In this document: piece by piece, positions 1 to 64,000 of the stretch
How the letters are laid out: each line of letters opens with the position of its first letter
Numbering within the stretch: the stretch's first letter is position 1
Assembly (NCBI RefSeq): GCF_000014045.1
Contig: NC_008209.1
Coordinates: 1,635,001 to 1,699,000 of the forward strand
DNA length: 64,000 nucleotides
From: Roseobacter denitrificans OCh 114
GTDB taxonomy: Bacteria > Pseudomonadota > Alphaproteobacteria > Rhodobacterales > Rhodobacteraceae
Direction of reading: 5' to 3'
The notes under the pieces: generated by a model
The model's input: the letters and a program-made list of their open reading frames with translations, nothing else
Databases searched by the model: none
What the model was told of the DNA's origin: nothing
Position numbers and translations under genes: made by a program

Positions 1-85
1 GCACAGATCGTAAATTGCCGCGTCAGGATGAATCCGATGCGCAAGCGCGTGCGATCTGAAGAAATGGCAGAATCAGGGTGCTTCA
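1..85 (-). CDS. N-terminus of a GlxA/AraC-type transcriptional regulator (partial, runs off the left edge)
   Basis: An open reading frame begins with ATG at 85 and reads leftward off the window. Its first 28 residues start MKHPDSAISSDRTR and continue into RIGFILTRQF. The RIGFxLT... stretch resembles the first strand of the DJ-1/PfpI-like domain that opens GlxA-family AraC regulators. This is seen in only 28 residues, so the call rests partly on context: GlxA-type regulators (GbdR, CdhR, SouR) control glycine betaine, carnitine and sarcosine catabolism, and this frame diverges from the sarcosine oxidase operon. I see no strong ribosome binding site. The fragment could also be a chance frame. 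Confidence 0.5.
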
Positions 86-91
86 TGACGA

Positions 92-120
92 TATAATAAC
101 GCGCATCTGGCGTTATTATA
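92..120. promoter_or_regulatory. Perfect 11-bp inverted repeat between the divergent regulator and soxB
   Basis: TATAATAACGC (92-102) is followed by a 7-base spacer and then GCGTTATTATA (110-120), an exact reverse complement. It lies 70 bases before soxB and just before the start of the divergent regulator-like frame. An AT-rich dyad here fits an operator. A terminator is less likely because no gene is seen ending here and there is no T run. Confidence 0.55.
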
Positions 121-190
121 CAGCGGCGACTCGGGATAATGTGTTAACGAGCGCGAGCTTCACATTTTGACTGTTCGGGAAGGCCGCATC

Positions 191-1444
191 ATGACCCATT
201 TTTCCGGGATATCGCTCCTCAAGAATGCTCTGTCCGGCCATAAGAACTGGCCCGAGCAATGGCCCGACTCGGCTCCCAAGGACGAATACGATGTGATCAT
301 CGTCGGTGCGGGTGGTCACGGGTTGGGCGCGGCCTATTACCTTGCGAAAGAACACGGCATCACGAATGTCGCCGTGATCGAAAAAGGTTGGCTCGGTGGT
401 GGCAATACCGGGCGGAACACGACGATTATCCGATCCAACTATCTCTATGACGAAAGCGCGCGGCTTTTTGATCATGCCCTTGATCTGTGGGACAACCTGA
501 GCACTGAATTGAACTACAACGTGATGTATTCAAAGCGCGGTGTGATGATGCTCGCGCATAATGTGCATGACGTCCAAAGCTTCCAGCGGCATATTCACGC
601 CAACCGCCTGAACGGTGTGGACAACCGCTGGCTCACCCCGAAAGAGGCGCAGGAATTTTGCCCGCCGCTCAATATCTCGCCGGATGCGCGCTATCCGGTC
701 ATGGGCGCTGCCTTGCAGCAACGCGCAGGAACCGCACGGCACGACGCGGTGGCCTGGGGGTATGCACGTCAGGCAGCAAAACGCGGCGTGGATATCATCC
801 AGAACTGCCCGGTGCTGTCGATCCGGCGTGGTGCAGATGGCGCGGTCGAGGGCGTGGAAACCGGCAAAGGGTTCATCAAGGCCAAGAAGGTCGCCGTCTC
901 CGCCGCCGGACACACCAGCGTGGTGATGGACACAGCCGGCGTGCGCATGCCCTTGGAAAGCTATCCGCTGCAAGCGCTTGTCTCGGAACCGATCAAGCCC
1001 GTGTTCCCGTGCGTAGTGATGTCCAACACCGTGCACGCCTACATCAGCCAGTCCGACAAGGGCGAGTTGGTAATCGGGTCGGGCACCGATCAATACACCA
1101 GCTATTCGCAGCGCGGTGGCTTGCCCCTGATCGAACACACCGTCGCGGCGATCTGCGAGATTTTCCCGATCTTCAACCGCATGCGGATGCTGCGTAAATG
1201 GGGCGGTATCGTCGATGTGACCCCGGACCGCTCGGCCATTCTGGGCAAGACGCCGGTCAAGGGGCTCTATGTCAACTGCGGCTGGGGCACGGGGGGCTTC
1301 AAGGCCACGCCGGGGGCGGCGCACACGCTGGCATGGACCGTTGCAAAGGACGAACCGCACCCGATCAACGCGCCCTTCACGCTGGAGCGTTTCACGACGG
1401 GTCGGCTCATCGACGAAGCCGCCGCCGCCGCCGTCGCGCATTAA
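191..1444 (+). CDS. soxB: Sarcosine oxidase subunit beta
   Basis: This is the flavin-binding catalytic subunit of heterotetrameric sarcosine oxidase, which oxidatively demethylates sarcosine to glycine in the cytoplasm and passes the one-carbon unit to tetrahydrofolate. The protein is 417 aa from the ATG at 191, the usual family length. An earlier start at 167 would add eight unsupported residues. A Rossmann dinucleotide motif (DVIIVGAGGHGLGAA) lies near residues 30-45. The RHDAVAWGYAR motif in mid-protein carries the His that binds FMN covalently in characterised SoxB. It is the first gene of soxBDAG, and soxD starts 11 bases after its stop. Confidence 0.96.
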   Translation: MTHFSGISLLKNALSGHKNWPEQWPDSAPKDEYDVIIVGAGGHGLGAAYYLAKEHGITNVAVIEKGWLGGGNTGRNTTIIRSNYLYDESARLFDHALDLWDNLSTELNYNVMYSKRGVMMLAHNVHDVQSFQRHIHANRLNGVDNRWLTPKEAQEFCPPLNISPDARYPVMGAALQQRAGTARHDAVAWGYARQAAKRGVDIIQNCPVLSIRRGADGAVEGVETGKGFIKAKKVAVSAAGHTSVVMDTAGVRMPLESYPLQALVSEPIKPVFPCVVMSNTVHAYISQSDKGELVIGSGTDQYTSYSQRGGLPLIEHTVAAICEIFPIFNRMRMLRKWGGIVDVTPDRSAILGKTPVKGLYVNCGWGTGGFKATPGAAHTLAWTVAKDEPHPINAPFTLERFTTGRLIDEAAAAAVAH

Positions 1445-1455
1445 GGAGAAATCTG

Positions 1456-1755
1456 ATGCTATTGATACATTGCCCCTATTGCGATGAGACGCTGCCCGAA
1501 TTGGAATTCGCGTATGCGGGTGAGGCGCACATCGACCGCCCCGCCGATCCATCAAAGCTGACGGATGAGGAATGGCGCGATTTCCTGTTTATCCGTACCA
1601 ACGTGAAAGGCGTGCACGCCGAGCGCTGGCGTCACATCAACGGTTGCGGACGCTTTTTCAATGCCCTGCGGGACACGGTCAGTGACCGTTTTGTCACAAC
1701 CTACAAGGCCGGGCAGCCCCGCCCTGACACGACAGCCGAGGAGGCCGGGAAATGA
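1456..1755 (+). CDS. soxD: Sarcosine oxidase subunit delta
   Basis: This 99-aa subunit is the small zinc-binding structural part of the heterotetramer. The ATG follows an AAGGAG ribosome binding site. Zinc ligands are visible as CPYC (C6, C9), H60 and C64, matching the family pattern of two N-terminal Cys with a later His and Cys. The stop overlaps the soxA start as ATGA, so translation of the two is probably coupled. Confidence 0.95.
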   Translation: MLLIHCPYCDETLPELEFAYAGEAHIDRPADPSKLTDEEWRDFLFIRTNVKGVHAERWRHINGCGRFFNALRDTVSDRFVTTYKAGQPRPDTTAEEAGK

Positions 1756-4754
1756 ACGAATTTCGTGTAGAAGGCCGGGGCCGTGTCAACGCGGAAAAGC
1801 CGGTAAAATTCATATTCGACGGCGAAATCTACAAAGGTCTTGAGGGTGACACGGTCGCATCGGCGTTGCTGGCGAATGGCGTTCACCTGATGGGGCGCAG
1901 TTTCAAATACCACCGCCCGCGCGGCGTGGTGACTGCTGGTTCCGAAGAGCCGAACGCGTTGATCGGAACAATGCGGGGCAAGGGTCGGTTTGAGCCGAAC
2001 ACCCGCGCCACAATTCAGGAAATCTATGAAGGTCTTGAAACCGAAAGCCAGAACAAATGGCCGACCTTGCAGTTTGACCTTGGTGCGATCAACGACCGGC
2101 TTTACATGCTGTTTTCCGCCGGGTTTTACTACAAGACCTTTATGTGGCCCCGCAGTTTCTGGGACAGCGTCTATGAGCCACTGATCCGCAAGGCTGCGGG
2201 TCTTGGCAAGGCCCCGACCGAGGTCGACCCCGACCATTACGCCAGTCGCTATCTGCATTGCGATGTCCTGATCGTGGGCGCGGGCCCTTCGGGGATTGCT
2301 GCGGCGCTGACAGCGGGGCGCGCCGGTTCCAATGTTGTTCTGGTCGACGAAAACAGCGAAATGGGCGGTACTTTGCTCTCTGAACCTACGGTTTCGATTG
2401 AGGGGCAGAGCGCGTGGGACTGGCTCGCCGCCGCGATGAAAGAACTCGATCAGATGCCCAACGTGCGCCTGATGACGCGCACCACGGCGATGGGATACTA
2501 TCACCAGAACATGATCGGCATGGTGCAGAAACTGACCGATCACATGGCCGATATTCCTGATGGCGCACCGCGTGAACGCATGTGGCGGGTGCGTGCGCAT
2601 GAGGTCGTATTGTCGCAGGGCGCGATCGAGCGGCCTATGGTTTTTGACGGTAACGACTGCCCCGGCGTGATGATGGCGGGTGCGGCGCAGACCTTTTTGA
2701 ACCGCTTTGGCGTTCTGGTCGGCAGGCGGCCCGTGGTGCTGACCAGCCATGACAGCGCTTGGTACAGTGCCTTTGACATGGCGGATGCAGGCGCGGAAGT
2801 CGTGGCGATTGTCGACACCCGGCCTGATGTTGCGCCCTCGCTTGTGCAGCAGGCGATGAAGCGCGGGATCGAAACGCTGGTGGGACATACAGCGACCGGC
2901 ACAAAGGGCCGTTTGCGCGTCAAGGGGCTGCGGGTTAACCCGATCAAGGAGGGCCGTGTGAGTTATGCGCGGATGCTGTCCTGTGACGCGGTGCTGGTCT
3001 GTGGTGGGTGGACACCGTCGCTGCATCTGTTCTCGCACACCAAAGGGTCCCTCGATTGGGATGCGGACGCCAAAGCCTATCTGCCCGGCAACAAGACCGA
3101 AGACGTCCACATTGCGGGTGCGGGGCGCGGCCTCTGGGGTGTCGCCGCCGCGCTTGAGGATGGCGCAAAGGCGGGCGTTGACGCGGTGCAGGCGCTGGGG
3201 CAGACGGCGGATACGGTGACGTATAAGGTGACCGATGACCGTACCGGCACCGGCATCACGCAAAAAGAACTGCCCAGTGATCGCAGTGCGGGCAAGGCCA
3301 AGGCCTTTGTCGATTTCCAGAACGATGTGACCGCCAAGGACATCCGTCTGGCGGTGCGCGAGGGCATGAAATCCATCGAACACGTCAAACGCTACACGAC
3401 AAACGGGATGGCAACGGATCAGGGCAAACTGTCGAATATGAACGGTCTGATGATTGCGTCCGACGCCTTGGGCAAGGAGGCCCCGCAAGTTGGTCTGACG
3501 ACCTTCCGCCCGCCCTACACCCCGACAACATTCGGCGCCTTTGCGGGTTATCACAAAGGCAAGCATTTCGAAGTGACACGCAAGACACCCATCGACGGCT
3601 GGGCCGAAGAAAACGGTGCAGTGTTTGAGCCGGTCGCGCTGTGGCGGCGCGCGTGGTATTTCCCGCAAGCCGGTGAAGACATGCACAAGGCTGTTGCGCG
3701 CGAATGCAAGGCGACCCGGGAAAGTGTCGGCATGTTCGACGCCTCCACCTTGGGTAAAATCGAGGTGTCCGGCCCGGATGCGGTCGAATTCATGAATCGG
3801 ATGTACACCAATCCCTGGACCAAACTGGGCGTGGGGCGGTGCCGCTATGGCCTGCTGCTGGGGGAGGACGGCTTTATCCGCGATGACGGTGTCATCGGGC
3901 GGATACGGGACGATCTGTTCCATGTGACAACCACGACGGGCGGTGCCGCCAGCGTGTTGAACATGATGGAGGATTACCTCCAGACGGAATGGCCCGACCT
4001 GAAGGTCTGGCTGACCTCCACCACGGAGGAATGGGCCACCATCGCGCTGAACGGTCCGAACGCGCGCAAATTGTTGCAGCCCTTCGTTGAAGGCGCGGAT
4101 ATCTCCGCCGATGCGATGCCGCATATGGCGCTTGTCGAATGCACGGTTGCCGGTTTTCCCGCGCGCCTGTTCCGGGTGAGCTTTACCGGAGAGCTGGGCT
4201 TTGAGATCAACGTGCCTGCGCGCCATGGTCTTGCCCTTTGGGAAAAACTGCATGAGGCGGGGCAGAAATTCGATATCTGCACCTATGGCACTGAAACCAT
4301 GCACGTTTTGCGCGCTGAAAAGGGCTTTATCATCGTCGGTCAGGATACGGATGGCACCGTCACGCCGCAGGATGCGGGCATCGGTTGGGCCATCGGCAAG
4401 ATGAAGCCTGATTTCGTTGGCAAGCGTTCACTGGATCGCCCTGACATCGTGGCGCCGAGGCGTAAACAACTTGTCGGCTTGCTGACAGAGGATCCCAAAA
4501 CCGTGCTGGTGGAAGGCGCGCAGATCGTGGCGAACCCAAAGCAGCCCAAGCCGATGAAAATGATCGGTCATGTGACCTCGTCCTACTGGTCTGAAACACT
4601 GGGCCGTTCGATCGCCATGGCCGTTGTCGAAGGCGGGTTTGATCGCATGGATGAAACGCTGCATGTCCCGACCGAAGACGGGGGGAGCATTCCTGCCAAA
4701 GTCACCGGAACCGTATTTTATGACCCGGCGGGCGACCGCCTGAAGGTTGAATGA
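1752..4754 (+). CDS. soxA: Sarcosine oxidase subunit alpha
   Basis: This is the 1000-aa large subunit. The N-terminal quarter has the 2Fe-2S-ferredoxin-like fold that opens SoxA (residues ~15-100, with GRSFKYHRPRG). A NAD/FAD-binding domain follows, with VLIVGAGPSGIAAA near residue 175. The C-terminal ~370 residues form a GcvT/aminomethyltransferase-like domain that binds tetrahydrofolate and forms 5,10-methylene-THF. The typical motif FTGELGFEINVP is present. Length and domain order match the family, and no frame break is seen. A long open frame on the opposite strand is a composition shadow. Confidence 0.97.
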   Translation: MNEFRVEGRGRVNAEKPVKFIFDGEIYKGLEGDTVASALLANGVHLMGRSFKYHRPRGVVTAGSEEPNALIGTMRGKGRFEPNTRATIQEIYEGLETESQNKWPTLQFDLGAINDRLYMLFSAGFYYKTFMWPRSFWDSVYEPLIRKAAGLGKAPTEVDPDHYASRYLHCDVLIVGAGPSGIAAALTAGRAGSNVVLVDENSEMGGTLLSEPTVSIEGQSAWDWLAAAMKELDQMPNVRLMTRTTAMGYYHQNMIGMVQKLTDHMADIPDGAPRERMWRVRAHEVVLSQGAIERPMVFDGNDCPGVMMAGAAQTFLNRFGVLVGRRPVVLTSHDSAWYSAFDMADAGAEVVAIVDTRPDVAPSLVQQAMKRGIETLVGHTATGTKGRLRVKGLRVNPIKEGRVSYARMLSCDAVLVCGGWTPSLHLFSHTKGSLDWDADAKAYLPGNKTEDVHIAGAGRGLWGVAAALEDGAKAGVDAVQALGQTADTVTYKVTDDRTGTGITQKELPSDRSAGKAKAFVDFQNDVTAKDIRLAVREGMKSIEHVKRYTTNGMATDQGKLSNMNGLMIASDALGKEAPQVGLTTFRPPYTPTTFGAFAGYHKGKHFEVTRKTPIDGWAEENGAVFEPVALWRRAWYFPQAGEDMHKAVARECKATRESVGMFDASTLGKIEVSGPDAVEFMNRMYTNPWTKLGVGRCRYGLLLGEDGFIRDDGVIGRIRDDLFHVTTTTGGAASVLNMMEDYLQTEWPDLKVWLTSTTEEWATIALNGPNARKLLQPFVEGADISADAMPHMALVECTVAGFPARLFRVSFTGELGFEINVPARHGLALWEKLHEAGQKFDICTYGTETMHVLRAEKGFIIVGQDTDGTVTPQDAGIGWAIGKMKPDFVGKRSLDRPDIVAPRRKQLVGLLTEDPKTVLVEGAQIVANPKQPKPMKMIGHVTSSYWSETLGRSIAMAVVEGGFDRMDETLHVPTEDGGSIPAKVTGTVFYDPAGDRLKVE

Positions 4755-4767
4755 GGAGGACGACCAG

Positions 4768-5298
4768 ATGAATGCTCCCGTAAACTCTTTTGACGCCGTA
4801 TCGGTGAGTGTCCTGCCGCCGGTGGCACGTTTCAACCTGCGTATTGCGCCGGCCGATTTGTCCGTCGCCAGCAAGGCCTTTGGACTGGACCTACCCGGCA
4901 AGATCGGGCAGGGCGCGAAAAAGGGCGATCGCGCGGCCTATTGCATCGGGCCGGATGAGTGGCTGTTGCACGCAGGCGAGGCGGATCAGGAAGCCATCGT
5001 TGCAGTTTTTGATGCGGTCCGCGCAAAGACACCGCATAGTTTGACGGTGATCTCAGATCGTGAACTCACAATCGGGATCAAAGGATCGGCAGCGATTGAC
5101 CTCTTGGCTGTTGGTTGCCCGCTCGATCTGGCACGTATGGCGGTGGGAACTGCTAAGCGCACGGTTTTTGACTATGCGCAGATCGTACTGATCCGGGACG
5201 CGGAGGATGCCTTCCGCGTCGAAGTCTGGCGGTCCTATTTCCCCCATGTCCATGGCCTGCTGGAGATCGGAGTTACAGAGCTCTCGGTTGGTTTGTAA
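4768..5298 (+). CDS. soxG: Sarcosine oxidase subunit gamma
   Basis: This 176-aa protein is the fourth subunit of sarcosine oxidase, small and GcvT-like, and it contacts the folate-binding part of SoxA. The ATG at 4768 is preceded by GAGGAGG a few bases upstream and starts 13 bases after the soxA stop. A TTG at 4747 in frame overlaps soxA and is less likely. The residues GPDEWLLHAGE and the ending VEVWRSYFPHVHGLLE are typical of the family. No purU or glyA follows. The next gene is on the other strand. Confidence 0.93.
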   Translation: MNAPVNSFDAVSVSVLPPVARFNLRIAPADLSVASKAFGLDLPGKIGQGAKKGDRAAYCIGPDEWLLHAGEADQEAIVAVFDAVRAKTPHSLTVISDRELTIGIKGSAAIDLLAVGCPLDLARMAVGTAKRTVFDYAQIVLIRDAEDAFRVEVWRSYFPHVHGLLEIGVTELSVGL

Positions 5299-5452
5299 CC
5301 GTTGTTTTGAGCTGGGTATTTTTTGGCTTGAACGGGTGGGACGTTCGGTATTGCCCAGCCTTACGCAGAGAAACGCGCATCGTTGCCAAATATCGGTGAG
5401 AAACATTTTTTGCTTACTCCCCTGTTTTTCTGGGGCGCACCCGGACGTTGGG

Positions 5453-6661
5453 TCAGAGTGTTGAGCGCGCAGCGGGGCTGGGGGGAAACCCGAGGCCCCT
5501 GCTGGCGATCAGCGCGCAGGTCGCGGCGATGAAACACGACAAGGCAGTTGCGTAGAAAGCAAAGGCAAAGCCCGCAGTTGCAAGCAGCGCGACCATCGCA
5601 ATTCCGCCGAGCCGTGCGAAGGTTATGTCCAGACTGGTCGAGGCCGCGCTGAGCCCCTTTGGAGCAAATCGCAGGATCAGCTGCGTTGATGGTGCATTGC
5701 TACAGGCCAAGCCGGCACCGACGAAGACGCACGACAGCACGATGAAAAACAGATTTTCATTGCCATATGAAAGAAGAAAGCCAACGACGATAAGGATTGG
5801 CGAGGCAAACATGATCGTGCGGATGTGTGGGCTGTCCACCATGTTTCGCAGCAAGGTGCTCAACCCGGAAAATGTCAGCCATAAAACCGTCAGGGCAAGG
5901 CCGACACTGGCCGTCCTGACGTCATTGTCCGACAGCCAGACCGGCAGCCGAAACAGGTAATAGGTGATCGCGCCATAGGTGCAAAACACATAGGCAAAGG
6001 TGATCCAGAGATAGCGGGCGCGCAAAATCTGAGTGTAGTCCTTGGGAGCAGGCGGTGTTGCTGCGTGCTCATCGGGGTCGCGCAACCTGTTCAGCAGTAT
6101 CAATGCAACAAGCGCCACAAGCGCAATGAAGACAAAGGCGATGTTCCAGCCGAATTTGCTGAAGAAGCTGCCGTAAAAAAACGGGGCAAGGGCGGACACA
6201 TAGCCTGCAATACTGCCCCAGACGATCAACATTCTCCCCGGTTTCAAAGGTGAGGCACGCGTCAGAAGCAGGGGAAGGAGAGGTGAAAAGACACCCGCGC
6301 CGAGACCTTGAACGGCACGCCCGAAAAGGAGCATCTCGAAACTGTTTGAAGCGGCCACCAAAAGCGAGCCGACTGCAAAGAGGGCGACGCCGTATCCGAA
6401 GACTTTCCTCGGGTTGAAGGTGTCGCCGCACCATCCGCTCAGCAAAACACCAACTGCAACTGCAATGCCGTAAGAATTGAAGATCCAGGCCAGATCACCA
6501 ACCGACAAACCAAGGTGCGACTGCATCGCTGGCAGCAGCAGAGGCACCAATGTCAGTTCCAGCACGAAGGCGACATGCGCCGCCACCGGGCCGATAATCA
6601 TGCCACGCGGCGATACGGCGGCGGCGCTTGCCTTGTCAATCTGCGGTATGTGCGATGTCAT
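5453..6661 (-). CDS. MFS transporter (12-TM drug/metabolite exporter type)
   Basis: The 402-aa protein has alternating hydrophobic segments consistent with 12 membrane helices. The MFS loop-2/3 signature region reads GWCGDTFNPRKVFGYG near residue 80, and a DHA-type stretch LFGRAVQGLGAGVFSPLLP follows. It probably works as a proton-coupled exporter, but the substrate cannot be read from sequence. It starts 17 bases after the stop of the upstream 258-aa gene on the same strand, so the two are probably cotranscribed, and the partner may make or sense its substrate. Confidence 0.85.
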   Translation of the reverse strand: MTSHIPQIDKASAAAVSPRGMIIGPVAAHVAFVLELTLVPLLLPAMQSHLGLSVGDLAWIFNSYGIAVAVGVLLSGWCGDTFNPRKVFGYGVALFAVGSLLVAASNSFEMLLFGRAVQGLGAGVFSPLLPLLLTRASPLKPGRMLIVWGSIAGYVSALAPFFYGSFFSKFGWNIAFVFIALVALVALILLNRLRDPDEHAATPPAPKDYTQILRARYLWITFAYVFCTYGAITYYLFRLPVWLSDNDVRTASVGLALTVLWLTFSGLSTLLRNMVDSPHIRTIMFASPILIVVGFLLSYGNENLFFIVLSCVFVGAGLACSNAPSTQLILRFAPKGLSAASTSLDITFARLGGIAMVALLATAGFAFAFYATALSCFIAATCALIASRGLGFPPSPAARSTL

Positions 6662-6678
6662 TTATACCAACTCGCCGC

Positions 6679-7455
6679 TCAGGCATTTGCATTTGTGGGC
6701 GCATTGCGCTTCCTGTCACTTTCCGCGGCGGTCAGCATACCTGTCGTGCGCTGCAGGTTTTGCGGGGTACGTCCGACAAAATTGGCCATGTCATTCGCAC
6801 CCATCCAGATCAGATAGTCCTCTTCGGTTATCTGCTGGTCCGGGCCCAGCCATCGTCCGGGATCGCAGTGATTGTAACCATACCGCAGATGTGCACCTTT
6901 TGCGGCGAGTGGTTTGGGCACCAGCGCAAAGACGAAAGACGGGTTCCAGGCGGCGATCATGACCTCAAGCAGGACGCGGGACAAAAGTGACGTCGTGCCC
7001 TGACTTCGTGGCCCGCCAAGGCCCCGCGCGCGCAGCCAGAAGTCGCCTTGATAACAGACCTTGCCGGTAATGATGTGCAGCGCATCCGGACCGGAATAGA
7101 AGGTCAGATCCGGGTCGGGTGTTGAATCCGGGGTGATGTATTTGTGTCGGTGTTTGTTCAGATGTGTTGCAAGGGAAATGCCCGTCAGGTCGAGCAGACG
7201 GACGGCCTGCGTGTGAACCAATTCGCCATCGGTGTTGAAACCACACACCCAGAAGCCATTGGTGTGATCGACGTAGGATCGGGTCACATCAAACATCGGA
7301 TAGAGAGGGCTGCGGTCGTGCTGCTGGTTGCGATAGGCGCGGTATTTGGCAAAGTCGTCACCGATCTCGACGCGAATTCCGGCCTGCTCAAGTTCTGTGA
7401 GCGTGTCGCTCAACTGTCTCGTCAGTTCAAATAGTCTACTCGGTGACATCAACAT
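6679..7455 (-). CDS. Conserved-looking hypothetical protein (258 aa), partner of the MFS gene
   Basis: I do not recognise the family. The protein is soluble with no signal peptide or membrane segment. It has aromatic-rich stretches (YVDHTNGFWVCGF, YQGDFWLRA) and ends in a low-complexity tail. The middle part (a GLGGPRSQG turn followed by a helix and FALVPKPLAAKGAHLRYGY) is faintly like the acyl-CoA-binding core of GNAT or autoinducer-synthase folds, but this is only an impression. The start at 7455 has AGAGGG upstream; a second ATG at 7449 is possible. It precedes the MFS gene by 17 bases and diverges from the PAS-GGDEF-EAL gene. Confidence 0.75.
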   Translation of the reverse strand: MLMSPSRLFELTRQLSDTLTELEQAGIRVEIGDDFAKYRAYRNQQHDRSPLYPMFDVTRSYVDHTNGFWVCGFNTDGELVHTQAVRLLDLTGISLATHLNKHRHKYITPDSTPDPDLTFYSGPDALHIITGKVCYQGDFWLRARGLGGPRSQGTTSLLSRVLLEVMIAAWNPSFVFALVPKPLAAKGAHLRYGYNHCDPGRWLGPDQQITEEDYLIWMGANDMANFVGRTPQNLQRTTGMLTAAESDRKRNAPTNANA

Positions 7456-7701
7456 TCAGTCGGCCCTCTGATTTCTGCCTGTGGCGGACCCTCCCATCAA
7501 TTGGTTAATCTTGTGTGAGTTGGTGTCGTGTTTCGCGCTAGTTTGGGTTTTCCAGAGTGCATTTTTGCGCCGCTGCGGGCTGGGCCATTTCAAAGGCAGA
7601 TCATTATAACTTTCCCTAAAAAAGGCTTGGCGCATTCTTTGGGCTTAACAATTCCTAATCGTCTGGATGCCACAAGGAGGACAGCGTTTAGGGCTCTACA
7701 C

Positions 7702-9561
7702 ATGATACCTGCTCAGATATTCAATCAAATCAATGACAAGTGCACCGAAGGGCTCGCACTTGCTTTGGCGTCGAGCGAGGACGGCGCCGTGATGGAAATC
7801 CAGTGGAGTAATAAAGCCTTTACAAGGATTACCGGATACACCGCCGCCGAGGCTTTGGGTGAACGCGGCACCATATTGATCGGTCCGGATATGGGGCAGG
7901 GCGTTCACCTCTATATCATCGAAAAGCTGATGAAGTGGGAGAACTTTTCAACCAAATCGCGCAACAACCGAAAGAATGGCGAGGTTTACTGGCAGCGCAT
8001 GAGTTGGGTACACCTCTCCGAGGCCGAGACGGGCAATCACTGGTGGCTATGCTCGATCATAGAACTTGAGGAAGAGCACGCGGCACCCGCCTCGCAGGTG
8101 TTGCAAGACCCGGCGGTGGCAGATCAGGCAGCCTTTGCAAAGGCGCTTGAACAGGTTGAACGTCTGGAAAAGGAAAACACACGTTTGCACCAACTTGCAA
8201 AATCGGTTGCCAAAGATGCGAATGAGGATGCGTTGACCGGCCTGTCAAACCGCCGCCATTTCGAGGTTGAGCTCAAGACATGGATTGAGAACCTGAAAAA
8301 GCACGGCACGGAATTCGCTGTCATCTACATCGACCTTGACCGTTTCAAGTTCGTGAATGACACGCTGGGTCATGATGCCGGTGACCGGCTGCTGGTTTCC
8401 GTGGCCGATATGCTGCGCGATCTGACTGGTGACTGTGACCTCGTTGCGCGTCTTGGCGGGGACGAGTTTGTGATACTGAGGCCACTCGCGCAGAGCGCTC
8501 TGAATATCAGCAGTCTGGCCGATGACATCGTCGGGACGATGCAGGCGCCTTTTGCATGCGACGGTAAGTCGACGGCCTGCAGCGCGAGTGTTGGTGTGGC
8601 GATTGCGAATAAACACATGGAACACCCCGAACAGGTGGTCGCGGATGCTGATGAAGCGCTTTATCATGCGAAATCGCAGGGCAAGGGCCGTTGGTCATTT
8701 TTCACCGAGGAAATGCACGCCAAATCCATCGCCACCAAAAAGCTCGCATCAGACTTGTTGCTCGCCTGCGAAAGAAGTGAGTTCATCCCATATTTCCAGC
8801 CATTGATTGATGCGCAGAGCGGTAAAATTGTCTCCGCTGAAATGCTGGTGCGATGGGCACATCCAACGCAGGGCATTCTTGCACCCGCCGCCTTTCTTGA
8901 TACCGCCGCAAATATGGGAATCCTCAAGCGGATTGATGAAATTGTCTTTGCCAGCGTGCATGGTGCATTGTCCCGCTTTGACGATGCAGGTGTGGATCTG
9001 CCGCGCGTTGCTGTGAATGTCTCTGCCGCGCGCTTGGCGGATCCCACATTCATCCATGACATCAAAAGCTCTGGTATCAACCCTCAGAGACTGACGATTG
9101 AAATCCTTGAGTCGGTTTATCTGGACCGGATGGGGGATGTGGTGCGGTGGACCATTGATGAGTTGGACGAGTTGGGCGTGACGATTGCCCTTGACGATTT
9201 TGGCACCGGACATGCCTCTGTGTCTGGCCTGTTGAAAATCCGACCGGCGATTTTGAAGGTTGACCGTCATTTTATTCAGCCGATTGTCGAGCAGGCAAAC
9301 ACAAGGCCGCTGGTCGCATCAATTGTGGGCATTGGAAAAAGCCTTGGAATGCGGGTGGTGGCTGAAGGCGTCGAAACCGAAGAACATGCGCGCCTCGTCA
9401 CGGAGATGGGCTGCGATTATCTGCAGGGTTTCTATTTTGGCAAACCGATGAGCGAGAGCGATCTGCGCAACAGGCTCATTGAATCGGGCGGGCAATTCTG
9501 GTCCCCGCAACCGGTTGACGAAAACCGCAAGGTGCTGCGTAATATCGCCAGCGCAGGTTAA
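7702..9561 (+). CDS. PAS-GGDEF-EAL cyclic-di-GMP signalling protein
   Basis: From the ATG at 7702 this is a 619-aa cytoplasmic protein. A PAS domain spans ~residues 15-120 (SNKAFTRITGYTAAEALG), then a short coiled coil (~130-175). The diguanylate cyclase domain starts at DALTGLSNRRHF (177) and has an intact GGDEF at 252-256. The phosphodiesterase domain carries EML (380-382) in place of EAL but keeps the Glu, NVS, DDFGTG, KVD and EGVE motifs, so it should be active. The RxxD inhibition site before GGDEF is missing: Gly sits where Arg should be (residue 243). The frame is open back to 7528, but no PAS sequence lies there. An AGGAGG sits 22 bases before the ATG, which is rather far. The sensory ligand is unknown. 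Confidence 0.88.
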   Translation: MIPAQIFNQINDKCTEGLALALASSEDGAVMEIQWSNKAFTRITGYTAAEALGERGTILIGPDMGQGVHLYIIEKLMKWENFSTKSRNNRKNGEVYWQRMSWVHLSEAETGNHWWLCSIIELEEEHAAPASQVLQDPAVADQAAFAKALEQVERLEKENTRLHQLAKSVAKDANEDALTGLSNRRHFEVELKTWIENLKKHGTEFAVIYIDLDRFKFVNDTLGHDAGDRLLVSVADMLRDLTGDCDLVARLGGDEFVILRPLAQSALNISSLADDIVGTMQAPFACDGKSTACSASVGVAIANKHMEHPEQVVADADEALYHAKSQGKGRWSFFTEEMHAKSIATKKLASDLLLACERSEFIPYFQPLIDAQSGKIVSAEMLVRWAHPTQGILAPAAFLDTAANMGILKRIDEIVFASVHGALSRFDDAGVDLPRVAVNVSAARLADPTFIHDIKSSGINPQRLTIEILESVYLDRMGDVVRWTIDELDELGVTIALDDFGTGHASVSGLLKIRPAILKVDRHFIQPIVEQANTRPLVASIVGIGKSLGMRVVAEGVETEEHARLVTEMGCDYLQGFYFGKPMSESDLRNRLIESGGQFWSPQPVDENRKVLRNIASAG

Positions 9562-9912
9562 CCGTTGTTCGTTGCACACCAGTGTTGGCTTTGAAACCAT
9601 GACGCCCAAGCGGGATGATCTCGGGCTCCGTCGGCGGGGAATCTTGGACAAAAGTGGCAAGACTGAGGCGTTCACCTAAAATTCAGGTGATTTTACGACG
9701 CCTTTCACGCCTGCCTAACTTACTGCTTTTAAAGCCTTTACTGTGGTTTTGCGAAACCAGACAGGGAGTTTCACCCTGCTAGCTGATCTCATTTCGTGCG
9801 AGGTATTGCGCAAATGCGGCGGATCGAAGGCAAAGCGGCTGATGTGGTCACATTCTCGACAGACCAATCCTTCATGACGGTGGCTCATCCTTGATCTGCC
9901 AAAGGAGTCGTG
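9562..9912. other. 351-bp gap between the c-di-GMP gene and a small hypothetical gene
   Basis: No convincing gene is seen in either direction. The gap contains a nested hairpin at 9666-9703 (listed separately) and a short GGTTTTGCGAAACC hairpin further on. Because the next gene has its own ribosome binding site, a promoter probably lies in the second half of this gap, but I cannot point to clear -35 and -10 boxes. Confidence 0.4.
9666..9703 (+). terminator. Nested stem-loop after the PAS-GGDEF-EAL gene
   Basis: An outer stem AGGCGT/ACGCCT (9666-9671 with 9698-9703) encloses an inner perfect stem TCACCT/AGGTGA (9672-9677 with 9685-9690). It lies about 100 bases after the stop. The T run after it is short (CTTT), so it is a weak terminator candidate. 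Confidence 0.35.
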
Positions 9913-10179
9913 ATGAGCCTCGCTGAGCTGTTTGACCCATCGGTTCTTGTAACCAGTCCCCCGCCGGGAACGGTGAATGTGCAGACCGGAACGGCCATCG
10001 AAGGTCCGGGTGGACGATGGGTTCCCTGTGCCTCTGCCGTGCCGGATGGAACCTATGTGCCTTGCGTTTACGAAGTGGGACCGGGCCGCAGGCAGGTCTG
10101 CAATACCAGCCAACCAACCCCTTTTGTTGACGAAGCGCTTTCCCGCGCCATCACGCTGGCAACGACCGCCGCCGCCTGA
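9913..10179 (+). CDS. Small hypothetical protein (88 aa)
   Basis: The ATG at 9913 follows AAAGGAG at good spacing, and the frame runs 88 codons. The protein has no membrane segment or signal peptide. It is rich in Pro, Gly and Val and has three Cys (WVPCASAV, YVPCVYE, QVCNTS). The repeated phrase VPC may mark a small metal-binding or disulfide protein, but I know no family. The stop lies just before the structured repeat at 10187. It could be a chance frame, although the ribosome binding site argues for a gene. Confidence 0.5.
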   Translation: MSLAELFDPSVLVTSPPPGTVNVQTGTAIEGPGGRWVPCASAVPDGTYVPCVYEVGPGRRQVCNTSQPTPFVDEALSRAITLATTAAA

Positions 10180-10186
10180 ACCACAT

Positions 10187-10224
10187 AACGCTGCCTGAAA
10201 TCAAGGATTTCAGCGCTTTACGTG
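10187..10224. repeat. Dispersed hairpin repeat, copy A
   Basis: This 38-base core is identical at 34 of 38 positions to copy B at 57197-57234 and clearly related to copy C near 62926-62970. Its centre is the hairpin TGAAATC-aag-GATTTCA. It lies in the gap between two convergent genes, as do the other two copies. Confidence 0.75.
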
Positions 10225-10413
10225 TCAAGGGCAGCGGCGCTTTCCCGCACCGGGCGCGGGCGGGCCAAACCCCGATCCCGCACCCTGAGATATCTGTGTC
10301 ATCCGGTCCGAGCCGGATCACATTTCTGCGGCTGTCAGGTATAAATCCAGCACAATCGTTGCGAAAAGCGCGGCTGGTTTGAATGCGGCGCGACATGGCA
10401 ACGCCGCCGCTCA

Positions 10414-11592
10414 TCAGGTATCGCGTGTTTGCGGCGTTTTGATCCCCAGCACGGAACCGGCGATCTGCGTGCGCAGCACTTGCGCCGTGCCACCGCCAAT
10501 GGTGAACATCCGAACGTCGCGGTACATGCGTTCGAGCGGTTCGCGGTCTCCATATCCGCGCGCGCCGAACATTTGCAGGGAATCGCTGACGGTCTTTATC
10601 GCCATTTCCGATGCAAACAGCTTGGCGCGTGCGGCCATGGTCATGTCAGGGAACTGGCTGCCACCGGGTCCGCGCGATTGCGCGGCCGCGTGCAACAAAA
10701 GGCGCGCGGCACAAAGCTGGGTGTCCATGTCGGCGATCATCCATTGCAACCCCTGAAACTCTGCCAAGGGACGGCCGAATTGCCTGCGTTCGAGCAGGTA
10801 TTTTTTCGCATGTTCCAATGCACCTGCCGCCACGCCCATCGCAATCATACCCGCGCCCACCCGTTGAGAATTGTAGGCATTCATCAAGTCGGCAAAACCG
10901 CGTTTGAAACCTGATGGCGGGATCAGCGCCATGTCTGCACCCACCATGAGGTTTTCAAACCTGAGTTCAGCCTCGGGCATCCCGCACAGCCCCATGGTTT
11001 TCTCGCGGCCAAGGACATAAAAACCGGGCGGTTCAATGCCCGCGCCCGGGTCCACATGAACGATAAATCCACCGATCCCGAGGTCTGATCCATCACCGTC
11101 CAGAACCCGCGCGAATATCAGGTAGAGCTTTGAAACCCCGCCCCCTGTGATCCAGTGTTTCGTGCCATTGATCACATAGGTATCGCCCTGCTTTCGGGCG
11201 GTTGTGCGCATTTCGGTCGCAGCACTACCCGCATCGGGCTCGGTGATGCAGATCGCCGGTTTGTCTCCGGCCAGAACCAGCGGCGCACAGAGTTGCTTCT
11301 GCGTATCCGTGCCATAGGCCATGACGGCGCTGATGCCGCCCATATTGGCCTCGACCACGACCCGCGCTGTGAGCGTGCAGGCCTTGGCCACCTCTTCGAC
11401 AACCTTGACAACATCCAGATAGCTGGCCCCAAGGCCGCCAAGCTCCTTGGGAATGGTCATGCCCATGATCCGCGCATCAACCAGATCCGTGATATTGTCC
11501 CAGCAGTAGGCGCGTTCTCTGTCCCATTTCGCCGCACGGGCCGCGAACACAGGCGCAAGCGCGCGCGCCCTGGCAACTGTATCACGTGTCAT
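10414..11592 (-). CDS. Acyl-CoA dehydrogenase superfamily protein, candidate 3-sulfinopropanoyl-CoA desulfinase
   Basis: The 392-aa protein has the full acyl-CoA dehydrogenase fold: an N-terminal helical part, the FAD/substrate beta domain (CITEPDAGSAATEM, HWITGGGVSK), and a C-terminal helical domain (RRQFGRPLAEFQGLQWM, then GGGTAQVLRTQ). The catalytic Glu is absent from both usual places: GGGT replaces the EGT motif near the C-terminus, and Gln243 (in YNSQRVGAG) sits where isovaleryl-type enzymes carry Glu. From memory, the Advenella desulfinase Acd has the same Gln and an Arg corresponding to R77 here, and it shares many nearby phrases. That enzyme removes sulfite from 3-sulfinopropanoyl-CoA without net oxidation. 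General ACD function is the fallback. The gene stands alone. Confidence 0.8.
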   Translation of the reverse strand: MTRDTVARARALAPVFAARAAKWDRERAYCWDNITDLVDARIMGMTIPKELGGLGASYLDVVKVVEEVAKACTLTARVVVEANMGGISAVMAYGTDTQKQLCAPLVLAGDKPAICITEPDAGSAATEMRTTARKQGDTYVINGTKHWITGGGVSKLYLIFARVLDGDGSDLGIGGFIVHVDPGAGIEPPGFYVLGREKTMGLCGMPEAELRFENLMVGADMALIPPSGFKRGFADLMNAYNSQRVGAGMIAMGVAAGALEHAKKYLLERRQFGRPLAEFQGLQWMIADMDTQLCAARLLLHAAAQSRGPGGSQFPDMTMAARAKLFASEMAIKTVSDSLQMFGARGYGDREPLERMYRDVRMFTIGGGTAQVLRTQIAGSVLGIKTPQTRDT

Positions 11593-11730
11593 AAGTGCCT
11601 CTTGATTTGATTTGAACCAGCATGAACGCCGCCGACTTCTGCGCAGTCACATACAGATAACCCGATACCCAAGGATATCGACCCGGCGCAGTTGCATGCA
11701 CCATTCACGCCAAGACATAACAGGGCGTCA

Positions 11731-12045
11731 TTATCCCCCGCTGATCTGGACCTTGCCAAGGATTTTAGCGCCGCTTTCCGTCGTCAGCGTTTGCGCGCTG
11801 ACATCCGCTTCGACTTGCGCGGTTGAGGCAAATGTCAGGTCATCGCATTTCAGGTTGCCTTTGTGTTTGCCCTGAACGGCGATCTTCCTCGCGGCAAGCG
11901 CCCCGTCTACGGAACCTGTGCCATGGATCAGAACCGCTTCTGCCGTGACGTCCCCGACGACCTTGCCTTTTATGTCCACGTTCCCGCCTTTCGACGAAAC
12001 ATTGCCTTTGATTGTAAGGTCTTCTTCTATTGTTGAAACCGCCAC
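11731..12045 (-). CDS. Bactofilin-family polymer-forming cytoskeletal protein
   Basis: This 104-aa protein consists almost entirely of the repeated beta-strand pattern of the bactofilin (DUF583) domain: LTIKGNVSSKGGNVDIKGKVVGDV and following turns with Gly and Val/Ile alternating, which fold into a right-handed beta-helix that self-polymerises. Bactofilins act at the membrane or cell wall in shape or positioning. The start has AGGAG at correct spacing. There are hardly any flanking tails, so this is a minimal bactofilin. It sits alone between the TRAP operon and the ACD gene on the same strand, with no peptidase (LmdC type) next to it. Confidence 0.87.
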   Translation of the reverse strand: MAVSTIEEDLTIKGNVSSKGGNVDIKGKVVGDVTAEAVLIHGTGSVDGALAARKIAVQGKHKGNLKCDDLTFASTAQVEADVSAQTLTTESGAKILGKVQISGG

Positions 12046-12103
12046 ATCTTGCTCCTCAATTTGTGTTGAGCGTGATCGTAGAGTGGCGTGGGTGATTTGA
12101 ACA

Positions 12104-12144
12104 CCCGTTTAGGCGGTCCGGGGCGCGGGGAAGGGGTAAACGGG
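12104..12144 (-). terminator. Possible stem-loop after the TRAP operon
   Basis: CCCGTTTA (12104-12111) and TAAACGGG (12137-12144) are exact reverse complements around a GC-rich 25-base loop, 10 bases after the stop of the large TRAP permease. No clear T run follows, so this may be a terminator or an mRNA-stabilising structure. Confidence 0.4.
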
Positions 12145-12153
12145 CCCGGATTG

Positions 12154-13704
12154 CTAAAACAGGGCGTCGGGCAGCCACGTGGCGAGGGATGGCATGCTCC
12201 AGACAAGGAAAATGCCGACTGCCTGCAGGGCAATGAAAGGCACCACCCCGCGATAGATCTGGCTTGTTGCAATCTCGTCCGGGGCTGCCGCGCGCAGATA
12301 AAACAGGGAAAACCCGAAGGGCGGCGTCAGAAAGCTGGTTTGCAGGTTGATGGCCAGAAGGATGCCTAGCCATATCGGGTCATGGCCCATCACGATCAGG
12401 GACGGGACCACCAAAGGCAGTACGATGACGGAGATTTCGACAAAATCGAGGAAAAAGCCCAGAACGAATACAAAGAGCATCACGAACAGCAATGTACCGC
12501 TGGGGCCGCCGGGCAGGCTGGCGAGGACGTGTTCGACGCGTTCCTCTCCGCCCAGGCCAATGAAGACCAGCGAAAAGAAACCCGCCGCAAGGATGGTTGC
12601 AAAGATCATCGCTGTCATGGTGAGGGTCGAATTCAACGCATCATGGATGATCCTTTTGCGAAATGCGGCCCGCAGCGCCAATCCAACCGCGCCAAGCCCC
12701 GTCAGCGCAAGCAGCCCGTAGACGCCCCCGGCCATCCATTCCAGCATGCCATTGTCGTTGCGCTGCAGGCGAATTGGAAAGGACCCCGCGAGAATGGCCA
12801 GCACAATCAAGGCCGCAACGCCCAGAAGGATCAGCCGCGTGTGACTGCCGGTTTTACGCCCGGCCATCAAAAGCGCTCCGATCGCGCCGACGGAGGCCGC
12901 TTCTGTCGGGGTGGCAATGCCGCCAAGGATGGCGCCCAGCACCGCAAAGATCAGCAGGACAGGCGGCAGGATCGCCGCCAGAACCTCACGGCTGTCCGGG
13001 CGGCCCAGACCGAGTTCCGCCGGGGGCATATCGGTCGGTCTGAGCGCGCCGCGTATGAGGATATAGAGCAGGTAGAGCGTCACCAAAAGCAGGCCCGGTA
13101 TGAGGGCTGCGGCAAAAAACTGCCCCACCGAAAGCGCCTCGACCGAGAACTTGCCCTGTTCGTATTGGGCTTGCTGGAAGGCGTTTGACATCACATCAGC
13201 GAGGATGATGAGCAGGGTTGAGGGGGGGATGATCTGCCCCAGAGTGCCCGCCGTGCAGACAATGCCCGAGGCGACCGCCGGGTTGTAACCTGCACGCAGC
13301 ATCGTGGGCAGCGCGATCAAGCCCATCGCGATGACCGTCGCGCCCACAATGCCCGTCGAGGCCGCCAGCAGCGCCCCGACCAGAACCACGGAAATACCCA
13401 AGCCACCCCGCAACTGACCAAAGCAGCGCGCCATGGTGTCGAGCAGCTCTTCGGCGATCTTGCTTTTTTCAAGTATCGCGCCCATCAGTACGAAAACCGG
13501 GATGGCGATCAGCACCTGATTGCTGATCAGGCCAAAGGCGCGTTGCCCCAAAGCCCCCAGAAGGGAGACATTCATGATCCCCATCATCCAACCGAGATAG
13601 GCAAAGATCACCGCCACGCCCGCGATGCTGAAAGAGACGGGAAAGCCTGAAAGGATCGCGACCATGAGGGCTGCAAACATGATCAGGTCCAGGTATTCGG
13701 TCAC
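12154..13704 (-). CDS. TRAP transporter large permease (DctM type)
   Basis: The 516-aa integral membrane protein forms the translocation channel of a tripartite Na+-dependent importer. The start is GTG at 13704, overlapping the stop of the small permease as GTGA; a longer frame upstream is not needed. Many hydrophobic helices are visible, along with DctM hallmarks such as GGLGISVVLVGALLAASTG, TAGTLGQIIPPS and TPTEAASVGAIGALL. The extra ~60-residue central hydrophobic block puts it in the larger (about 500-aa) TRAP subgroup often annotated mannitol/chloroaromatic or 2-oxo-acid type. It forms an operon with the small permease and binding protein upstream. Confidence 0.93.
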   Translation of the reverse strand: MTEYLDLIMFAALMVAILSGFPVSFSIAGVAVIFAYLGWMMGIMNVSLLGALGQRAFGLISNQVLIAIPVFVLMGAILEKSKIAEELLDTMARCFGQLRGGLGISVVLVGALLAASTGIVGATVIAMGLIALPTMLRAGYNPAVASGIVCTAGTLGQIIPPSTLLIILADVMSNAFQQAQYEQGKFSVEALSVGQFFAAALIPGLLLVTLYLLYILIRGALRPTDMPPAELGLGRPDSREVLAAILPPVLLIFAVLGAILGGIATPTEAASVGAIGALLMAGRKTGSHTRLILLGVAALIVLAILAGSFPIRLQRNDNGMLEWMAGGVYGLLALTGLGAVGLALRAAFRKRIIHDALNSTLTMTAMIFATILAAGFFSLVFIGLGGEERVEHVLASLPGGPSGTLLFVMLFVFVLGFFLDFVEISVIVLPLVVPSLIVMGHDPIWLGILLAINLQTSFLTPPFGFSLFYLRAAAPDEIATSQIYRGVVPFIALQAVGIFLVWSMPSLATWLPDALF

Positions 13705-14198
13705 GATTTTGCACCTTGCACAAGCAGACGGATCAAAAGGGACAGCGATTGCAGGATGATGAGACAGCAAAACGCCGGGATCAGCGATTTGAGCAGAAAG
13801 ACGGCCTCGATCCCGCCGACGGACATCGGACCCTCAAGGATTTTCCAGGAATTGCGCACCGAAGGCCACGACCAATAGAGCAGCACCGTCATGGAGGGCA
13901 GCAGCAAAAACACATGTCCAAAGATATCGACCCTGCGGCGGCTACGTTCGGTGAGCTTGGCGTAGAAGACATCGACACGGACGTGTTTGTCGACCAGCAG
14001 CGTATACCCCGCTCCCAGCATGAAAAGGGTCGCATGCATGTAGAGCACGCTTTCCTGCGCTGCGATGGAATTGTAGCCAAACACATAGCGGCCAATGACA
14101 ATGCAAAACTGTACCAGCACCATCGCCAGAGCCAGCCAGCGCACCGCATAAGCGACCTTTTGGTTCAGCCGATCAACCGCGTCTGCAAATGCCAGCAC
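13701..14198 (-). CDS. TRAP transporter small permease (DctQ type)
   Basis: The 165-aa membrane protein has four hydrophobic segments, the standard DctQ layout, and the conserved sequences VRVDVFYAKL and SWKILEGPMS. It links the binding protein to the large permease. It ends with a 4-base overlap onto the large permease gene and starts 62 bases after the binding-protein gene. That spacer holds a GC-rich imperfect hairpin (about 14225-14252), possibly limiting permease expression relative to the binding protein. Confidence 0.92.
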   Translation of the reverse strand: MLAFADAVDRLNQKVAYAVRWLALAMVLVQFCIVIGRYVFGYNSIAAQESVLYMHATLFMLGAGYTLLVDKHVRVDVFYAKLTERSRRRVDIFGHVFLLLPSMTVLLYWSWPSVRNSWKILEGPMSVGGIEAVFLLKSLIPAFCCLIILQSLSLLIRLLVQGAKS

Positions 14199-14260
14199 GC
14201 TACTTCCCCCTCGTTACCGCAGGATGGGCGCGCAGCACAGGGCCGCGCGCCAGCGGTGTT

Positions 14261-15346
14261 TCAGTAGCCGAAAACTCCGGCGCGGGCATTCATCTGCCCG
14301 TTGTCCGCATAGGTCATGTAACCGCCAACCAGATCGCGATAGGCGATAAAGCTCTCGGTAATACGGCGCACCAGTTCATCGTCATCCGCGCGGTATTCTT
14401 CCATGATTTCACCGGCGGCGCTGCCCATGGCAGCGATCACGTCATCGGGCAGTTTGCGGACGGTGACGCCATGCTCTGACACCAGCGTTTTGAGCGACTG
14501 GGCGTGTTTGGTCGTGTATTCGGTCCACACCGGGTTATAGAGCCCGGTACAAGCCTGCGTGACGACCTCTTTGAGGTCATCGGACAAGGCTGCGAAAGCG
14601 TCGGCGTTGACACCGCATTCCTCTGCGGAGGAGGGTTCTCCAACGCCCGGCCAGTAGTAGTTCTTGGCGACCTGATAATAGCCCAATGCAGAATCCGTCC
14701 ACGGCCCGATAAACTCGCCCGCATCCAGCGCGCCGGTCTGCAGCGCCTGGAACATCGCCGGGCCGCTCATGGCTTCGGCGGCCATGCCCAGTTTCGCCGC
14801 CATTTGCGACGCAATCCCGGTGGTTCGGAATTTCAAGCCCTTGAGGTCTTCGACGGAGTTGATCTCATTCTTGAACCAGCCCGCCCATTGTGGGCCGGAG
14901 TTGCCGCACAGGAATGGTTTGATTCCGAAACGGCCATACATCTCATCATAAAGCGCCTGCCCCCCGCCATGCTGCATCCAGCCGAATTGTTCATCTGCGC
15001 GCAGGCCAAAGGGTTGCGAGCCAAACAACAGGATGCCCTTTGATTTCGACCCCCAATAGGCGGGCACGGCGTGATAGAGTTCCGCGGTGCCCTCGGAGAC
15101 AGCATCAAACACGCCGCGACCTGGCACCAATTCACCCGCCGCGAAGAGTTTTACTTCAATCCGGCCACCTGACAGCGTGGTAATCCGATCCGCAAGCATT
15201 TGCGCAGCCACACCAGGGCCGGGCAGGTTCTTGGGCCATGCGGTGACCATCTTCCACTGCATCACATCCTGCGCGATGGCGGGCGCGGCGAGGGTTGATG
15301 CTGCAACTCCAACGGTTCCTGCCCTCAAAAAATCTCGTCTGTCCAT
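14261..15346 (-). CDS. TRAP transporter substrate-binding protein (DctP family), Tat-exported
   Basis: The 361-aa periplasmic receptor begins MDRRDFLRAGTVG, a twin-arginine signal, followed by an AxA cleavage region (APAIAQD). The ATG at 15346 follows GGAGAGAG, and the frame upstream is untranslated. Typical DctP phrases are QWKMVTAWPKNLPGPG, FRTTGIASQMAAKLG and GEFIGPWTDSALG. This subgroup binds 2-oxo or aromatic carboxylates as dimers in characterised cases, but the ligand here cannot be fixed. It is the first gene of a three-gene operon and faces a GntR-family regulator across a 335-base gap. Confidence 0.93.
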   Translation of the reverse strand: MDRRDFLRAGTVGVAASTLAAPAIAQDVMQWKMVTAWPKNLPGPGVAAQMLADRITTLSGGRIEVKLFAAGELVPGRGVFDAVSEGTAELYHAVPAYWGSKSKGILLFGSQPFGLRADEQFGWMQHGGGQALYDEMYGRFGIKPFLCGNSGPQWAGWFKNEINSVEDLKGLKFRTTGIASQMAAKLGMAAEAMSGPAMFQALQTGALDAGEFIGPWTDSALGYYQVAKNYYWPGVGEPSSAEECGVNADAFAALSDDLKEVVTQACTGLYNPVWTEYTTKHAQSLKTLVSEHGVTVRKLPDDVIAAMGSAAGEIMEEYRADDDELVRRITESFIAYRDLVGGYMTYADNGQMNARAGVFGY

Positions 15347-15681
15347 TTCTCTCTCCTTGTTGGGTTGAATGCGTTTTCTTAACCGGCTGTTTGTGACGCG
15401 CTGTTCCGGTGCGGGACGCGCAACCATTGCGCCAACACACCATCAATCAGGCGCGCAGTTTCAGCGGCCGCAGTGTGTGACGGGATGCAGGTGTTTGGCA
15501 TTTATGGTCCTTGTTTTATCCCCGACTTGAAGTTAATATGTAGCTACATAAAAATGTCAACGTCGTTTCAGCACGGGAGGCCGCGCATGCCACTCATTTG
15601 CGCGAAACATCCGCAGAGTCTTGCAAGCAGCCTGTTTGACCGGGCAGCCCCGCTCCGGCGGTGGCGGCGGGAGGCAGCCGT
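15347..15681. promoter_or_regulatory. Divergent regulatory region between the TRAP operon and the GntR gene
   Basis: No gene is seen here. The region contains the perfect palindrome at 15537-15550 (separate entry) and borders the dyad GTTTGAC-tg-GTCAAAC at 15680-15695, which covers the proposed start of the regulator. Both are plausible GntR-family operator forms, so the regulator probably controls the transporter and itself from here. Confidence 0.5.
15537..15550. promoter_or_regulatory. 14-bp perfect palindrome TATGTAGCTACATA, candidate GntR operator
   Basis: The palindrome sits about mid-way between the divergent TRAP binding-protein gene and the GntR/UTRA regulator gene. GntR proteins bind as dimers to short dyads with GT...AC half-sites, and TGTAGCTACA fits that form. 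Regulation of the TRAP operon by this site is inferred from position. Confidence 0.5.
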
Positions 15682-16383
15682 TTGACTGGTCAAACCCGCC
15701 TTTCCTGGACTGATGTGCGTGATGAGATACAGGCGCGTATTCTCGACCGGACATATGCACCGGGGGACAAGCTGCCGCGCGACAACGATCTCGCTTTGGG
15801 GTTGGGATGCGCGCGCACGACCGTGCACCGCGCGATGCAGGACCTCGCGCGGATAGGATTGGTCGAACGTAAGCGAAAAGGCGGAACCCATGTCAGGGCC
15901 GACCCGGTGACGCGCGCCACCTTTGATATCCCGATCACCCGGCGTGAGGTCGAGCAGCGCGGCAGTACCTATGACTACCGGCTGATCAGCAGCGCGGTGG
16001 AGCCCATGCCGGAGTCAGTCCTACTGCGTTTTGGCAGCAGCGAGCCGGGCGAAGCCTTGCATGTCAAAGCCGTGCATCTGTCTGACAGCAAACCATATAT
16101 CTTTGAAGATCGCTGGATAGACATCACAACAACGCCCGATATCCTGCAGGTCGACCTTGCCGGTAGCAGCGCCAACGAATGGCTTGTGCGCAACAAGCCC
16201 TACAGCAAGCTCGATGTCCGCTTCTTTGCCGTGAATGCCAAAGGTGAAAACGCTGAACACCTGTCTGTCGCGGCAGGAGAGGCCTTGCTGGTGATTGAAC
16301 GCACCACATGGATCGGTTCGGCTCCGATCACGACGGTTCGATCCGTGACGGCCCCGGGGTATCAACTGTCGGCGCAAAACTGA
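15682..16383 (+). CDS. GntR-family transcriptional regulator with UTRA domain (HutC subfamily)
   Basis: The ~233-aa protein has an N-terminal winged helix (PGDKLPRDNDLALGLGCARTTVHRAMQDLARIGLVERKRKGGTHV) and a C-terminal UTRA ligand domain. Phrases such as IFEDRWIDI and LVIERTTW are close to HutC-type repressors. I prefer the TTG at 15682 because GGGAGG lies seven bases before it; GTG at 15661 in frame has no ribosome binding site. The divergent TRAP operon is the likely target, with a small carboxylate or amino acid as effector. Its start overlaps a perfect dyad, which suggests autorepression. Confidence 0.88.
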   Translation: MTGQTRLSWTDVRDEIQARILDRTYAPGDKLPRDNDLALGLGCARTTVHRAMQDLARIGLVERKRKGGTHVRADPVTRATFDIPITRREVEQRGSTYDYRLISSAVEPMPESVLLRFGSSEPGEALHVKAVHLSDSKPYIFEDRWIDITTTPDILQVDLAGSSANEWLVRNKPYSKLDVRFFAVNAKGENAEHLSVAAGEALLVIERTTWIGSAPITTVRSVTAPGYQLSAQN

Positions 16384-16646
16384 TCACGCTGCGATGCATC
16401 TTTTTGACTGGCCGAGCAGCGGATCGTCTCTTAACTTCTTGTCTGTCAGCGCCTGCCACTTGACGCCGACCTGCGCAAGAGCGCTTAAATGACTGGCGTG
16501 GTCGTTAAAGCCGCAGATTTTAGGCGTGCGATTGTTTCGGACAGTGGAAAACCGCGCGTTTGTGTATACTACTTTAAGACACATTGGGTTTAATGTATTT
16601 GATGAGCGCCGTGAGAACGGGCATTTAAACGGGTGGGGTTGGTATC

Positions 16647-18377
16647 GTGGCCAAGAAAGTAACAGGCATTGAAGAGTTGCGAAGCGCGCGCCGTGCGGGT
16701 TCATGGCTGCTGTGGGCGGTGTTTCTGTTCAGTATTTTTGTAAACCTGCTGATGCTGACCGGGCCATTGTTCATGCTTCAGGTCTATGACCGTGTCCTCG
16801 GGTCGCGGTCCGAAGAAACGCTGGTGGCCTTGTTTGTGTTGGTCGGGGCGCTGTACGGCCTGATGATGCTTCTGGAATATGCGCGCGGTCGTGTGCTGGC
16901 CCGGTTTGGTGCACGGTTTCAGTCGATCCTTGAAAACCGCGTGTTCGAGGCGGTGCTGCGGCGCGCGGTATTGCCCAGCGAACGATCGATCCCGGCAAGC
17001 GGGCTCAGGGATCTGGAAACCGTCCGCACGTTTTTCGCCTCCCCCGTGATCCTCGCGCTGTTCGACGTGCCATGGACCCCTTTGTTCCTTGGCGCGATTT
17101 TCATTTTTCACCCGATGTTGGGCTGGCTGGCATTGGGCGGCAGTGTGCTGTTGATCATCATCACGCTGCTCAACAATTGGCTGACAAATACAAAGACCCT
17201 TGAGGCGCAGAACGTCTCCAACCGCGCGCATGGGTTTGCCGAACAGGCGCGCAGGGCCGCCGAAGTTGTCCGCGCGCAAGGCATGAGCACAGCGGTCACG
17301 GCCCGCTGGCAGGGCCTGAGCGAGGAGGCGACGGATACATCCGTCAAATCCAACGACTGGACGGGTGTGTTCACATCCATGTCCAAATCCTTCACCCTGT
17401 TTTTGCAATCCGCGATGCTGGCGCTGGGGGCCTATCTGGTGTTGCAGGCGGAGATGACGGCGGGTGCGATGATCGCGGGCTCGATCATGATGGGCCGTGC
17501 CCTTGCCCCGGTGCAACAGGCATTGGGCCAGTGGAGCACCGTGCAACGTGCCCGTGGCGCCTGGTCATCGCTGGGGGAGCTGCTGGAAAAGACCCCTGTG
17601 CTCCCTGAAACGCATACATTGCCGACACCGCACGCCAATGTGTCTTTTGCAGGCGTTTCTGTCGTTGCCCAGGGCGCAAAGTTTCCAACGCTCAGCGGTA
17701 TCTCTTTTTACCTCGGGGAGGGAGAGGCACTTGGCGTTATCGGGAAAAGCGGTTCGGGCAAATCGACCCTTGCCAAGACGTTGCTGGGCCTGACGCGAGT
17801 GGCGGCGGGCGAGGTGCGTTTTGGCGGCGCGACTTTGGATCAGTACGATCCGGACGCCTTGGGGTCCTACATCGGTTATCTGCCGCAGAATGTCGTGCTG
17901 TTTTCGGGCACCATTGCCGAGAATATCGCGCGCATGGCGATCAACCCCGATGATGAAAAAGTCGTGGAGGCGGCCAAGCGCGCCAATGCCCATGACATGA
18001 TCTTGTCGCTGCCCGATGGGTACAAAACCATCGTGCAGGGCGATGATGGGCAACTGTCGGGCGGCCAGCGGCAGCGCATCGCCTTGGCGCGCGCCTTTTA
18101 CGGTGACCCTGTTCTGCTGATCCTGGATGAGCCGAATTCGGCGCTGGACAACGATGGATCGGTTGCGCTGAACCTCGCGGTGCGCGAATTCAAGGCGGCC
18201 AACCGTGCCGTTGTGATCATGACTCACAGACCAAGTGCGTTGTCGGAATGTGACCGCTTGCTGGTCATTGACGGCGGGCGGATCAAGGCGGATGGCCCGC
18301 GCGATGAAGTGTTGAAATCCATGGTCAGCAACGTCGAGAACATCAAAAAATCACTGGCACAGGCGACATCATCATGA
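16647..18377 (+). CDS. Type I secretion ABC permease/ATPase (PrtD family)
   Basis: The 576-aa inner-membrane exporter joins a six-helix transmembrane domain (~residues 20-300) to an ATPase domain with Walker A GKSGSGKST, the signature LSGGQRQRIALARAF and Walker B LLILDEPNSALD. The TM-domain phrases MLQVYDRVLGSRSEETL and the lack of an N-terminal C39 peptidase domain place it with PrtD/HasD-type type I exporters. The start is GTG at 16647. It overlaps the HlyD gene by four bases. No RTX or other obvious substrate is encoded nearby, and the outer-membrane partner could be the TolC homologue at 35 kb. Confidence 0.93.
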   Translation: MAKKVTGIEELRSARRAGSWLLWAVFLFSIFVNLLMLTGPLFMLQVYDRVLGSRSEETLVALFVLVGALYGLMMLLEYARGRVLARFGARFQSILENRVFEAVLRRAVLPSERSIPASGLRDLETVRTFFASPVILALFDVPWTPLFLGAIFIFHPMLGWLALGGSVLLIIITLLNNWLTNTKTLEAQNVSNRAHGFAEQARRAAEVVRAQGMSTAVTARWQGLSEEATDTSVKSNDWTGVFTSMSKSFTLFLQSAMLALGAYLVLQAEMTAGAMIAGSIMMGRALAPVQQALGQWSTVQRARGAWSSLGELLEKTPVLPETHTLPTPHANVSFAGVSVVAQGAKFPTLSGISFYLGEGEALGVIGKSGSGKSTLAKTLLGLTRVAAGEVRFGGATLDQYDPDALGSYIGYLPQNVVLFSGTIAENIARMAINPDDEKVVEAAKRANAHDMILSLPDGYKTIVQGDDGQLSGGQRQRIALARAFYGDPVLLILDEPNSALDNDGSVALNLAVREFKAANRAVVIMTHRPSALSECDRLLVIDGGRIKADGPRDEVLKSMVSNVENIKKSLAQATSS

Positions 18378-19687
18378 ACGGACAATCGAAACAACCGCGC
18401 GCATGGAAAGCAACCGGCCCGCTGATGGTCGGGATGACTGCGCTTTTGATACTGGTCGGGGTGATCGGCGTCTGGGCCGTTCAGGCGCGGATCGCCGGTG
18501 CCGTTATTGCCTCTGGCAATATCGAGGTGGAATCGAACCGGCAGGTGCTGCAACACCCGCAAGGGGGGGTCGTCGGTGCCTTGCCCGTTCAGGATGGTGA
18601 TTTCGTCAACGCCGGGGATACGGTCTTGCGCTTTGATGACACGCAGCTGCGCTCCGAACTTGCGATCATAGAGGGGCAACTCTTCGAAATCCTTGCCCGC
18701 AAGGCCCGGCTCAAGGCAGAGCGGGACGGGCTGGATGCCTTGCCGCTGAGCGAAGAACTCGCCGAACTGGCGGAAAAAGACCCTTCGGTGCAGGCGCTTA
18801 TTGACGGGCAGGCGCAGCTTTTCGAGGCGCGCGCAACCTCGCTGCAACAAAGTTCGGAGCAGATCCTTGAGCAGATCGCACAAGCCGAAAACCAGATCGA
18901 AGGGGCAACCGCGCAGCTGGCCGCGTTGGAAACCCAGCGCGGCCTGATCGAAGCTGAGCTCACCGACAGTCAGACGCTCTTTGACAAAGGGCTGGCACCT
19001 GCCTCGCGTGTTTCTTCGTTGCAGCGCGAACAGGCGCGGCTCTTGGGTGAAATCGGCAGTATCACCGCCAGCGTCGCGCAACTGCGTGGTGAGATCGCGT
19101 CACTCAGCATCGAGCGGATTGCGTTGACGACGCGCCTGCGCGAAGAAGCCATATCGACCCTGCGCGACCTTCAATTTCAGGAAGTCGAACTGGTTCAGCG
19201 CCGCCTGAGCACGATGGAGACCTTGTCGCGCATGGAGTTGCGCGCCCCGGTCAGCGGCGTCATCTACGGATCGCGCATCTTTGCCTTGCAATCGGTTGTC
19301 TCGCCCGCGGAGCCGATCATGTACATCATCCCACAGGACCAGCCGATGGTTGTCGCCGCACGGGTCGATCCAATTCACATTGATCAGGTCCATGTCGGGC
19401 AGGAAGCGACCCTGCGCTTTGCAGCTTTCGACCAGCGCCTGACGCCTGAAATCATCGGGCATGTGGTGCGCATGTCCGCAGATGTGTTCACAGATGAAGT
19501 CACCGGCATGTCTTATTACGAGGTTAAACTGGTGCCGAAGGAGGGCGAATCCGAGAAGCTCGGCGGACAGGTGCTCTTGCCGGGCATGCCTGTTGAGGCC
19601 TTCATCAAAACGGCGGAACGCTCGCCGTTGAATTATCTGGCCAAACCTTTGACCGACTACTTCACCCGCGCCTTCCGCGAGGGGTAG
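18374..19687 (+). CDS. HlyD-family membrane fusion protein of the type I secretion system
   Basis: The 437-aa periplasmic adaptor has one N-terminal membrane helix (~residues 20-40), a split lipoyl/barrel-sandwich domain (SNRQVLQHPQGGVV ... MELRAPVSGVIYG) and a long alpha-helical coiled-coil hairpin (~105-275) rich in Glu, Gln, Leu and Ala. The C-terminal beta domain ends in the HlyD signature region (LLPGMPVEAFIKT). It is translationally coupled to the ABC gene by an ATGA overlap. It bridges the inner-membrane pump to a TolC-type channel. Confidence 0.93.
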   Translation: MNGQSKQPRAWKATGPLMVGMTALLILVGVIGVWAVQARIAGAVIASGNIEVESNRQVLQHPQGGVVGALPVQDGDFVNAGDTVLRFDDTQLRSELAIIEGQLFEILARKARLKAERDGLDALPLSEELAELAEKDPSVQALIDGQAQLFEARATSLQQSSEQILEQIAQAENQIEGATAQLAALETQRGLIEAELTDSQTLFDKGLAPASRVSSLQREQARLLGEIGSITASVAQLRGEIASLSIERIALTTRLREEAISTLRDLQFQEVELVQRRLSTMETLSRMELRAPVSGVIYGSRIFALQSVVSPAEPIMYIIPQDQPMVVAARVDPIHIDQVHVGQEATLRFAAFDQRLTPEIIGHVVRMSADVFTDEVTGMSYYEVKLVPKEGESEKLGGQVLLPGMPVEAFIKTAERSPLNYLAKPLTDYFTRAFREG

Positions 19688-19849
19688 AGACAAACGGGCG
19701 GCTACATGTTGAGGCGCGGCAAGACGCGTCGCCTGCGATCACGAAGCTGTGATTGGGTGTTATGGCCGGTTTTGCGGCGCTTTGTTCGGATTCGGCGGAT
19801 TGCGTGCTAGTTTTTCAAGGGAACAACAACCGTAACAGGAGAACCGGAA

Positions 19850-20246
19850 GTGACCCGCAGAGTATTGACCCGCCGTTCACTTGTCACGGCCAGCGCGGCG
19901 GCGGCCGCGACAAGCTTGATCCTGCCCGCGCAGGCCAGCGGATTGGCCCCGACGCCCACCATGCGCGGGGGCGCGAACAACTACCTGCCCGGTGCCCCAA
20001 TCGTCGAACGGATCGGCGGATACAACCGAAGGGCACGAACGCGACCCGCACAGCCACGGCGCGACTTTGACCGATGCCAATGGCGCGTTTCGCCTTGAGA
20101 TGCCGCAGATCGTTCCGGCCTTTGGTCAACCGCATGCACATCTGGCCTATGACAGCGATGAATTCGAAACTGTCTTCCTCAGGCCGGTCATGCGCAGCGC
20201 AAAAGACACCACGTTGAGCGCGGATTTTGTTCTGCAACCGGTCTGA
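19850..20246 (+). pseudogene. Broken Tat-exported intradiol-dioxygenase-like protein gene
   Basis: Two pieces of one protein lie in different frames. The first (GTG at 19850, AGGAGA upstream) encodes a twin-arginine-like signal (RRSLVTASAAAAATS) and GANNYLPGAPIVERIGG. The second, one base out of frame, resumes at TTEGHERDPHSHGATLTDANG and runs to LSADFVLQPV at 20246. TEGH...H..TD..G.F...TV-like order with later FGQPHAHLAY is the C-terminal pattern of intradiol ring-cleavage dioxygenase-like proteins. About 25-30 residues expected between the pieces are missing, so an internal deletion that also shifted the frame is the simplest reading. It is followed by a ferric-reductase-like gene, its likely former operon partner. 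Confidence 0.65.
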
Positions 20247-20258
20247 TCCCCTGTTGAC

Positions 20259-20870
20259 ATGGTTGGGATGTTGATCCGCGCGGTCGCGATATGGGTCGCG
20301 CTCGCCTTGGCTGTGATCGTGCCTGTAGCTGCATCTGCCGCAAGCCCGTTGCTGGCGTGGCGTGATCCCATTTACATCATCGCCGGGTTATCAGGTGTCA
20401 TCGCCCTGACCCTTTTGCTGGTACAGCCGCTGCTGGCGGGTGGCGTTTTGCCCGGCGTGTCGATGATGCGGGGCCGACGTGTTCACCGCTGGATCGGGGT
20501 GTCATTGCTTGCAGCCGTGCTTGTCCATGTTGCAGCGCTCTGGATCACAAGTCCGCCGGATGTTGTCGATGCGCTTCTTTTTGTCTCGCCCACGCCGTTT
20601 TCTCTTTGGGGTGTGATTGCGATGTGGGTGATCTTTGCGACCGCATTGCTTGCAGCACTGCGCCATCGCATGCGGCTGCGACCCCGGTACTGGCGGATCA
20701 TTCACACGGTTTTTGCCCTGATCATCGTCGCAGGTAGCGTGGTGCATGCACTTTTGATCGAGGGAACGATGGAGATCGTTTCAAAGGTTGCGCTGTGCGC
20801 ATTGGTGATCATCGCAACGGGCTATGTGGTGCTGCGGCTGCGTGCATGGCAGGGCTTGCGGCGTCGGTAA
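20259..20870 (+). CDS. Ferric-reductase-like transmembrane protein
   Basis: The 203-aa protein has about six hydrophobic helices. His residues near H75 and H91 (RRVHRWIGVSLLAAVLVHVAALW) and near H149 and H163 (YWRIIHTVFALIIVAGSVVHALL) are spaced like the bis-heme ligands of ferric-reductase/YedZ-type membrane cytochromes. It has no FAD or NAD domain, so electrons must come from another protein. An ATG at 20268 is an alternative start. It begins 12 bases after the broken dioxygenase-like gene. Its role (iron or methionine-sulfoxide electron transfer) is open. Confidence 0.75.
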   Translation: MVGMLIRAVAIWVALALAVIVPVAASAASPLLAWRDPIYIIAGLSGVIALTLLLVQPLLAGGVLPGVSMMRGRRVHRWIGVSLLAAVLVHVAALWITSPPDVVDALLFVSPTPFSLWGVIAMWVIFATALLAALRHRMRLRPRYWRIIHTVFALIIVAGSVVHALLIEGTMEIVSKVALCALVIIATGYVVLRLRAWQGLRRR

Positions 20871-20918
20871 CGGATGCGATCGGCGCTATAGCGTCTTTCG
20901 GGATATCAGACAGCGCCC

Positions 20919-22049
20919 CTACAGACCCCCGACATAGCGCAGATCATCGTCCAGATGGATGGCCTGCGCGCCGTGGTCCAGTGTAAACCGCCCCACCGCG
21001 CCAGGGTTGGTCAAGACACACGCAGGGCCACGGGTTGCCATCGAAAACGCGACCTCTTTTTCGCAGCCCACGATGTTGATCAGAACGTCCAGCGCACGCG
21101 GAAACGTCAGATCAGCCCCGGCAAGCGTGCCATCCTCCAGGGTCAGGCGACCGTTCCGACGCAGCACGCGCCGCCCGTTGAGACGGAATTCCGTGATGTC
21201 GGACCCGGCGGTGGCCATGGCGTCGGTCACCAGAAAAATACCGCCACCCGCGCGCTTGGCGCAAAGAGCTGCGCGCATGCTGGCCCGGTGCACGTGGATA
21301 TCATCCGCGATCAGACCTGCATGCACATCACCGGTATCCAGCGCCGCCCCGACAAGGCCCGGTTCACGACTGCCCAGCTGGCGCATCGCGTTGAACAGAT
21401 GCGTGACGCAGCGGGCACCGGCCCGAAAGGCGGCTTGCGCATCGGCCATGCTGCAATCGGTGTGACCCAGCGAAATGATGATACCAGCGCGGGACAGGCG
21501 GGTGATCTGTGCGTTCGTCACATTTTCCGGGGCCACCGTGAGCATGATGTTTGGCAAACGCCGTGCAGCATCGTGCAAAAATGCTTCATCCGCATCCGTC
21601 ATCGGGCGGATCAAGGCGGGGTCATGCGCCCCCTTTTTGGCAAGGCTCAGGTGCGGCCCCTCAAGGTGAATGCCGATGATCCCCGCCACCTTGCGTTCAA
21701 TGGCCGCCGCGACGGCGTCGACGGCTGCCTGTGTGCGCGCTGGCGTGTCGGTGATGAGCGTGGGCAGCAGGGCGCGCGTTCCCGTGGTCGCATGCGCCTG
21801 CGCGATGGCATGCAAACCTGCCACTGAAGGATCCTCGTTAAACAGAACACCGCCACCACCGTTGACCTGCAAATCAACAAACCCCGGCAGGATCGTACCC
21901 CCCGGCAAGGTTTCAACCGCGTAGTCAGACGGGATGTCACGCCTTGGCACGACACCGCGATAGACACCGCCATCCAACAGCAGCGCGCTGTCAGAGCTGA
22001 GCGTGCTGCCATCAAAGATATCCGCTCCCGTATATGCGCGTTTCATCAC
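20919..22049 (-). CDS. nagA: N-acetylglucosamine-6-phosphate deacetylase
   Basis: The 376-aa amidohydrolase removes acetate from GlcNAc-6-phosphate to give GlcN-6-phosphate. Metal and substrate residues are visible: GFVDLQVNGGGGV, GIHLEGPHLSLAKKGAH, SLGHTDCSM, THLFNAMRQL and LVTDAMATAG (catalytic Asp). It is the last gene of a four-gene operon in which every junction is a 4-base overlap. The order on the minus strand is kinase, regulator, SIS-domain enzyme, deacetylase. Confidence 0.95.
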   Translation of the reverse strand: MMKRAYTGADIFDGSTLSSDSALLLDGGVYRGVVPRRDIPSDYAVETLPGGTILPGFVDLQVNGGGGVLFNEDPSVAGLHAIAQAHATTGTRALLPTLITDTPARTQAAVDAVAAAIERKVAGIIGIHLEGPHLSLAKKGAHDPALIRPMTDADEAFLHDAARRLPNIMLTVAPENVTNAQITRLSRAGIIISLGHTDCSMADAQAAFRAGARCVTHLFNAMRQLGSREPGLVGAALDTGDVHAGLIADDIHVHRASMRAALCAKRAGGGIFLVTDAMATAGSDITEFRLNGRRVLRRNGRLTLEDGTLAGADLTFPRALDVLINIVGCEKEVAFSMATRGPACVLTNPGAVGRFTLDHGAQAIHLDDDLRYVGGL

Positions 22050-23074
22050 AGTGTTTCCGTCACTTTCCTGAGGTGGCGCGGCGCATCGGGGTTGATGCCG
22101 CGCGCCCGGGCGACCTGTTCGACCATGGCGTAGAATGAAACGATCAACGCGAGCGGATCAAGCAAGAGGTGCGATGTGCGCGCGCAGGGCAGGGCGCGGG
22201 CCAGCGCGGTCTTGTCAGAGGTCACAAAGGCATGCGCGCCTTTCGCGGCAAGTTGGTCGGCCACATCCACCAGCCATGCTTCGGCCTGATCAGCGGCTGC
22301 GAGCGCGATCACGGGAAATCCGCGTTCGATTATGGAAACCGGCCCGTGCAGCACTTCGGCGGAGGAATAGGATTCTGCGTGCAGTTGGCAGGTTTCCTTG
22401 AACTTCAGAGCCGCCTCATTGGCTATCGCCAACGCGGGCCCACGGCCAAGGCAAAAGAGCGACCGGGACGAAACGATCTCATCTTCCAGGATGGACCAAT
22501 CCATGTGCGCCGCCTTCTTCAACACCTGCGGTAAATCATGCAGGGCACGCAACAGCGCATGGTCCTGCTGCCACTCGGCCATCAGCCAGATGGCCGACAC
22601 GGCAGAGGTCACGAATGTCTTGGTGGCGGCCACGCTGTGTTCGACACCGGCATGCAGATTGACCGCATGGGTGCTGACCCCGGCCAGATCGCTGTTGATG
22701 TGGTTGGTCAGGGCGATGGAAACGGCACCCTGCGCGGTGGCCATTTCTGCCATGCGCACGATATCCGGGCTTTTCCCTGACTGCGAAATCGCCAGACAGG
22801 CACCGCGGGACAGCCGCAGGTTGCGCCCGTAGATAGAGGTAACTGACGGGCCGACGGAGGCAACCGGAATACCGGCGACAAGCTCGGTGGCATATTTGAA
22901 ATAGGTCGCTGCGTGATCGGACGAGCCGCGCGCAACCGAAATCAGGAACGCGGGGTCTGCGTCTTGCAAGGCGCGTGCAGCGGCCCTGACTTCGGGCGCG
23001 CCCCGTGTCAGCAGGGTTGCGACCGCGTCCGGAATTTCAAGGATTTCGCGCCGCATGTGGGTTTGAGAAGTCAT
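22046..23074 (-). CDS. SIS-domain glucosamine-6-phosphate deaminase (NagB-II type)
   Basis: The 342-aa protein is two tandem SIS domains without the N-terminal glutamine amidotransferase domain of GlmS. It keeps the sugar-phosphate binding phrases (ARGSSDHAATYFKY, AISQSGKSPDIV, LGRGPALAIANEAALKFKETC and SSAEVLHGP). This is the arrangement of NagB-II and AgaS deaminases, which turn GlcN-6-phosphate into fructose-6-phosphate and ammonia. It is coupled by ATGA overlaps to the regulator gene upstream and nagA downstream. No classical nagB is seen in the window, so this enzyme probably fills that step. Confidence 0.9.
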   Translation of the reverse strand: MTSQTHMRREILEIPDAVATLLTRGAPEVRAAARALQDADPAFLISVARGSSDHAATYFKYATELVAGIPVASVGPSVTSIYGRNLRLSRGACLAISQSGKSPDIVRMAEMATAQGAVSIALTNHINSDLAGVSTHAVNLHAGVEHSVAATKTFVTSAVSAIWLMAEWQQDHALLRALHDLPQVLKKAAHMDWSILEDEIVSSRSLFCLGRGPALAIANEAALKFKETCQLHAESYSSAEVLHGPVSIIERGFPVIALAAADQAEAWLVDVADQLAAKGAHAFVTSDKTALARALPCARTSHLLLDPLALIVSFYAMVEQVARARGINPDAPRHLRKVTETL

Positions 23075-23835
23075 GCTGGCTCCTTGGCGAGTCTGAGTTC
23101 GGCGATGAAGGTATAGGCATCCTTCCGATAGGTGGATTGCGTGAACTCCGCGACCCGTCCGCAGCTCAGGTATGAGGTGCGCTCAATCTGCAGGCCCGCG
23201 TCTTTCGGGGATGTGGCCAGCAAATCGGCATCCTGATCTGTCAGGTTGATGGCGGAAATCTTTTGCAATGCTTTGACCGGTCGGTGGCCGTGGCCTTCGA
23301 GTGTTTCATAAAGCGAGGTCTCCACCGCCAACGGGTTGGGCAGGATGTCCGTGGGCAGGGACGCGCGCTCAATCGCGATCGGATCACCATCCGCAAGGCG
23401 CAGGCGGGTGATCCGTGCGACCTGATCTTCGTTGGTCAAACACAGGCAGGTGATCTCATCCGCAGAGGGCATGAACAGCCCACGTTCCAACCAACGGGAT
23501 GTTGCGTCCTTACCCCGTCGTGCCATTTCTTCTGAAAATGAGGTCAGCCGGGACAGATTCTGCTCCATCTGCTTTGGTCTTGAGGCGATGAACGAGCCGG
23601 ACCCTTGTTTCTGCAAGATCACGCCATCCTCGGCCAGGGACCGGATGGCCTTGCGCACGGTCACCCGGGAAAAACCCGTGATGGCCGCGATCTCGCGTTC
23701 TGGGGGCAAGGGGCTGCCCGTCGCCAGTTGCCCGGTCGTGACCCCGTCGCTGAGCCTTTGGCGCAGTTGAATATACCGCGGGCCCCCTTTTGAACGGAAC
23801 CAGTCCGCAGGTTCTAGGAAAGCGGCAACATTCAT
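23071..23835 (-). CDS. GntR-family regulator with UTRA domain, probable amino-sugar repressor (NagR/DasR-like)
   Basis: The 254-aa protein has a winged helix (~residues 25-95; LPPEREIAAITGFSRVTVRKAIRSLAEDGVILQKQGSGSFI) and a UTRA ligand domain (~110-250) of the kind that binds GlcN-6-P or GlcNAc-6-P in NagR and DasR. It lies inside the catabolic operon, between the kinase and the deaminase. Expected operators are the TAGGTAT-type repeats in the divergent region at 24729-24853. Confidence 0.9.
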   Translation of the reverse strand: MNVAAFLEPADWFRSKGGPRYIQLRQRLSDGVTTGQLATGSPLPPEREIAAITGFSRVTVRKAIRSLAEDGVILQKQGSGSFIASRPKQMEQNLSRLTSFSEEMARRGKDATSRWLERGLFMPSADEITCLCLTNEDQVARITRLRLADGDPIAIERASLPTDILPNPLAVETSLYETLEGHGHRPVKALQKISAINLTDQDADLLATSPKDAGLQIERTSYLSCGRVAEFTQSTYRKDAYTFIAELRLAKEPA

Positions 23836-24725
23836 CGCGCGCCCGTCCCTTGATGCAAGGCCTGATGCGCAAGCATCAACGCCCCGTCGAGGGCGGAGCC
23901 CTTGGGGGCTTGCAGTCGGTTCTGACAGCGCGGATCAAGATAGTCGGCGTAATGCGGGCCCACCCCACCTGAAAGACACAAAGCGGCCGTCTCGGCGAGA
24001 TCCGCCGCTTTGATGCAGGCGTTCAGATAGGCGGCACCCCGCTGCATCAAGGCCTGTGCGTTGTCATCCTGCATACGTGCGGCGTCGATAATCATTGGCG
24101 CAAAACCGGCATAGTCCCCGGGTTCGGCGTGTTTTGAGAATTGGACAATTTGGTTTGGATCGTTGTCAAAAAGGTCCAGCAGGTTTTTGGTCATGGCGGA
24201 ATGCGCTTGCAGGCCATCAAGCGCCAGAACGGTCTGGCGCAAGGCGCGTTGCCCGAGCCACCCGCCCGAAGCCTGATCCGCCAGGGCCATCCCCCATCCG
24301 CCGAAGTATCGGGTAGAACCTTGCGACTGCGCGGCAACGATCGTTCCCGTGCCAATGGCCATCAAGACCCCGTCTTGTGGGCCAAGCGCACCCGCCACCG
24401 AGGTCTCGCGGTCGTCGCTCACGGTGATCTGTGTGAACGGCAGGGCGGATTCGACCCGTTCCGCATCCGAAGGTTCCATAATGCCCGCAAGCCCCACATG
24501 GGCCACGCATGCCTCCGACCACCCGCTTGCAAGACCGGCATCAGACGCTGCCGCATCGAGGGCGGTAAGAATGTTCCGGAGTGCGCTGTCCGGGTCGGTT
24601 GCGAAATTGGCTGGCCCGCCGGATGCACCGCCAATGCGCCGACCACACGTGTCGGATATGGCGACCCGGCAGCCGGTTCCGCCGCCGTCCACACCAAGCA
24701 AATAGGATTTGGGGCTGAGTTTCAT
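23832..24725 (-). CDS. N-acetylglucosamine kinase-like protein (BadF/BadG/BcrA/BcrD ATPase family)
   Basis: The 297-aa protein has the ASKHA sugar-kinase fold. LGVDGGGTGCRVAISD is the first phosphate loop, GALGPQDGVLMAIGTGTIVAA the second, and GGWGMALADQASGGWLGQRAL is typical of GlcNAc kinases of the BadF-type family. It probably phosphorylates GlcNAc to GlcNAc-6-P after ABC uptake. It is the first gene of the catabolic operon, and its promoter region is shared with the divergent ABC importer. Confidence 0.9.
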   Translation of the reverse strand: MKLSPKSYLLGVDGGGTGCRVAISDTCGRRIGGASGGPANFATDPDSALRNILTALDAAASDAGLASGWSEACVAHVGLAGIMEPSDAERVESALPFTQITVSDDRETSVAGALGPQDGVLMAIGTGTIVAAQSQGSTRYFGGWGMALADQASGGWLGQRALRQTVLALDGLQAHSAMTKNLLDLFDNDPNQIVQFSKHAEPGDYAGFAPMIIDAARMQDDNAQALMQRGAAYLNACIKAADLAETAALCLSGGVGPHYADYLDPRCQNRLQAPKGSALDGALMLAHQALHQGTGAR

Positions 24726-25165
24726 AAAATACCTATATCATACCTATTTGATTCATAAATAGCCAATAATAGACCAAAAGGGTGAAACTATATGGTTCTC
24801 GGCGAATAATCGTGATCTTAAACCAATGATAGGCTAAAGGTGTTATTTAGGTATTGTAACCAAAGTCGGTGGCGGCACCATGGAATGACACCTTTCTCAC
24901 CAGGAAATGACATGGTGAACAACAGGCTGGTAAAGCCGGGTTTGAGAATGCAGCAACCATTCGAAATGTTGCTCCGCAGACCTCGGCGCCATACGCGCGT
25001 TTGTGGTGAATCTGGGCCAAATGCGGCATCGCAAGCCATGTCTCATTGTCCATGTGGTCAAAACGCGAGAGGACGACTCTGACAGGGTGATCTGTGCGCG
25101 TGCTTGCAAGATGCGGGAATAAAAACAAAAATGAACATCTGACGACATTCCAACGGGAGACACCA
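24726..25165. promoter_or_regulatory. Divergent regulatory region of the amino-sugar genes with TAGGTAT repeats
   Basis: No convincing gene lies in these 440 bases. Close to the kinase start, ATACCTAT occurs twice (24729-24736 and 24740-24747), spaced 11 bases apart, or about one helical turn. A third half-site, TTAGGTATT, lies at 24847-24855 in the opposite direction. The first 130 bases are clearly AT-rich compared with the neighbours. The repeats are good candidate sites for the GntR regulator encoded at 23071. The remaining ~300 bases before the binding-protein gene show nothing I can name. Confidence 0.5.
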
Positions 25166-26422
25166 ATGCATAAAAACACTTTCAAGGGGCTGTTTCTGGC
25201 CACAACGCTTTTGGGCGCATCAGCCGCGACGGCACAGCAGGCGGAATTGACGATTGAAAGCTGGCGCAATGATGACCTTGCTATCTGGCAAGACAAGATC
25301 ATCCCGGCATTTGAGGCGCAACATCCGGACATCAGCGTTCGCTTCACACCATCCGCGCCCGCGGAGTACAACGCTGTGCTCAACTCAAAGCTGGATGCGG
25401 GATCGGCGGGGGATATCATCACATGTCGTCCGTTTGACGCATCGCTCGCCCTGTTCGAGGCTGGACGGCTTGCCGATCTGAGCGATCTGGAAGGGATGTC
25501 GAACTTCTCGGATGTGGCAAAATCGGGCTGGTCCACGGATGATGGCAGCGCGACCTACTGCGTCCCAATGGCTTCGGTGATCCATGGATTTATCTACAAC
25601 AAGGATGCTTTCGAAGAAGTCGGTGTGGCCGTGCCGCAGACCGAAGAAGAGTTCTTTGCCGTGCTGGAAGCGTTCAAGGAAGACGGGAATTACATTCCCA
25701 TGGCCATGGGCACGAATGATCAGTGGGAAGCGGCCACGATGGGGTATAACAACATCGGCCCCAACTACTGGAAGGGCGAGGAGGGGCGCATGGCTCTCAT
25801 CGCCGGGGAGCAAAAGCTGACGGATGAGGGTTGGGTTGCGCCGTTCCGGCAGTTGGCGAAATGGGGGGCCTATCTGGGTGATGGGTTTGAAGCGCAGACA
25901 TATCCTGACAGTCAGAACATCTTTACGCTCGGGCGCGCTGCGATCTACCCGGCCGGAAGCTGGGAAATCTCGGGCTTCAATGCGCTGGCCGATTTCGAAA
26001 TGGGTGCCTTCCATCCGCCGGTCCAGAATGCGGGCGATACCTGCTACATCTCGGATCACACGGATATCGGTATTGGCATGAATGCGGCCACCGAAAACCC
26101 CGAAGCCGCCATGACCTTTCTGAACTGGGTGGCATCATCGGAGTTTTCGAATATCTTTGCCAATTCACTGCCGGGGTTCTTCCCGTTGTCCAAGGCCGAT
26201 GTGGCGCTCGAAGATCCGCTCGCGCAGGAGTTCATTTCGTGGCGCGGCAAATGCGAAAGCTCCATCCGCTCCACCTATCAAATCCTGTCGCGTGGCACGC
26301 CTAACCTCGAGAACGAAACGTGGAATGCATCCGTCGCGGTTATCAAGGGCGATGAAAGTCCTGAGGATGCCGCGCAGCGTCTGCAGGATGGATTGGCCCT
26401 GTGGTACACACCACAACAGTAA
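25166..26422 (+). CDS. ABC transporter sugar-binding protein (amino-sugar or chitooligosaccharide type)
   Basis: The 418-aa periplasmic protein starts at the ATG at 25166 with GGGAGA upstream. It has a Sec signal peptide (MHKNTFKGLFLATTLLGASAATAQQ) and the class-1 extracellular binding-protein fold (LTIESWRNDDLAIWQ, AGSAGDIITCRPFDAS, IYPAGSWEISGF). The ligand is inferred from the divergent nag operon: GlcNAc or chitobiose. A strong stem-loop lies after its stop, as often seen after binding-protein genes that need higher expression than their permeases. Confidence 0.93.
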   Translation: MHKNTFKGLFLATTLLGASAATAQQAELTIESWRNDDLAIWQDKIIPAFEAQHPDISVRFTPSAPAEYNAVLNSKLDAGSAGDIITCRPFDASLALFEAGRLADLSDLEGMSNFSDVAKSGWSTDDGSATYCVPMASVIHGFIYNKDAFEEVGVAVPQTEEEFFAVLEAFKEDGNYIPMAMGTNDQWEAATMGYNNIGPNYWKGEEGRMALIAGEQKLTDEGWVAPFRQLAKWGAYLGDGFEAQTYPDSQNIFTLGRAAIYPAGSWEISGFNALADFEMGAFHPPVQNAGDTCYISDHTDIGIGMNAATENPEAAMTFLNWVASSEFSNIFANSLPGFFPLSKADVALEDPLAQEFISWRGKCESSIRSTYQILSRGTPNLENETWNASVAVIKGDESPEDAAQRLQDGLALWYTPQQ

Positions 26423-26437
26423 CGCCTGCGGCAAATC

Positions 26438-26466
26438 CCCCGGGGCGATGCATGCTCGCCCCGGGG
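26438..26466 (+). promoter_or_regulatory. Strong stem-loop between binding-protein and permease genes
   Basis: CCCCGGGGCGA (26438-26448) pairs exactly with TCGCCCCGGGG (26456-26466) around a 7-base loop. It lies 15 bases after the binding-protein stop and before the first permease. It lacks a T run, so it more likely protects the 3' end of the binding-protein mRNA or gives partial termination. Confidence 0.6.
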
Positions 26467-26501
26467 TTTGACCCGCGCTGACATCGCCAAGGAGACGCCG
26501 C

Positions 26502-27425
26502 ATGCCTGCGCCCTCAAAACCGAAAACCAGATGGCATATCGCTGTTTTTCTGGCACCTGCCGTGCTGGTTTATACCGCGGTCATGATCTATCCGCTCTTC
26601 AACACCCTGCGACTTGCGCTTTATGCTGAGGTCGATCAGCAGCGGATATGGGTGGGCCTGCAGAACTTTCAAACGCTGTTCGGGGATGCGATCTGGTCTG
26701 AACAATTCTGGAATGCCTTGGGCAATAATGCGTGGTTCTTTCTGATCCACATGCTGGTGCAGAACCCGATTGGCATTGCACTCGCGGCGCTATTGTCATC
26801 CCCGCGTCTGCGGTTTTCGGCGTTTTACCGATCCGCGATCTTCATCCCCACGATCCTGTCTTTTGTCATCGTTGGTTTCGCGTGGAAGCTGATCCTCTCC
26901 CCGATCTGGGGCATTGCGCCGGGTATGCTGGATGCAATTGGTTTGAAGTTCCTCTACCAGCCGTGGCTTGGCAAGGAAGAGTACGCCCTGACCACGCTGA
27001 GCCTTGTGTCGGTCTGGCAATACGTAGGCATTCCCATGATGCTGATCTATGCGGCCCTGCTGTCCATTCCTGATGAAATTCTGGAGGCGGGCGAATGCGA
27101 CGGGATCACGGGCATGTCCGCGTTCTGGAAGATCAAACTGCCGCTGATCCTGCCTTCTATCGGGATCATTTCGGTTCTGACTTTCGTGGCGAATTTCAAC
27201 GCCTTTGATCTGATTTATGCGGCACAGGGTGCGCTTGCGGGGCCGGATTTCTCGACGGATATTCTGGGGACGTTCATGTATCGCACCTTCTTTGGCTTTC
27301 AGTTGCAACTGGGCGATCCGCATATGGGCTCCGCGATTGCCTCGGCCATGTTCGGCATCATCCTGATCGGCGTGTGCACTTACCTCTTCGGCATTCAGCG
27401 CCGCCTGCGCAATTACCAGTTCTGA
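26502..27425 (+). CDS. ABC sugar transporter permease (MalF/UgpA-like)
   Basis: The 307-aa membrane protein has six predicted helices. The cytoplasmic EAA loop reads EAGECDGITGMSAFWKIKLPLILPSI (residues ~190-215), the contact point for the ATPase. It pairs with the second permease 13 bases downstream. The N-terminal MPAPSKPKTRWHIAVFLAPAVLVYTAVMIYP is typical of CUT1-family permeases. Confidence 0.93.
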   Translation: MPAPSKPKTRWHIAVFLAPAVLVYTAVMIYPLFNTLRLALYAEVDQQRIWVGLQNFQTLFGDAIWSEQFWNALGNNAWFFLIHMLVQNPIGIALAALLSSPRLRFSAFYRSAIFIPTILSFVIVGFAWKLILSPIWGIAPGMLDAIGLKFLYQPWLGKEEYALTTLSLVSVWQYVGIPMMLIYAALLSIPDEILEAGECDGITGMSAFWKIKLPLILPSIGIISVLTFVANFNAFDLIYAAQGALAGPDFSTDILGTFMYRTFFGFQLQLGDPHMGSAIASAMFGIILIGVCTYLFGIQRRLRNYQF

Positions 27426-27438
27426 GGGGGGCGAGACC

Positions 27439-28278
27439 ATGACCACCGCGCGCCGCATCTCCGGGACAACGATTGCCGCTCATGCTGTGCTGATGACCTA
27501 TACGGTGATCGCGCTTTTCCCGGTGTTCGTCATCCTGATCAACAGCTTCAAGACACGGCGTGCCATCTTTCGGGACCCGCTTGGCCTGCCGAATGAAGAG
27601 ACCTTTTCCCTGATCGGGTATCAGACCGTGTTCAGGCAGGGGGATTTCGTGCTCTACTTTCAGAACTCGATGATTGTGACGGTTGTGTCCCTGACGCTGA
27701 TCCTGCTTTTTGGCGCGATGGCGGCCTTTGCGCTTGCTGAATACCGGTTCAAAGGCAATACGCTGATGGGGCTTTATCTGGCCCTTGGGATCATGATCCC
27801 CATACGGATTGGTACGGTGGCGATCCTTGAAATGATGGTGTCCACGGGGCTGGTCAACACGCTGGTGGCGCTGATCCTTGTCTATACCGCGCAGGGGTTG
27901 CCGTTGGCGGTTTTCATCCTCAGTGAATTCATGCGCGGGGTGTCGGATGATCTGAAAAACGCAGGGCGGATGGACGGGTTGTCCGAATACCAGATCTTCT
28001 GGCGGTTGGTTTTGCCGCTGGTGCGGCCCGCAATGGCGACTGTTGCGGTCTTTAACATGATCCCGATCTGGAACGATCTGTGGTTCCCGCTGATCCTTGC
28101 CCCCGCAGAAGAGGTAAAAACGCTGACGCTCGGCAGTCAGGTCTTTATCGGGCAGTTCGTCACGGACTGGAACGCGGTGCTTTCGGCGCTGTCGATGGCG
28201 ATCCTGCCGGTGATGGTGCTTTATGTGATCTTTTCGCGCCAGTTGATCCGGGGCATTACATCAGGAGCGGTCAAATGA
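27439..28278 (+). CDS. ABC sugar transporter permease (MalG/UgpE-like)
   Basis: The 279-aa membrane protein is the second CUT1 permease. It has the EAA loop KNAGRMDGLSEYQIFWRLVLPLVRPA and a C-terminal GITSGAVK, as is usual in MalG-like subunits. It overlaps the oxidoreductase gene by four bases (ATGA), so all genes from the binding protein to the ATPase probably form one operon. Confidence 0.93.
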   Translation: MTTARRISGTTIAAHAVLMTYTVIALFPVFVILINSFKTRRAIFRDPLGLPNEETFSLIGYQTVFRQGDFVLYFQNSMIVTVVSLTLILLFGAMAAFALAEYRFKGNTLMGLYLALGIMIPIRIGTVAILEMMVSTGLVNTLVALILVYTAQGLPLAVFILSEFMRGVSDDLKNAGRMDGLSEYQIFWRLVLPLVRPAMATVAVFNMIPIWNDLWFPLILAPAEEVKTLTLGSQVFIGQFVTDWNAVLSALSMAILPVMVLYVIFSRQLIRGITSGAVK

Positions 28279-29303
28279 AAGTGCTTATCGCGGGATTGGG
28301 CAACATGGGCAAAAGCCATGCGCTGGCCCATCACCACCACCCAGAGACAGAGATTGTCGCCCTTGTTAATCGTTCGGCGGTGGATTTGCCCGACGCGCTG
28401 CGGGGCTACCCGCTCGATGATGATTTTTATGCGGCGCTGAGCGCCACGCGCCCGGCGCTTGTGGTGATCGCAACCTATACCGACACCCATGCGGATTATG
28501 CCATCGCAGCGATGCAGGCGGGGGCGCATGTCTTTGTGGAAAAACCGCTCGCCATGACGGCGCAGGATGCCGCGCGCGTGGTGGACACGGCACGTCGCCT
28601 CAAGCGCAAACTTGGCGTCGGCTATATCCTGCGCCATCACCCAAGCTGGACGCGCCTGATCGAGGAGGCGCGTGGCCTTGGCGGGCCATATGTGTTCCGC
28701 CTGAACCTCAATCAGCAGTCAGACGGCCCAACCTGGGAGACGCATAAGGCGTTGATGGAAACGACGTCTCCCTTGGTGGATTGCGGTGTGCATTACGTTG
28801 ATGTGATGTGTCAGATCACCGATGCGCAGCCGGTGCGGGTGCATGGGATGGGCCTGCGCCTCAGTGATGAAATCGCGCCGGATATGTATAACTACGGCCA
28901 GCTTCAGGTCGTGTTTGAGGATGGCTCCGTAGGTTGGTACGAAGCCGGGTGGGGGCCGATGATGTCAGAGACCGCGTTCTTTGTAAAAGACGTGATCAGC
29001 CCCAACGGTGCGGTGTCGATCACCGATGGCAACAAGGGGGCATCCGATGACATTGATGGCCATACCAAAGTCGGCGGGCTGCTCGTGCACCGACCCGGGG
29101 GGGACCGCCGGATCGACCTGCCCGATGAACCCGGACACCAGCAACTCTGCGATGCCGAACAAGGCTGGATTGTGGATGCCATCCGGCGCGACGTGGATCT
29201 GAGCCGTCATATGAAGGACGCGGTGCAATCGCTGCGCATCTGCCTTGCGGCGGATGAAAGCATTCGCACCGGACAAACAATCAACCTGAGGCCCGGCGCA
29301 TGA
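28275..29303 (+). CDS. Gfo/Idh/MocA-family oxidoreductase in the amino-sugar operon
   Basis: The 342-aa protein has an N-terminal NAD(P)-binding fold (MKVLIAGLGNMGKSHA) and the family motif VEKPLAMTAQDA near residue 90. A C-terminal substrate domain follows (TSPLVDCGVHYVDVMCQ). Members oxidise or epimerise sugars and amino sugars using NAD(P). Its place between the permease and ATPase genes, with ATGA overlaps on both sides, suggests it processes a variant sugar brought in by this transporter. The precise substrate is not visible. The frame is open upstream, but the ATG at 28275 is the coupled start. Confidence 0.9.
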   Translation: MKVLIAGLGNMGKSHALAHHHHPETEIVALVNRSAVDLPDALRGYPLDDDFYAALSATRPALVVIATYTDTHADYAIAAMQAGAHVFVEKPLAMTAQDAARVVDTARRLKRKLGVGYILRHHPSWTRLIEEARGLGGPYVFRLNLNQQSDGPTWETHKALMETTSPLVDCGVHYVDVMCQITDAQPVRVHGMGLRLSDEIAPDMYNYGQLQVVFEDGSVGWYEAGWGPMMSETAFFVKDVISPNGAVSITDGNKGASDDIDGHTKVGGLLVHRPGGDRRIDLPDEPGHQQLCDAEQGWIVDAIRRDVDLSRHMKDAVQSLRICLAADESIRTGQTINLRPGA

Positions 29304-30298
29304 CCGCATTGAAACTTGAGGGTGTCAACAAATCCTTTGGCCCCGTGCATGTTCTCAAAGACATCAACCTGACTGTGGAGGAGGGCGAGTTTGTTGTCTT
29401 TGTCGGCCCGTCGGGATGTGGCAAATCCACCTTGCTGCGCGTGATTGCAGGGCTTGAGGATGCATCCTGCGGGACGATTGCCATCGGGGGCGATGTGGTC
29501 AATGCGGTCCCGCCGGCCAAACGCGGCATTGCCATGGTTTTCCAGTCCTATGCGCTCTATCCGCATCTGTCGGTAAAGGACAACATGGGCCTTGGCCTGA
29601 AACAAGAGGGCCAGCCGAAATCGGTTGTGCAGGAACGGGTATCCAAAGCCATCAAGATGCTTGACCTTGATGACTATGCCACGCGTAAACCGGCCGAATT
29701 GAGCGGCGGGCAACGGCAACGGGTGGCGATCGGGCGGGCCATCGTGCGGGATCCGAAACTGTTCCTCTTTGACGAGCCGCTGTCCAATCTGGATGCCGCC
29801 CTGCGGATGAACACCCGCGTCGAGATCGCAGAACTGCACCGCACGCTGTCCGCCTCGATGATCTATGTGACCCACGATCAGATCGAAGCGATGACGCTGG
29901 CGGACAAGATCGTCGTTTTGCGCGACGGGCGGATCGAACAGATCGGCACCCCGATGGAGCTTTACAACAATCCGGCCAACCGTTTTGTGGCCAGCTTTCT
30001 GGGGTCCCCGTCGATGAACTTCCTTGTGCGTTCGGTGCCGGATTTACCGCCCGGGCAGACCATGGGTATCCGCCCCGAGCATCTGCGCCTGTCCGATGCG
30101 GGGCCGATTTCGGGCAGGGTCACGCATGTCGAACGGCTGGGTGGGGATACGAACCTGCTGGTCAGGACACCGCAAGATGAAACTCTGACGGTGCGGGTTT
30201 TCGGTCAGGATCCGAGCGAGGTGGGGGATGTGGTGCATCTGACCTTCGCGCCGCAACAGGTGTTTCATTTCAACGAGGCGCAGGAACGTATTTTCTAA
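29300..30298 (+). CDS. ABC sugar transporter ATP-binding protein (UgpC/MsmK-like)
   Basis: The 332-aa ATPase has Walker A GPSGCGKST, the signature LSGGQRQRVAIGRA, Walker B LFLFDEPLSNLD and the switch His in YVTHDQIEAM. A C-terminal MOI-like beta domain (GIRPEHLRL, VERLGGDTNLLVR) follows, as in MalK/UgpC. It is the final gene of the importer operon and converges on the metal-uptake operon 22 bases away. Confidence 0.95.
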   Translation: MTALKLEGVNKSFGPVHVLKDINLTVEEGEFVVFVGPSGCGKSTLLRVIAGLEDASCGTIAIGGDVVNAVPPAKRGIAMVFQSYALYPHLSVKDNMGLGLKQEGQPKSVVQERVSKAIKMLDLDDYATRKPAELSGGQRQRVAIGRAIVRDPKLFLFDEPLSNLDAALRMNTRVEIAELHRTLSASMIYVTHDQIEAMTLADKIVVLRDGRIEQIGTPMELYNNPANRFVASFLGSPSMNFLVRSVPDLPPGQTMGIRPEHLRLSDAGPISGRVTHVERLGGDTNLLVRTPQDETLTVRVFGQDPSEVGDVVHLTFAPQQVFHFNEAQERIF

Positions 30299-30319
30299 AG
30301 CCTGCGCGTGGCTTGTCGA

Positions 30320-30832
30320 TCAATTGGCCCTGAAGGGTTCGATGTTCTCTGCCGACAGGGCGTATCCTATTTCCGCCAGCTGCGTCGTCATGGAGGCGGT
30401 ACCAAACATGCCAACCACGTTTACCGCTTCAAACAGCCCTGTGTTTTCATAGGGTTCGGCGGTGGTGACAAAGACAAGCTGGTTTGCAGGCGGGGGCGGC
30501 ACATGCACGCAGGCGCCAACAAACGGAACCAGAATAAAGGCCGTCACACCCGCGCCGGTGTAATCAATCGGGACGATGAACCCCGGCAGCCGCACGATCT
30601 GACCATTCCAATCCGTGCGCAGCCCGCTTGAGGGCGGTTGCTGGCTCATCAGGTTGGAGTCGTCGTGATCAATCAGGCCCTGCAGCATAGGCGGCATGAT
30701 TGTTTCGCCCTCTGGCACGAGGTCTGACCAATTCAGATCAATGTACTCCTTGGCCAAACCAAGGCGGGGCAACAGAGCGCATGCACCGATCCCGGCGAGC
30801 AGGCTTCTGCGTTTCACCCGTTTTCGTCCCAT
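30320..30832 (-). CDS. DUF3299 exported protein, second copy (Zrg-like metal uptake)
   Basis: The 170-aa protein has an N-terminal signal (RRSLLAGIGACALLPRLGLA, twin-arginine-like) and one DUF3299 domain with the hallmarks LPGFIVPIDYTGAGVTAFILVPFVGACVHVPPPPANQLVFV. It is a tandem paralogue of the gene just upstream, which it overlaps by 19 bases. In Vibrio the zinc-regulated ZrgABCDE system combines a DUF2796 protein, a DUF3299-type protein and an ABC pump. That context supports a periplasmic metal-handling role, not proven here. Confidence 0.85.
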   Translation of the reverse strand: MGRKRVKRRSLLAGIGACALLPRLGLAKEYIDLNWSDLVPEGETIMPPMLQGLIDHDDSNLMSQQPPSSGLRTDWNGQIVRLPGFIVPIDYTGAGVTAFILVPFVGACVHVPPPPANQLVFVTTAEPYENTGLFEAVNVVGMFGTASMTTQLAEIGYALSAENIEPFRAN

Positions 30833-31329
30833 TCAAAAACCTCCATTAAGTCGGCAGTCATATAGTACCCGATTTCGGCGACTTCCGTGCTCTGCATCTC
30901 GTGACGTATTTCGCCTGTGACCCAGACCGCTTCCCAGAGGTCGGTGCTGGCCCATGGTTTGTCGGTCGTCACGAACACCAGTTGATTGGCAGGCGGGGGC
31001 GGCACGTGGATGCAGGCCCCCACATAGGGCACGAGGATAAAGCTGGTTACCCCTTCCGATGTCATGTCCCACGGCAGGATATAGCCCGGCATCCTGATAT
31101 AGGCCCCGTCGAGTGCGTCGTTGAGCTTGACCGCGTTTTCGTCGAACACCGGAAGCCATGTGTCGTTTACCTCATCCACCTGACCGGGGCCGATGATCTC
31201 TGAATAGGGGACGCCGGGAGGGATCAAATCGTCCCACGTAATCTGGCGTGCGGTGCGCGCAAAAGCCGTGTGCGGCCAGAAAACGCTGGCGGTTGCGGTG
31301 GTGATAAGGCTGCGGCGGGACAAGTTCAT
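30814..31329 (-). CDS. DUF3299 exported protein, first copy (Zrg-like metal uptake)
   Basis: The 171-aa protein starts MNLSRRSLITTATASVFWPHTAFA, a probable Tat signal. The shared DUF3299 core (RMPGYILPWDMTSEGVTSFILVPYVGACIHVPPPPANQLVFV) is strongly similar to its downstream neighbour, while the N-terminal third differs. Duplication followed by divergence is the likely origin. It follows the FtsX-like permease gene by 25 bases on the same strand. Confidence 0.86.
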   Translation of the reverse strand: MNLSRRSLITTATASVFWPHTAFARTARQITWDDLIPPGVPYSEIIGPGQVDEVNDTWLPVFDENAVKLNDALDGAYIRMPGYILPWDMTSEGVTSFILVPYVGACIHVPPPPANQLVFVTTDKPWASTDLWEAVWVTGEIRHEMQSTEVAEIGYYMTADLMEVFEWDENG

Positions 31330-31354
31330 ATGCGATACCTTTTTTCAGTCGGCC

Positions 31355-32605
31355 TCAGATCCGGACCATCATACCATCTGCGAGTGACATTCTGTAAGCC
31401 CTGAGTGCGGGGATCAGGCTCACAATTGCGCCAGCAGCGACCACGCCCAGCAAAACCCAAAGTTCGCGCAGGGTCGGTGCTTCGATGGGCAGCCAGAGGC
31501 CAAAGGCGCGATCGACCATCGGCTGCGCCACAACAAGCCCCGCATAAAGCAACAAGAGGCCCAGGGCAGCCCCGAGTGCCGCCATAAGGGTCGCTTCGAG
31601 CACCAGCATGCCCAGCACGATCCGGGGGCGCGCGCCCATCGCGCGGAATATCGCCATTTCGCGGCGGCGTTCGTTGAGGCTGGAGAAAATCGTCGCCATC
31701 ATGCCGATCAAAGCCGTGATGATGACCATGCTGGAAACGGCAATCAGGGCGGTTTCGGCGATGCCGACAATCTGCCACAGTTCTTGCAGGGCGACGCCGG
31801 GCAAAATGGCCAGCAGAGGTTCCTGCGGGTATTCGTTGATCGCCCGTTGCAGGCTGAACACCTGAAGACGACTGTTGACTCCGATCAACGCTGCGGTGAC
31901 GGCCTGTGGTTGCAGGTCCATCTGTCGGATCACCTCAACAGGCGTGGATTGTCCCTGAATTCTGGCCCCGCTGGCCCAGTCCACGTGGATTGCCTCGATC
32001 GCACGCAGGCTCACGATTACGGTGCGATCCACGGGTGTTCCGGTCTTCTCCAGAATACCCGAGATGCGAAAAGGCTGGTCATCGTGGTTGGTGAAAGAGG
32101 CCAGACCATGCGCCACCACGATCGGATCGCCAACGTTGTAGTTCAGGGTCGCTGCCACATCCGCCCCGATGACCGCGTCAAACAGGTCGGACATGATCGC
32201 CCCGTCGCCAAGGGTCAGCGACCGGCCTGAGCGGTATTTGTAACGCTCAAAGAATTCGGTGGTGGTGCCCATCACGCGAAACTGGCGATGGCTGTCGCCC
32301 AGAGAGATCGGCACGATCCAGTCGACTTCGGGACGCGCGGCGATGTCGCTGTAGCTTTCCCAGGTCAGGTTATTGGTCGCATTGCCGATGCGAAACACGG
32401 AGTAGAGCAGCAGTTGCACCGATCCCGACCGCGCACCCACGATCAGGTCGGTGCCGGAAATCGTATCCGCAAAACTCGCCTTGGCTCCGGTGCGTACCTT
32501 TTCCACACCCAGAAACAACGCCACGGATAAAGCGATGGCAATCACCGTCATCGTGACGGTCAGGGCGCGCGCGGCCATGGAGCAAAAGGCAAGACGAAAT
32601 ATCAT
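31355..32605 (-). CDS. FtsX/MacB-like ABC transporter permease
   Basis: The 416-aa protein has one N-terminal membrane helix, a large periplasmic domain (~residues 40-280) and three C-terminal helices, ending LIPALRAYRMSLADGMMVRI as in FtsX/LolC-type permeases. The ATG at 32605 overlaps the ATPase stop by four bases. Such permeases do mechanical or substrate work in the periplasm rather than classic import. With ZrgA and DUF3299 neighbours it probably belongs to a metal-acquisition complex. Confidence 0.9.
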   Translation of the reverse strand: MIFRLAFCSMAARALTVTMTVIAIALSVALFLGVEKVRTGAKASFADTISGTDLIVGARSGSVQLLLYSVFRIGNATNNLTWESYSDIAARPEVDWIVPISLGDSHRQFRVMGTTTEFFERYKYRSGRSLTLGDGAIMSDLFDAVIGADVAATLNYNVGDPIVVAHGLASFTNHDDQPFRISGILEKTGTPVDRTVIVSLRAIEAIHVDWASGARIQGQSTPVEVIRQMDLQPQAVTAALIGVNSRLQVFSLQRAINEYPQEPLLAILPGVALQELWQIVGIAETALIAVSSMVIITALIGMMATIFSSLNERRREMAIFRAMGARPRIVLGMLVLEATLMAALGAALGLLLLYAGLVVAQPMVDRAFGLWLPIEAPTLRELWVLLGVVAAGAIVSLIPALRAYRMSLADGMMVRI

Positions 32606-33303
32606 ACAGGCTCTGCCAGCGTTGAGGCGATATCGGACATTTCCACCACGTGATCGAATTGCGAGGCCAGCCGTGCATCGTGGCTGACCATCAGGATCGC
32701 GGTATTGTTTGCTTTGGACTGCGCAAACAAAAGGCGCAGAAACGTGGCCTGTGTGGCGGCGTCCAATGCAGATGTCGGCTCGTCCGCGAGGATCAAGGGC
32801 GGTGCGCCGATCAGGGCGCGCGCCGCCGCGATGCGTTGTTGCTGCCCGACGCTCAGCGTTCCGGCGCGTTTCAGCAGGACATCCTGAGGCAAGTCCAATT
32901 CGAGGCATAACCTCCTTGCCTCATCATAAGGCGATGTCACGCGCGCCCGACGTCGCGGTGCAAATTGCAAGGGCAGCAGGATGTTGTCCCGAACACTGGC
33001 ATAGGGCAGCAGGTTGAACTGTTGAAAGATCAAGCCAATGTGTTCTGCGCGGAAACGGTCCCGCTGGCCTTCGGAGAGTGCGGAGATATCCGTTCCCGCC
33101 ACGCTGACGGTGCCCGATTGCGCGTTGACCGTGCCGCAGATCAGCGAAAGCAGCGTGGATTTCCCCGACCCGCTTGCCCCCAGCAAGAGCGTCGTTTCTC
33201 CTGCGTTGAGGTAAAGTTCCGGCACCATCAACCCGAACGCTTCCCGTCCCGGCCATTGGTAGCGTACCTTGTGCAGGTTCAGGATCGGCGTCGGACTGGC
33301 CAT
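32602..33303 (-). CDS. MacB/LolD-like ABC transporter ATP-binding protein
   Basis: The 233-aa ATPase has Walker A GASGSGKST, the signature SVGQQQRIAAARAL (a variant LSxGQ), Walker B LILADEPTSALD and His in MVSHDARLA. The start is ATG at 33303 (MASPTPILNLHKV); the longer frame has no support. It lies 13 bases after the ZrgA-like gene and is coupled to the permease by overlap. Confidence 0.92.
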   Translation of the reverse strand: MASPTPILNLHKVRYQWPGREAFGLMVPELYLNAGETTLLLGASGSGKSTLLSLICGTVNAQSGTVSVAGTDISALSEGQRDRFRAEHIGLIFQQFNLLPYASVRDNILLPLQFAPRRRARVTSPYDEARRLCLELDLPQDVLLKRAGTLSVGQQQRIAAARALIGAPPLILADEPTSALDAATQATFLRLLFAQSKANNTAILMVSHDARLASQFDHVVEMSDIASTLAEPV

Positions 33304-33316
33304 CGGGTTCCTATAT

Positions 33317-33973
33317 TCAAAACATGCCGCGTAAGTCCAAAATGGGGCTGTCGCGCGAAACTTCAAAGGCCGTGGCCCCGCTTTCCGAGATCATTTGGAT
33401 TTCCAGTTCCCGCGCGTTGGGGAAAGCGTCAAAATATGCAAATGTGATTTCAGATGCCGCGGCCGGGTCCGCGCAAGTCAAAAGGTATTCGGCGTGAAAC
33501 TCGCTGTGACTTGCGGCATGCGCATCATGGTCATGCGCGTGATCTTCGCCATGTTTGTCATGATCCTTGTGCCCGTGATCGGCCGCGTGATCGTCGTGAT
33601 CCTCGTGTCCGTGATCCGCGGCGTGATCGTCATGTGCCCCGTGATCATGGTGCTCCTCTTCGCTTTCGAGTGCCGCGCTGGCCTGAACGACGCTGCATTG
33701 GGCGGCTTCGGGCAGAACAAACAGCGTCAGCGGCTGCGCAAGTTTTGCAACGGCGGAGTCAATGCTGGTGCGGTCCTCAGCGGTTTTGGCTTCATATTCA
33801 AAGCCTACGATATCGGCACCCGGTGCATGCAACTGCATCGCAATCTGTTGCCCCTCAAAAGCAATGTCCAAATGGCCAACCCCGTGTTCGTGTGCGTCCA
33901 GCTGACGGACCTCTTCGGCCAGTGCGGGCGACGAAATAAGGGTGGAAATTGCGATCAGAGGCAGAATTTTCAT
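33317..33973 (-). CDS. zrgA: ZrgA-like (DUF2796) periplasmic zinc-binding protein with His-rich linker
   Basis: The 218-aa protein has a Sec signal peptide (cleavage after ALA, residue 19), a conserved N-terminal half (RQLDAHEHGVGHLDIAFEGQQIAMQLHAPGADIVGFE) and a C-terminal part (CADPAAASEITFAYFDAFPNARELEIQM). These ends define the DUF2796/ZrgA family. A His/Asp-rich linker (about residues 107-160) separates them and contains a 12-residue tandem repeat (115-126 and 127-138). It is the first gene of an operon with an ABC pump and two DUF3299 proteins. A zinc-buffering or zinc-capture role is inferred from the Vibrio homologue. Confidence 0.87.
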   Translation of the reverse strand: MKILPLIAISTLISSPALAEEVRQLDAHEHGVGHLDIAFEGQQIAMQLHAPGADIVGFEYEAKTAEDRTSIDSAVAKLAQPLTLFVLPEAAQCSVVQASAALESEEEHHDHGAHDDHAADHGHEDHDDHAADHGHKDHDKHGEDHAHDHDAHAASHSEFHAEYLLTCADPAAASEITFAYFDAFPNARELEIQMISESGATAFEVSRDSPILDLRGMF

Positions 33974-34443
33974 ATGTCTATTCTATCGGTTTGCTACGGT
34001 CCATGCCGGCGCGTCGTGATCATGCAGAGCATCTGTCTGTCTGATGCAAATCACCTGCGCAGAGCGGCTGGTTTTTGTTACTTTATACCATAACAGCAGC
34101 CCGGGGTGTTGTACAGTGACGAACACCCAAGGACCGACGCCTTTTGCAATAAGTCGCGCACGCCCGGTCGCAGCGTTGCCCGGTTTGTTGTGGCGCCAGA
34201 TCAAAGCGTAGTGAAAAAGACCGCGCAGAAGGTGCGTGATCATCCTTATCATGTCTCATCAGGTTTCAACGGGTGCAGAACCGGCTTGGGTTTGCGGACT
34301 GATTTGGCGCGGTTTGCCCAAGTGTTTTGCGACGGGTGACTCAAGTGTCACAGCCACATAAAATCCCGTTGTGAAGCGTTGCCGAGCAAACTGAGATGTG
34401 CGACATGTTGAAAAGAAACTTCTAAACGAAAGAGTTTAGCCAA
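33974..34443. promoter_or_regulatory. 470-bp divergent gap between zrgA-like and methyltransferase-like genes
   Basis: No convincing gene is seen. An 89-codon frame on the minus strand does not resemble anything and contains a candidate operator. TGTTA-N10-TAACA at 34076-34095 has a TATA at its centre and lies about 100 bases before the zrgA-like start. Alphaproteobacterial Zur sites have TGTTA/TAACA half-sites, so this could be a Zur box, although the centre is only partly symmetric. CTAAAC-N6-GTTTAG lies just before the plus-strand gene. Confidence 0.4.
34076..34095. promoter_or_regulatory. Candidate Zur operator before the Zrg-like operon
   Basis: The half-sites TGTTA and TAACA are exact reverse complements separated by ten bases (CTTTATACCA). 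The position and half-sites fit zinc-responsive repression. The spacing and the imperfect centre leave this as a suggestion. Confidence 0.35.
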
Positions 34444-35097
34444 ATGGCCGACTTTTTATCACGACGCACGATGATGGTGGACACGCAGGTGCGCCCGTCC
34501 GATGTGACAAAGTTCCCAATCATAGATGCGATGCTGACCATCCCGCGCGAGGAATTTGTACCTGCTGCACAACGCGAGGCGGCCTATCTGGGCGAAAACC
34601 TCCCAATCGGCGGTCACCGGGTGATCCTTGAACCCAGAACGCTGGCCAAGATGCTGGATGCGCTTGATGTATCTGTGGATGAACTGGTTCTGGATGTGGG
34701 GTCGGCACTGGGGTATTCGGCAGCGGTCATCGCGCGCATGGCCGAGGCGGTTGTCGCGGTCGAGGAAGACGAAGCGCTGGCGTCAGAGGCACAGGAAGCC
34801 CTGAGTGCTGCGGGTGTCGACAACGTGATCTTGCATGTTGCGCCACTGGCCGAAGGGGCTGCACAGCACGGTCCCTATGATGTGATGCTGGTGCAGGGCG
34901 GCGTGGTTGAATTCCCCCAGACATTGGCCGATCAACTCAATGAGGGCGGGCGTGTTGCCTGTATCTTCATGGTGGGCGCTCTGGGCGAGGTGCGCATTGG
35001 GCGCAAGCAAAATGGGAAAATAAGCTGGCGGATGGCGTTTAATGCAGGTGCGCCCGTTCTGCCCGGCTTTGAAAAGGCTGCGGCATTTCAGTTTTAG
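34444..35097 (+). CDS. Protein-L-isoaspartate O-methyltransferase family protein
   Basis: The 217-aa protein has a SAM-binding Rossmann fold: motif I LVLDVGSALGYSAAVIARM, the acidic loop VVAVEEDEAL, and a PIMT-like N-terminus (MVDTQVRPSDVTKFPIIDAMLTIPREEFVP). The catalytic loop of true isoaspartyl methyltransferases, LPIGxGQTIS, is changed to LPIGGHRVILEP, so repair activity is doubtful. It precedes tolC by 42 bases in the order known from many alphaproteobacteria. Confidence 0.85.
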   Translation: MADFLSRRTMMVDTQVRPSDVTKFPIIDAMLTIPREEFVPAAQREAAYLGENLPIGGHRVILEPRTLAKMLDALDVSVDELVLDVGSALGYSAAVIARMAEAVVAVEEDEALASEAQEALSAAGVDNVILHVAPLAEGAAQHGPYDVMLVQGGVVEFPQTLADQLNEGGRVACIFMVGALGEVRIGRKQNGKISWRMAFNAGAPVLPGFEKAAAFQF

Positions 35098-35139
35098 GCG
35101 GTGTGGGACAGTAAACAGGCTCTCGGAGAGGCATAATAA

Positions 35140-36579
35140 ATGGCAGTAAGAAGAAAAACCAGAAGCGCTGCGCAAGTTATGCGCAAAGCGGCATTCTCAC
35201 TTGGCGTTGTTTTTGCATTGGCAGGACCGGCAGCGCAGGCCGAAACTCTGGCGGATGCTTTGGCATCGGCCTATCAAAACAGCGGCTTGCTTGATCAGAA
35301 CCGGGCGCTGTTGCGTGCTGCGGACGAAGACGTGGCAGGTGCCGTCGCGGCACTGAGGCCAATTCTGAATTTCACGGCCAATGTCACCCGTAACTTTGGA
35401 ACGGCCCGGTCCACGACCAACGCGGGTGGCATTGTCTCCGGGCTGGACAGTACGCAGGCCGACGTGGGGCTGGTTGCAAGTCTTTTGCTATATGACGGCG
35501 GGGCGGCATCGCTGGACGTCGAGGCGGCAAAGGAAACCGTATTGGCCACGCGCCAGCGCCTGATCAGTGTCGAGCAACAAGTGCTGTTGCGCGCTGTCGT
35601 GGCCTACCTGAGTGTCTATGCGAACCGCGACGCGGTGCAATTGCGCCAGAACAACCTGCGGCTTCTCTCCGAGGAATTGCGTGCGGCACAGGATCGCTTT
35701 GAGGTTGGCGAGGTGACGCGCACCGACGTTGCACAGGCCGAGGCCAGCCTCGCGCAGGCGCGCAGTGGTTTGGCAACCGCGCAGGGTGATTTGCAACAGG
35801 CGATTGAGGAATATCAGAATGTGATTGGCCGCCAGCCCGGTCAGATCGTGCCGCCGCCGCAATTGCCGCAGATTGAAAGCGACGTGGAGGCTGCGCGCGC
35901 CCTTGCGGTCAGGATACATCCCGATCTGCGGGAGGCTCAGCACCGTGTGGCAGCCTCTGAAATCAATGTTCAACGCGCGCGATCCGCGTTGCAGCCGACG
36001 ATTTCGGCCGTCGGCAGTTTGGGCGTGACCGATGATCTGGAATCGCGTGACTACCGCAACTCGGGTACGATCGGGATCGAGCTTTCACAACCGATCTATC
36101 GCGGCGGCGCGCTCAGCTCTTCAATCCGTCGCGCGATCGCATCGCGTGATGCTGAACTGGGCAACCTGCATGAGGTGCGCAAAACGATTTCACAGGACGT
36201 GGGCAACGCCTATGCCGCATTGGCCGCGCGTCGTGCCAGCCTTGCGGCGAGTGAAGAGCGTATTCGCGCCGCGCGGATCGCGTTCCGGGGCGTGCGCGAA
36301 GAGGCAACGCTTGGCGCGCGGACAACTCTTGATGTTCTGGATGCCGAGCAGGAATTGCTGGACGCTGAGACAGCACGCATATCTGATGAGGCAAACCTTT
36401 ACATCGCGGCCTACGGGGTGCTCGATGCGACGGGCAGGCTGACGGCCCAGAACCTGAACCTCGGTGTGCAGCAGTATGATCCGACGGCCTACTACAATCT
36501 CGCCAAAGATGCACCGACCACACAGTCGGAGCAGGGCCGCCAGCTTGATCGGGTATTGCGTTCGCTGCAGCGAAATTAA
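35140..36579 (+). CDS. tolC: TolC-family outer membrane channel protein
   Basis: The 479-aa protein has an N-terminal signal peptide (cleavage around PAAQAET, residue ~31) and two TolC repeats of long alpha-helical hairpin and beta strands. Typical phrases are TLADALASAYQNSG, FEVGEVTRTDVAQAEASLAQA, ISQPIYRGG-like LSQPIYRGGALSSSI and EATLGARTTLDVLDAEQELL. It forms the outer-membrane duct for type I secretion and efflux. It is the only TolC in the window and could serve the exporter at 16.6 kb. Confidence 0.95.
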   Translation: MAVRRKTRSAAQVMRKAAFSLGVVFALAGPAAQAETLADALASAYQNSGLLDQNRALLRAADEDVAGAVAALRPILNFTANVTRNFGTARSTTNAGGIVSGLDSTQADVGLVASLLLYDGGAASLDVEAAKETVLATRQRLISVEQQVLLRAVVAYLSVYANRDAVQLRQNNLRLLSEELRAAQDRFEVGEVTRTDVAQAEASLAQARSGLATAQGDLQQAIEEYQNVIGRQPGQIVPPPQLPQIESDVEAARALAVRIHPDLREAQHRVAASEINVQRARSALQPTISAVGSLGVTDDLESRDYRNSGTIGIELSQPIYRGGALSSSIRRAIASRDAELGNLHEVRKTISQDVGNAYAALAARRASLAASEERIRAARIAFRGVREEATLGARTTLDVLDAEQELLDAETARISDEANLYIAAYGVLDATGRLTAQNLNLGVQQYDPTAYYNLAKDAPTTQSEQGRQLDRVLRSLQRN

Positions 36580-36602
36580 GGCTTTTTTGTCAAACCATTG
36601 TG

Positions 36603-36620
36603 CCGCGCGGCTGCGCGCGG
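36603..36620. terminator. GC-rich hairpin after tolC
   Basis: CCGCGCG-GCTG-CGCGCGG is a perfect 7-bp stem with a 4-base loop, 23 bases after the tolC stop and 31 bases before the next gene. No T run follows, so it may only attenuate. Confidence 0.35.
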
Positions 36621-36651
36621 TAGACTGCACGCCTGTGTGGAGTGGTAAGAT

Positions 36652-37395
36652 ATGTCAGAGCGTGTTGCGAATACAGAGGTGAGTGATGACGTGCGGGCGA
36701 CGCTGCGCCTGATGGGCAGCAGGGCGCGCAAGACCCCCCATGCAGGGTCAAACGAACGCTTGATACTGACGCCGAAACTGCGGGTTGGCAACGCGGGCGT
36801 TCTGCGTTTGTCGTCGCAATATGCCGTCCCGGCGGCCGAGGGACCTGACGCAAATGACACGCCGCCGACGACGAAGCAGAGCGTGTCTACACCCCATGTC
36901 GAACCGGTCCGGACGCCCGCGCCGGAACCTGTGAAACAGGACGGTTCAAAAGCAGATGTGCTGGTTTTGACGTCCCCCATCAAACAGCCTGCAGCGTCGC
37001 GACCGACAGACGTCAGCGATTTGAAAACAAAGATAACCGAGTTGGAAACCGCCATCGCCAAAACGGTGGATCAGTGGGAACCGGATGGGTCCAGCAACGA
37101 CCCTTACGCCGGGAAACAGCCGCTTTCGATGGCGTGGCCCGAGGATGATGCTGATGACACCGCAACGGCGTTGCAACATCTCGTGCGCGGGCCTGCCACT
37201 GGCAAGGCGCTCACGGATGCGGTGCAGACGGCGGTGTCGGGGCAGGTTCTGGATGAGAAAGCACTGCGCAGCATGGTTGCAGATATCGTGAAGTCAGAGC
37301 TTCAGGGCGAGTTGGGCGACAGGATCACCCGCAACGTGCGCAAACTGGTGCGACGTGAGATCCACCGGGCGCTGACGGCAAAGTCATTTTCCTGA
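36652..37395 (+). CDS. Hypothetical protein with PopZ-like architecture (DUF2497-like?)
   Basis: The 247-aa protein has three parts: an N-terminal segment with a short conserved-looking motif (LILTPKLRV, ~residues 42-50), a middle rich in Pro, Glu, Asp and Thr (~60-105 and 130-165), and a C-terminal helical domain (~200-247; ALRSMVADIVKSELQGELGDRITRNVRKLVRREIHRAL). PopZ, the pole-organising protein of alphaproteobacteria, has this layout and often lies after a methyltransferase-like gene and tolC. The sequence match is weak, and valS is not adjacent here. The start at 36652 is an ATG 72 bases after tolC. Confidence 0.7.
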   Translation: MSERVANTEVSDDVRATLRLMGSRARKTPHAGSNERLILTPKLRVGNAGVLRLSSQYAVPAAEGPDANDTPPTTKQSVSTPHVEPVRTPAPEPVKQDGSKADVLVLTSPIKQPAASRPTDVSDLKTKITELETAIAKTVDQWEPDGSSNDPYAGKQPLSMAWPEDDADDTATALQHLVRGPATGKALTDAVQTAVSGQVLDEKALRSMVADIVKSELQGELGDRITRNVRKLVRREIHRALTAKSFS

Positions 37396-37465
37396 AATGC
37401 GCCGGGCGTGATGCGGTGATCTGTCTGCGCAATCCCCACGGGATGGCCAGGAAAGTCTGCTACAC

Positions 37466-38044
37466 GTGAATACGCCGGCGCATCTGTTGATCGGCGCAGC
37501 CGTCTGGGGGCGGCACAAATCCCGCAGGGTGGTGCTGGCAGCGCTTGTTGGCGGGCTTTTGCCAGATTTGTCACTTTACGTGATGGCGGGCATATCGCTG
37601 TTCGTTCTCGGCATCCCGCCGCAGATCGTTTTCGATGAGCTCTATTTTTCGACCCTATGGCAGACCATTTTCGCCATTGATAACTCATTCATCCTTTGGG
37701 GGCTGTTGCTGGCGCTCGCCATCCGGAGGCGCGCGCCATGGGCGGTGGCTTTGAGCGGCGCCGCGTTTTTGCACCTTTGCCTCGATTTTCCGTTGCATCA
37801 CGACGACGGGCGACCACATTTCTGGCCGATTACGCGTTGGGTGTTTGAAAGCCCGCTGAGTTATTGGGACCGCGCGCATGGCGCAGTTTGGCTTGCTCCG
37901 ATGGAAGCTGGTCTTGCCGTCGCCGCTGCGGTGATCCTGTGGCAACAGCGCCTTGGGCTTGCAGTGACGGTTTTGGTTGCGATCCTGTTGATGGCGGAAT
38001 TCTGGATCGTGCGCCAGTGGCTGTTTATCTTTATGGCCCAATAG
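37466..38044 (+). CDS. Predicted membrane protein, metal-dependent-hydrolase-like (YdjM type)
   Basis: The 192-aa protein starts with GTG and begins MNTPAHLLIGAAVWG, the opening typical of small membrane proteins often annotated as YdjM-like or cobalamin-biosynthesis-type. Conserved His and Asp residues lie at membrane edges (H6, LLPDLSLY, HLCLDFPLHHDDGRPHFWPI). About five hydrophobic helices are seen. The HxxxD/HHDD cluster suggests a membrane-embedded metal site. Its function is unknown. Confidence 0.8.
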   Translation: MNTPAHLLIGAAVWGRHKSRRVVLAALVGGLLPDLSLYVMAGISLFVLGIPPQIVFDELYFSTLWQTIFAIDNSFILWGLLLALAIRRRAPWAVALSGAAFLHLCLDFPLHHDDGRPHFWPITRWVFESPLSYWDRAHGAVWLAPMEAGLAVAAAVILWQQRLGLAVTVLVAILLMAEFWIVRQWLFIFMAQ

Positions 38045-38074
38045 AAAAACGCGCCCGGAAGCGGACGCGTTTTT
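38045..38074. terminator. Bidirectional rho-independent terminator
   Basis: AAAAACGCG (38045-38053) pairs exactly with CGCGTTTTT (38066-38074) around a 12-base GC-rich loop whose inner bases can pair further. The gap lies between two convergent genes (stops at 38044 and 38094), and A/T runs on both sides allow termination in both directions. Confidence 0.8.
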
Positions 38075-38093
38075 GTCTGGGATACCGGCTTGC

Positions 38094-38414
38094 CTACGCT
38101 GCTTCCGCCTGCTGAGCAGCATTGCGACGCTCGGATTCTTCGCGTGAAAGTGCAACGGATGTTCTGACGCCTTTGCCGACGAAATCCATCAGGCCTTCGA
38201 CCACACGTTCGTTGGGGTCAATACCAGCGCAGCTCAACACTTCGCGTCCATCACGCGAGCGCGCCCACCGCGCAATCTGTTCAGGGCCATTGCCGTATTT
38301 CTTGTCATCAGCAATTGCATCATCGAGTGCAGCAAGTACCACAGCTGCAAAAAGTTTACGCGCACGATTGCCTTGCTCGTTATTGAAGGCTGTGCCGTCA
38401 ACGAAATCTTTCAT
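38094..38414 (-). CDS. DUF6280 family protein (Rhodobacteraceae-specific small protein)
   Basis: The 106-aa soluble protein starts MKDFVDGTAFNNEQGNRARKLFAAVVLAALDDAIADD and contains WARSRDGREVLSCAGIDPNERVVEGLMDFV. It resembles a small protein found widely in Rhodobacteraceae and of unknown role. The start codon follows GGAAAGGACGACGAG. It diverges from efp. Confidence 0.85.
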   Translation of the reverse strand: MKDFVDGTAFNNEQGNRARKLFAAVVLAALDDAIADDKKYGNGPEQIARWARSRDGREVLSCAGIDPNERVVEGLMDFVGKGVRTSVALSREESERRNAAQQAEAA

Positions 38415-38633
38415 CTCGTCGTCCTTTCCATTATTCTTGCTCTTGTCTTTTCGGCGTGAAGTCCCTTATGCAGGAACCGGAGTGATTCGGGTACCCCGTT
38501 TTTGCATACCTTCTATGTGAATTTTGCATGACTTAGGGCGTTGACCACGACATATCGTCGGGTTGTCACCCAACAGCCTCCCATATATAGGAGCGGGTAA
38601 TAATTCATCAACCTTTTGTATCGGTTTAGACAC

Positions 38634-39197
38634 ATGCCTAAAATCAACGGAAACGAAATCCGGCCCGGAAACGTGCTTGAACACAATGATGGTCTTTGGG
38701 CCGCGGTAAAGGTCGATCATGTCAAGCCGGGGAAGGGCGGGGCTTTTGCCCAGGTCGAGATGCGCAACCTGCGCAACGGGTCCAAATTGAACGAGCGGTT
38801 CCGGTCTGCGGACAAGGTGGAACGCGTGCGTCTCGAACAAAAAGACCAGCAGTTTCTTTATGAAGATGCGGGTATGTTGGTCGTGATGGACACCGAGACA
38901 TATGAGCAGGTGCAACTGCCTGCGGAGCTTTTGGGCGAACGTCGCCCGTTTTTGCAGGATGGCATGACCATCGTGGTGGAATTCTACGAAGAAGAGGCGC
39001 TGAACGCGACCTTGCCCCAGAAGGTGGTCTGCAAAATCGTGGAAACCGAGGCCGTGGTCAAAGGCCAGACTGCCGCAAAATCCTTCAAGCCGGCCCTGTT
39101 GGAGAACGGCGTGAAGGTCATGGTCCCCCCCTTCGTCGGGCAGGATGAGAATATCGTGGTCAACACCGAGACCATGGAATACTCCGAACGCGCGTGA
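38634..39197 (+). CDS. efp: Translation elongation factor P
   Basis: The 187-aa protein has the three beta-barrel domains of EF-P and relieves ribosome stalling at polyproline. Lys34, in KPGKGGAF, is at the site modified by EpmA (lysylation) in proteobacteria. The C-terminal domain ends [12 protein letters not shown] as expected. The start is ATG at 38634; six codons upstream are also open but unlikely. Members with Lys at this site usually need EpmA and EpmB, which are not in this window. Confidence 0.96.
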
Positions 39198-39235
39198 GCG
39201 TCCTGGCATCGCGCGCCGGGCCTCACATCGCGGGG

Positions 39236-39973
39236 TCAGGCGATGCGGTGCACTTCCGCCGCGCCCGCCTGCATTGGCCCCGTTGCACGGTCATAGCGCA
39301 GGTAGGCCAGTGCCCTGTCGCCCGCACGGCTGTGCAGCACGCCGGCTGGTTTTCCATTCGCAGTGATTTCCGCACCCGGCTCCGCCGGACCCGCGATCGA
39401 AACCTGCGCAAGGCCTTTGCGCAATTCGGTCTTGTGCTTCATGCGGGCGGTGACTTCCTGCCCGACATAACAGCCCTTGCGAAAATCAACGCCCGCGATG
39501 CGTTCAAATCCGACCTCAAGGATGAAGGTGTCCGGCGTCAGTTCAATTCCGGCTTCCGGGATCTGATGTTCCACCCGCAGGGCGGTCCAGTCGGTGCTGT
39601 CATCTGTCTGTGGCGCGTCAGCATAGCGACGCCAGCCAAGGGCGGGATGACGCGGGTCTGCCATCGCTCCTTCAGGCGGATCGCCGAGGCCACGGTGCAA
39701 ATGCAGATCTGTCGCCTCAATGGTGACATCGGCGCGTAACTTATACATGTTCAACCGTTGCATCAGCATATCGCCATGACTTTCGGCAACGTCGATCAGC
39801 ATGGCGTCGCCCGATCTGCAAATAAAGAAGTCGGCCAGAAACTTGCCTTGCGGCGTCAACATGGCGGCATAGACCAGCCCTGTTTCCACGCCTTTGATGT
39901 CGTTCGTGATCAGGCCCTGAAGAAACTCGGAGACATCTGTTCCGGTCAGTCTGAGGATGCGACGTTTGGTCAT
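39236..39973 (-). CDS. ygfZ: Folate-binding YgfZ/GcvT-like protein for Fe-S cluster maintenance
   Basis: The 245-aa protein has the diagnostic KGCYVGQE motif (~residues 175-182, Cys essential for function in E. coli YgfZ) and GcvT-type N-terminal sequences (GTDVSEFLQGLITNDIK). It helps repair or assemble particular Fe-S enzymes using tetrahydrofolate. The start is ATG at 39973, and longer upstream frames are not credible. It converges on efp. Confidence 0.92.
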   Translation of the reverse strand: MTKRRILRLTGTDVSEFLQGLITNDIKGVETGLVYAAMLTPQGKFLADFFICRSGDAMLIDVAESHGDMLMQRLNMYKLRADVTIEATDLHLHRGLGDPPEGAMADPRHPALGWRRYADAPQTDDSTDWTALRVEHQIPEAGIELTPDTFILEVGFERIAGVDFRKGCYVGQEVTARMKHKTELRKGLAQVSIAGPAEPGAEITANGKPAGVLHSRAGDRALAYLRYDRATGPMQAGAAEVHRIA

Positions 39974-40040
39974 GGGGGCCTCTTTGTTAACGTATGACAG
40001 GCATATAGCAATGCAGCCGCAAGTTTGAAGAGGTAGCTGA

Positions 40041-40715
40041 ATGCGCGCACCGATTTCGGTGATTATTCCGACACTGAATGCCGAAAACTGTCTTGGCGCC
40101 TGTCTTGGGGCGCTCATGCCGGGCGTGGAGGCGGGGTTGATCCGTGAGCTGATCGTGACGGACGGCGGCTCAACCGATGCAACCGTCGAAGTTGCCAAAG
40201 CATGGGGGGCCGACGTTGTTGAGGGTGATGCGTCGCGCGGCGGGCAGCTGGCACGTGGATGTCGTGTGGCGCAGGGCGAATGGTTGCTGGTGCTTCATGC
40301 AGACACCCGGCTGAATGAGGCTTGGGTTGGTCCGGTCGTGCAGCATCTTGGCAGCGCGCAGGCTGCGTGGTTCAGGCTCGCCTTTGAGGACGGTGGCAGG
40401 GCAGGGCGCATTGTGGCGGCCTGGGCCAACCTGCGCAGCCACCTGGGGCTGCCCTATGGGGATCAGGGGTTGCTTGTGCCTGCTGCGTTATACACGCGTG
40501 TCGGGGGTTATCCCAATCAGCCGCTGATGGAAGACGTCGCGATTGCGCGCGCTCTCAAAGGCCATATGGTTGGATTGAACGTTACCGCAACCACCAGTGC
40601 GTCGCGCTACAAGAAACAAGGCTGGATACGCCGGGGCGGGCGCAACCTTTGGACGCTGATCCGGTATTTTGCGGGCACGCCGCCCCAGCAACTGGCCCAG
40701 AGCTACCGTGGCTAG
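40041..40715 (+). CDS. Family 2 glycosyltransferase (TIGR04283-type)
   Basis: The 224-aa protein has a GT-A fold: ISVIIPTLNAENCLG, VTDGGSTDATVEVA and LLVLHADTRL (the metal-binding DxD-like motif). The C-terminal sequence (PLMEDVAIARALK, WIRRGGRNLWTLIRYFAG) matches the small glycosyltransferase-2 family seen with selenodomain genes (TIGR04283). The acceptor is unknown. The last bases overlap the stop of the convergent ABC gene by four. Confidence 0.88.
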   Translation: MRAPISVIIPTLNAENCLGACLGALMPGVEAGLIRELIVTDGGSTDATVEVAKAWGADVVEGDASRGGQLARGCRVAQGEWLLVLHADTRLNEAWVGPVVQHLGSAQAAWFRLAFEDGGRAGRIVAAWANLRSHLGLPYGDQGLLVPAALYTRVGGYPNQPLMEDVAIARALKGHMVGLNVTATTSASRYKKQGWIRRGGRNLWTLIRYFAGTPPQQLAQSYRG

Positions 40716-42565
40716 TTTGTGAAGAATCCGCCAATCCGCTGCAGAAGGTTCGCGGGTGCATCCGTCGCGGTTTTCTGTCTCTGTTCCGGGCTGATGGAAC
40801 GTGTGTCTGCAACGAGCTTGCCATCCTGAAACTGGAGGCGATAGAGGTCGGCGTAGGTGCCGCCGCGGGCAAGCAGTTCGTCATGTGTGCCTTCATCCAC
40901 GACGCGGCCACGGTCCATCACGATGATCTTGTCGGCATCGCGCACCGTGGACAAACGATGCGCGATCACAAGTGTCGTTCGGCCGGATGCGAGCTTGTCC
41001 AGTGCTTGTTGCACCACGGATTCAGATTGCGCATCAAGGGCGGAGGTGGCCTCGTCCAGCAGCAGGATGGGGGTGTCGCGCAACAGCGCGCGGGCGATCA
41101 CGACCCGTTGTCGTTGCCCACCCGAGAGGGCAGAGCCACGTGGCCCCACAGGTGTGTCGACACCTTTGGGCATCTGCTTGAGGAAATCTCTGACGTGGGC
41201 TGCGTCAAGGGCTGCGTGCAGCGCCTCGTCACTGACGTTCTTGCGCCCCATCACAACATTTTCCCGGATGGTCTCGTCAAAGAGCAACGCCTCCTGCGTG
41301 ACCACGGAATACAAGCCGCGCAGATCGGGAAGTGACATCTCGTTGGTAGCGACACCGCCGACACGCACCACGCCTTCCGTGGGGTCGATCAACCGGGTCA
41401 AGAGGTTGAAGACCGTGGATTTGCCCGCTCCGGAAGCCCCCACAAGTGCTGTGGTCTGGCCGGCGGCGGCGGTCAGGGAAAGGTTGTCGAGAACTTCGGT
41501 TTCGCCGTACCTCAAGGACACGTTTTCCAGCGCGATATCAGGTGTGCCTGTTGGAGCCGGCTTCGGGTTCTCGGGGGAGACGAGTTTCACAGGCATTTCC
41601 ATGAGCTCTTTCAATCGCTCAAGCGACGCCGAGGCGACCTGAATCTGGCCACTGATGCTGGCCAGCCGCCGCATCGGGTCAAATGCAAAACCCATGGCCG
41701 TGAAAAAACTCATGAACTGGCCAATGGTTTTTTCGCCCGAAATGATCTCGCTGCCTCCGTAGAGGATCACCGCCATGAAACCAAAACCCGACATCACATC
41801 GACCATGGCGGGCAGAGACGCCGACCCTTTGATGGTACGCATATTCGTCTTGATGAACTTCTTGGTTGTCTCGCGGTAGCGTCTGCGTTCGTAGTCTTCT
41901 GCACTGTTCAGCTTGATCTGCACGATGCCATGGAACACCTCATCCAGACGGGTGGCCAGATGAGCACCAAGATCGCGGGCCTCGCGCGCGCGCCGGCGCA
42001 CGAAACGTTGCGCGACAATGGCTGGCAGCACGATGATTGGCACCCCGAAACAGGCGAGCAAGGCCCATGTCACATCAACATTGATCGCGACGGCAAGCAG
42101 GACGAAGAGGCCGATAAAATCCCGCCCCGCACCTGTCAGAAGGGTGCGCCAGATCTTGTTCACGGCGCCTACATCGCCCTGCACCCGCTGGATCAGATAA
42201 CCGGGCGGATGCGTCTGGTGAAACTCGCCCCCCTGCTTCATCATTCTGGCCAGAAGATCCTGCCGCACTTCAGATGCGGTCAGCATTGCGACCCGTGACA
42301 ACAGTATTTTCTGCACGACACCCGAGACCGCCCGCACCAGAAAGATGCCAATCACCACAGCGGCGATGACATAGAGCATCCGGCCATCGCCCTGCACAAA
42401 GACATTGTCGAACATGGGCTGCATCATATAGGCGAGCGCGCCCAGCATTGATCCCTCGATGAACATGAAGACCAGCGCCACTGCGATCAGCCTTGCGTGC
42501 TTGCGCAAATATCCTCGCCAGAGCCATTTGAACAAAATGCCTGAGGAAACGCTTTTGCTGCTCAT
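40712..42565 (-). CDS. MsbA-like ABC exporter (fused permease-ATPase)
   Basis: The 617-aa half-transporter has a six-helix TM domain (~residues 20-320) and an ATPase domain with Walker A GASGAGKST, the signature ALSGGQRQRVVIARAL, Walker B LLLDEATSALD and H-loop IAHRLSTV. Its nearest style is MsbA-type lipid or multidrug exporters. ATG at 42565 (MSSKSV) has AAAGG before it; an ATG at 42586 is possible. It runs divergently from the aminotransferase gene. A lipid A or envelope glycolipid substrate is likely but not shown. Confidence 0.92.
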   Translation of the reverse strand: MSSKSVSSGILFKWLWRGYLRKHARLIAVALVFMFIEGSMLGALAYMMQPMFDNVFVQGDGRMLYVIAAVVIGIFLVRAVSGVVQKILLSRVAMLTASEVRQDLLARMMKQGGEFHQTHPPGYLIQRVQGDVGAVNKIWRTLLTGAGRDFIGLFVLLAVAINVDVTWALLACFGVPIIVLPAIVAQRFVRRRAREARDLGAHLATRLDEVFHGIVQIKLNSAEDYERRRYRETTKKFIKTNMRTIKGSASLPAMVDVMSGFGFMAVILYGGSEIISGEKTIGQFMSFFTAMGFAFDPMRRLASISGQIQVASASLERLKELMEMPVKLVSPENPKPAPTGTPDIALENVSLRYGETEVLDNLSLTAAAGQTTALVGASGAGKSTVFNLLTRLIDPTEGVVRVGGVATNEMSLPDLRGLYSVVTQEALLFDETIRENVVMGRKNVSDEALHAALDAAHVRDFLKQMPKGVDTPVGPRGSALSGGQRQRVVIARALLRDTPILLLDEATSALDAQSESVVQQALDKLASGRTTLVIAHRLSTVRDADKIIVMDRGRVVDEGTHDELLARGGTYADLYRLQFQDGKLVADTRSISPEQRQKTATDAPANLLQRIGGFFTN

Positions 42566-42706
42566 GAAATGCCTTTGTTTCCGCATTGGGTGACGTTTTA
42601 CGTAAACTCTGGTCTATGCTGCGCGTCGCCAAGCTGCAAGCACGCTGGCAATTGACGCGTGGTTTCAGAACGCTAGTGTTGCCGAGAAACAAAAAGGGCA
42701 GTCTTG

Positions 42707-43939
42707 ATGACCCAAAAAAGCAACCTGTCTGCCGGGCGGGAGTATCTCGCGATTCCGGGGCCTTCCGTAATTCCTGATGCGGTATTGCAGGCCATGCACC
42801 GCGCAGCGCCGAACATCTATGCCGGTGCCTTGCCTGACATGATGCCGGGCCTTGTCGCCGACCTGCGCCGCGTTGCGCGCACCCGCCATCATGTTGCGAT
42901 TTACATCGGCAACGGGCATGCGGCATGGGAGGCAGCACTGGCCAATGTCATTGGCGCGGGGGATCGGGTGCTGGTCCCTGCCACGGGCAGTTTTGGCCAT
43001 GATTGGGGGGATATGGCCGCGGGGCTTGGGGCAGAGGTTGAAACGCTCGATTTTGGCAAGGCGTCGGCCATGGATATGGCGCGGATCGGCGAGGCGCTCA
43101 AGGCGGATAGATCACATGCCATCAAGGCGGTTCTGGCGGTGCATGTGGACACATCAAGCTCGGTGCGCAATGATATTGCAGCCCTGCGCGCGGTGATGGA
43201 TGAGGCCGGGCATCCCGCGTTGTTGATGGTGGATTGCATTGCGTCACTGGGCTGCGACGTGTTCGAGATGGACGACTGGGGCGTGGATGTGATGGTCACT
43301 GCCTGTCAAAAGGGGCTGATGGTGCCACCGGGCATGGCTTTCGTCTTTTTCAACGACAAGGCTGGCGAGGTTCGACGGCAAATGCCGAGGGTCAGCCGCT
43401 ATTGGGATTGGACCCCGCGCGCCGCACCTGACCTGTTTTATCAATACTGGAACGGGACAGCGCCCACGCATCATGTCTACGGTCTGCGGGCTGCCTTGGA
43501 CATGATCCACGCCGAAGGAATCGAAGCTGTGTGGCGGCGTCACGAAGTGCTCGCACATGCGATCTGGGCGGCTTGCAGCGCATGGGGCGCAGGTGGCAGT
43601 CTGGCCTTCAATGTGGCCGAACCGGATGCGCGCAGCCGGGCTGTTACGTCACTGAAACTTGAAAGCCCGCAGGCCACCGCGCTGCGCGACTGGACTGAAA
43701 ACCAGCTTGGCTTGACCCTTGGCATCGGACTTGGCATGGCGACACGGGGCGATCCGGCATGGCATGGGTTTTTCCGGTTGGGTCACATGGGTCACATCAA
43801 CGGCCACATGATCATGGGGATGCTCGGCGGCGTGGATGCGGGTTTGAAAGCGCTGGACATTCCGCACGGGCCGGGCGCGCTTGAGGCTGCATCCACCGTG
43901 ATTGCCACCGGTCAGTTGTCGGCGGGGGCGTCGGAGTAG
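42707..43939 (+). CDS. Alanine/serine-glyoxylate aminotransferase family (class V) protein
   Basis: The 410-aa PLP enzyme has the class-V fold: the PLP lysine is in ACQKGLMVPPG (K202), and AIPGPSVIPDAVL opens the active site. It probably transfers an amino group from serine, alanine or aspartate to glyoxylate, a common route for glyoxylate made in photorespiratory-like or one-carbon metabolism. The TTG at 42704 is one codon earlier but ATG is preferred. Its end overlaps the small membrane-protein gene on the other strand by 28 bases. Confidence 0.9.
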   Translation: MTQKSNLSAGREYLAIPGPSVIPDAVLQAMHRAAPNIYAGALPDMMPGLVADLRRVARTRHHVAIYIGNGHAAWEAALANVIGAGDRVLVPATGSFGHDWGDMAAGLGAEVETLDFGKASAMDMARIGEALKADRSHAIKAVLAVHVDTSSSVRNDIAALRAVMDEAGHPALLMVDCIASLGCDVFEMDDWGVDVMVTACQKGLMVPPGMAFVFFNDKAGEVRRQMPRVSRYWDWTPRAAPDLFYQYWNGTAPTHHVYGLRAALDMIHAEGIEAVWRRHEVLAHAIWAACSAWGAGGSLAFNVAEPDARSRAVTSLKLESPQATALRDWTENQLGLTLGIGLGMATRGDPAWHGFFRLGHMGHINGHMIMGMLGGVDAGLKALDIPHGPGALEAASTVIATGQLSAGASE

Positions 43940-44130
43940 CGCTGATCTTCCAGTTGTTTGCGATGTTCCAGCCACGACACCCAATGGTTGACGACCAGAC
44001 CCAGAAAGACCGCTGCAACAAGGCCGTAGACCGCAAAGAGGAACAATAGGATCCACGCCAGATTGACGCCGAACATGACGATACAGGCACCTGTGAAATT
44101 CGGAGCCCGCCCAAGCTTGTGACCTTCCAT
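43912..44130 (-). CDS. Small membrane protein (72 aa), HisC neighbour
   Basis: The protein starts MEGHKLGRAPNFTGACIVMFGVNL and has one or two membrane segments (~residues 15-50: VMFGVNLAWILLFLFAVYGLVAAVFLGLVV), followed by a charged tail. The same small protein seems to accompany hisC-like genes in related bacteria. It ends inside the 3' end of the convergent aminotransferase gene. Function unknown. Confidence 0.75.
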   Translation of the reverse strand: MEGHKLGRAPNFTGACIVMFGVNLAWILLFLFAVYGLVAAVFLGLVVNHWVSWLEHRKQLEDQRYSDAPADN

Positions 44131-44184
44131 ATCACACCTCGCTGACCGCTCTTTTCAAAGAGTATAGAGCGGCACGCGTGGACG

Positions 44185-45288
44185 TCAGCCTTTTTCTGCG
44201 CGCCGCAGGGCCTCTGGCAGAACTTCGGCCAGAAGGTCAAGGTCCGCGGGTGTGCCGCAGCTGACCCTGACGCAACGATTGAGGGGGGCGACCATGGGCA
44301 TGCGCACAAAGATGCCCTGCGCCAGCATCTCTTCCAACACGCGGCTGGCAAAGGCGCTGTCGCGGCAGCAATCAATGGCAACGAAGTTTGTTGCGGATTT
44401 GATTGGCTTCAATCCGCAGGATGTGGCGATCTTGGCGATCCGCAGCCGGGACGAGGTGATACGTGCCACCACCGAGCGCAGCCATGTCTGATCGGACAGT
44501 GCCGCCAGTGCGCCTTCCTGTGCGGAGCGGTTCATCCCGAAGTGGTTTCTGACCTTGTTGAAGGCCGATATGACATCCGCATGTCCTATCGCATACCCGA
44601 CGCGTGCCCCTGCAAGCCCATACGCTTTGGAGAAGGTGCGCAGCCGGATCACGCGCGGATCGTCATAGGCGACCGGCACCGCGCTGCTTTCCGGGGCGCA
44701 TTCGAGATAGGCCTCATCCAGCACGAGCAGCGTGCCGGAGGGCAGCGCATCGAGGGCTGCGGCGATGTCGGAGCCGCTGTGGACCGTGCCCATGGGGTTG
44801 TCAGGGTTGGACATGTAGACCAGTTTTGCATCCACCTCACCGGCCGTTTCGAACAGGGCCGCGAGATCTTCAAAGTCCTTATTATACGGGACTTTATGCA
44901 CAATCCCGCCAAAACCCGCGACATGATAGTTGAACGTCGGATAGGCTCCGTCCGAGGTCACAACCGCATCGCCCGGGCCCACAAAAAGCCGCACCAGATT
45001 GCCAAGCAGCCCGTCGATCCCTTCACCGATCATGATCGTATCGGGCGGGGTGCCGAGATGCTGTGCAAGAGCGTTGCGCAGGTCATGGTTTTCCGGATCG
45101 CCATACATCCACTGCGGGGTTTCCGCCATCGCGCGCACCGCACTCGGGGAGGGACCAAAGACGCTTTCATTGGCTCCAAGCCGCGCATCAAAGCGCATGC
45201 CGCGCGCGCGTTCCTGCGTTTCGGGGCCGACAAAGGGAACAGTGGCTGGCAGGGTTTCGGCGATTTTGGTCAGGCGAAAACGAATCAT
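44185..45288 (-). CDS. hisC: Histidinol-phosphate aminotransferase-like protein (class I/II)
   Basis: The 367-aa PLP enzyme has the fold-I pattern: YGDPENHDLRNALA, MSNPDNPMGT, LVLDEAYLECAPE and the PLP lysine in RTFSKAYGLAGARVGY. It may make histidinol phosphate or act on aromatic amino acids, which the class cannot distinguish by eye. It is followed on the same strand by the 72-aa membrane-protein gene. No other his genes lie near. Confidence 0.87.
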   Translation of the reverse strand: MIRFRLTKIAETLPATVPFVGPETQERARGMRFDARLGANESVFGPSPSAVRAMAETPQWMYGDPENHDLRNALAQHLGTPPDTIMIGEGIDGLLGNLVRLFVGPGDAVVTSDGAYPTFNYHVAGFGGIVHKVPYNKDFEDLAALFETAGEVDAKLVYMSNPDNPMGTVHSGSDIAAALDALPSGTLLVLDEAYLECAPESSAVPVAYDDPRVIRLRTFSKAYGLAGARVGYAIGHADVISAFNKVRNHFGMNRSAQEGALAALSDQTWLRSVVARITSSRLRIAKIATSCGLKPIKSATNFVAIDCCRDSAFASRVLEEMLAQGIFVRMPMVAPLNRCVRVSCGTPADLDLLAEVLPEALRRAEKG

Positions 45289-45401
45289 GCGGCGTGATAA
45301 ATCAAGGTATGCGTCTTGAGCAAGCCCGCTTTGCAGTGACGTTGCGCAGGCAGTGAAATGTGTGTCAGGATTTCTACAGCTATCAGAAAAGGAGAGCCGC
45401 G

Positions 45402-46190
45402 ATGTCGCGCCTGCGCCTGAGCCACCACGATCATATCGCCCACGTCACCTTGACCCGGGCGGAAAAGAAAAACGCGATGGATGATGAGATGATTGATGCC
45501 ATTATCGCGGCGGGCGAAGACGTTGCAGCCTCTTCTGCCCGCGCCGTGGTTTTGTCGGGGGAAGGCAGTTGTTTTTGTGCGGGCATTGATATCGCCGGTC
45601 TGTCCGGGATGGTCGGGCAGGATATCGAAGCGCTTGTCATGCCCCGCACCCACGGCATGGGGACGACGAACCGCTGGCAGGAGGTCGCGATGATCTGGCA
45701 TCGCCTTGATATTCCTGTGATTGCCGCGCTGCATGGCGTCGTCTTTGGCGCTGGCCTGCAGCTGGCGTTGGGGGCGGATATTCGACTTGCGGCACCGGGC
45801 ACGCAGGTGGCGGTGATGGAGATGAAGTGGGGTCTTATTCCGGACATGGGGGGCATGGTGCTGCTGCCGCGTCTGGTGCGCGACGATGTGATGAAGCGGA
45901 TGATCTACACCGCCGCCCCGATCCCGGCGGAGCAGGCGGCGGCCTGGGGGCTGGTCACGGAGGTTGTCGCCGACCCGCTGGAGGCGGCGCAGGACCTGGC
46001 GACGCAGATCGCGGGCAATGGGCCGAACGCCATCCGGGCCGCAAAGAGCCTGTGCGCCTATGCCCATACCGCTGCGCCGGCGGATGTCCTGAAGGAGGAA
46101 TCGCGCCTGCAGGTGGCCTTGTTGGGCAAGCCCGAGCAGATGGAAGTGATCGCCGCGCAATTTGCCAAACGCGCCCCGGATTTTGGCTAG
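45402..46190 (+). CDS. Enoyl-CoA hydratase/crotonase family protein
   Basis: The 262-aa protein starts at the ATG at 45402 after AAGGAGAG. The crotonase fold shows the first oxyanion region FCAGIDIAGLSG and the second HGVVFGAGLQLALGADIRLAAPG, and MEMKWGLIPDMGGMVLLPRLV is also typical. The usual first catalytic Glu (in GxxxxxE) is not clear, so hydratase, isomerase or thioesterase activity cannot be chosen. Neighbouring genes are not fatty acid genes. Confidence 0.88.
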   Translation: MSRLRLSHHDHIAHVTLTRAEKKNAMDDEMIDAIIAAGEDVAASSARAVVLSGEGSCFCAGIDIAGLSGMVGQDIEALVMPRTHGMGTTNRWQEVAMIWHRLDIPVIAALHGVVFGAGLQLALGADIRLAAPGTQVAVMEMKWGLIPDMGGMVLLPRLVRDDVMKRMIYTAAPIPAEQAAAWGLVTEVVADPLEAAQDLATQIAGNGPNAIRAAKSLCAYAHTAAPADVLKEESRLQVALLGKPEQMEVIAAQFAKRAPDFG

Positions 46191-46227
46191 CGCCGGGGGC
46201 GCATTTATCGGCTTGGCTGCGCTCCGC

Positions 46228-49200
46228 TCAGCCCAGTTCGGCCAGTCGCGCCAGCGCTTCTTTCAGCTTGGCTTCTTCCTCTTCGCGCAGGGCGAGGTTG
46301 GCGCGGGTTTCCTCGACCACTTCAGGCGGGGCGGAGGCTGCGAATTTCGGATTGTTCAGCCGCCCGCGCAGCCCGCCAAGCTCCTTGGCGAGCTTGCCCA
46401 GTGACTTTTCAAGCCGCGCTTTTTCCTCAGCAATATCAATGATATCGGCCAGCGGCAGCCCAAAGGATGCGCCGCGCACGGCGAGGGATACTGTGCCTTT
46501 GGGGAAACCCTCTGCGTGCTCAAGTGCTTCAACGCGGGCGAGGCGTTTGATCATCACTTCGTTGCGGTCCCAAGCGGTCTGTCCGGCGGCGTCGATCTCG
46601 GTGACGACGAGGGGGACGTAAAGCCCTGCGGGGACATGCATTTGCGCCCGTGCGGAGCGGATGGATTCGATCAGGCTGATGACCCAGTTCACTTCCGCAT
46701 CGGCATCGGGATCGACCAGTTCAGCGGCGGTATAGATGGGCCAATCGGTGAGCACCAGCATCTCGTCGCGACGGCCGGTTTGCGCCCAGAGGTCTTCGGT
46801 GATGAAGGGCATGATGGGGTGCAGCAGGATCATGCATTGATCCAGCACCCACGCCATCGTCGCGCGTGTCTCGGCCGCGAATTCGGCGTTGGCGGCGTCC
46901 TGCAACAGGGGTTTGGACAGCTCCACATACCAGTCACAGACCTTGCCCCAGACAAAGGCATAGGCCGCGTTGGCCGCGTCGTTGAAACGGTAATTTTCGA
47001 GCGCTGCGTCGATCTCTTCCCGGACTTTCGCGGTCTCTCCGATGATCCATTTGTTCACGGCCTGTTCGACATCGGCAGGAGGTCGGTTTTGCGTCGGTAT
47101 CACGTCGGTGCGGGCCGCGCGCTGGGCAAAGACTTCGTTCATCTCCGCAAAGCGGCAGGCGTTCCACAATTTGGTGCCGAAATTGCGGTAGCCCGCGATG
47201 CGCTGGGTGGAGAGTTTCAGATCGCGCCCCATGGCGGCCATGGCGGTGAGGGTAAAGCGCACGGCGTCCGCGCCGAACTCGTCGATCATGTCGAGCGGGT
47301 CGATGACGTTGCCGAGGGATTTCGACATCTTCTTGCCCTTCTCGTCGCGCACGAGCGCGTGGACATAGACGGTCGAGAACGGCTTTTGCCCCGTCACCGC
47401 ATATTGCATCATCATCATCCGGGCGACCCAGAAGAAGATGATGTCAAAGCCGGTGATCAGCGTGGAGGTCGGGAAGTATTTTTGCAGCGCGTCGTTCTGC
47501 GCGTCCAGTTCGGCGTCGCCCGTCCAACCCAGCGTGCCGATGGGCCAGAGGCCGGAGGAGAACCATGTGTCGAGGACGTCGGGGTCGCGACGTAAAGAGA
47601 CCGAGGACAGACTACCGTTGCTAAAGCCAAAACCATATTGCATGGTGCCTTCGTCTTGCGGATGTTGAGCAAACGAAACGTTATCGCCGTAGTATTCTTT
47701 GGCTAGTTCACATGCATCGTCAAACGATGATGCACAGAACGATTTGGGTGTACCCGAATGGGTCGCGGGATAGTCGGAAATCTCGTATTTACTCGGCCCG
47801 TACCAAACCGGGATCTGGTGCCCCCACCACAATTGCCGCGAGATGCACCATGGCTCGATGTTTTCCAGCCAGTTGAAGTAGACCTTCTTGTCCTGCTCGG
47901 GGAAGATTTGGGTGTCGCCATTGCGCACGGCGTCAATCGCGGGCTGCACGATTTTGGAGGTTTCGACGAACCACTGGTCGGTCAGCATCGGCTCGATGAC
48001 GACCTTGGAGCGGTCGCCAAAGGGCTGCATGATCTTTTTGTTCTCGACCAGCGGCTCAAGGAAAGGTTCGTCCACGGGCAAAAACGCGTCTTCGGGGTCG
48101 GGGTTGGCGACGGGGACCATGACGGCCAGCCCTTCGGCGGTGATCTGTTTCACGACCGCCTTGCGGGCTTTGAGCCGGTCCAGCCCGCGCAATTCGTCCG
48201 GCACGAGGTTGACCGAGTCGGCTTCGGCTTCAGTGAGTGTGCGCTCGCCCTGGGCCACGGCCATCGCAATCGCGGCGGCCTCGGCGTAGGGGGCACCGTC
48301 GTCGCGCATGGCGGCTTTGGTGTCCATCAGGCGGTAGAGCGGGATGCCGTTGCGTTTGGCCACGGCGTAGTCGTTGAAGTCATGCGCGCCTGTGATCTTG
48401 ACCGCACCGGAGCCGAAGTCGGGATCGGGGTATTCATCGGTGATGATCGGGATCAGGCGGCGGTGTTCCTTGGGTCCGACCGGGATTTCGCAGAGCTTGC
48501 CGACGATTGGCGCATAGCGTTCATCTGACGGATGCACGGCAACCGCGCCATCGCCCAGCATGGTTTCGGGCCGGGTCGTGGCGATCGAGATATAATTGCG
48601 GGTCTCGCGCAGGGTGACGTTTCCGTCCTCGTCCTTTTCGACGTATTCATAAGTGGCCCCCTCGGCGAGCGGGTATTTGAAGTGCCACATGTGGCCATCG
48701 ACTTCGATGTTCTCGACCTCAAGGTCCGAGATCGCGGTTTCGAAATGCGGGTCCCAGTTGACCAGCCGCTTGCCGCGATAAATGAGGCCCTTGTTGTACA
48801 TGTCCACGAAGACCTTGATGACCGCGTCGTGGAAATTCGGGCCGTTGCCTGCGTCAGGGTCGCCCGGTGCGCCGCCCATGGTGAAGGCTTCGCGCGACCA
48901 GTCACAGGACGCGCCGAGGCGTTTGAGTTGCCCGATGATCGTGCCGCGTGATTTGACCTTTTGCTGCCAGACACGGGCAACGAAGTCATCGCGCGTCATG
49001 TCTTGGCGGCGGCCTTCGCCATTGGCGGCCATTTCGCGTTCGGTGACCATCTGCGTGGCGATGCCCGCGTGATCGGTGCCGGGCTGCCAGAGCGTGTCGA
49101 AGCCGCGCATGCGGTGCCAGCGGATCAGGATATCCTGCAGCGTGTTGTTGAAGGCGTGCCCCATGTGCAGCGATCCCGTCACATTGGGCGGGGGGATCAT

Positions 49201-49323
49201 GATCGAAAAGGTTTCAGCAGCTGCCCGGGCGTTGGCCCCGGCCTTGAATGCGCCCGCCTGTTCCCAGGCGGCGTAGAGGCGTGCTTCGGCCTCTTTTGCG
49301 TCGAATGTCTTGTCCAGCGCCAT
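46228..49323 (-). CDS. valS: Valyl-tRNA synthetase
   Basis: The 1031-aa class I synthetase charges tRNA-Val. The HIGH-type motif is HMGH (53-56), KMSKS is at 665-669, and the editing CP1 domain lies between. The C-terminal coiled coil ([19 protein letters not shown]) is present. At residues ~512-575 a Ser/Tyr/Asn-rich segment (starting at PSKYEISDY, ending before [14 protein letters not shown]) replaces the short sequence usually found there. The DNA coding for it is clearly lower in GC than its flanks (about 47 percent over 160 bases by my count). The frame is intact. Confidence 0.96.
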
Positions 49324-49398
49324 TACATGCGTCCTTTACCCTTGCTTGCGCGATGATCTAGCCGAGGTCGCCGCAAAGGGAAAGGTCGGGCGTGCGGT

Positions 49399-49998
49399 TT
49401 ATGTGCTGATCAGGGGTTCGCGCGCACCGGGGCGGATGATGGCCGGATCGTAAGGTGTGCGGGCAAAGACGGCGCGCACCCGGTCGGCAAAGTGTTCGAT
49501 CGGCAGGGTGTCATAGGCGGGATCAAAGCTCGCCTGATCCCAGCGTTCGCAAAACTGCGCGCAGTCGTCGAAATAGGGACTGTCGCGGTAGGCGTCGCGT
49601 TTGTGCGGGTCTGCGCCGACGTGGTGGCCGTAGTAGAGCAGTTGGAAATCACCGTGTTTTTCCACGACCCATGTGCATTGTTCGCGCACGAAGGGGCGCA
49701 GGATGGTGGCGGCGTATTCGTCGTGGTTGTAGGGCGCAAAGATATCGCCGATGTCATGCAGCAGGGCGGAGACGATCCAATCCGTGTCAGCGCGATCGCG
49801 TTCGGCGCGGGTGGCCGATTGCAGCGAGTGGCCGAGGCGCGTGATCTGGTAGCCCGAGAGGCTTTCATCAAGGCTGACCAGCGCGGTGAGCAGGCGGTCG
49901 GCGGTGCCTTTGGTATAGGCGGTTTCGTGTTCGGTGAGGAAGTCGTAGTCTTCCTTGGTGCCGTCTTTCATCTGGGTAAAGCTGACGCGGTCGATCAT
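49399..49998 (-). CDS. HD-domain protein with diiron-oxygenase ligand set (PhnZ/TmpB-like)
   Basis: The 199-aa protein has HD-domain ligands H57 (RLGHSLQSA), H81-D82 (LLHDIGD), H92 (NHDEYA), H126 (GHHVGAD) and D154 (ERWDQAS). This H-HD-H-H-D set matches, by my reading, the six ligands of PhnZ, the mixed-valent diiron oxygenase that cleaves a 1-hydroxyphosphonate C-P bond. Ordinary HD phosphohydrolases lack some of these. It overlaps the PhyH-family dioxygenase gene by four bases. TmpA-TmpB of Leisingera, which turn trimethylaminoethylphosphonate into glycine betaine and phosphate, have the same pair layout. The substrate is not proven. Confidence 0.78.
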   Translation of the reverse strand: MIDRVSFTQMKDGTKEDYDFLTEHETAYTKGTADRLLTALVSLDESLSGYQITRLGHSLQSATRAERDRADTDWIVSALLHDIGDIFAPYNHDEYAATILRPFVREQCTWVVEKHGDFQLLYYGHHVGADPHKRDAYRDSPYFDDCAQFCERWDQASFDPAYDTLPIEHFADRVRAVFARTPYDPAIIRPGAREPLIST

Positions 49999-50873
49999 CC
50001 GTAGAGGGTTCCTTTTTTCCTGGCGCCGGACATCATCGCCTTGGCCTGTGCGGCGCGGATTTCATCATACTGCGCGAGGGCATCGGGGGCAAAATTCGCC
50101 GATGGCGCGGGGAAGCTGGCGAAATGGCCGTGCCTGTCTGTGCCCCGGGCGAGGAGGGCGTAATCGACCTCGGCCACCTGCTGTTTCACATCCGGCGCGC
50201 AGTAGCGGATCACGGCGGCAATGCGGCGATCCTCGGTGGTGTTGGGGCCGGAGCCGTGGATCGTCAGCCCGTGGTGGAGCGAGATCTGGCCGGGGTGGAT
50301 TTCGATGGGCACCTTGTCGGTGTCCGCCACATCGACCTGCACTTCCTGCCCGCGCGACAGGAGGTTATTCTCGGCAAAGGTGTCTTCATGCGGCAGGATC
50401 GCGTTCTTGTGTGAGCCGCGCACGAAATCCATGCACCCGGAGGCAGGTGTTGCGGGCGAGAGCGACAGCCATGCGGTAACCAGCCCGTCAATCGCGCCGA
50501 GACCCCAGTAGGTCAGGTCCTGATGCATGGAGACGATCTGGTTGGTGCGCGGTTCCTTGATGAAGAATTCAACCGCGTAGATCATGATGTCGGGGCCGAG
50601 GATACCTTCGACAACGTCCAGGATGCGCGGGTCGGATCCGATGCGATGGGCCATGGGCATCACGCAATGCGCATTGACACGTTTATAGGTGCTCAGCGGG
50701 AGCGGCAAGCCCGCGTCAAGGTAATCCGCCTCGATCCGTTCAAGTTCGGTGCGCAGGGCGGTCGCCTCAGTCGCGGGCATCACCTGCAGCGGAAAGAGAT
50801 AGCCGTCGCGCCAGTATTGATCGGTTTGCGCCTGTGTCAGGCGGCCCTGTTCCAGTGGCAAGGGGTGGGGCAT
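49995..50873 (-). CDS. PhyH-family 2-oxoglutarate/Fe(II) dioxygenase (PhnY/TmpA-like)
   Basis: The 292-aa protein begins at the ATG at 50873 with a perfect AAGGAGG ribosome binding site; the longer frame upstream is not used. Iron ligands are H117-x-D119 (MHQDLTYWG) and a distal His near H206 (LTIHGSG), with Arg near R216 for 2-oxoglutarate. The PhyH (phytanoyl-CoA dioxygenase) family is often misannotated. Coupled to the HD gene, it most likely hydroxylates a phosphonate such as 2-aminoethyl- or trimethylaminoethylphosphonate. Confidence 0.82.
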   Translation of the reverse strand: MPHPLPLEQGRLTQAQTDQYWRDGYLFPLQVMPATEATALRTELERIEADYLDAGLPLPLSTYKRVNAHCVMPMAHRIGSDPRILDVVEGILGPDIMIYAVEFFIKEPRTNQIVSMHQDLTYWGLGAIDGLVTAWLSLSPATPASGCMDFVRGSHKNAILPHEDTFAENNLLSRGQEVQVDVADTDKVPIEIHPGQISLHHGLTIHGSGPNTTEDRRIAAVIRYCAPDVKQQVAEVDYALLARGTDRHGHFASFPAPSANFAPDALAQYDEIRAAQAKAMMSGARKKGTLYG

Positions 50874-51066
50874 CTGATCCTCCTTGTCGTGTGGTTGAAT
50901 GATCGCTTTGGCGCGGGCGGGCTTCTGTTCTGTTTGCGACACTGGATTGCAGGCTGCGAAATCACCTTTCTGTGCGATTATGCCGTGACGGGCCACAGCA
51001 CTGGACATGCGGGTCATCGCCGCTACTGTCCCCACGGACACAGATCGGTATGCAAGGAGGCATCAC

Positions 51067-53364
51067 ATGGAAAAATTTGGCAAATCACAGCCCGTAAAGC
51101 GGGTTGAGGATGTTCGTTTTCTCACAGGTGAAGGTCGCTACGTGGATGATATCGCGCCTGAGGGGGCGCTTTTTGCCTTTGTGTTTCGCGCGCCTGTGGC
51201 CCATGCGGTGATCACCGGTCTGGATGTGGCGCAGGCGCGCGGCGCGCCGGGCGTGCACGCGGTGCTGACGGCGGATGATCTGAAGGCGGCCGGGATAACC
51301 AAGTCGATGTCAGCCCAGACGGTCAAGAACCGCGATGGCAGCATGGGCGCGGCCCCCCGCAGACCGATCCTCGCCGAGGAGCGTATGCGTTTTGTGGGTG
51401 AGCCTGTGGCTTTCATCGTGGCAGAAACGCTTGATCAGGCGCGTGATGCGGCGGAATTGATCGACCTGTCCTATGAGGAGTTGCCCGCCAAGATGGATAT
51501 TCAGGCCGGTGGCGCGCCATTGCACGCCGAGGCCCCTGACAATGTGGCCTTTGACTGGGGCATGGGGGATGAGGCGGCCACGGACGCTGCATTTGCCGCC
51601 GCTGCGCGCACCGTATCGCTGGAGGTGCCGGACAATCGCATCATCGTCAATTCGCTTGAGCCGCGCGGATGTTTCGCGCAGTGGGACGGCGAGCGGGTCC
51701 ACGTTTCCGTGGGCGGGCAGGGCGTCTGGGCGCAGAAATCAGAGATCGCGGAATTGCTGAACATCGACGCAGAGCGTGTGCGCGTCACCAACCCCGATAC
51801 AGGCGGTGGTTTCGGGATGAAGGGGTTCCCCTATCCGGAATATGTTCTGGCCGCCCATGCCGCCAAGGTTGTGGGCAAGCCTGTGCGCTGGATGTCCGAA
51901 CGCACCGAGGCGATGCTGACCGATAACGCCGGGCGTGACCTGACGAGCTTTGCCGAATTTGCCTTTGATGAAAACCACAAGATCATCGGATATCGTGTCC
52001 ACACGCGCTGCAACCTTGGCGCTTACAACAGCATGTATGCGCAGTTCATCCAGAGCCAGCTGTTCAGCCGGGTGCTGATGGGGGTCTATGACGTGCAGGC
52101 CACATGGCTGCGGGTCGAGGGGATTTACACCAACACGACCTATGTGGACGCCTATCGCGGCGCAGGGCGACCGGAGGCGATTTACGTGCTGGAGCGGTTG
52201 ATTGACCGCGCGGCCCGGACCCTCGGTGTGGACCCGCTGGAATTGCGGCGCATCAACTTCATCAAGCCGGATCAGTTCCCCTATCAGAACTCCACCGGTG
52301 AGGTTTATGACGTCGGCGATTTCGACAAGGTGCTGCGCCGGGCTGAGCTTGAGGCCGATCTTGCGGGCTTTGCCGCGCGCAAAAAAGCCGATGCGGACCG
52401 GGGTCTGCTGCGCGGTCTGGGGCTGTGTTACTATATTGAAAGTATTTTGGGTGATCCTAGTGAAGGCGCAAAGATCGCGTTCAATGAGGATGGCACCGTG
52501 AGCATCTATGTCGGCACACAAAGCACAGGACAGGGGCATGAAACCGTCTACGCCCAGTTCCTGAGTGATCAGACCGGGATACCGGCGGATCAGATTTTTG
52601 TCGTGCAGGGCGACAGTGATCAGATTGCGCAGGGCGGCGGCACTGGCGGGTCACGCTCCGTTACCGTGCAGAATACGGCGACGCTGGCCACGGTTGAGGT
52701 CATGACCACAGCATTCACAGCGTTTCTGGCCGATGAAATGGGTGTGCCAGCCTCCGAGATCAGTTTTGACGATGAACGCTTTCGCGCGGATGGCAGCAAT
52801 ATGACGCCGAGCATGTTGGAAGTGGCGGAGATGGCCCGCGAAAAGGGCCGCGACGATCTGTTGAGCCATGAAGCACGCGCGACCCTGCCTGCGCGCAGTT
52901 TCCCCAATGGCTGCCATATATCCGAGGTCGTGATTGATCCCGATACCGGCGTTGTCCGCGTGGACCGCTATACGGTGGTGGATGATTTTGGCAATCTTAT
53001 CAACCCGATGCTGGCCGAAGGACAGGTGCATGGCGGTGTCGCTCAAGGTATCGGACAGGCGATCAGCGAACATGTGGTCTTTGATGAGCAGGGCCAGTTG
53101 CTGACCGCGAGTTTCATGGATTACGCCATGCCGCGGGCGGATGGTGTGCCCAATATTCGCTTTACCTCTGAACCTGTGCCGTCAACGGCGAATATCATGG
53201 GGATGAAGGGGTGCGGAGAGGCCGGCACGGTTGGGGCCCTCGCGGCTGTGGCGAATGCGGTTCAGGATGCGCTTTGGGAGCATGGCGTGCGGCAGGCGGA
53301 TATGCCTTTTACCCCGCTCAAGGTTTGGGAGTTGTTAAACAGTGAGGCTATCGCGGCCGAATAG
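51067..53364 (+). CDS. Xanthine dehydrogenase-family molybdopterin-binding subunit (form II CoxL-like), stand-alone
   Basis: The 765-aa protein is the large Mo-cofactor subunit of the xanthine oxidase/CO dehydrogenase superfamily. It carries AYRGAGR (362-368), the form-II CoxL loop, rather than the AYxCSFR of true CO dehydrogenase, and the catalytic Glu E718 in GCGEAGT. The start is ATG at 51067 with AAGGAGG upstream. The medium (FAD) and small (2Fe-2S) subunits are absent from both sides, so they must be encoded elsewhere. It diverges from the PhyH/HD pair, and its end overlaps the DUF2235 gene by 23 bases. The substrate is probably an aldehyde or N-heterocycle. Confidence 0.9.
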   Translation: MEKFGKSQPVKRVEDVRFLTGEGRYVDDIAPEGALFAFVFRAPVAHAVITGLDVAQARGAPGVHAVLTADDLKAAGITKSMSAQTVKNRDGSMGAAPRRPILAEERMRFVGEPVAFIVAETLDQARDAAELIDLSYEELPAKMDIQAGGAPLHAEAPDNVAFDWGMGDEAATDAAFAAAARTVSLEVPDNRIIVNSLEPRGCFAQWDGERVHVSVGGQGVWAQKSEIAELLNIDAERVRVTNPDTGGGFGMKGFPYPEYVLAAHAAKVVGKPVRWMSERTEAMLTDNAGRDLTSFAEFAFDENHKIIGYRVHTRCNLGAYNSMYAQFIQSQLFSRVLMGVYDVQATWLRVEGIYTNTTYVDAYRGAGRPEAIYVLERLIDRAARTLGVDPLELRRINFIKPDQFPYQNSTGEVYDVGDFDKVLRRAELEADLAGFAARKKADADRGLLRGLGLCYYIESILGDPSEGAKIAFNEDGTVSIYVGTQSTGQGHETVYAQFLSDQTGIPADQIFVVQGDSDQIAQGGGTGGSRSVTVQNTATLATVEVMTTAFTAFLADEMGVPASEISFDDERFRADGSNMTPSMLEVAEMAREKGRDDLLSHEARATLPARSFPNGCHISEVVIDPDTGVVRVDRYTVVDDFGNLINPMLAEGQVHGGVAQGIGQAISEHVVFDEQGQLLTASFMDYAMPRADGVPNIRFTSEPVPSTANIMGMKGCGEAGTVGALAAVANAVQDALWEHGVRQADMPFTPLKVWELLNSEAIAAE

Positions 53365-54421
53365 GAAGACGTGGCATTGGCTGCGCCGGGCGATCTGGCG
53401 CCGGCCAGCGCGGGATTTCGGGCCCCGGCGGGGGCCGGTCACACATGTTGTCATTCTGGATGGCACGATGTCGTCGCTCACCCCCGGTCAGGAGACGAAC
53501 GCCGGGATCGCCTATCATCTGTGCCGCGAGATGGGGGCGCAACTGTCGATTTACTATGAGCCGGGGCTGCAATGGACCGACTGGCGGTCCGCGCGCGATG
53601 TGATGATCGGGCGCGGCATCAACCGGCAAATCAGGCGCGCCTATGGCTATCTCGCGTCGCGCTACAGGCCGGGGGACCGCATTTTCCTCATGGGGTATTC
53701 GCGCGGGGCCTATGCGGTGCGCAGCCTTGCGGGTGTCATTGACATGATGGGGCTGTTGCGCGCGCAGGTCGCGACGGAGCGGAACATTCGTGATGTCTAT
53801 CGCCATTACGAATGTGATCCCAAGGCCGATGTGGCGCGCGCCTTTTCCCGGGCCAAGTGTTTGCAAGATATCGAGATCGAGATGATTGGCGTGTGGGATA
53901 CGGTCAAGGCGCTGGGCCTGAATATGCCCGTGCTGTGGCGGTTGAGCGAAAAGGCGCATGCGTTTCACAACGATGCGCTGAGTCACAACGTCAAGGCGGG
54001 GTTTCACGCGGTGGCGCTGGATGAAACGCGCGCGGCCTATACGCCGGTGATGTGGAACACCCCTGACGGTTTCGAGGGCCGGGTGGAGCAGCTTTGGTTT
54101 CCCGGGACCCATGGCGATATCGGCGGGCAGCTGGGCGGGTTCGAGGAGGCGCGGCCCCTGTCCAACATCCCGCTGGTCTGGATGCTGGAGCGTGCGCAGC
54201 TGGCCGGGTTGCCGCTGCCCGAGGGCTGGGCGAAGCGGTTTCCCTGTGATCCGAACGCGCCGATGCTGGGCACCTTTCGCGGGCGCGGCAAGTGGTTCGT
54301 GACGCGCCGTGCGCGTGTGGCGCTGACAGATGCGTCCGAGCGGATGCATGACAGCGTGCATTTGCGCGCCGCCGCCCGTCCCGCGCCCCGCCGCAGAATG
54401 GCCTTTGGCCGGGCCGTCTAG
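53342..54421 (+). CDS. DUF2235 alpha/beta-hydrolase-like protein (Tle1-type fold)
   Basis: The 359-aa protein starts with GTG inside the end of the CoxL-like gene. The catalytic nucleophile is Ser120 in GYSRGA, and GTHGDIGG supplies the acidic residue and turn typical of DUF2235. The opening VILDGTMSS matches the family VLFDGT motif. Tle1 phospholipase effectors of type VI secretion share this fold, but no VI genes, immunity gene or signal peptide are seen here, so a housekeeping hydrolase is as likely. The basic N-terminus (RPNRKTWHWLRRAIWRR) is unusual. Confidence 0.82.
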   Translation: MRLSRPNRKTWHWLRRAIWRRPARDFGPRRGPVTHVVILDGTMSSLTPGQETNAGIAYHLCREMGAQLSIYYEPGLQWTDWRSARDVMIGRGINRQIRRAYGYLASRYRPGDRIFLMGYSRGAYAVRSLAGVIDMMGLLRAQVATERNIRDVYRHYECDPKADVARAFSRAKCLQDIEIEMIGVWDTVKALGLNMPVLWRLSEKAHAFHNDALSHNVKAGFHAVALDETRAAYTPVMWNTPDGFEGRVEQLWFPGTHGDIGGQLGGFEEARPLSNIPLVWMLERAQLAGLPLPEGWAKRFPCDPNAPMLGTFRGRGKWFVTRRARVALTDASERMHDSVHLRAAARPAPRRRMAFGRAV

Positions 54422-54432
54422 CATAAGCGCGT

Positions 54433-54454
54433 CAGACAGGTTGACCGCTGTCTG
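54433..54454 (+). terminator. Hairpin after the DUF2235 gene
   Basis: CAGACAG-N8-CTGTCTG is a perfect 7-bp stem 12 bases after the stop. No T run follows. The rest of the gap to 54685 holds no gene I can support. Confidence 0.4.
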
Positions 54455-54685
54455 AGATCCGCCGCCCTGCCTGATGCGCTCCGCTAAAGGCAGTTTTTGC
54501 CTCCGCATCGGATCCTTCGCCGACAGGGCACGCTGCACCTCGGATTCTGCGGCAGCAAGGTCGTAGGTTTTGGAATCCGGCAGTTTTACCATGGATTCGA
54601 CCGTCGCTATAAAAAACGCCCCAAAACAAAGGCAACTGCGACGCGCAGGTGTTTAAATACTGTCCATCTACTCGGCGCGTCGTCT

Positions 54686-55168
54686 TTAGCCCGGTTTCAT
54701 AATGATGCAGGTCGTTGAGCCGGTGGCGTAGAGCTTGCCATCCTCGGCACCGCGAATTTCGCCATGGGCCACGCTTGTGGTGCGGCCTGCGTGATCCACC
54801 AAGGCATCGCAGTGGACGAACATGCCGAGGGGAATGGCGCGGGTAATGTTCACCTTGTATTCCAGCGTCGTATAGACCGAACCCTGCGGCACTTTGGTCA
54901 TCACAGCGCAGCCCAGAGCCGAATCGAGCAAGGCCCCATACCAGCCGCCATGCACGGCACCGCTGGGGTTCATGGCGCTGAATTCCGGTGTGCCGCAAAA
55001 GCGCACGCGGCCCTCTTCGACCTCAAGCAGGTTGAAGTTGAGCGTCGCCGCGATGGGGGCGCCCGCGATCTCTCCCTTGAGCACGCGCTGCATGAAGGTC
55101 AGCCCCGACATGCCTAGGATTTCCGAGCGGGGCAGCAAATCGTCAGGGGTTTGGGCAGCGTAGGGCAT
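54686..55168 (-). CDS. PaaI-family hotdog thioesterase
   Basis: The 160-aa protein starts at the ATG at 55168 (MPYAAQTPDDLL) with GGAGA before it. The hotdog-fold sequence NPSGAVHGGWYGALLDSALGCAVMT contains the HGG(W/L) motif of PaaI-type acyl-CoA thioesterases. The substrate is unknown. It follows metF on the same strand after a short gap. Confidence 0.87.
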   Translation of the reverse strand: MPYAAQTPDDLLPRSEILGMSGLTFMQRVLKGEIAGAPIAATLNFNLLEVEEGRVRFCGTPEFSAMNPSGAVHGGWYGALLDSALGCAVMTKVPQGSVYTTLEYKVNITRAIPLGMFVHCDALVDHAGRTTSVAHGEIRGAEDGKLYATGSTTCIIMKPG

Positions 55169-55228
55169 CTGGTTCTCCGCAAAAGTGTGTTGCGGGGAGC
55201 TTAAGCGGCTGGGGCGCGGCTTCAAGGT

Positions 55229-56098
55229 TTACGCGACGTCCTTAATGCCTGTCACGGCCTGTGTGACACCGAGGGCATGGCATATTTCGCGCGTCAACTC
55301 TGGCCGGTTCAGGGTGTAGAAATGCAGCTTGTCGACGCCCTCACCCACCAGATCCGAGCAGAGTTCGGTGCACAGCGCGCGTGACAGCAGGTCGTGCCGG
55401 TCATCACGAATGGCCGCGTCAAACGCCTGATCGAGCCACGCGGGAATAGATGTGCCGCAGCGCTGCGCGAATTTGCGGGCATTCGTCCAGTTGGTGATGG
55501 GCAGGATGCCGGGTGTGATCGGCACCGAGATGCCCGCGCGCACGCAATCGTCGCGAAACCGCAGGAAGGTATCGGCCTCAAAGAAAAACTGCGTGATCGC
55601 CTCGCAGGCGCCTGCGTCAACCTTGGCCTTGAGCCAGTCGATATTGGCCTGCTGGCTGGCGGCTTCGGGGTGTTTTTCGGGATAGGCGCCGACGCGCAGG
55701 GTGAATTGGCCGCTGCGGGCGAGAGCGTCGATCAGCTCCACCGCGTTGGCGAACCCGTCCGGGTGAGGGGTAAAGCCGTTGCTGCCTTCGGGGGCGTCGC
55801 CGCGCAGAGCGACGATATCCGTGATCCCGGCCTGGGCAAAACGCTGCGCGATGGCGAGTGTTTCCGATTTGGAGGCCCCCACGCAGGTCAGATGCGCAGC
55901 GACCGGCAGACCGGACGATTTGTGCAATGTATAGGCCGCATCATGGGTCAGGTCGCGCGTCGTGCCGCCCGCGCCATAGGTAACCGAGAAAAACCGTGGC
56001 GCCAGAGGGGCAAGCGCCTGCGCAGTCTCCCAAAGCTTGAACGATGCATCAATGGAGCGGGGCGGGAAAACTTCGAATGAGACTTCTGGAGCGGGCAT
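55229..56098 (-). CDS. metF: 5,10-Methylenetetrahydrofolate reductase
   Basis: The 289-aa flavin-binding TIM barrel reduces 5,10-methylene-THF to 5-methyl-THF for methionine synthesis. It starts MPAPEVSFEVFPPRS (the SFEFFPP motif) at ATG 56098; a long open frame upstream overlaps the LysR gene and is not coding. Catalytic Glu lies in SFEVFPP, and AHLTCVGAS, ALRGDAP and EAITQFFFE are typical. It is divergent from the MetR-like gene. Confidence 0.95.
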   Translation of the reverse strand: MPAPEVSFEVFPPRSIDASFKLWETAQALAPLAPRFFSVTYGAGGTTRDLTHDAAYTLHKSSGLPVAAHLTCVGASKSETLAIAQRFAQAGITDIVALRGDAPEGSNGFTPHPDGFANAVELIDALARSGQFTLRVGAYPEKHPEAASQQANIDWLKAKVDAGACEAITQFFFEADTFLRFRDDCVRAGISVPITPGILPITNWTNARKFAQRCGTSIPAWLDQAFDAAIRDDRHDLLSRALCTELCSDLVGEGVDKLHFYTLNRPELTREICHALGVTQAVTGIKDVA

Positions 56099-56144
56099 CG
56101 TTTTATCCTTGGGCTTTTCATGACTTGTGCCACAGAAGTAAAAA

Positions 56145-56157
56145 TGAGACAAATTCA
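56145..56157. promoter_or_regulatory. Candidate MetR-type site between metF and the LysR gene
   Basis: TGAG-ACAAA-TTCA fits the MetR-type consensus TGAA-N5-TTCA at all but one base and lies in the 87-base divergent gap. The position near the middle of the gap is right for a LysR-type activator site controlling metF. Confidence 0.4.
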
Positions 56158-56185
56158 TAACTTTCATCTTTAACATGAGTTCGGT

Positions 56186-57091
56186 ATGCATATTGAATTT
56201 CGCCATCTGCGCACGATCGAGGCGATCCATGAGGCCGGGGGCTTGGCGCGTGCGGCGGAACAGTTGCATATCACGCAATCCGCTTTGAGTCATCAAATCA
56301 AGGGCTTGGAGGATCAGGCGGGGGTTGAGCTCTTCGTGCGCCGCTCCAAACCGCTCAAGCTGTCTCCGGCGGGGATGCGCTTGCTGAAACTCGCGCGGCA
56401 GGTCTTGCCGCAGATCAAGGCATTGCAGGATGAATTCACCGGCTTGCGCGCGGGCAGCACGGGGCGGATGCATATCGCCATTGAATGCCACGCCTGTTTT
56501 GAGTGGCTGTTTCCCGTGCTGGAACAGTTTCGCAAGGCCTGGGGGGAGGTCGACGTGGACATCCGCCCCGGTCTGGCCTTTGATGCGCTGCCCGCGCTGC
56601 TGAAGGAGGAAGTCGATCTGGTGGTGTCATCCGACCCCGAAGACCTGCCCGGTGTGGAATTTGTCGAACTCTTTGATTATGCGCCGGTTTTCGTGGCCGC
56701 CAGCACCCATGCGCTGGCGCAGAAACCCTATGTCGAGGCGGGCGATTTTCGTGGTGAGACCCTGATCACCTATCCGGTGGAGCGTTCGCGTTTGGATGTG
56801 TTCAGCCAGTTGCTTATCCCGGCCAAGGTCGAACCTGCGGCGATCCGGCAGGTGGAACTGACGGCCGTTATCCTGCTGTTGGTGGCGTCCAATCGGGGGG
56901 TCGCGGTCTTGCCCGATTGGGTGGTGCGCGAGGTGAAGTATTCATCTGATTATGTCACGCGGCCCCTTACGGCCCAAGGGATCACGCGGCGTCTTTATGC
57001 GGCGGTGCGCAGTGATGATCTGGACAAGCCCTTCATGCAGCATTTGCTCGACCTCGCAGGGGAGGAGGCGCGGAAACTGCAGTCGGCGTAA
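56186..57091 (+). CDS. metR: LysR-family regulator, probable MetR
   Basis: The 301-aa protein has an N-terminal HTH (~residues 1-60; RHLRTIEAIHEAGGLARAAEQLHITQSALSHQIKGLE) and a C-terminal effector domain. The HTH is very like MetR, which senses homocysteine and activates metE, metF or metH. Its divergent position from metF supports that identity. It is followed by the structured repeat copy B. Confidence 0.88.
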   Translation: MHIEFRHLRTIEAIHEAGGLARAAEQLHITQSALSHQIKGLEDQAGVELFVRRSKPLKLSPAGMRLLKLARQVLPQIKALQDEFTGLRAGSTGRMHIAIECHACFEWLFPVLEQFRKAWGEVDVDIRPGLAFDALPALLKEEVDLVVSSDPEDLPGVEFVELFDYAPVFVAASTHALAQKPYVEAGDFRGETLITYPVERSRLDVFSQLLIPAKVEPAAIRQVELTAVILLLVASNRGVAVLPDWVVREVKYSSDYVTRPLTAQGITRRLYAAVRSDDLDKPFMQHLLDLAGEEARKLQSA

Positions 57092-57168
57092 GTCAAATGT
57101 GACGGACCCGCCCCGTTGCCCTTGTCACATATGGGTACAGGGTGCGGGGCGGGTATCTGGTCACCTGC

Positions 57169-57267
57169 AGCGTCTGCTGAAAGACCTCTGTCACGCAACG
57201 CTGCCTGAAATCAAAGATTTCAACGTGTTACGTGATGTTTGGTCTTTCAGATATCTCGTCAGACGCT
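57169..57267. repeat. Dispersed hairpin repeat, copy B, with long flanking stem
   Basis: The core (57197-57234) matches copy A at 34 of 38 bases. Outside it AGCGTCTG (57169-57176) pairs with CAGACGCT (57260-57267), and CTGAAAGACC (57177-57186) pairs with GGTCTTTCAG (57241-57250). The centre is the perfect hairpin TGAAATC-aaa-GATTTCA. The last paired base abuts the stop codon of the convergent gene at 57268, so the element fills much of the gap between metR and the carbonic-anhydrase-like gene. Confidence 0.75.
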
Positions 57268-58125
57268 CTAGTTGATGTCGGAAATCAGGTCCGGGTTCGC
57301 GACGAGGTTGCGCACGCCATGGGCTTCGCCCTCATTGAAAATATTGTCGGACAGCCATGTCTCGACGCTGGTGATGGAGACTTTCATGACCTCAGGGCGC
57401 ACACGCCATGACACCTGCAGCGGTGATCCTTGTTCGTTGAAAGAGGGGCCCGTTGTCGATCCGTTGTAGGCGATCGGGGTGCCGGTGTCGGTGGGGATGT
57501 TGACCGCCTGATAAAGGCCGTCGACTTGTTCGACTTGGGTCAGGGTCACGAAATCTGCCGCGTCGGGATCGTTGACGAGCACATAGACCTGTGCTTCGAC
57601 GCGCAATTGAGGGTTGCCGATGGCGTCTGACAGGCAGGAGCCCAGTGTCGGGCCCGGTTCGATTTGCGCAGTGGTGTGGACGTAATGCAGTTCAATCGTG
57701 TCGCCCGGTGCCAGATCGCCATATGTCCCGGCGCCGATGGTGCGTCCCAAAGGGGCCAGTTCAGCTTCGGACAGGGTGCCATTATACCTGAAGCCCGTGC
57801 CAGCGCCCGCCCCATCGCCGTTGCCTGCGTAGGTCGTGAATTCGCCGCCCCGGTGTTCGGCGTTTTCATGAAAGTGGATGTTGCACAGGTTCATTTGCGT
57901 ATATTCGGGGGCGGTGCCGAAGGCGCGCGGGTTGTTGCCGCGCAGGGTTTCGAGGTCACGCGGGGATTGTGGCCCGAAACCGGCGCCTTGCGTATTTTCG
58001 GCCAAGGCTGCCCGTTGTGCGGCGATGACATCATCGCCGACAGCGCCGTGTCCGTCCGCAAAGGTTGCGCCCGCTGTGAGCGTCAGAAGGCCAAAGGCAC
58101 CAAGGCAAATTCTGGTAGATTTCAT
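57268..58125 (-). CDS. Secreted carbonic-anhydrase-like protein (delta-class type)
   Basis: The 285-aa protein has a Sec signal peptide (MKSTRICLGAFGLLTLTAGATFADG). The phrase LCNIHFHENAEH gives H84-x-H86 and E90-H91, and TIELHYVH gives H147 and H150. These resemble the zinc ligands of alpha/delta carbonic anhydrases (HxH...EH, then ELHLVH). C81 and C163 could form a disulfide. Periplasmic CO2/bicarbonate exchange is the inferred role. The family assignment is from memory of motifs. The gene has its own transcription unit. Confidence 0.72.
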   Translation of the reverse strand: MKSTRICLGAFGLLTLTAGATFADGHGAVGDDVIAAQRAALAENTQGAGFGPQSPRDLETLRGNNPRAFGTAPEYTQMNLCNIHFHENAEHRGGEFTTYAGNGDGAGAGTGFRYNGTLSEAELAPLGRTIGAGTYGDLAPGDTIELHYVHTTAQIEPGPTLGSCLSDAIGNPQLRVEAQVYVLVNDPDAADFVTLTQVEQVDGLYQAVNIPTDTGTPIAYNGSTTGPSFNEQGSPLQVSWRVRPEVMKVSITSVETWLSDNIFNEGEAHGVRNLVANPDLISDIN

Positions 58126-58149
58126 ATGTCGTTATAGCCTGTTTTTTAT

Positions 58150-58179
58150 TAAAAAAAGGCAGCGTGAATCCGCTGCCTT
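58150..58179 (-). terminator. Rho-independent terminator of the ccmI-ruvX-DUF1289 operon
   Basis: On the minus strand AAGGCAGCG (58179-58171) and CGCTGCCTT (58064-like partner at 58064 is not meant; the arms are 58056-58064 offset by 100, i.e. 58156-58164) form a 9-bp stem with a 6-base loop (58165-58170), followed by a T run at 58157-58151. It lies 108 bases after the DUF1289 stop and before the carbonic-anhydrase-like gene. Confidence 0.75.
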
Positions 58180-58286
58180 GCACATCATAGATGTGCGCGC
58201 GGGTGGCGTGATTCAAGGTCGTTGTGATCTGTTTCGTGGGGGGTGGGCGCCTGCCGCGACATCACGCCGTGGCATCGGCCGGTGGA

Positions 58287-58514
58287 TCAGCGGGCCAGCC
58301 GTGCGGCCCGTCCGCCGCGACGTCTGCTGAGCAGCCCTTGCCTGCCTGGCAATTCGTCCATCACCATGCGCCGCGCGTCGGGGGAGAGTTTGGACCACAT
58401 CGTGATCTCCTCGATGGAGCGCAGGCAGCCGGTGCACAGGCGTGCCTCGGGGTGGATCACACAGATTTTGACGCAGGGGCTTTCGACTTCGTCCCGCTTC
58501 CAGATGTCACTCAT
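58287..58514 (-). CDS. DUF1289 family small Fe-S-like or zinc protein
   Basis: The 75-aa protein has the family Cys pattern SPCVKICVIHPEARLCTGCLRSIEEI (four Cys, positions 14, 18, 27 and 30), suggesting metal binding. It ends in an Arg-rich tail. Function unknown. It overlaps ruvX by four bases and is the last gene of the ccmI-ruvX-DUF1289 unit, with a terminator downstream. Confidence 0.87.
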   Translation of the reverse strand: MSDIWKRDEVESPCVKICVIHPEARLCTGCLRSIEEITMWSKLSPDARRMVMDELPGRQGLLSRRRGGRAARLAR

Positions 58515-59002
58515 TCTTGGTCCTGTTCTGCTCGAATTACGCGGATGCGATCCAGCGCGCCTTGCAGGATATAGGCTGCGGCAACGTGGTCAATGACCTC
58601 TGCGCGACGTTTTCGGGACGTATCCGCCTCAAGGAGCGCGCGTTCGGCGGCGACGGTGGACAGGCGCTCATCCCAGAACGTGATGGGCAGGTCCGACCCG
58701 ATGGATTTGTCCAGATTGCGGGCAAAGGCGCGGGTCGACTGGCAGCGCGGCCCTTCGGAGCCGTCCATGTTGCGCGGCAGGCCCAGCACCAGCCCGCCGA
58801 GCCGCCGTTGTGCCACGATGTCGCTCAGACGTGCGGCGTCCAGCGTGAACTTGCGCCGTTTGACGGTTTCCAGCGGCGTGGCGACGGACAGGAACGTGTC
58901 GCTGACGGCAACACCGATGGTCTGGGTGCCCAGATCAAGGCCCATGAGGCTGCGCATGGAGGGAAGTGCCGCGAGAAAGTCAGCGGTGTCTTCAAGGATC
59001 AT
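58511..59002 (-). CDS. ruvX: Putative Holliday junction resolvase / pre-16S rRNA nuclease
   Basis: The 163-aa RNase H-like protein shows SLMGLDLGTQTIGVAVSD near the N-terminus and VLGLPRNMDGSEGPR in the middle, followed by FWDERLSTVAAERAL; the acidic residues are those of YqgF/RuvX. It acts in rRNA 3'/5' maturation or junction resolution. It overlaps both neighbours by four bases. Confidence 0.92.
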   Translation of the reverse strand: MILEDTADFLAALPSMRSLMGLDLGTQTIGVAVSDTFLSVATPLETVKRRKFTLDAARLSDIVAQRRLGGLVLGLPRNMDGSEGPRCQSTRAFARNLDKSIGSDLPITFWDERLSTVAAERALLEADTSRKRRAEVIDHVAAAYILQGALDRIRVIRAEQDQE

Positions 59003-60240
59003 TCGGCCACTTGCGCCCGTTGTCCGGCGCGCAGCAGCAGATCGAGCGCGCGGGTGTCGTCGGCAAAGGCCTGAATGGCGTTTTCATAGACGCTGCGCGC
59101 CGCACCGGTCTGGCCCAGGACGCCAAGTGCGGTGATCAGCTGCGCCCAGTCCTGTACCGGGCCGCCTTCGGTGCCGAGCCGGTCCGAGAGGCCCTGCACC
59201 ATGCTCTCGATCATCTCGAGGCGTTCGGAGGGGCTCATCTCACCGGCGGCTTCGATGTCCGCAGCGCTCGGCCCGCCGGGAGCGTCCAGTCCGGGGCCGA
59301 TTTCGGGGAGTTGATAGTTCACGCCAGCGCGAAACGCGAGGTCTTCGATCTGGGCGAGAATGGGTTCGATCCAGGCGGCCTCGCGCGGGCCTTCGCGCAG
59401 CAGTTGATCCCAGATGCGAAAGGCATTGTCGGGGCGTCCGGTCTGCGCCAGCATCAGGCCGACGTAGTAGCGCGCCGCGCCATTGGTGGGATCAAGGGCA
59501 AGCACCCGGGTCAGCACGCTTTCCGCTTCGGGAGAGACATAGCCACCGGCGGCGAGGATCAGCATGTCGGCGTAATTCGCGTAGTCTTCGCTGGTCGCCT
59601 CATCGCCGCGCACCCTGATGATTTCCGCCTGCGCGCGGGCGGCGGCGCGGAAATTACCGAGGTTACCCTCGTTCTGCGCCAGAAGGGTCAGGCCCTGAAT
59701 ATCGTCGGGGCGTGCGGCCACGGCCTCGCGCAGCCGTTCCACCAATGCGACGTAATCGGGGCTGATGTCCGGGGGGGCCACATAGGCGGGCAGGCTGTCT
59801 TCGGCCTCTTGCTGGCTGGGACGGTTTGCGCGGGCTTCTTCGGCCAGAACGATGCGATCCTTGAGGGCCAGATCGCCATAGCCCGGCGCGCCGATATTCA
59901 TGTAAAGCCACAGGCTGCCACCGACCAGAACCACCGCCAGAATGGCCCCGACCAGACCCGGTGCACCCTTGTTTGCGTCCGCTTCGAGCGCATCGGTTTG
60001 CAGGGCGGCATCTGCCGCGAGGATGCGGCGTGAGATCTCGGCCCGCACGCGGTCGGCATCGGCAGGATCCACAACGCCGCGCGCCAGGTCCTTCTCCACC
60101 TCGCGCAGCTGATCACGATAGACTCGCAGATCATAGGCCGCCGCAGGTTCGGTCATGCCGCGTTTCGGCGCGCGCAGGGCAAGTACCATCAAAACGGCCA
60201 CAATGATTGCCAGTCCAGCCGAGATAATCCAGAACGTCAT
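58999..60240 (-). CDS. ccmI: Cytochrome c biogenesis protein CcmI
   Basis: The 413-aa protein has a start at ATG 60240 (MTFWIISAGLAIIVAV), two N-terminal membrane helices (~residues 3-24 and 92-113) with an intervening cytoplasmic coiled coil (YRDQLREVEKDLARGVVDPADADRVRAEI), and a long periplasmic TPR-containing part (~180-330) that holds apocytochrome c. It acts with CcmF and CcmH in haem ligation. The longer open frame before it is not used. Other ccm genes are not in the window. Confidence 0.92.
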   Translation of the reverse strand: MTFWIISAGLAIIVAVLMVLALRAPKRGMTEPAAAYDLRVYRDQLREVEKDLARGVVDPADADRVRAEISRRILAADAALQTDALEADANKGAPGLVGAILAVVLVGGSLWLYMNIGAPGYGDLALKDRIVLAEEARANRPSQQEAEDSLPAYVAPPDISPDYVALVERLREAVAARPDDIQGLTLLAQNEGNLGNFRAAARAQAEIIRVRGDEATSEDYANYADMLILAAGGYVSPEAESVLTRVLALDPTNGAARYYVGLMLAQTGRPDNAFRIWDQLLREGPREAAWIEPILAQIEDLAFRAGVNYQLPEIGPGLDAPGGPSAADIEAAGEMSPSERLEMIESMVQGLSDRLGTEGGPVQDWAQLITALGVLGQTGAARSVYENAIQAFADDTRALDLLLRAGQRAQVAE

Positions 60241-60484
60241 AAAGCCCTCTTGCAGCGTTGGACTATTCATGTAGCGATCAAATGGGCCGCGCAAAAGGGG
60301 CAAACGATCAAGAGCATGGCAGTTGCATGCGAGATGATGTCGCGCGTCGCCGGTTTTGGGGCAAGGGCGCGCGCGCATGCCTTGTTTGCGCCGGGCAGGC
60401 CAATGCGCCCTGTGGCCCATTGCTCAGGGCGCACACAGGCGCCGTGATGGGCCGCGAACCGACCCTGCGCCGTGGTTTCGCCGG

Positions 60485-60679
60485 TTACTTGGGCGTTTTG
60501 TCTGTCTTGTTGTTTTCGCCTGCGGCAGAGCCGAATGCGATCAGGTTGCTGACATCTACTTCACGTCCGCCGCGCGCTGCCTTGCGTTTGGCCATGCCGC
60601 GCCGTTCCAGTACGAGCAAGACGATGGCAATCGCGCCGATGCTGCCAAATCCAAGTACTGCCAACATTTGTTCACTCAT
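60485..60679 (-). CDS. Small single-helix membrane protein (64 aa)
   Basis: From the ATG at 60679 with GGAGAG before it, the protein is MSEQMLAVLGFGSIGAIAIVLLVLE followed by a basic then polar tail ending NNKTDKTPK. One membrane helix (~residues 5-24). It follows 245 bases after the start of ccmI on the same strand. No family recognised. Confidence 0.6.
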   Translation of the reverse strand: MSEQMLAVLGFGSIGAIAIVLLVLERRGMAKRKAARGGREVDVSNLIAFGSAAGENNKTDKTPK

Positions 60680-60871
60680 CAAGTCTCTCCGTTCTGTGAG
60701 GTTCGCTTCAGTATAGCGCAAGTTGGCAGGCGGGCCAAATGCGCGGTGCTCAGCCGATGGGGTTGGGGCGCAAAGGCTGTCACCCGCCGAAAGTTGTCGG
60801 GGATTTCCGCCTATATTGCAGCGTGCCCCGGACCCGTCATCATGAGCCTCTCATCAAAAGGAGAGAAGATC

Positions 60872-61066
60872 ATGTCAGACTACTCACAGCACAACCAAGG
60901 CATCGGTGGCAAAGGTATTGTTGTCGGATTGCTTCTCATCGGGCTCTTTGTGGCAGGGCTTGCGTTCCTCGGCGCGAACGGCTCGGAAGTTGAACCGGGC
61001 ACTGCTGTCATAGATCCCGCCACCCCGGTGGCAGAGCCTGAAACGGCACCGGCCATCACGGAATAA
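60872..61066 (+). CDS. Small single-helix membrane protein (64 aa), hypothetical
   Basis: The ATG at 60872 follows AAAAGGAGAG. The protein is MSDYSQHNQGIGGKG, a helix (VVGLLLIGLFVAGLAFLG), and a Pro/Glu/Thr/Ala-rich tail (PATPVAEPETAPAITE). It probably sits in the inner membrane with the acidic tail outside. No family recognised. Confidence 0.65.
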   Translation: MSDYSQHNQGIGGKGIVVGLLLIGLFVAGLAFLGANGSEVEPGTAVIDPATPVAEPETAPAITE

Positions 61067-61247
61067 TACAGGGTATTCACTGAAACCTACGAGGGCGCGC
61101 GTGTGACACCGTGCGCCCTTTTGCGCCAGATGTGCCCGCGCGGCATCGCAGGTGAATGTGGCTCGCGGAAATCGCGACACTTTGGACTTTGAATTGTCCA
61201 AGCGCTGCCGGTACCCTGACAACATACTTCTTTGCGTTAGGTACCAC

Positions 61248-61664
61248 ATGTTTAAAAAATTGACGGCGTCCGCACTGGTTTCTTTGCTTTTCGCCGGGAC
61301 CGCAACAGCGGGCGGCACTTATTACGACTGCGATATCAACACGACCCGCGCAAGCGGTGGGTGGGTTTCCGAAAAATTAGCAATCATTATGAAAGAAAAC
61401 GGGCAGGTGCTTGTTTCTGACTCCGTGGTTTTGCAGTTTAACAAAGCCCCCATCGTGGCACGTGTCACGCGGAACAATGATCGCAAGATGGTCGTGCGCT
61501 GGCGATTGAACAATAACGTCAACAGCCAAAACCAGCAGACGCCCTCCTTCGACTATACCGCCTCGCTGACGAAATCGAACAACAAGGTGCATGTATCAGG
61601 CTCCCCTGATGGCTATCCTAACCGGTTTACAGGTTCGGGCACCTGCGTGCTGAAAAACGGCTGA
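61248..61664 (+). CDS. Secreted hypothetical protein, tandem paralogue 1 (138 aa)
   Basis: The ATG at 61248 starts a Sec signal peptide (MFKKLTASALVSLLFAGTATAG), then GTYYDCDINTTRASGGWVSEKLAIIM. The mature part has two Cys (YDC, GTC) for a disulfide and ends PDGYPNRFTGSGTCVLKNG. It shares with its neighbour the pattern GxxYDCxI...WxSEK...SDSVxLxF...PDGYPNRFxGxGxCV. I do not recognise the family. It probably folds as a small beta protein in the periplasm or outside the cell. Confidence 0.8.
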   Translation: MFKKLTASALVSLLFAGTATAGGTYYDCDINTTRASGGWVSEKLAIIMKENGQVLVSDSVVLQFNKAPIVARVTRNNDRKMVVRWRLNNNVNSQNQQTPSFDYTASLTKSNNKVHVSGSPDGYPNRFTGSGTCVLKNG

Positions 61665-61668
61665 TCCG

Positions 61669-62103
61669 ATGAATAGATCAGCAACGGTGTGCGCGCTGCT
61701 CGCGGTGGTCGGTGTCGTGGGGGTCGTGCCCGCCGCGTCGCGTGCTGCGGGCACTCTTTATGACTGCACAATCACTCAAAAACGCGAAGGTGTTGACTGG
61801 ATATCCGAAAAGGTTGGCATTGTCATAAGACAGGGGCAACCCGCGGTTATCTCAGATTCGGTTATCTTGCACTTTTACGGAAAGCCCATCGAGACAACGC
61901 AGGTTCGTAACAGGGCGAACAAGCTGGATGTAAGGTGGACCTTGCGTGGGGCGCGCGACGATGCCAATCAGACCGTCAACCACATGGATTACAACGCCCG
62001 GATCAACAAGCAAACCGGTGCCTTCAGCCTTTATGCCAAGCCGGATGGATATCCCAATCGGTTCAGCGGCAAAGGCAACTGTGTGACCAAGACCGCAAAA
62101 TAG
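61669..62103 (+). CDS. Secreted hypothetical protein, tandem paralogue 2 (144 aa)
   Basis: This second copy begins five bases after the first stop. It has a signal peptide (MNRSATVCALLAVVGVVGVVPAASRAAG) and then GTLYDCTITQKREGVDWISEKVGIVI, with the matching end PDGYPNRFSGKGNCV. Sequence between the anchors has diverged more, so duplication is not recent. The pair probably forms one operon. Confidence 0.8.
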   Translation: MNRSATVCALLAVVGVVGVVPAASRAAGTLYDCTITQKREGVDWISEKVGIVIRQGQPAVISDSVILHFYGKPIETTQVRNRANKLDVRWTLRGARDDANQTVNHMDYNARINKQTGAFSLYAKPDGYPNRFSGKGNCVTKTAK

Positions 62104-62157
62104 CTTTTGTCTATACGCTTGGAACTTTTTGCGCGCCCTGATACTTGAACTGCGAGC

Positions 62158-62181
62158 GTGTAGCGCTTCATTGCACTACAC
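62158..62181. promoter_or_regulatory. Inverted repeat GTGTAG-N12-CTACAC before sodB
   Basis: The two 6-base arms (62158-62163 and 62176-62181) are perfect reverse complements and sit about 35-55 bases before the sodB start, where a redox or iron regulator could bind. No regulator is identified. Confidence 0.35.
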
Positions 62182-62213
62182 ACCGCATTGAATAACCAAG
62201 AGGGGGCCCGACA

Positions 62214-62813
62214 ATGGCTTTTGAACTTCCTGATCTTCCCTACGCGCATGATGCTCTGGCGGGCAAAGGCATGTCCGCCGAAACGCTGGAATACCACCAC
62301 GACCTGCACCACAACGCCTATGTGACCAATGGCAACAAGGCGATTGAGGGCACCGAATGGGCGGGCAAGTCCATGGAAGACATCATCACGGGCACCTATG
62401 ATGCCTCTGCCGTGGCGCAGAATGGCATCTTCAACAACATCAGCCAGTTGTGGAACCACAACCAGTTCTGGGAAATGATGGGTCCGGGTGAGAGCAAGAT
62501 GCCCGGAGAGCTGGAAAAAGCGCTGACCGAGAATTTCGGGTCTGTCGATGCGTTCAAGGAACAGTTTTCCGCCGCCGGTGCGGGTCAGTTCGGGTCAGGC
62601 TGGTGCTGGTTGGTGAAAAACCCTGACGGCTCGCTGGCGGTGACCAAGACGGAAAACGGCGTGAACCCGCTGTGTTTTGGCCAGACGGCATTGCTCGGCT
62701 GCGATGTGTGGGAGCATTCGTACTACATTGATTTCCGCAACAAACGCCCTGCCTACCTGACAAACTTCCTCGACAACCTCGTCAATTGGGAAAACGTCGC
62801 ATCGCGCATGTAA
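62214..62813 (+). CDS. sodB: Superoxide dismutase, Fe-type
   Basis: The 199-aa enzyme disproportionates superoxide. Metal ligands lie in TLEYHHDLHHNAYV (His), LWNHNQFW (His), and DVWEHSYYIDF (Asp and His). SQLWNHNQFW has the Gln position typical of Fe-SOD, and GSGWCWLV is the Fe-type phrase. It starts with AGAGGGGG upstream and ends in a clear terminator. Confidence 0.95.
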   Translation: MAFELPDLPYAHDALAGKGMSAETLEYHHDLHHNAYVTNGNKAIEGTEWAGKSMEDIITGTYDASAVAQNGIFNNISQLWNHNQFWEMMGPGESKMPGELEKALTENFGSVDAFKEQFSAAGAGQFGSGWCWLVKNPDGSLAVTKTENGVNPLCFGQTALLGCDVWEHSYYIDFRNKRPAYLTNFLDNLVNWENVASRM

Positions 62814-62838
62814 CCGCGTGACAGGTTAAGTTGTTGCA

Positions 62839-62871
62839 GCCCCGTGTCATCGTTGATGGCGCGGGGTTTTT
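62839..62871 (+). terminator. Rho-independent terminator after sodB
   Basis: GCCCCG (62839-62844) pairs with CGGGGT-side bases at 62861-62866, with a second short CATC/GATG stem inside, followed by TTTTT to 62871. It starts 26 bases after the sodB stop. Confidence 0.75.
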
Positions 62872-62925
62872 CGTAGCGATTGAATGCCCGGAGCCCCCTA
62901 AAGTCTCATGCGAAAAACCTGGATC

Positions 62926-62970
62926 ACGCAAGCACTGCCTGCAATCAGGGAGTTCAACGCCCTACGGGAT
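62926..62970. repeat. Dispersed hairpin repeat, copy C (degenerate)
   Basis: The segment beginning CACGCAAGCACTGCCTGCAA keeps the TGCCTG(A/C)AATCA(A/G)GGA(T/G)TTCA(A/G)CG pattern of copies A and B with scattered changes, so the central hairpin is weaker. It also keeps TCACGCAA before the core and CGTCAGGCGC after it, like copy B. It lies between convergent sodB and the LOG-family gene. Confidence 0.6.
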
Positions 62971-62992
62971 TCTTGATGTGTCGGGTGGTTCG

Positions 62993-63559
62993 TCAGGCGC
63001 CCTGACCAAAGGCGCGCTGCAGCTCTTGGCGGCAGGCCTCGGCATCGGGCACGGTGGTGTAGAACCCGTGCAGCGTTTCATCGGCAAAACCATGCGCTGT
63101 CACATGTTGCAGAAGCGATACCAGCGGGTCCCAATATCCGTTTGTATTCAATAGGAATATCGGCTTTTGATGCAGGCCCAGTTGCCGCCATGTCAGGGCT
63201 TCGAACATCTCATCCAGCGATCCGGCACCACCGGGCAGCACCACGACGGCATCGCAATTCATGAACATGACTTTCTTGCGCTCATGCATGGTTTCGGTGA
63301 TCACATAGGTGGTCAGATCGGTTTTCCCGATTTCCCAATCCACCAGAAGTTGCGGGATCACGCCAAAGGTGTCAGCGCCCGCCTCCTGCGCCGCGCGCGC
63401 CACAGCTCCCATCAGCCCGACATCGCCTGCGCCATAGACCAGCCGCCAGCCTTCATCGGCGATCACGCGGCCGATGTTTTGCGCGTCCTGCAGGAAGTCG
63501 GGGTCGGTTCCGGGGCGGGATCCGCAATAGACACAGACGGATTTTGGGGGCATCGGCAT
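62993..63559 (-). CDS. LOG-family (TIGR00730) nucleotide-hydrolase-like protein
   Basis: The 188-aa Rossmann-like protein begins MPMPPKSVCVYCGSRPG; an internal ATG at 63553 is a possible start. LPGGAGSLDEMFE carries the LOG motif PGGxGTxxE with Ser instead of Thr, and YGAGDVGLMGAVARAA is typical. Members release cytokinin riboside-like bases or hydrolyse AMP and related nucleotides. The bacterial role is uncertain. Confidence 0.9.
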   Translation of the reverse strand: MPMPPKSVCVYCGSRPGTDPDFLQDAQNIGRVIADEGWRLVYGAGDVGLMGAVARAAQEAGADTFGVIPQLLVDWEIGKTDLTTYVITETMHERKKVMFMNCDAVVVLPGGAGSLDEMFEALTWRQLGLHQKPIFLLNTNGYWDPLVSLLQHVTAHGFADETLHGFYTTVPDAEACRQELQRAFGQGA

Positions 63560-63684
63560 GACTTTCTTGTTTCAAATCGCGGATTTATGACTTCATTCGT
63601 TTTGACCAGTGATAGGGCAGTTGCTATGTAGGCTCAATGTCTGCATCGCATCCGAGCGCGTGAACCCGGAAAGTTGAGATCAAA

Positions 63685-64000
63685 ATGAAAGACAATGGGT
63701 CTGCCAACCCATCCCAGAGCACCGGTCTGTTGACCGCGGGCCTCGTGATTGCGGGGCTGATCGCGGCGGCGGTATTTTTGTCGATGCGCGATTCCGGGCG
63801 GCTGAGCGAAGAGGCCGTGGCGGTTCTGGAATCCTCTGGCGGGGCGGGGGGCAATCAGGTCGTCACGCAGCAGATCGAAGCCGATGATGCGCCGCAGGAG
63901 ATACCACAGGACGCGCCGCAAGACGCGCCCGTTGCGCAAACAGAGCCCGAGGAGGCCGCGCCCACGATTGACGAGGTGCGGGTAGACACGGGCGGAACGA
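63685..64000 (+). CDS. N-terminus of a membrane-anchored envelope protein, probably LysM-type (partial, runs off right edge)
   Basis: The ATG at 63685 opens MKDNGSANPSQST, one membrane helix (~residues 13-35; GLLTAGLVIAGLIAAAVFLSM) and an acidic Pro/Gln-rich stretch (EIPQDAPQDAPVAQTEPEE). It then enters a segment reading PTIDEVRVDTGGT, like the start of the Ig-like region in Rhodobacteraceae LysM proteins. It continues past the window. Confidence 0.65.
   Translation, partial: MKDNGSANPSQSTGLLTAGLVIAGLIAAAVFLSMRDSGRLSEEAVAVLESSGGAGGNQVVTQQIEADDAPQEIPQDAPQDAPVAQTEPEEAAPTIDEVRVDTGGT

Follow-up and report, generated by a model that had tools for sequence, protein, structure and literature searches.

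Three related hairpins, termed A, B and C, lie in separate gaps between genes in a 64,000-nt stretch of the Roseobacter denitrificans genome (the window). The question raised by this arrangement is whether they act as bidirectional terminators or RNA-stability elements or belong to a small mobile palindromic family, all of which had been put forward in the original prediction.

The repeats in the window

The identity of 34 of 38 positions between A (10187-10224) and B (57197-57234) was reproduced. Within the window, a 33-nt pattern taken from B matched A and B alone, with no match in 100 shuffles; Rfam gave no match in the window above the gathering score. A covariance model (CM R1) identifies B as a full-length element, C, previously described as a degenerate relative, as a full-length but diverged copy, and A as a core-only remnant (Table 1). 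The inner hairpin of B is helix 3 of the element and is almost invariant across 19 elements, one each from 19 genera. The sequence CGTCAG(A/G)CGC, predicted to trail the repeat, is present, but it forms the right end of the element itself.

Table 1 Copies of the element and adjacent features in the window
Feature	Position	Strand	Basis or remark
Copy A, 49-nt core-only remnant	10175-10223	+	CM R1, 42 bits, E 1e-5, model 20-68
88-aa ORF beside copy A	9913-10179		absent from gene calls; no Pfam match
Copy B, full-length element	57166-57270	+	CM R1, 102.8 bits, model 1-105
Inner hairpin of copy B	57206-57222	+	TGAAATC-AAA-GATTTCA
LysR-type regulator, left of copy B	56186-57091	+	Pfam PF00126/PF03466
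Delta carbonic anhydrase (CA_like), right of copy B	57268-58125	-	Pfam PF10563
TAG stop of the delta carbonic anhydrase gene	57268-57270	-	formed at right edge of copy B (CTA on +)
Copy C, full-length but diverged	62899-63004	+	CM R1, 71.9 bits, model 1-105
Fe/Mn superoxide dismutase, left of copy C	62214-62813	+	Pfam PF02777/PF00081
SLOG/lysine-decarboxylase-like family, right of copy C	62993-63553	-	Pfam PF03641
Backup in-frame TGA stop within copy C	62993-62995	-

All three copies had been placed between convergent genes. This holds for B and C and is less certain for A, where it depends on an 88-aa ORF that the gene caller did not report and that has no Pfam match. As predicted, B and C adjoin or overlap the stop codon of a neighbour, the last three bases of B being the stop codon itself. 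At the right boundary of C, TA has become TG; the inner TGA serves as stop because the boundary codon now reads CAG, and R. litoralis has TAG at the position of this codon.

A family of palindromes in the genome

Of the first 30 loci, all selected by their core pattern, 24 went into the covariance model (L005, L008, L012, L018, L022 and the duplicate L030 were left out). This model finds at least 150 copies of an imperfect palindrome of about 105 bp in the genome; for other genomes the counts, from the best 101 or 13 scored matches per genome, are likewise lower bounds. Among the matches listed, 97 are exactly 105 nt long, and 73 plus-strand and 77 minus-strand copies give no strand bias. The core pattern alone has 125 + 124 matches on the two strands genome-wide, compared with 1 + 0 for a reversed control. 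The consensus folds end to end, with -47 and -51 kcal/mol on the two strands. Compensatory changes in the arms (AAGCGTCATGCGAAA / GAGCGTCTGACGAAA in R. denitrificans, AGCATTTCGCGTT and so on in other genera) are strong across genera and modest within the genome; given this co-variation across genera, the fold matters. The core is conserved across genera; within the genome, the 121 copies not used for the model give it no clear advantage in conservation over the arms. Being short, non-coding and multi-copy, with terminal inverted repeats, the element has the general features of a MITE.

By eye, the core contains an IHF-like site that agrees with 8 of the 9 specified bases of WATCAANNNNTTR. Boxes resembling those of attC (RYYYAAC/GTTRRRY) were seen in the same way in the core of other genera and are broken in R. 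denitrificans.

Insertion into YTAR with duplication of TA

The flanks of the copies read Y-TA-element-TA-R. Across 149 full-length copies, a set that excludes copy A, the left flanking base is Y in 143 and the right one R in 139. Only 53 of them retain TA at both ends, and 49 of the 53 correspond to YTAR (CTAG 16, CTAA 14, TTAG 13, TTAA 6), compared with a background of 6.3% of NTAN in the window. Since the element bases beside the TA do not track the outer bases, the duplicated target is TA and not YTAR. The TA is followed by AAGCGTC at the left end and, on the other strand, by GAGCGTC at the right end. A target-site duplication is typical of MITEs, and TA duplicated within YTAR matches the IS5/IS427 kind, as published for IS711 (available text of PMC2266754).

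Occupied and empty sites in relatives

The locus C1:235969 is empty in three relatives (G001, G003, G009), in which the same two convergent genes overlap by 4 nt, CTAA, at the position of the element; four further genomes (G002, G005, G007, G008) are uninformative because their right-hand neighbour differs. The copy at C1:2960752 is absent in R. litoralis, where the same 609-nt gene ends at the junction, which there reads GTGAAC and not YTAR. Copy C is absent at the orthologous R. litoralis site as well, and copy B has an orthologous counterpart there. The family is thus polymorphic between relatives, as are MITEs. For B, no empty site emerged because the 80 loci examined, of 208 right-gene relatives, all lack the left neighbour. 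In a sample of 20 R. litoralis copies, 9 clearly occur in R. denitrificans too, namely 1 of the 10 best-scoring and 8 of the 10 lower-scoring ones; that high-scoring copies are mostly lineage-specific is expected if young copies are.

The distribution is patchy. The element occurs in 11 of 39 genomes and in 23 of 295 genomes of the family, R. denitrificans included in both counts, and one genome (G006) has 26 model matches and no match to the end pattern. Carriage by phages is not indicated by 50,697 phage records, which gave no match at E 1e-3. In viral contigs, a single 18-nt match was inside an ORF and did not involve the element. A small mobile palindromic family is strongly supported by the copy number of at least 150, the duplication of TA within YTAR, the empty sites and this distribution.

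Position relative to genes and stop codons

Among the matches listed, convergent genes flank 105 of the 149 full-length copies, compared with 43 of the 347 gaps in a 400-kb sample of the genome, so that the bias seen in the window extends genome-wide; these calls come from a home-made gene caller, and one copy called convergent (C3:46213) stands between tandem genes in the public annotation of the same plasmid. Of the 149 copies, 146 have both neighbours assigned; 105 of these are convergent, versus 63 of the 464 YTAR sites that served as background (odds ratio 16). With both neighbours at most 200 bp away, the count is 88 of 107. The genome-wide search proposed earlier has returned many copies, compensatory changes in the arms and convergent enrichment alike.

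In 90 of the 149 copies, the stop codon of a neighbour is located at the edge of the element. Stop-docked and gap copies occur at 77:28 in convergent gaps, compared with 14:49 for all convergent gaps (p=1e-10), and at 8:11 compared with 7:117 in ++ gaps (p=8e-5). When gaps are limited to <400 bp, the background for convergent gaps becomes 14:12, which leaves a weak docking excess (odds ratio 2.4, p=0.06); the odds ratio is 5.4 in ++ gaps (p=0.015), and the excess is not significant in -- gaps. In some of these tests, docking at stops is thus more frequent than the available YTAR sites would predict. Target site and tolerance can account for the convergent bias; for this surplus of stop-docking, the two alone may not be a full explanation.

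Some genes already stop at a backup TGA located three codons inward from the right end of the element. For the 13 right-hand genes that stop at -12, the boundary codon is CAG in 7, and judged from their sequence these CAG codons look like eroded TAG. Some genes would in this way have gained new 3' ends, TAG having changed to CAG and the stop being borrowed from inside the element.

Search for a transposase

The loci examined in R. denitrificans and its relatives yielded no autonomous partner with matching ends. PF13358 (IS630 type) was searched in G000-G019, seven genomes of other families and ten other element-bearing genera. It has no match in the R. denitrificans genome and is absent from nine of the ten genera, the tenth having a fragment; within the genus, weak matches occur in G004, G005 and G014 and a 32-residue fragment in G012. 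PF13340, searched in five genomes, has no match in R. denitrificans. Ten DUF4096 loci from four genomes lack element-like ends, so a member of the IS427 group with the same terminal repeats was not recovered. The DUF4096 elements of R. litoralis and G014 are apparently bounded by CTAG on both sides, by an end pair that ranked second in both.

Orphan terminal repeats were also followed as possible ends of a larger autonomous element. Among the matches listed, the eight loci read are internally deleted, partial, additional or chance copies; at one locus (L233) left and right ends lie about 650 bp apart, but in inside-out order.

Origin and maintenance of the copies

The copies are very probably a non-autonomous, MITE-like transposable palindrome that is moved in trans by a transposase of the IS5/IS427 kind acting on TA within YTAR, and whose ends rebuild stop codons. 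The element would comprise about 101 bp between two TA dinucleotides. The flanks, and the locus empty in three relatives, show that it is inserted into the TA of YTAR and that the TA is duplicated. As read from the sequence, after insertion at a TAA or TAG stop the ends AAGCGTC and GAGCGTC complete the adjoining TA to TAA (TA+A) and TAG (TA+G), respectively, so that the gene keeps both its length and a stop. Stop codons make up about half of the YTAR sites in short convergent gaps. Insertions are probably disfavoured in promoters, operons and coding interiors, and survivors would then accumulate at stops between convergent genes, with which the numbers largely agree. Most copies would lie between facing genes without harm because the target is often in a stop codon that the element end rebuilds, and about 150 copies could for this reason be carried at little cost in a compact genome. 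The likely driver is an IS5-family, IS427-group-like transposase; since the loci examined gave no such enzyme with matching ends, the family may have been left stranded in R. denitrificans. Compensatory changes across genera have preserved the hairpin, which may serve either as transposase substrate or as folded RNA or DNA for another protein. Conservation of the core across genera is not required of a plain MITE and counts against this explanation, as do the missing transposase, the small share of copies with both TAs intact, the GTGAAC junction at C1:2960752 and the surplus of stop-docking. Such a core, framed by arms that co-vary, would be atypical of MITEs and marks a candidate binding site.

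A mobile palindrome that was later co-opted is a possible, clearly less probable alternative. Here the copies spread by transposition, and selection keeps those that end convergent transcripts or form an RNase-sensitive hairpin. The excess of convergent copies over YTAR availability, the docked excess in convergent and ++ gaps and the fold that co-varies across genera are in line with it. Against it, the excess dwindles in gaps <400 bp, core and arms do not differ clearly in conservation within the genome in favour of the core, and tolerance alone is the published explanation for the similar bias of pneumococcal RUP and SPRITE (available text of PMC3049150).

Somewhat more doubtful still is a mobile family specialised for gene ends. 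YTAR target and termini would then form a stop-codon docking device that enters the TA common to overlapping convergent stops and rebuilds both, with the TGA as backup; the core within co-varying arms would be a candidate site for a host protein or RNA-processing enzyme, giving a tolerated, even useful boundary.

Mobilisation by an IS630-family transposase, the driver proposed for RUP of pneumococci, is unlikely. TA duplication would suit such an enzyme, as would the IS630 target preference, CTAG, and one 32-residue PF13358 fragment is present in R. litoralis. However, PF13358 is missing from the R. denitrificans genome and from nine of the ten other element-bearing genera searched, and no IS630 transposase with similar ends was found in the same genome, as a RUP-like system would need.

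Slightly more improbable again is that the element is a bidirectional transcription terminator or insulator which the host maintains between convergent genes. This would account for the strong convergent enrichment, the long hairpin on both strands and the compensatory changes across genera. However, a GC-rich hairpin followed by a T-tract, the mark of an intrinsic bidirectional terminator, was not listed at B or C in a scan of 56900-63300. Next to copy C, inspection by eye shows a GC-rich hairpin with a T-run that belongs to sodB itself, and this structure is present in R. litoralis where the element is not. Moreover, 28 of the 39 searched genomes have no match, and high-scoring R. litoralis copies are mostly lineage-specific. 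The terminator proposal is therefore not supported. Chance likeness of three intergenic hairpins is excluded by 249 core-pattern strand matches against one in the control and by the at least 150 model copies.

The MITE-like palindrome also offers a natural set of insertions, some empty in relatives, in which it can be tested whether hairpins between convergent genes alter transcript ends.

Comparison with known systems

The element family was not found named in the open-access literature searched, and the available text of a MITE review (PMC10969869) does not mention Roseobacter. Among its close counterparts are the Bru-RS1 and Bru-RS2 repeats of Brucella, likewise intergenic palindromes of 103-105 bp in an alphaproteobacterium, to which it is likened by description (available text of PMC2267715). 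Bru-RS differ in being reported as insertion hot spots for IS711 and not as YTAR insertions themselves; it is IS711 that shares the TA duplication with the Roseobacter element.

The Rhizobiales palindrome TAGAGC...GCTCTA, used as a query, occurs at 1056 places in 354 plasmid records. At the single site inspected, annotated in three strains, it also lies between convergent genes, and in the one strain read it is flanked by C-TA...TA-A; the matched stretch, however, is 53 bp long and has another core. RIME of Rhizobium is an intergenic palindromic or MITE-like repeat that is similar by description. REP/RAYT systems consist of GTAG-tagged hairpins with a Y1 transposase, and the TA duplication argues against membership of the Roseobacter element. 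Correia elements are likewise intergenic palindromic or MITE-like repeats by description (available text of PMC3049150).

Members of the IS427 group of the IS5 family were captured as functional in Paracoccus, where 10 of 11 elements show 2-bp duplications (available text of PMC3281130); R. litoralis and G014 have apparently CTAG-bounded copies. In contrast to the Roseobacter element, its members are about 835 bp long, carry a transposase and have other end sequences. RUP of Streptococcus pneumoniae is similar in its length of 107 bp, its terminal repeats and its duplicated targets, and like SPRITE it is over-represented between convergent genes (available text of PMC3049150). It differs in its proposed driver, IS630, of which none was found in the R. 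denitrificans genome, and in being densest 50-150 bp from genes, whereas the Roseobacter element touches a stop codon exactly in 90 of 149 copies.

Structure and copy number of the repeat family

The three repeats of the original prediction, copies A, B and C, belong to a single family: the match of A and B at 34 of 38 bases was recomputed with the same value, and copy C is placed as their relative by a covariance model (see the table). Within the window, a 33-nt pattern matches A and B alone, with no match in 100 shuffles. Genome-wide, the core pattern is found 125 and 124 times on the two strands, versus 1 and 0 times for the reversed pattern. As derived from the first 30 loci, the unit is about 105 bp long with the layout TAAAGCGTCATGCGAAAAACCTGAATCACGTAACGCTGCCTGAAATC-AAR-GATTTCAACGCGTTACGTGATACT..GATGTTTCAGGTATTTCGTCAGACGCTCTA. 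The covariance model, built on 24 of these loci, detects at least 150 copies in the R. denitrificans genome (E ≤1e-5), in line with the many copies anticipated; 97 of the 150 listed copies are exactly 105 nt long. An Rfam search of the window gave no matches. Over 2801 bases, the 69-kb plasmid of this genome is 100% identical to R. denitrificans NZ_CP027408.1.

Two copies (L073) are arranged head to tail with a junction triplet in common, apparently one element inserted at the end of another. Short forms with an internal deletion that keep both ends occur in R. denitrificans (L234) and R. litoralis Och 149 (L236). An 88-aa ORF without Pfam match stops at a TGA within the copy A remnant, by eye at about element position 22-24, and its tail may be element-derived.

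Coordinates of element copies and associated features
Feature	Record	Coordinates	Length	Basis
Copy A, remnant	window		49 nt	covariance model
Copy B	window	57166-57270		covariance model
Copy C	window	62899-63004		covariance model
Head-to-tail pair (L073)	G000:C1 (R. denitrificans)	952781-952885 and 952883-952987		
Short form (L234)	G000:C1	1915484	about 44 bp	size by eye
Short form (L236)	G012:C3 (R. litoralis)	3568667	about 67 bp	size by eye
Element copy	G012:C4 = NC_015741.1, same coordinates (R. litoralis Och 149)	92034-92138		
ORF ending in copy A remnant	window	9913-10179	88 aa	
Delta carbonic anhydrase gene	window	57268-58125		PF10563
Stretch around DUF4096 gene (L320)	R. litoralis	1405-2240	~835 bp	
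Stretch around DUF4096 gene (L321)	G014 (genus relative)	1418-2252	~835 bp	
Rhizobiales palindrome (L421)	Rhizobium ruizarguesonis plasmid	1201-1253		

Distribution and covariation

Among the genomes of the genus, copy number ranges from 0 to at least 150 (at least 150 in R. denitrificans, at least 65 in R. litoralis, and at least 26, 24 and 12 in the relatives G006, G014 and G010), so that the search of other Roseobacter genomes that had been proposed returned copies in several. The matches in G006 (best E 2.4e-10) include none to the end pattern, and these copies are perhaps a subfamily with different arms. At the family level, with up to 13 copies counted per genome, 23 of 295 genomes carry copies, R. 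denitrificans included, each from a different genus. A usable element was obtained from 18 of the 22 others (three not retrieved, one dropped as its locus was truncated). Where neighbors were readable, with a gene caller trained on R. denitrificans, 9 of 17 elements from other genera are convergent and 9 of 17 adjoin a stop codon.

The arms differ between genera yet co-vary, with two-sided changes in 17 of 37 pairs and a covariation score of 0.217, versus 0.086 ± 0.010 for shuffled and at most 0.089 for slid alignments. Compensatory stem changes, named beforehand as support, are thus present across genera; within R. denitrificans they are modest (64 two-sided cells vs 40 ± 6), and arms and core are conserved about equally. 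Across genera the core around TGAAATC...GATTTCA is almost invariant, in a search that the R. denitrificans-derived model biases towards conserved cores.

Insertion sites

The data show a multi-copy palindrome that duplicates the TA of YTAR, has inserted both recently and long ago, and rebuilds stop codons. The flanking base is Y on the left in 143 and R on the right in 139 of 149 copies. Both TAs are intact in 53 copies, 49 of which show YTAR, versus 6.3% of NTAN in the window. Since the element bases beside the TA are independent of the outer bases, the TA alone is duplicated. The clearest empty site corresponds to C1:235969, where both neighbors overlap by 4 nt at CTAA in three relatives (G001, G003, G009) and R. 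denitrificans reads CC-TA-[element]-TA-ACC; in four other relatives the right neighbor differs. At C1:2960752, R. litoralis is without the element and retains the same 609-nt gene length, the duplication being unreadable because its junction is now GTGAAC. Copy C is absent from R. litoralis (42 nt vs 140), and copy B is common to both species. When 20 R. litoralis copies were sampled, nine had a clear counterpart in R. denitrificans: one among the ten with the best scores and eight among the ten that score lower. Two further loci of the best-scoring group (L061, L385) match the locus of an R. denitrificans copy imperfectly and may be shared too.

The original observation is confirmed as real and larger than described, and a small mobile palindromic family, with TA duplication, empty sites and at least 150 copies, is the correct option among those offered.

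Gene context and stop codons

Gene orientation was taken from a gene caller trained on R. denitrificans. The 150 listed copies, A included, lie between genes oriented +- (106), ++ (19), -- (19) and -+ (3), with three unassigned. Without copy A, 105 of 149 are convergent, compared with 43 of 347 background gaps (400 kb sampled at twenty chromosome places), which bears out the enrichment suspected from three copies. Relative to available YTAR sites the excess is strong (105/146 vs 63/464; odds ratio 16, p=7e-40). With 127 such sites, divergent gaps contain 3 copies; tandem gaps, with 274, contain 38. Where both neighbors are within 200 bp, 88 of 107 copies are convergent. In R. litoralis, 15 of 20 sampled copies (of at least 65) are convergent, three tandem and two unassigned, and 15 touch a stop codon. 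The delta carbonic anhydrase encoded in the window is a Roseobacter protein with relatives in marine alpha-, gamma- and zetaproteobacterial genomes.

The first three element bases are exactly the stop codon of the left gene in 57 copies (TAA 36, TGA 15, TAG 6), and the last three exactly that of the right gene in 44 (TAG 35, TAA 6, TGA 3). Another 13 copies have the stop of the right gene nine bases deeper inside (-12). At least one of these placements is found in 90 of 149 copies, on both sides in 24. The boundary codon of the 13 -12 genes is CAG (7), GAG (2), AGT, CAT, TCA or GAA. In the CAG genes, the TGA of TAG-AGC-GTC-TGA serves as stop in place of the boundary codon, and judged from sequence the CAG looks as if derived from an eroded TAG. 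Copy C, reported to abut or overlap its neighbor's stop, is a member of the -12 class, the right gene ending inside the element; the R. litoralis junction there is TAG.

An element targeting YTAR will often land on stops, since 14 of 26 YTAR sites in convergent gaps <400 bp are stop codons. Among convergent copies, 77 of 105 are stop-docked, an excess that is weak against convergent gaps <400 bp (odds ratio 2.4, p=0.06) and strong against all convergent gaps (odds ratio 9.6, p=1e-10), a background in which a small number of gaps are very long and may be miscalled. In ++ gaps, 8 of 19 copies are at stops (odds ratio 12 vs all gaps; 5.4, p=0.015 for gaps <400 bp); in -- gaps, the excess (5 of 19) is not significant. 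Pneumococcal repeats and IS elements show the same bias, and the reading given in the report on them is tolerance (PMC3049150). As the excess depends on the background and this reading is available, a stop preference over and above YTAR is no more than a possibility.

The bidirectional terminator offered as another reading is unlikely: a scan for hairpins with T-tracts, covering B and C, lists none at either copy, and the model has no match in 28 of 39 genomes, including 9 of 18 other genus members. Between sodB, the left neighbor of copy C, and the insertion site, a GC-rich hairpin with T-run, seen by eye and not in the scan's list, is present in both species with or without the element.

Comparison with known mobile elements

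The mobile palindrome is best explained as a non-autonomous, MITE-like element that an IS5/IS427-like transposase would move in trans. IS711 is described as targeting YTAR with TA duplication (PMC2266754), and 2-bp duplications are given for 10 of the 11 Paracoccus IS427-group elements considered (PMC3281130). In both R. litoralis and G014, the stretches around DUF4096 genes look like insertion sequences flanked by CTAG on either side. Their ends are unlike those of the palindrome; the CTAG-bounded pair ranks only second in the end search of both genomes, and an independent inverted-repeat search of G014 returned the same pair. In R. denitrificans, neither the IS630-type domain PF13358 nor PF13340 (DUF4096, IS427-group) was found, and the driver may have been lost from this genome or lie outside the genomes and domains searched.

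This kind of element is already known. The Rhizobiales palindrome TAGAGC...GCTCTA, found at 1056 places in plasmid records, has the same signature at one site (L421), where it lies between convergent genes with flanks C-TA...TA-A. The element described here is a distinct variant by virtue of its stop-codon docking with rebuilt stops and its conserved core within co-varying arms.
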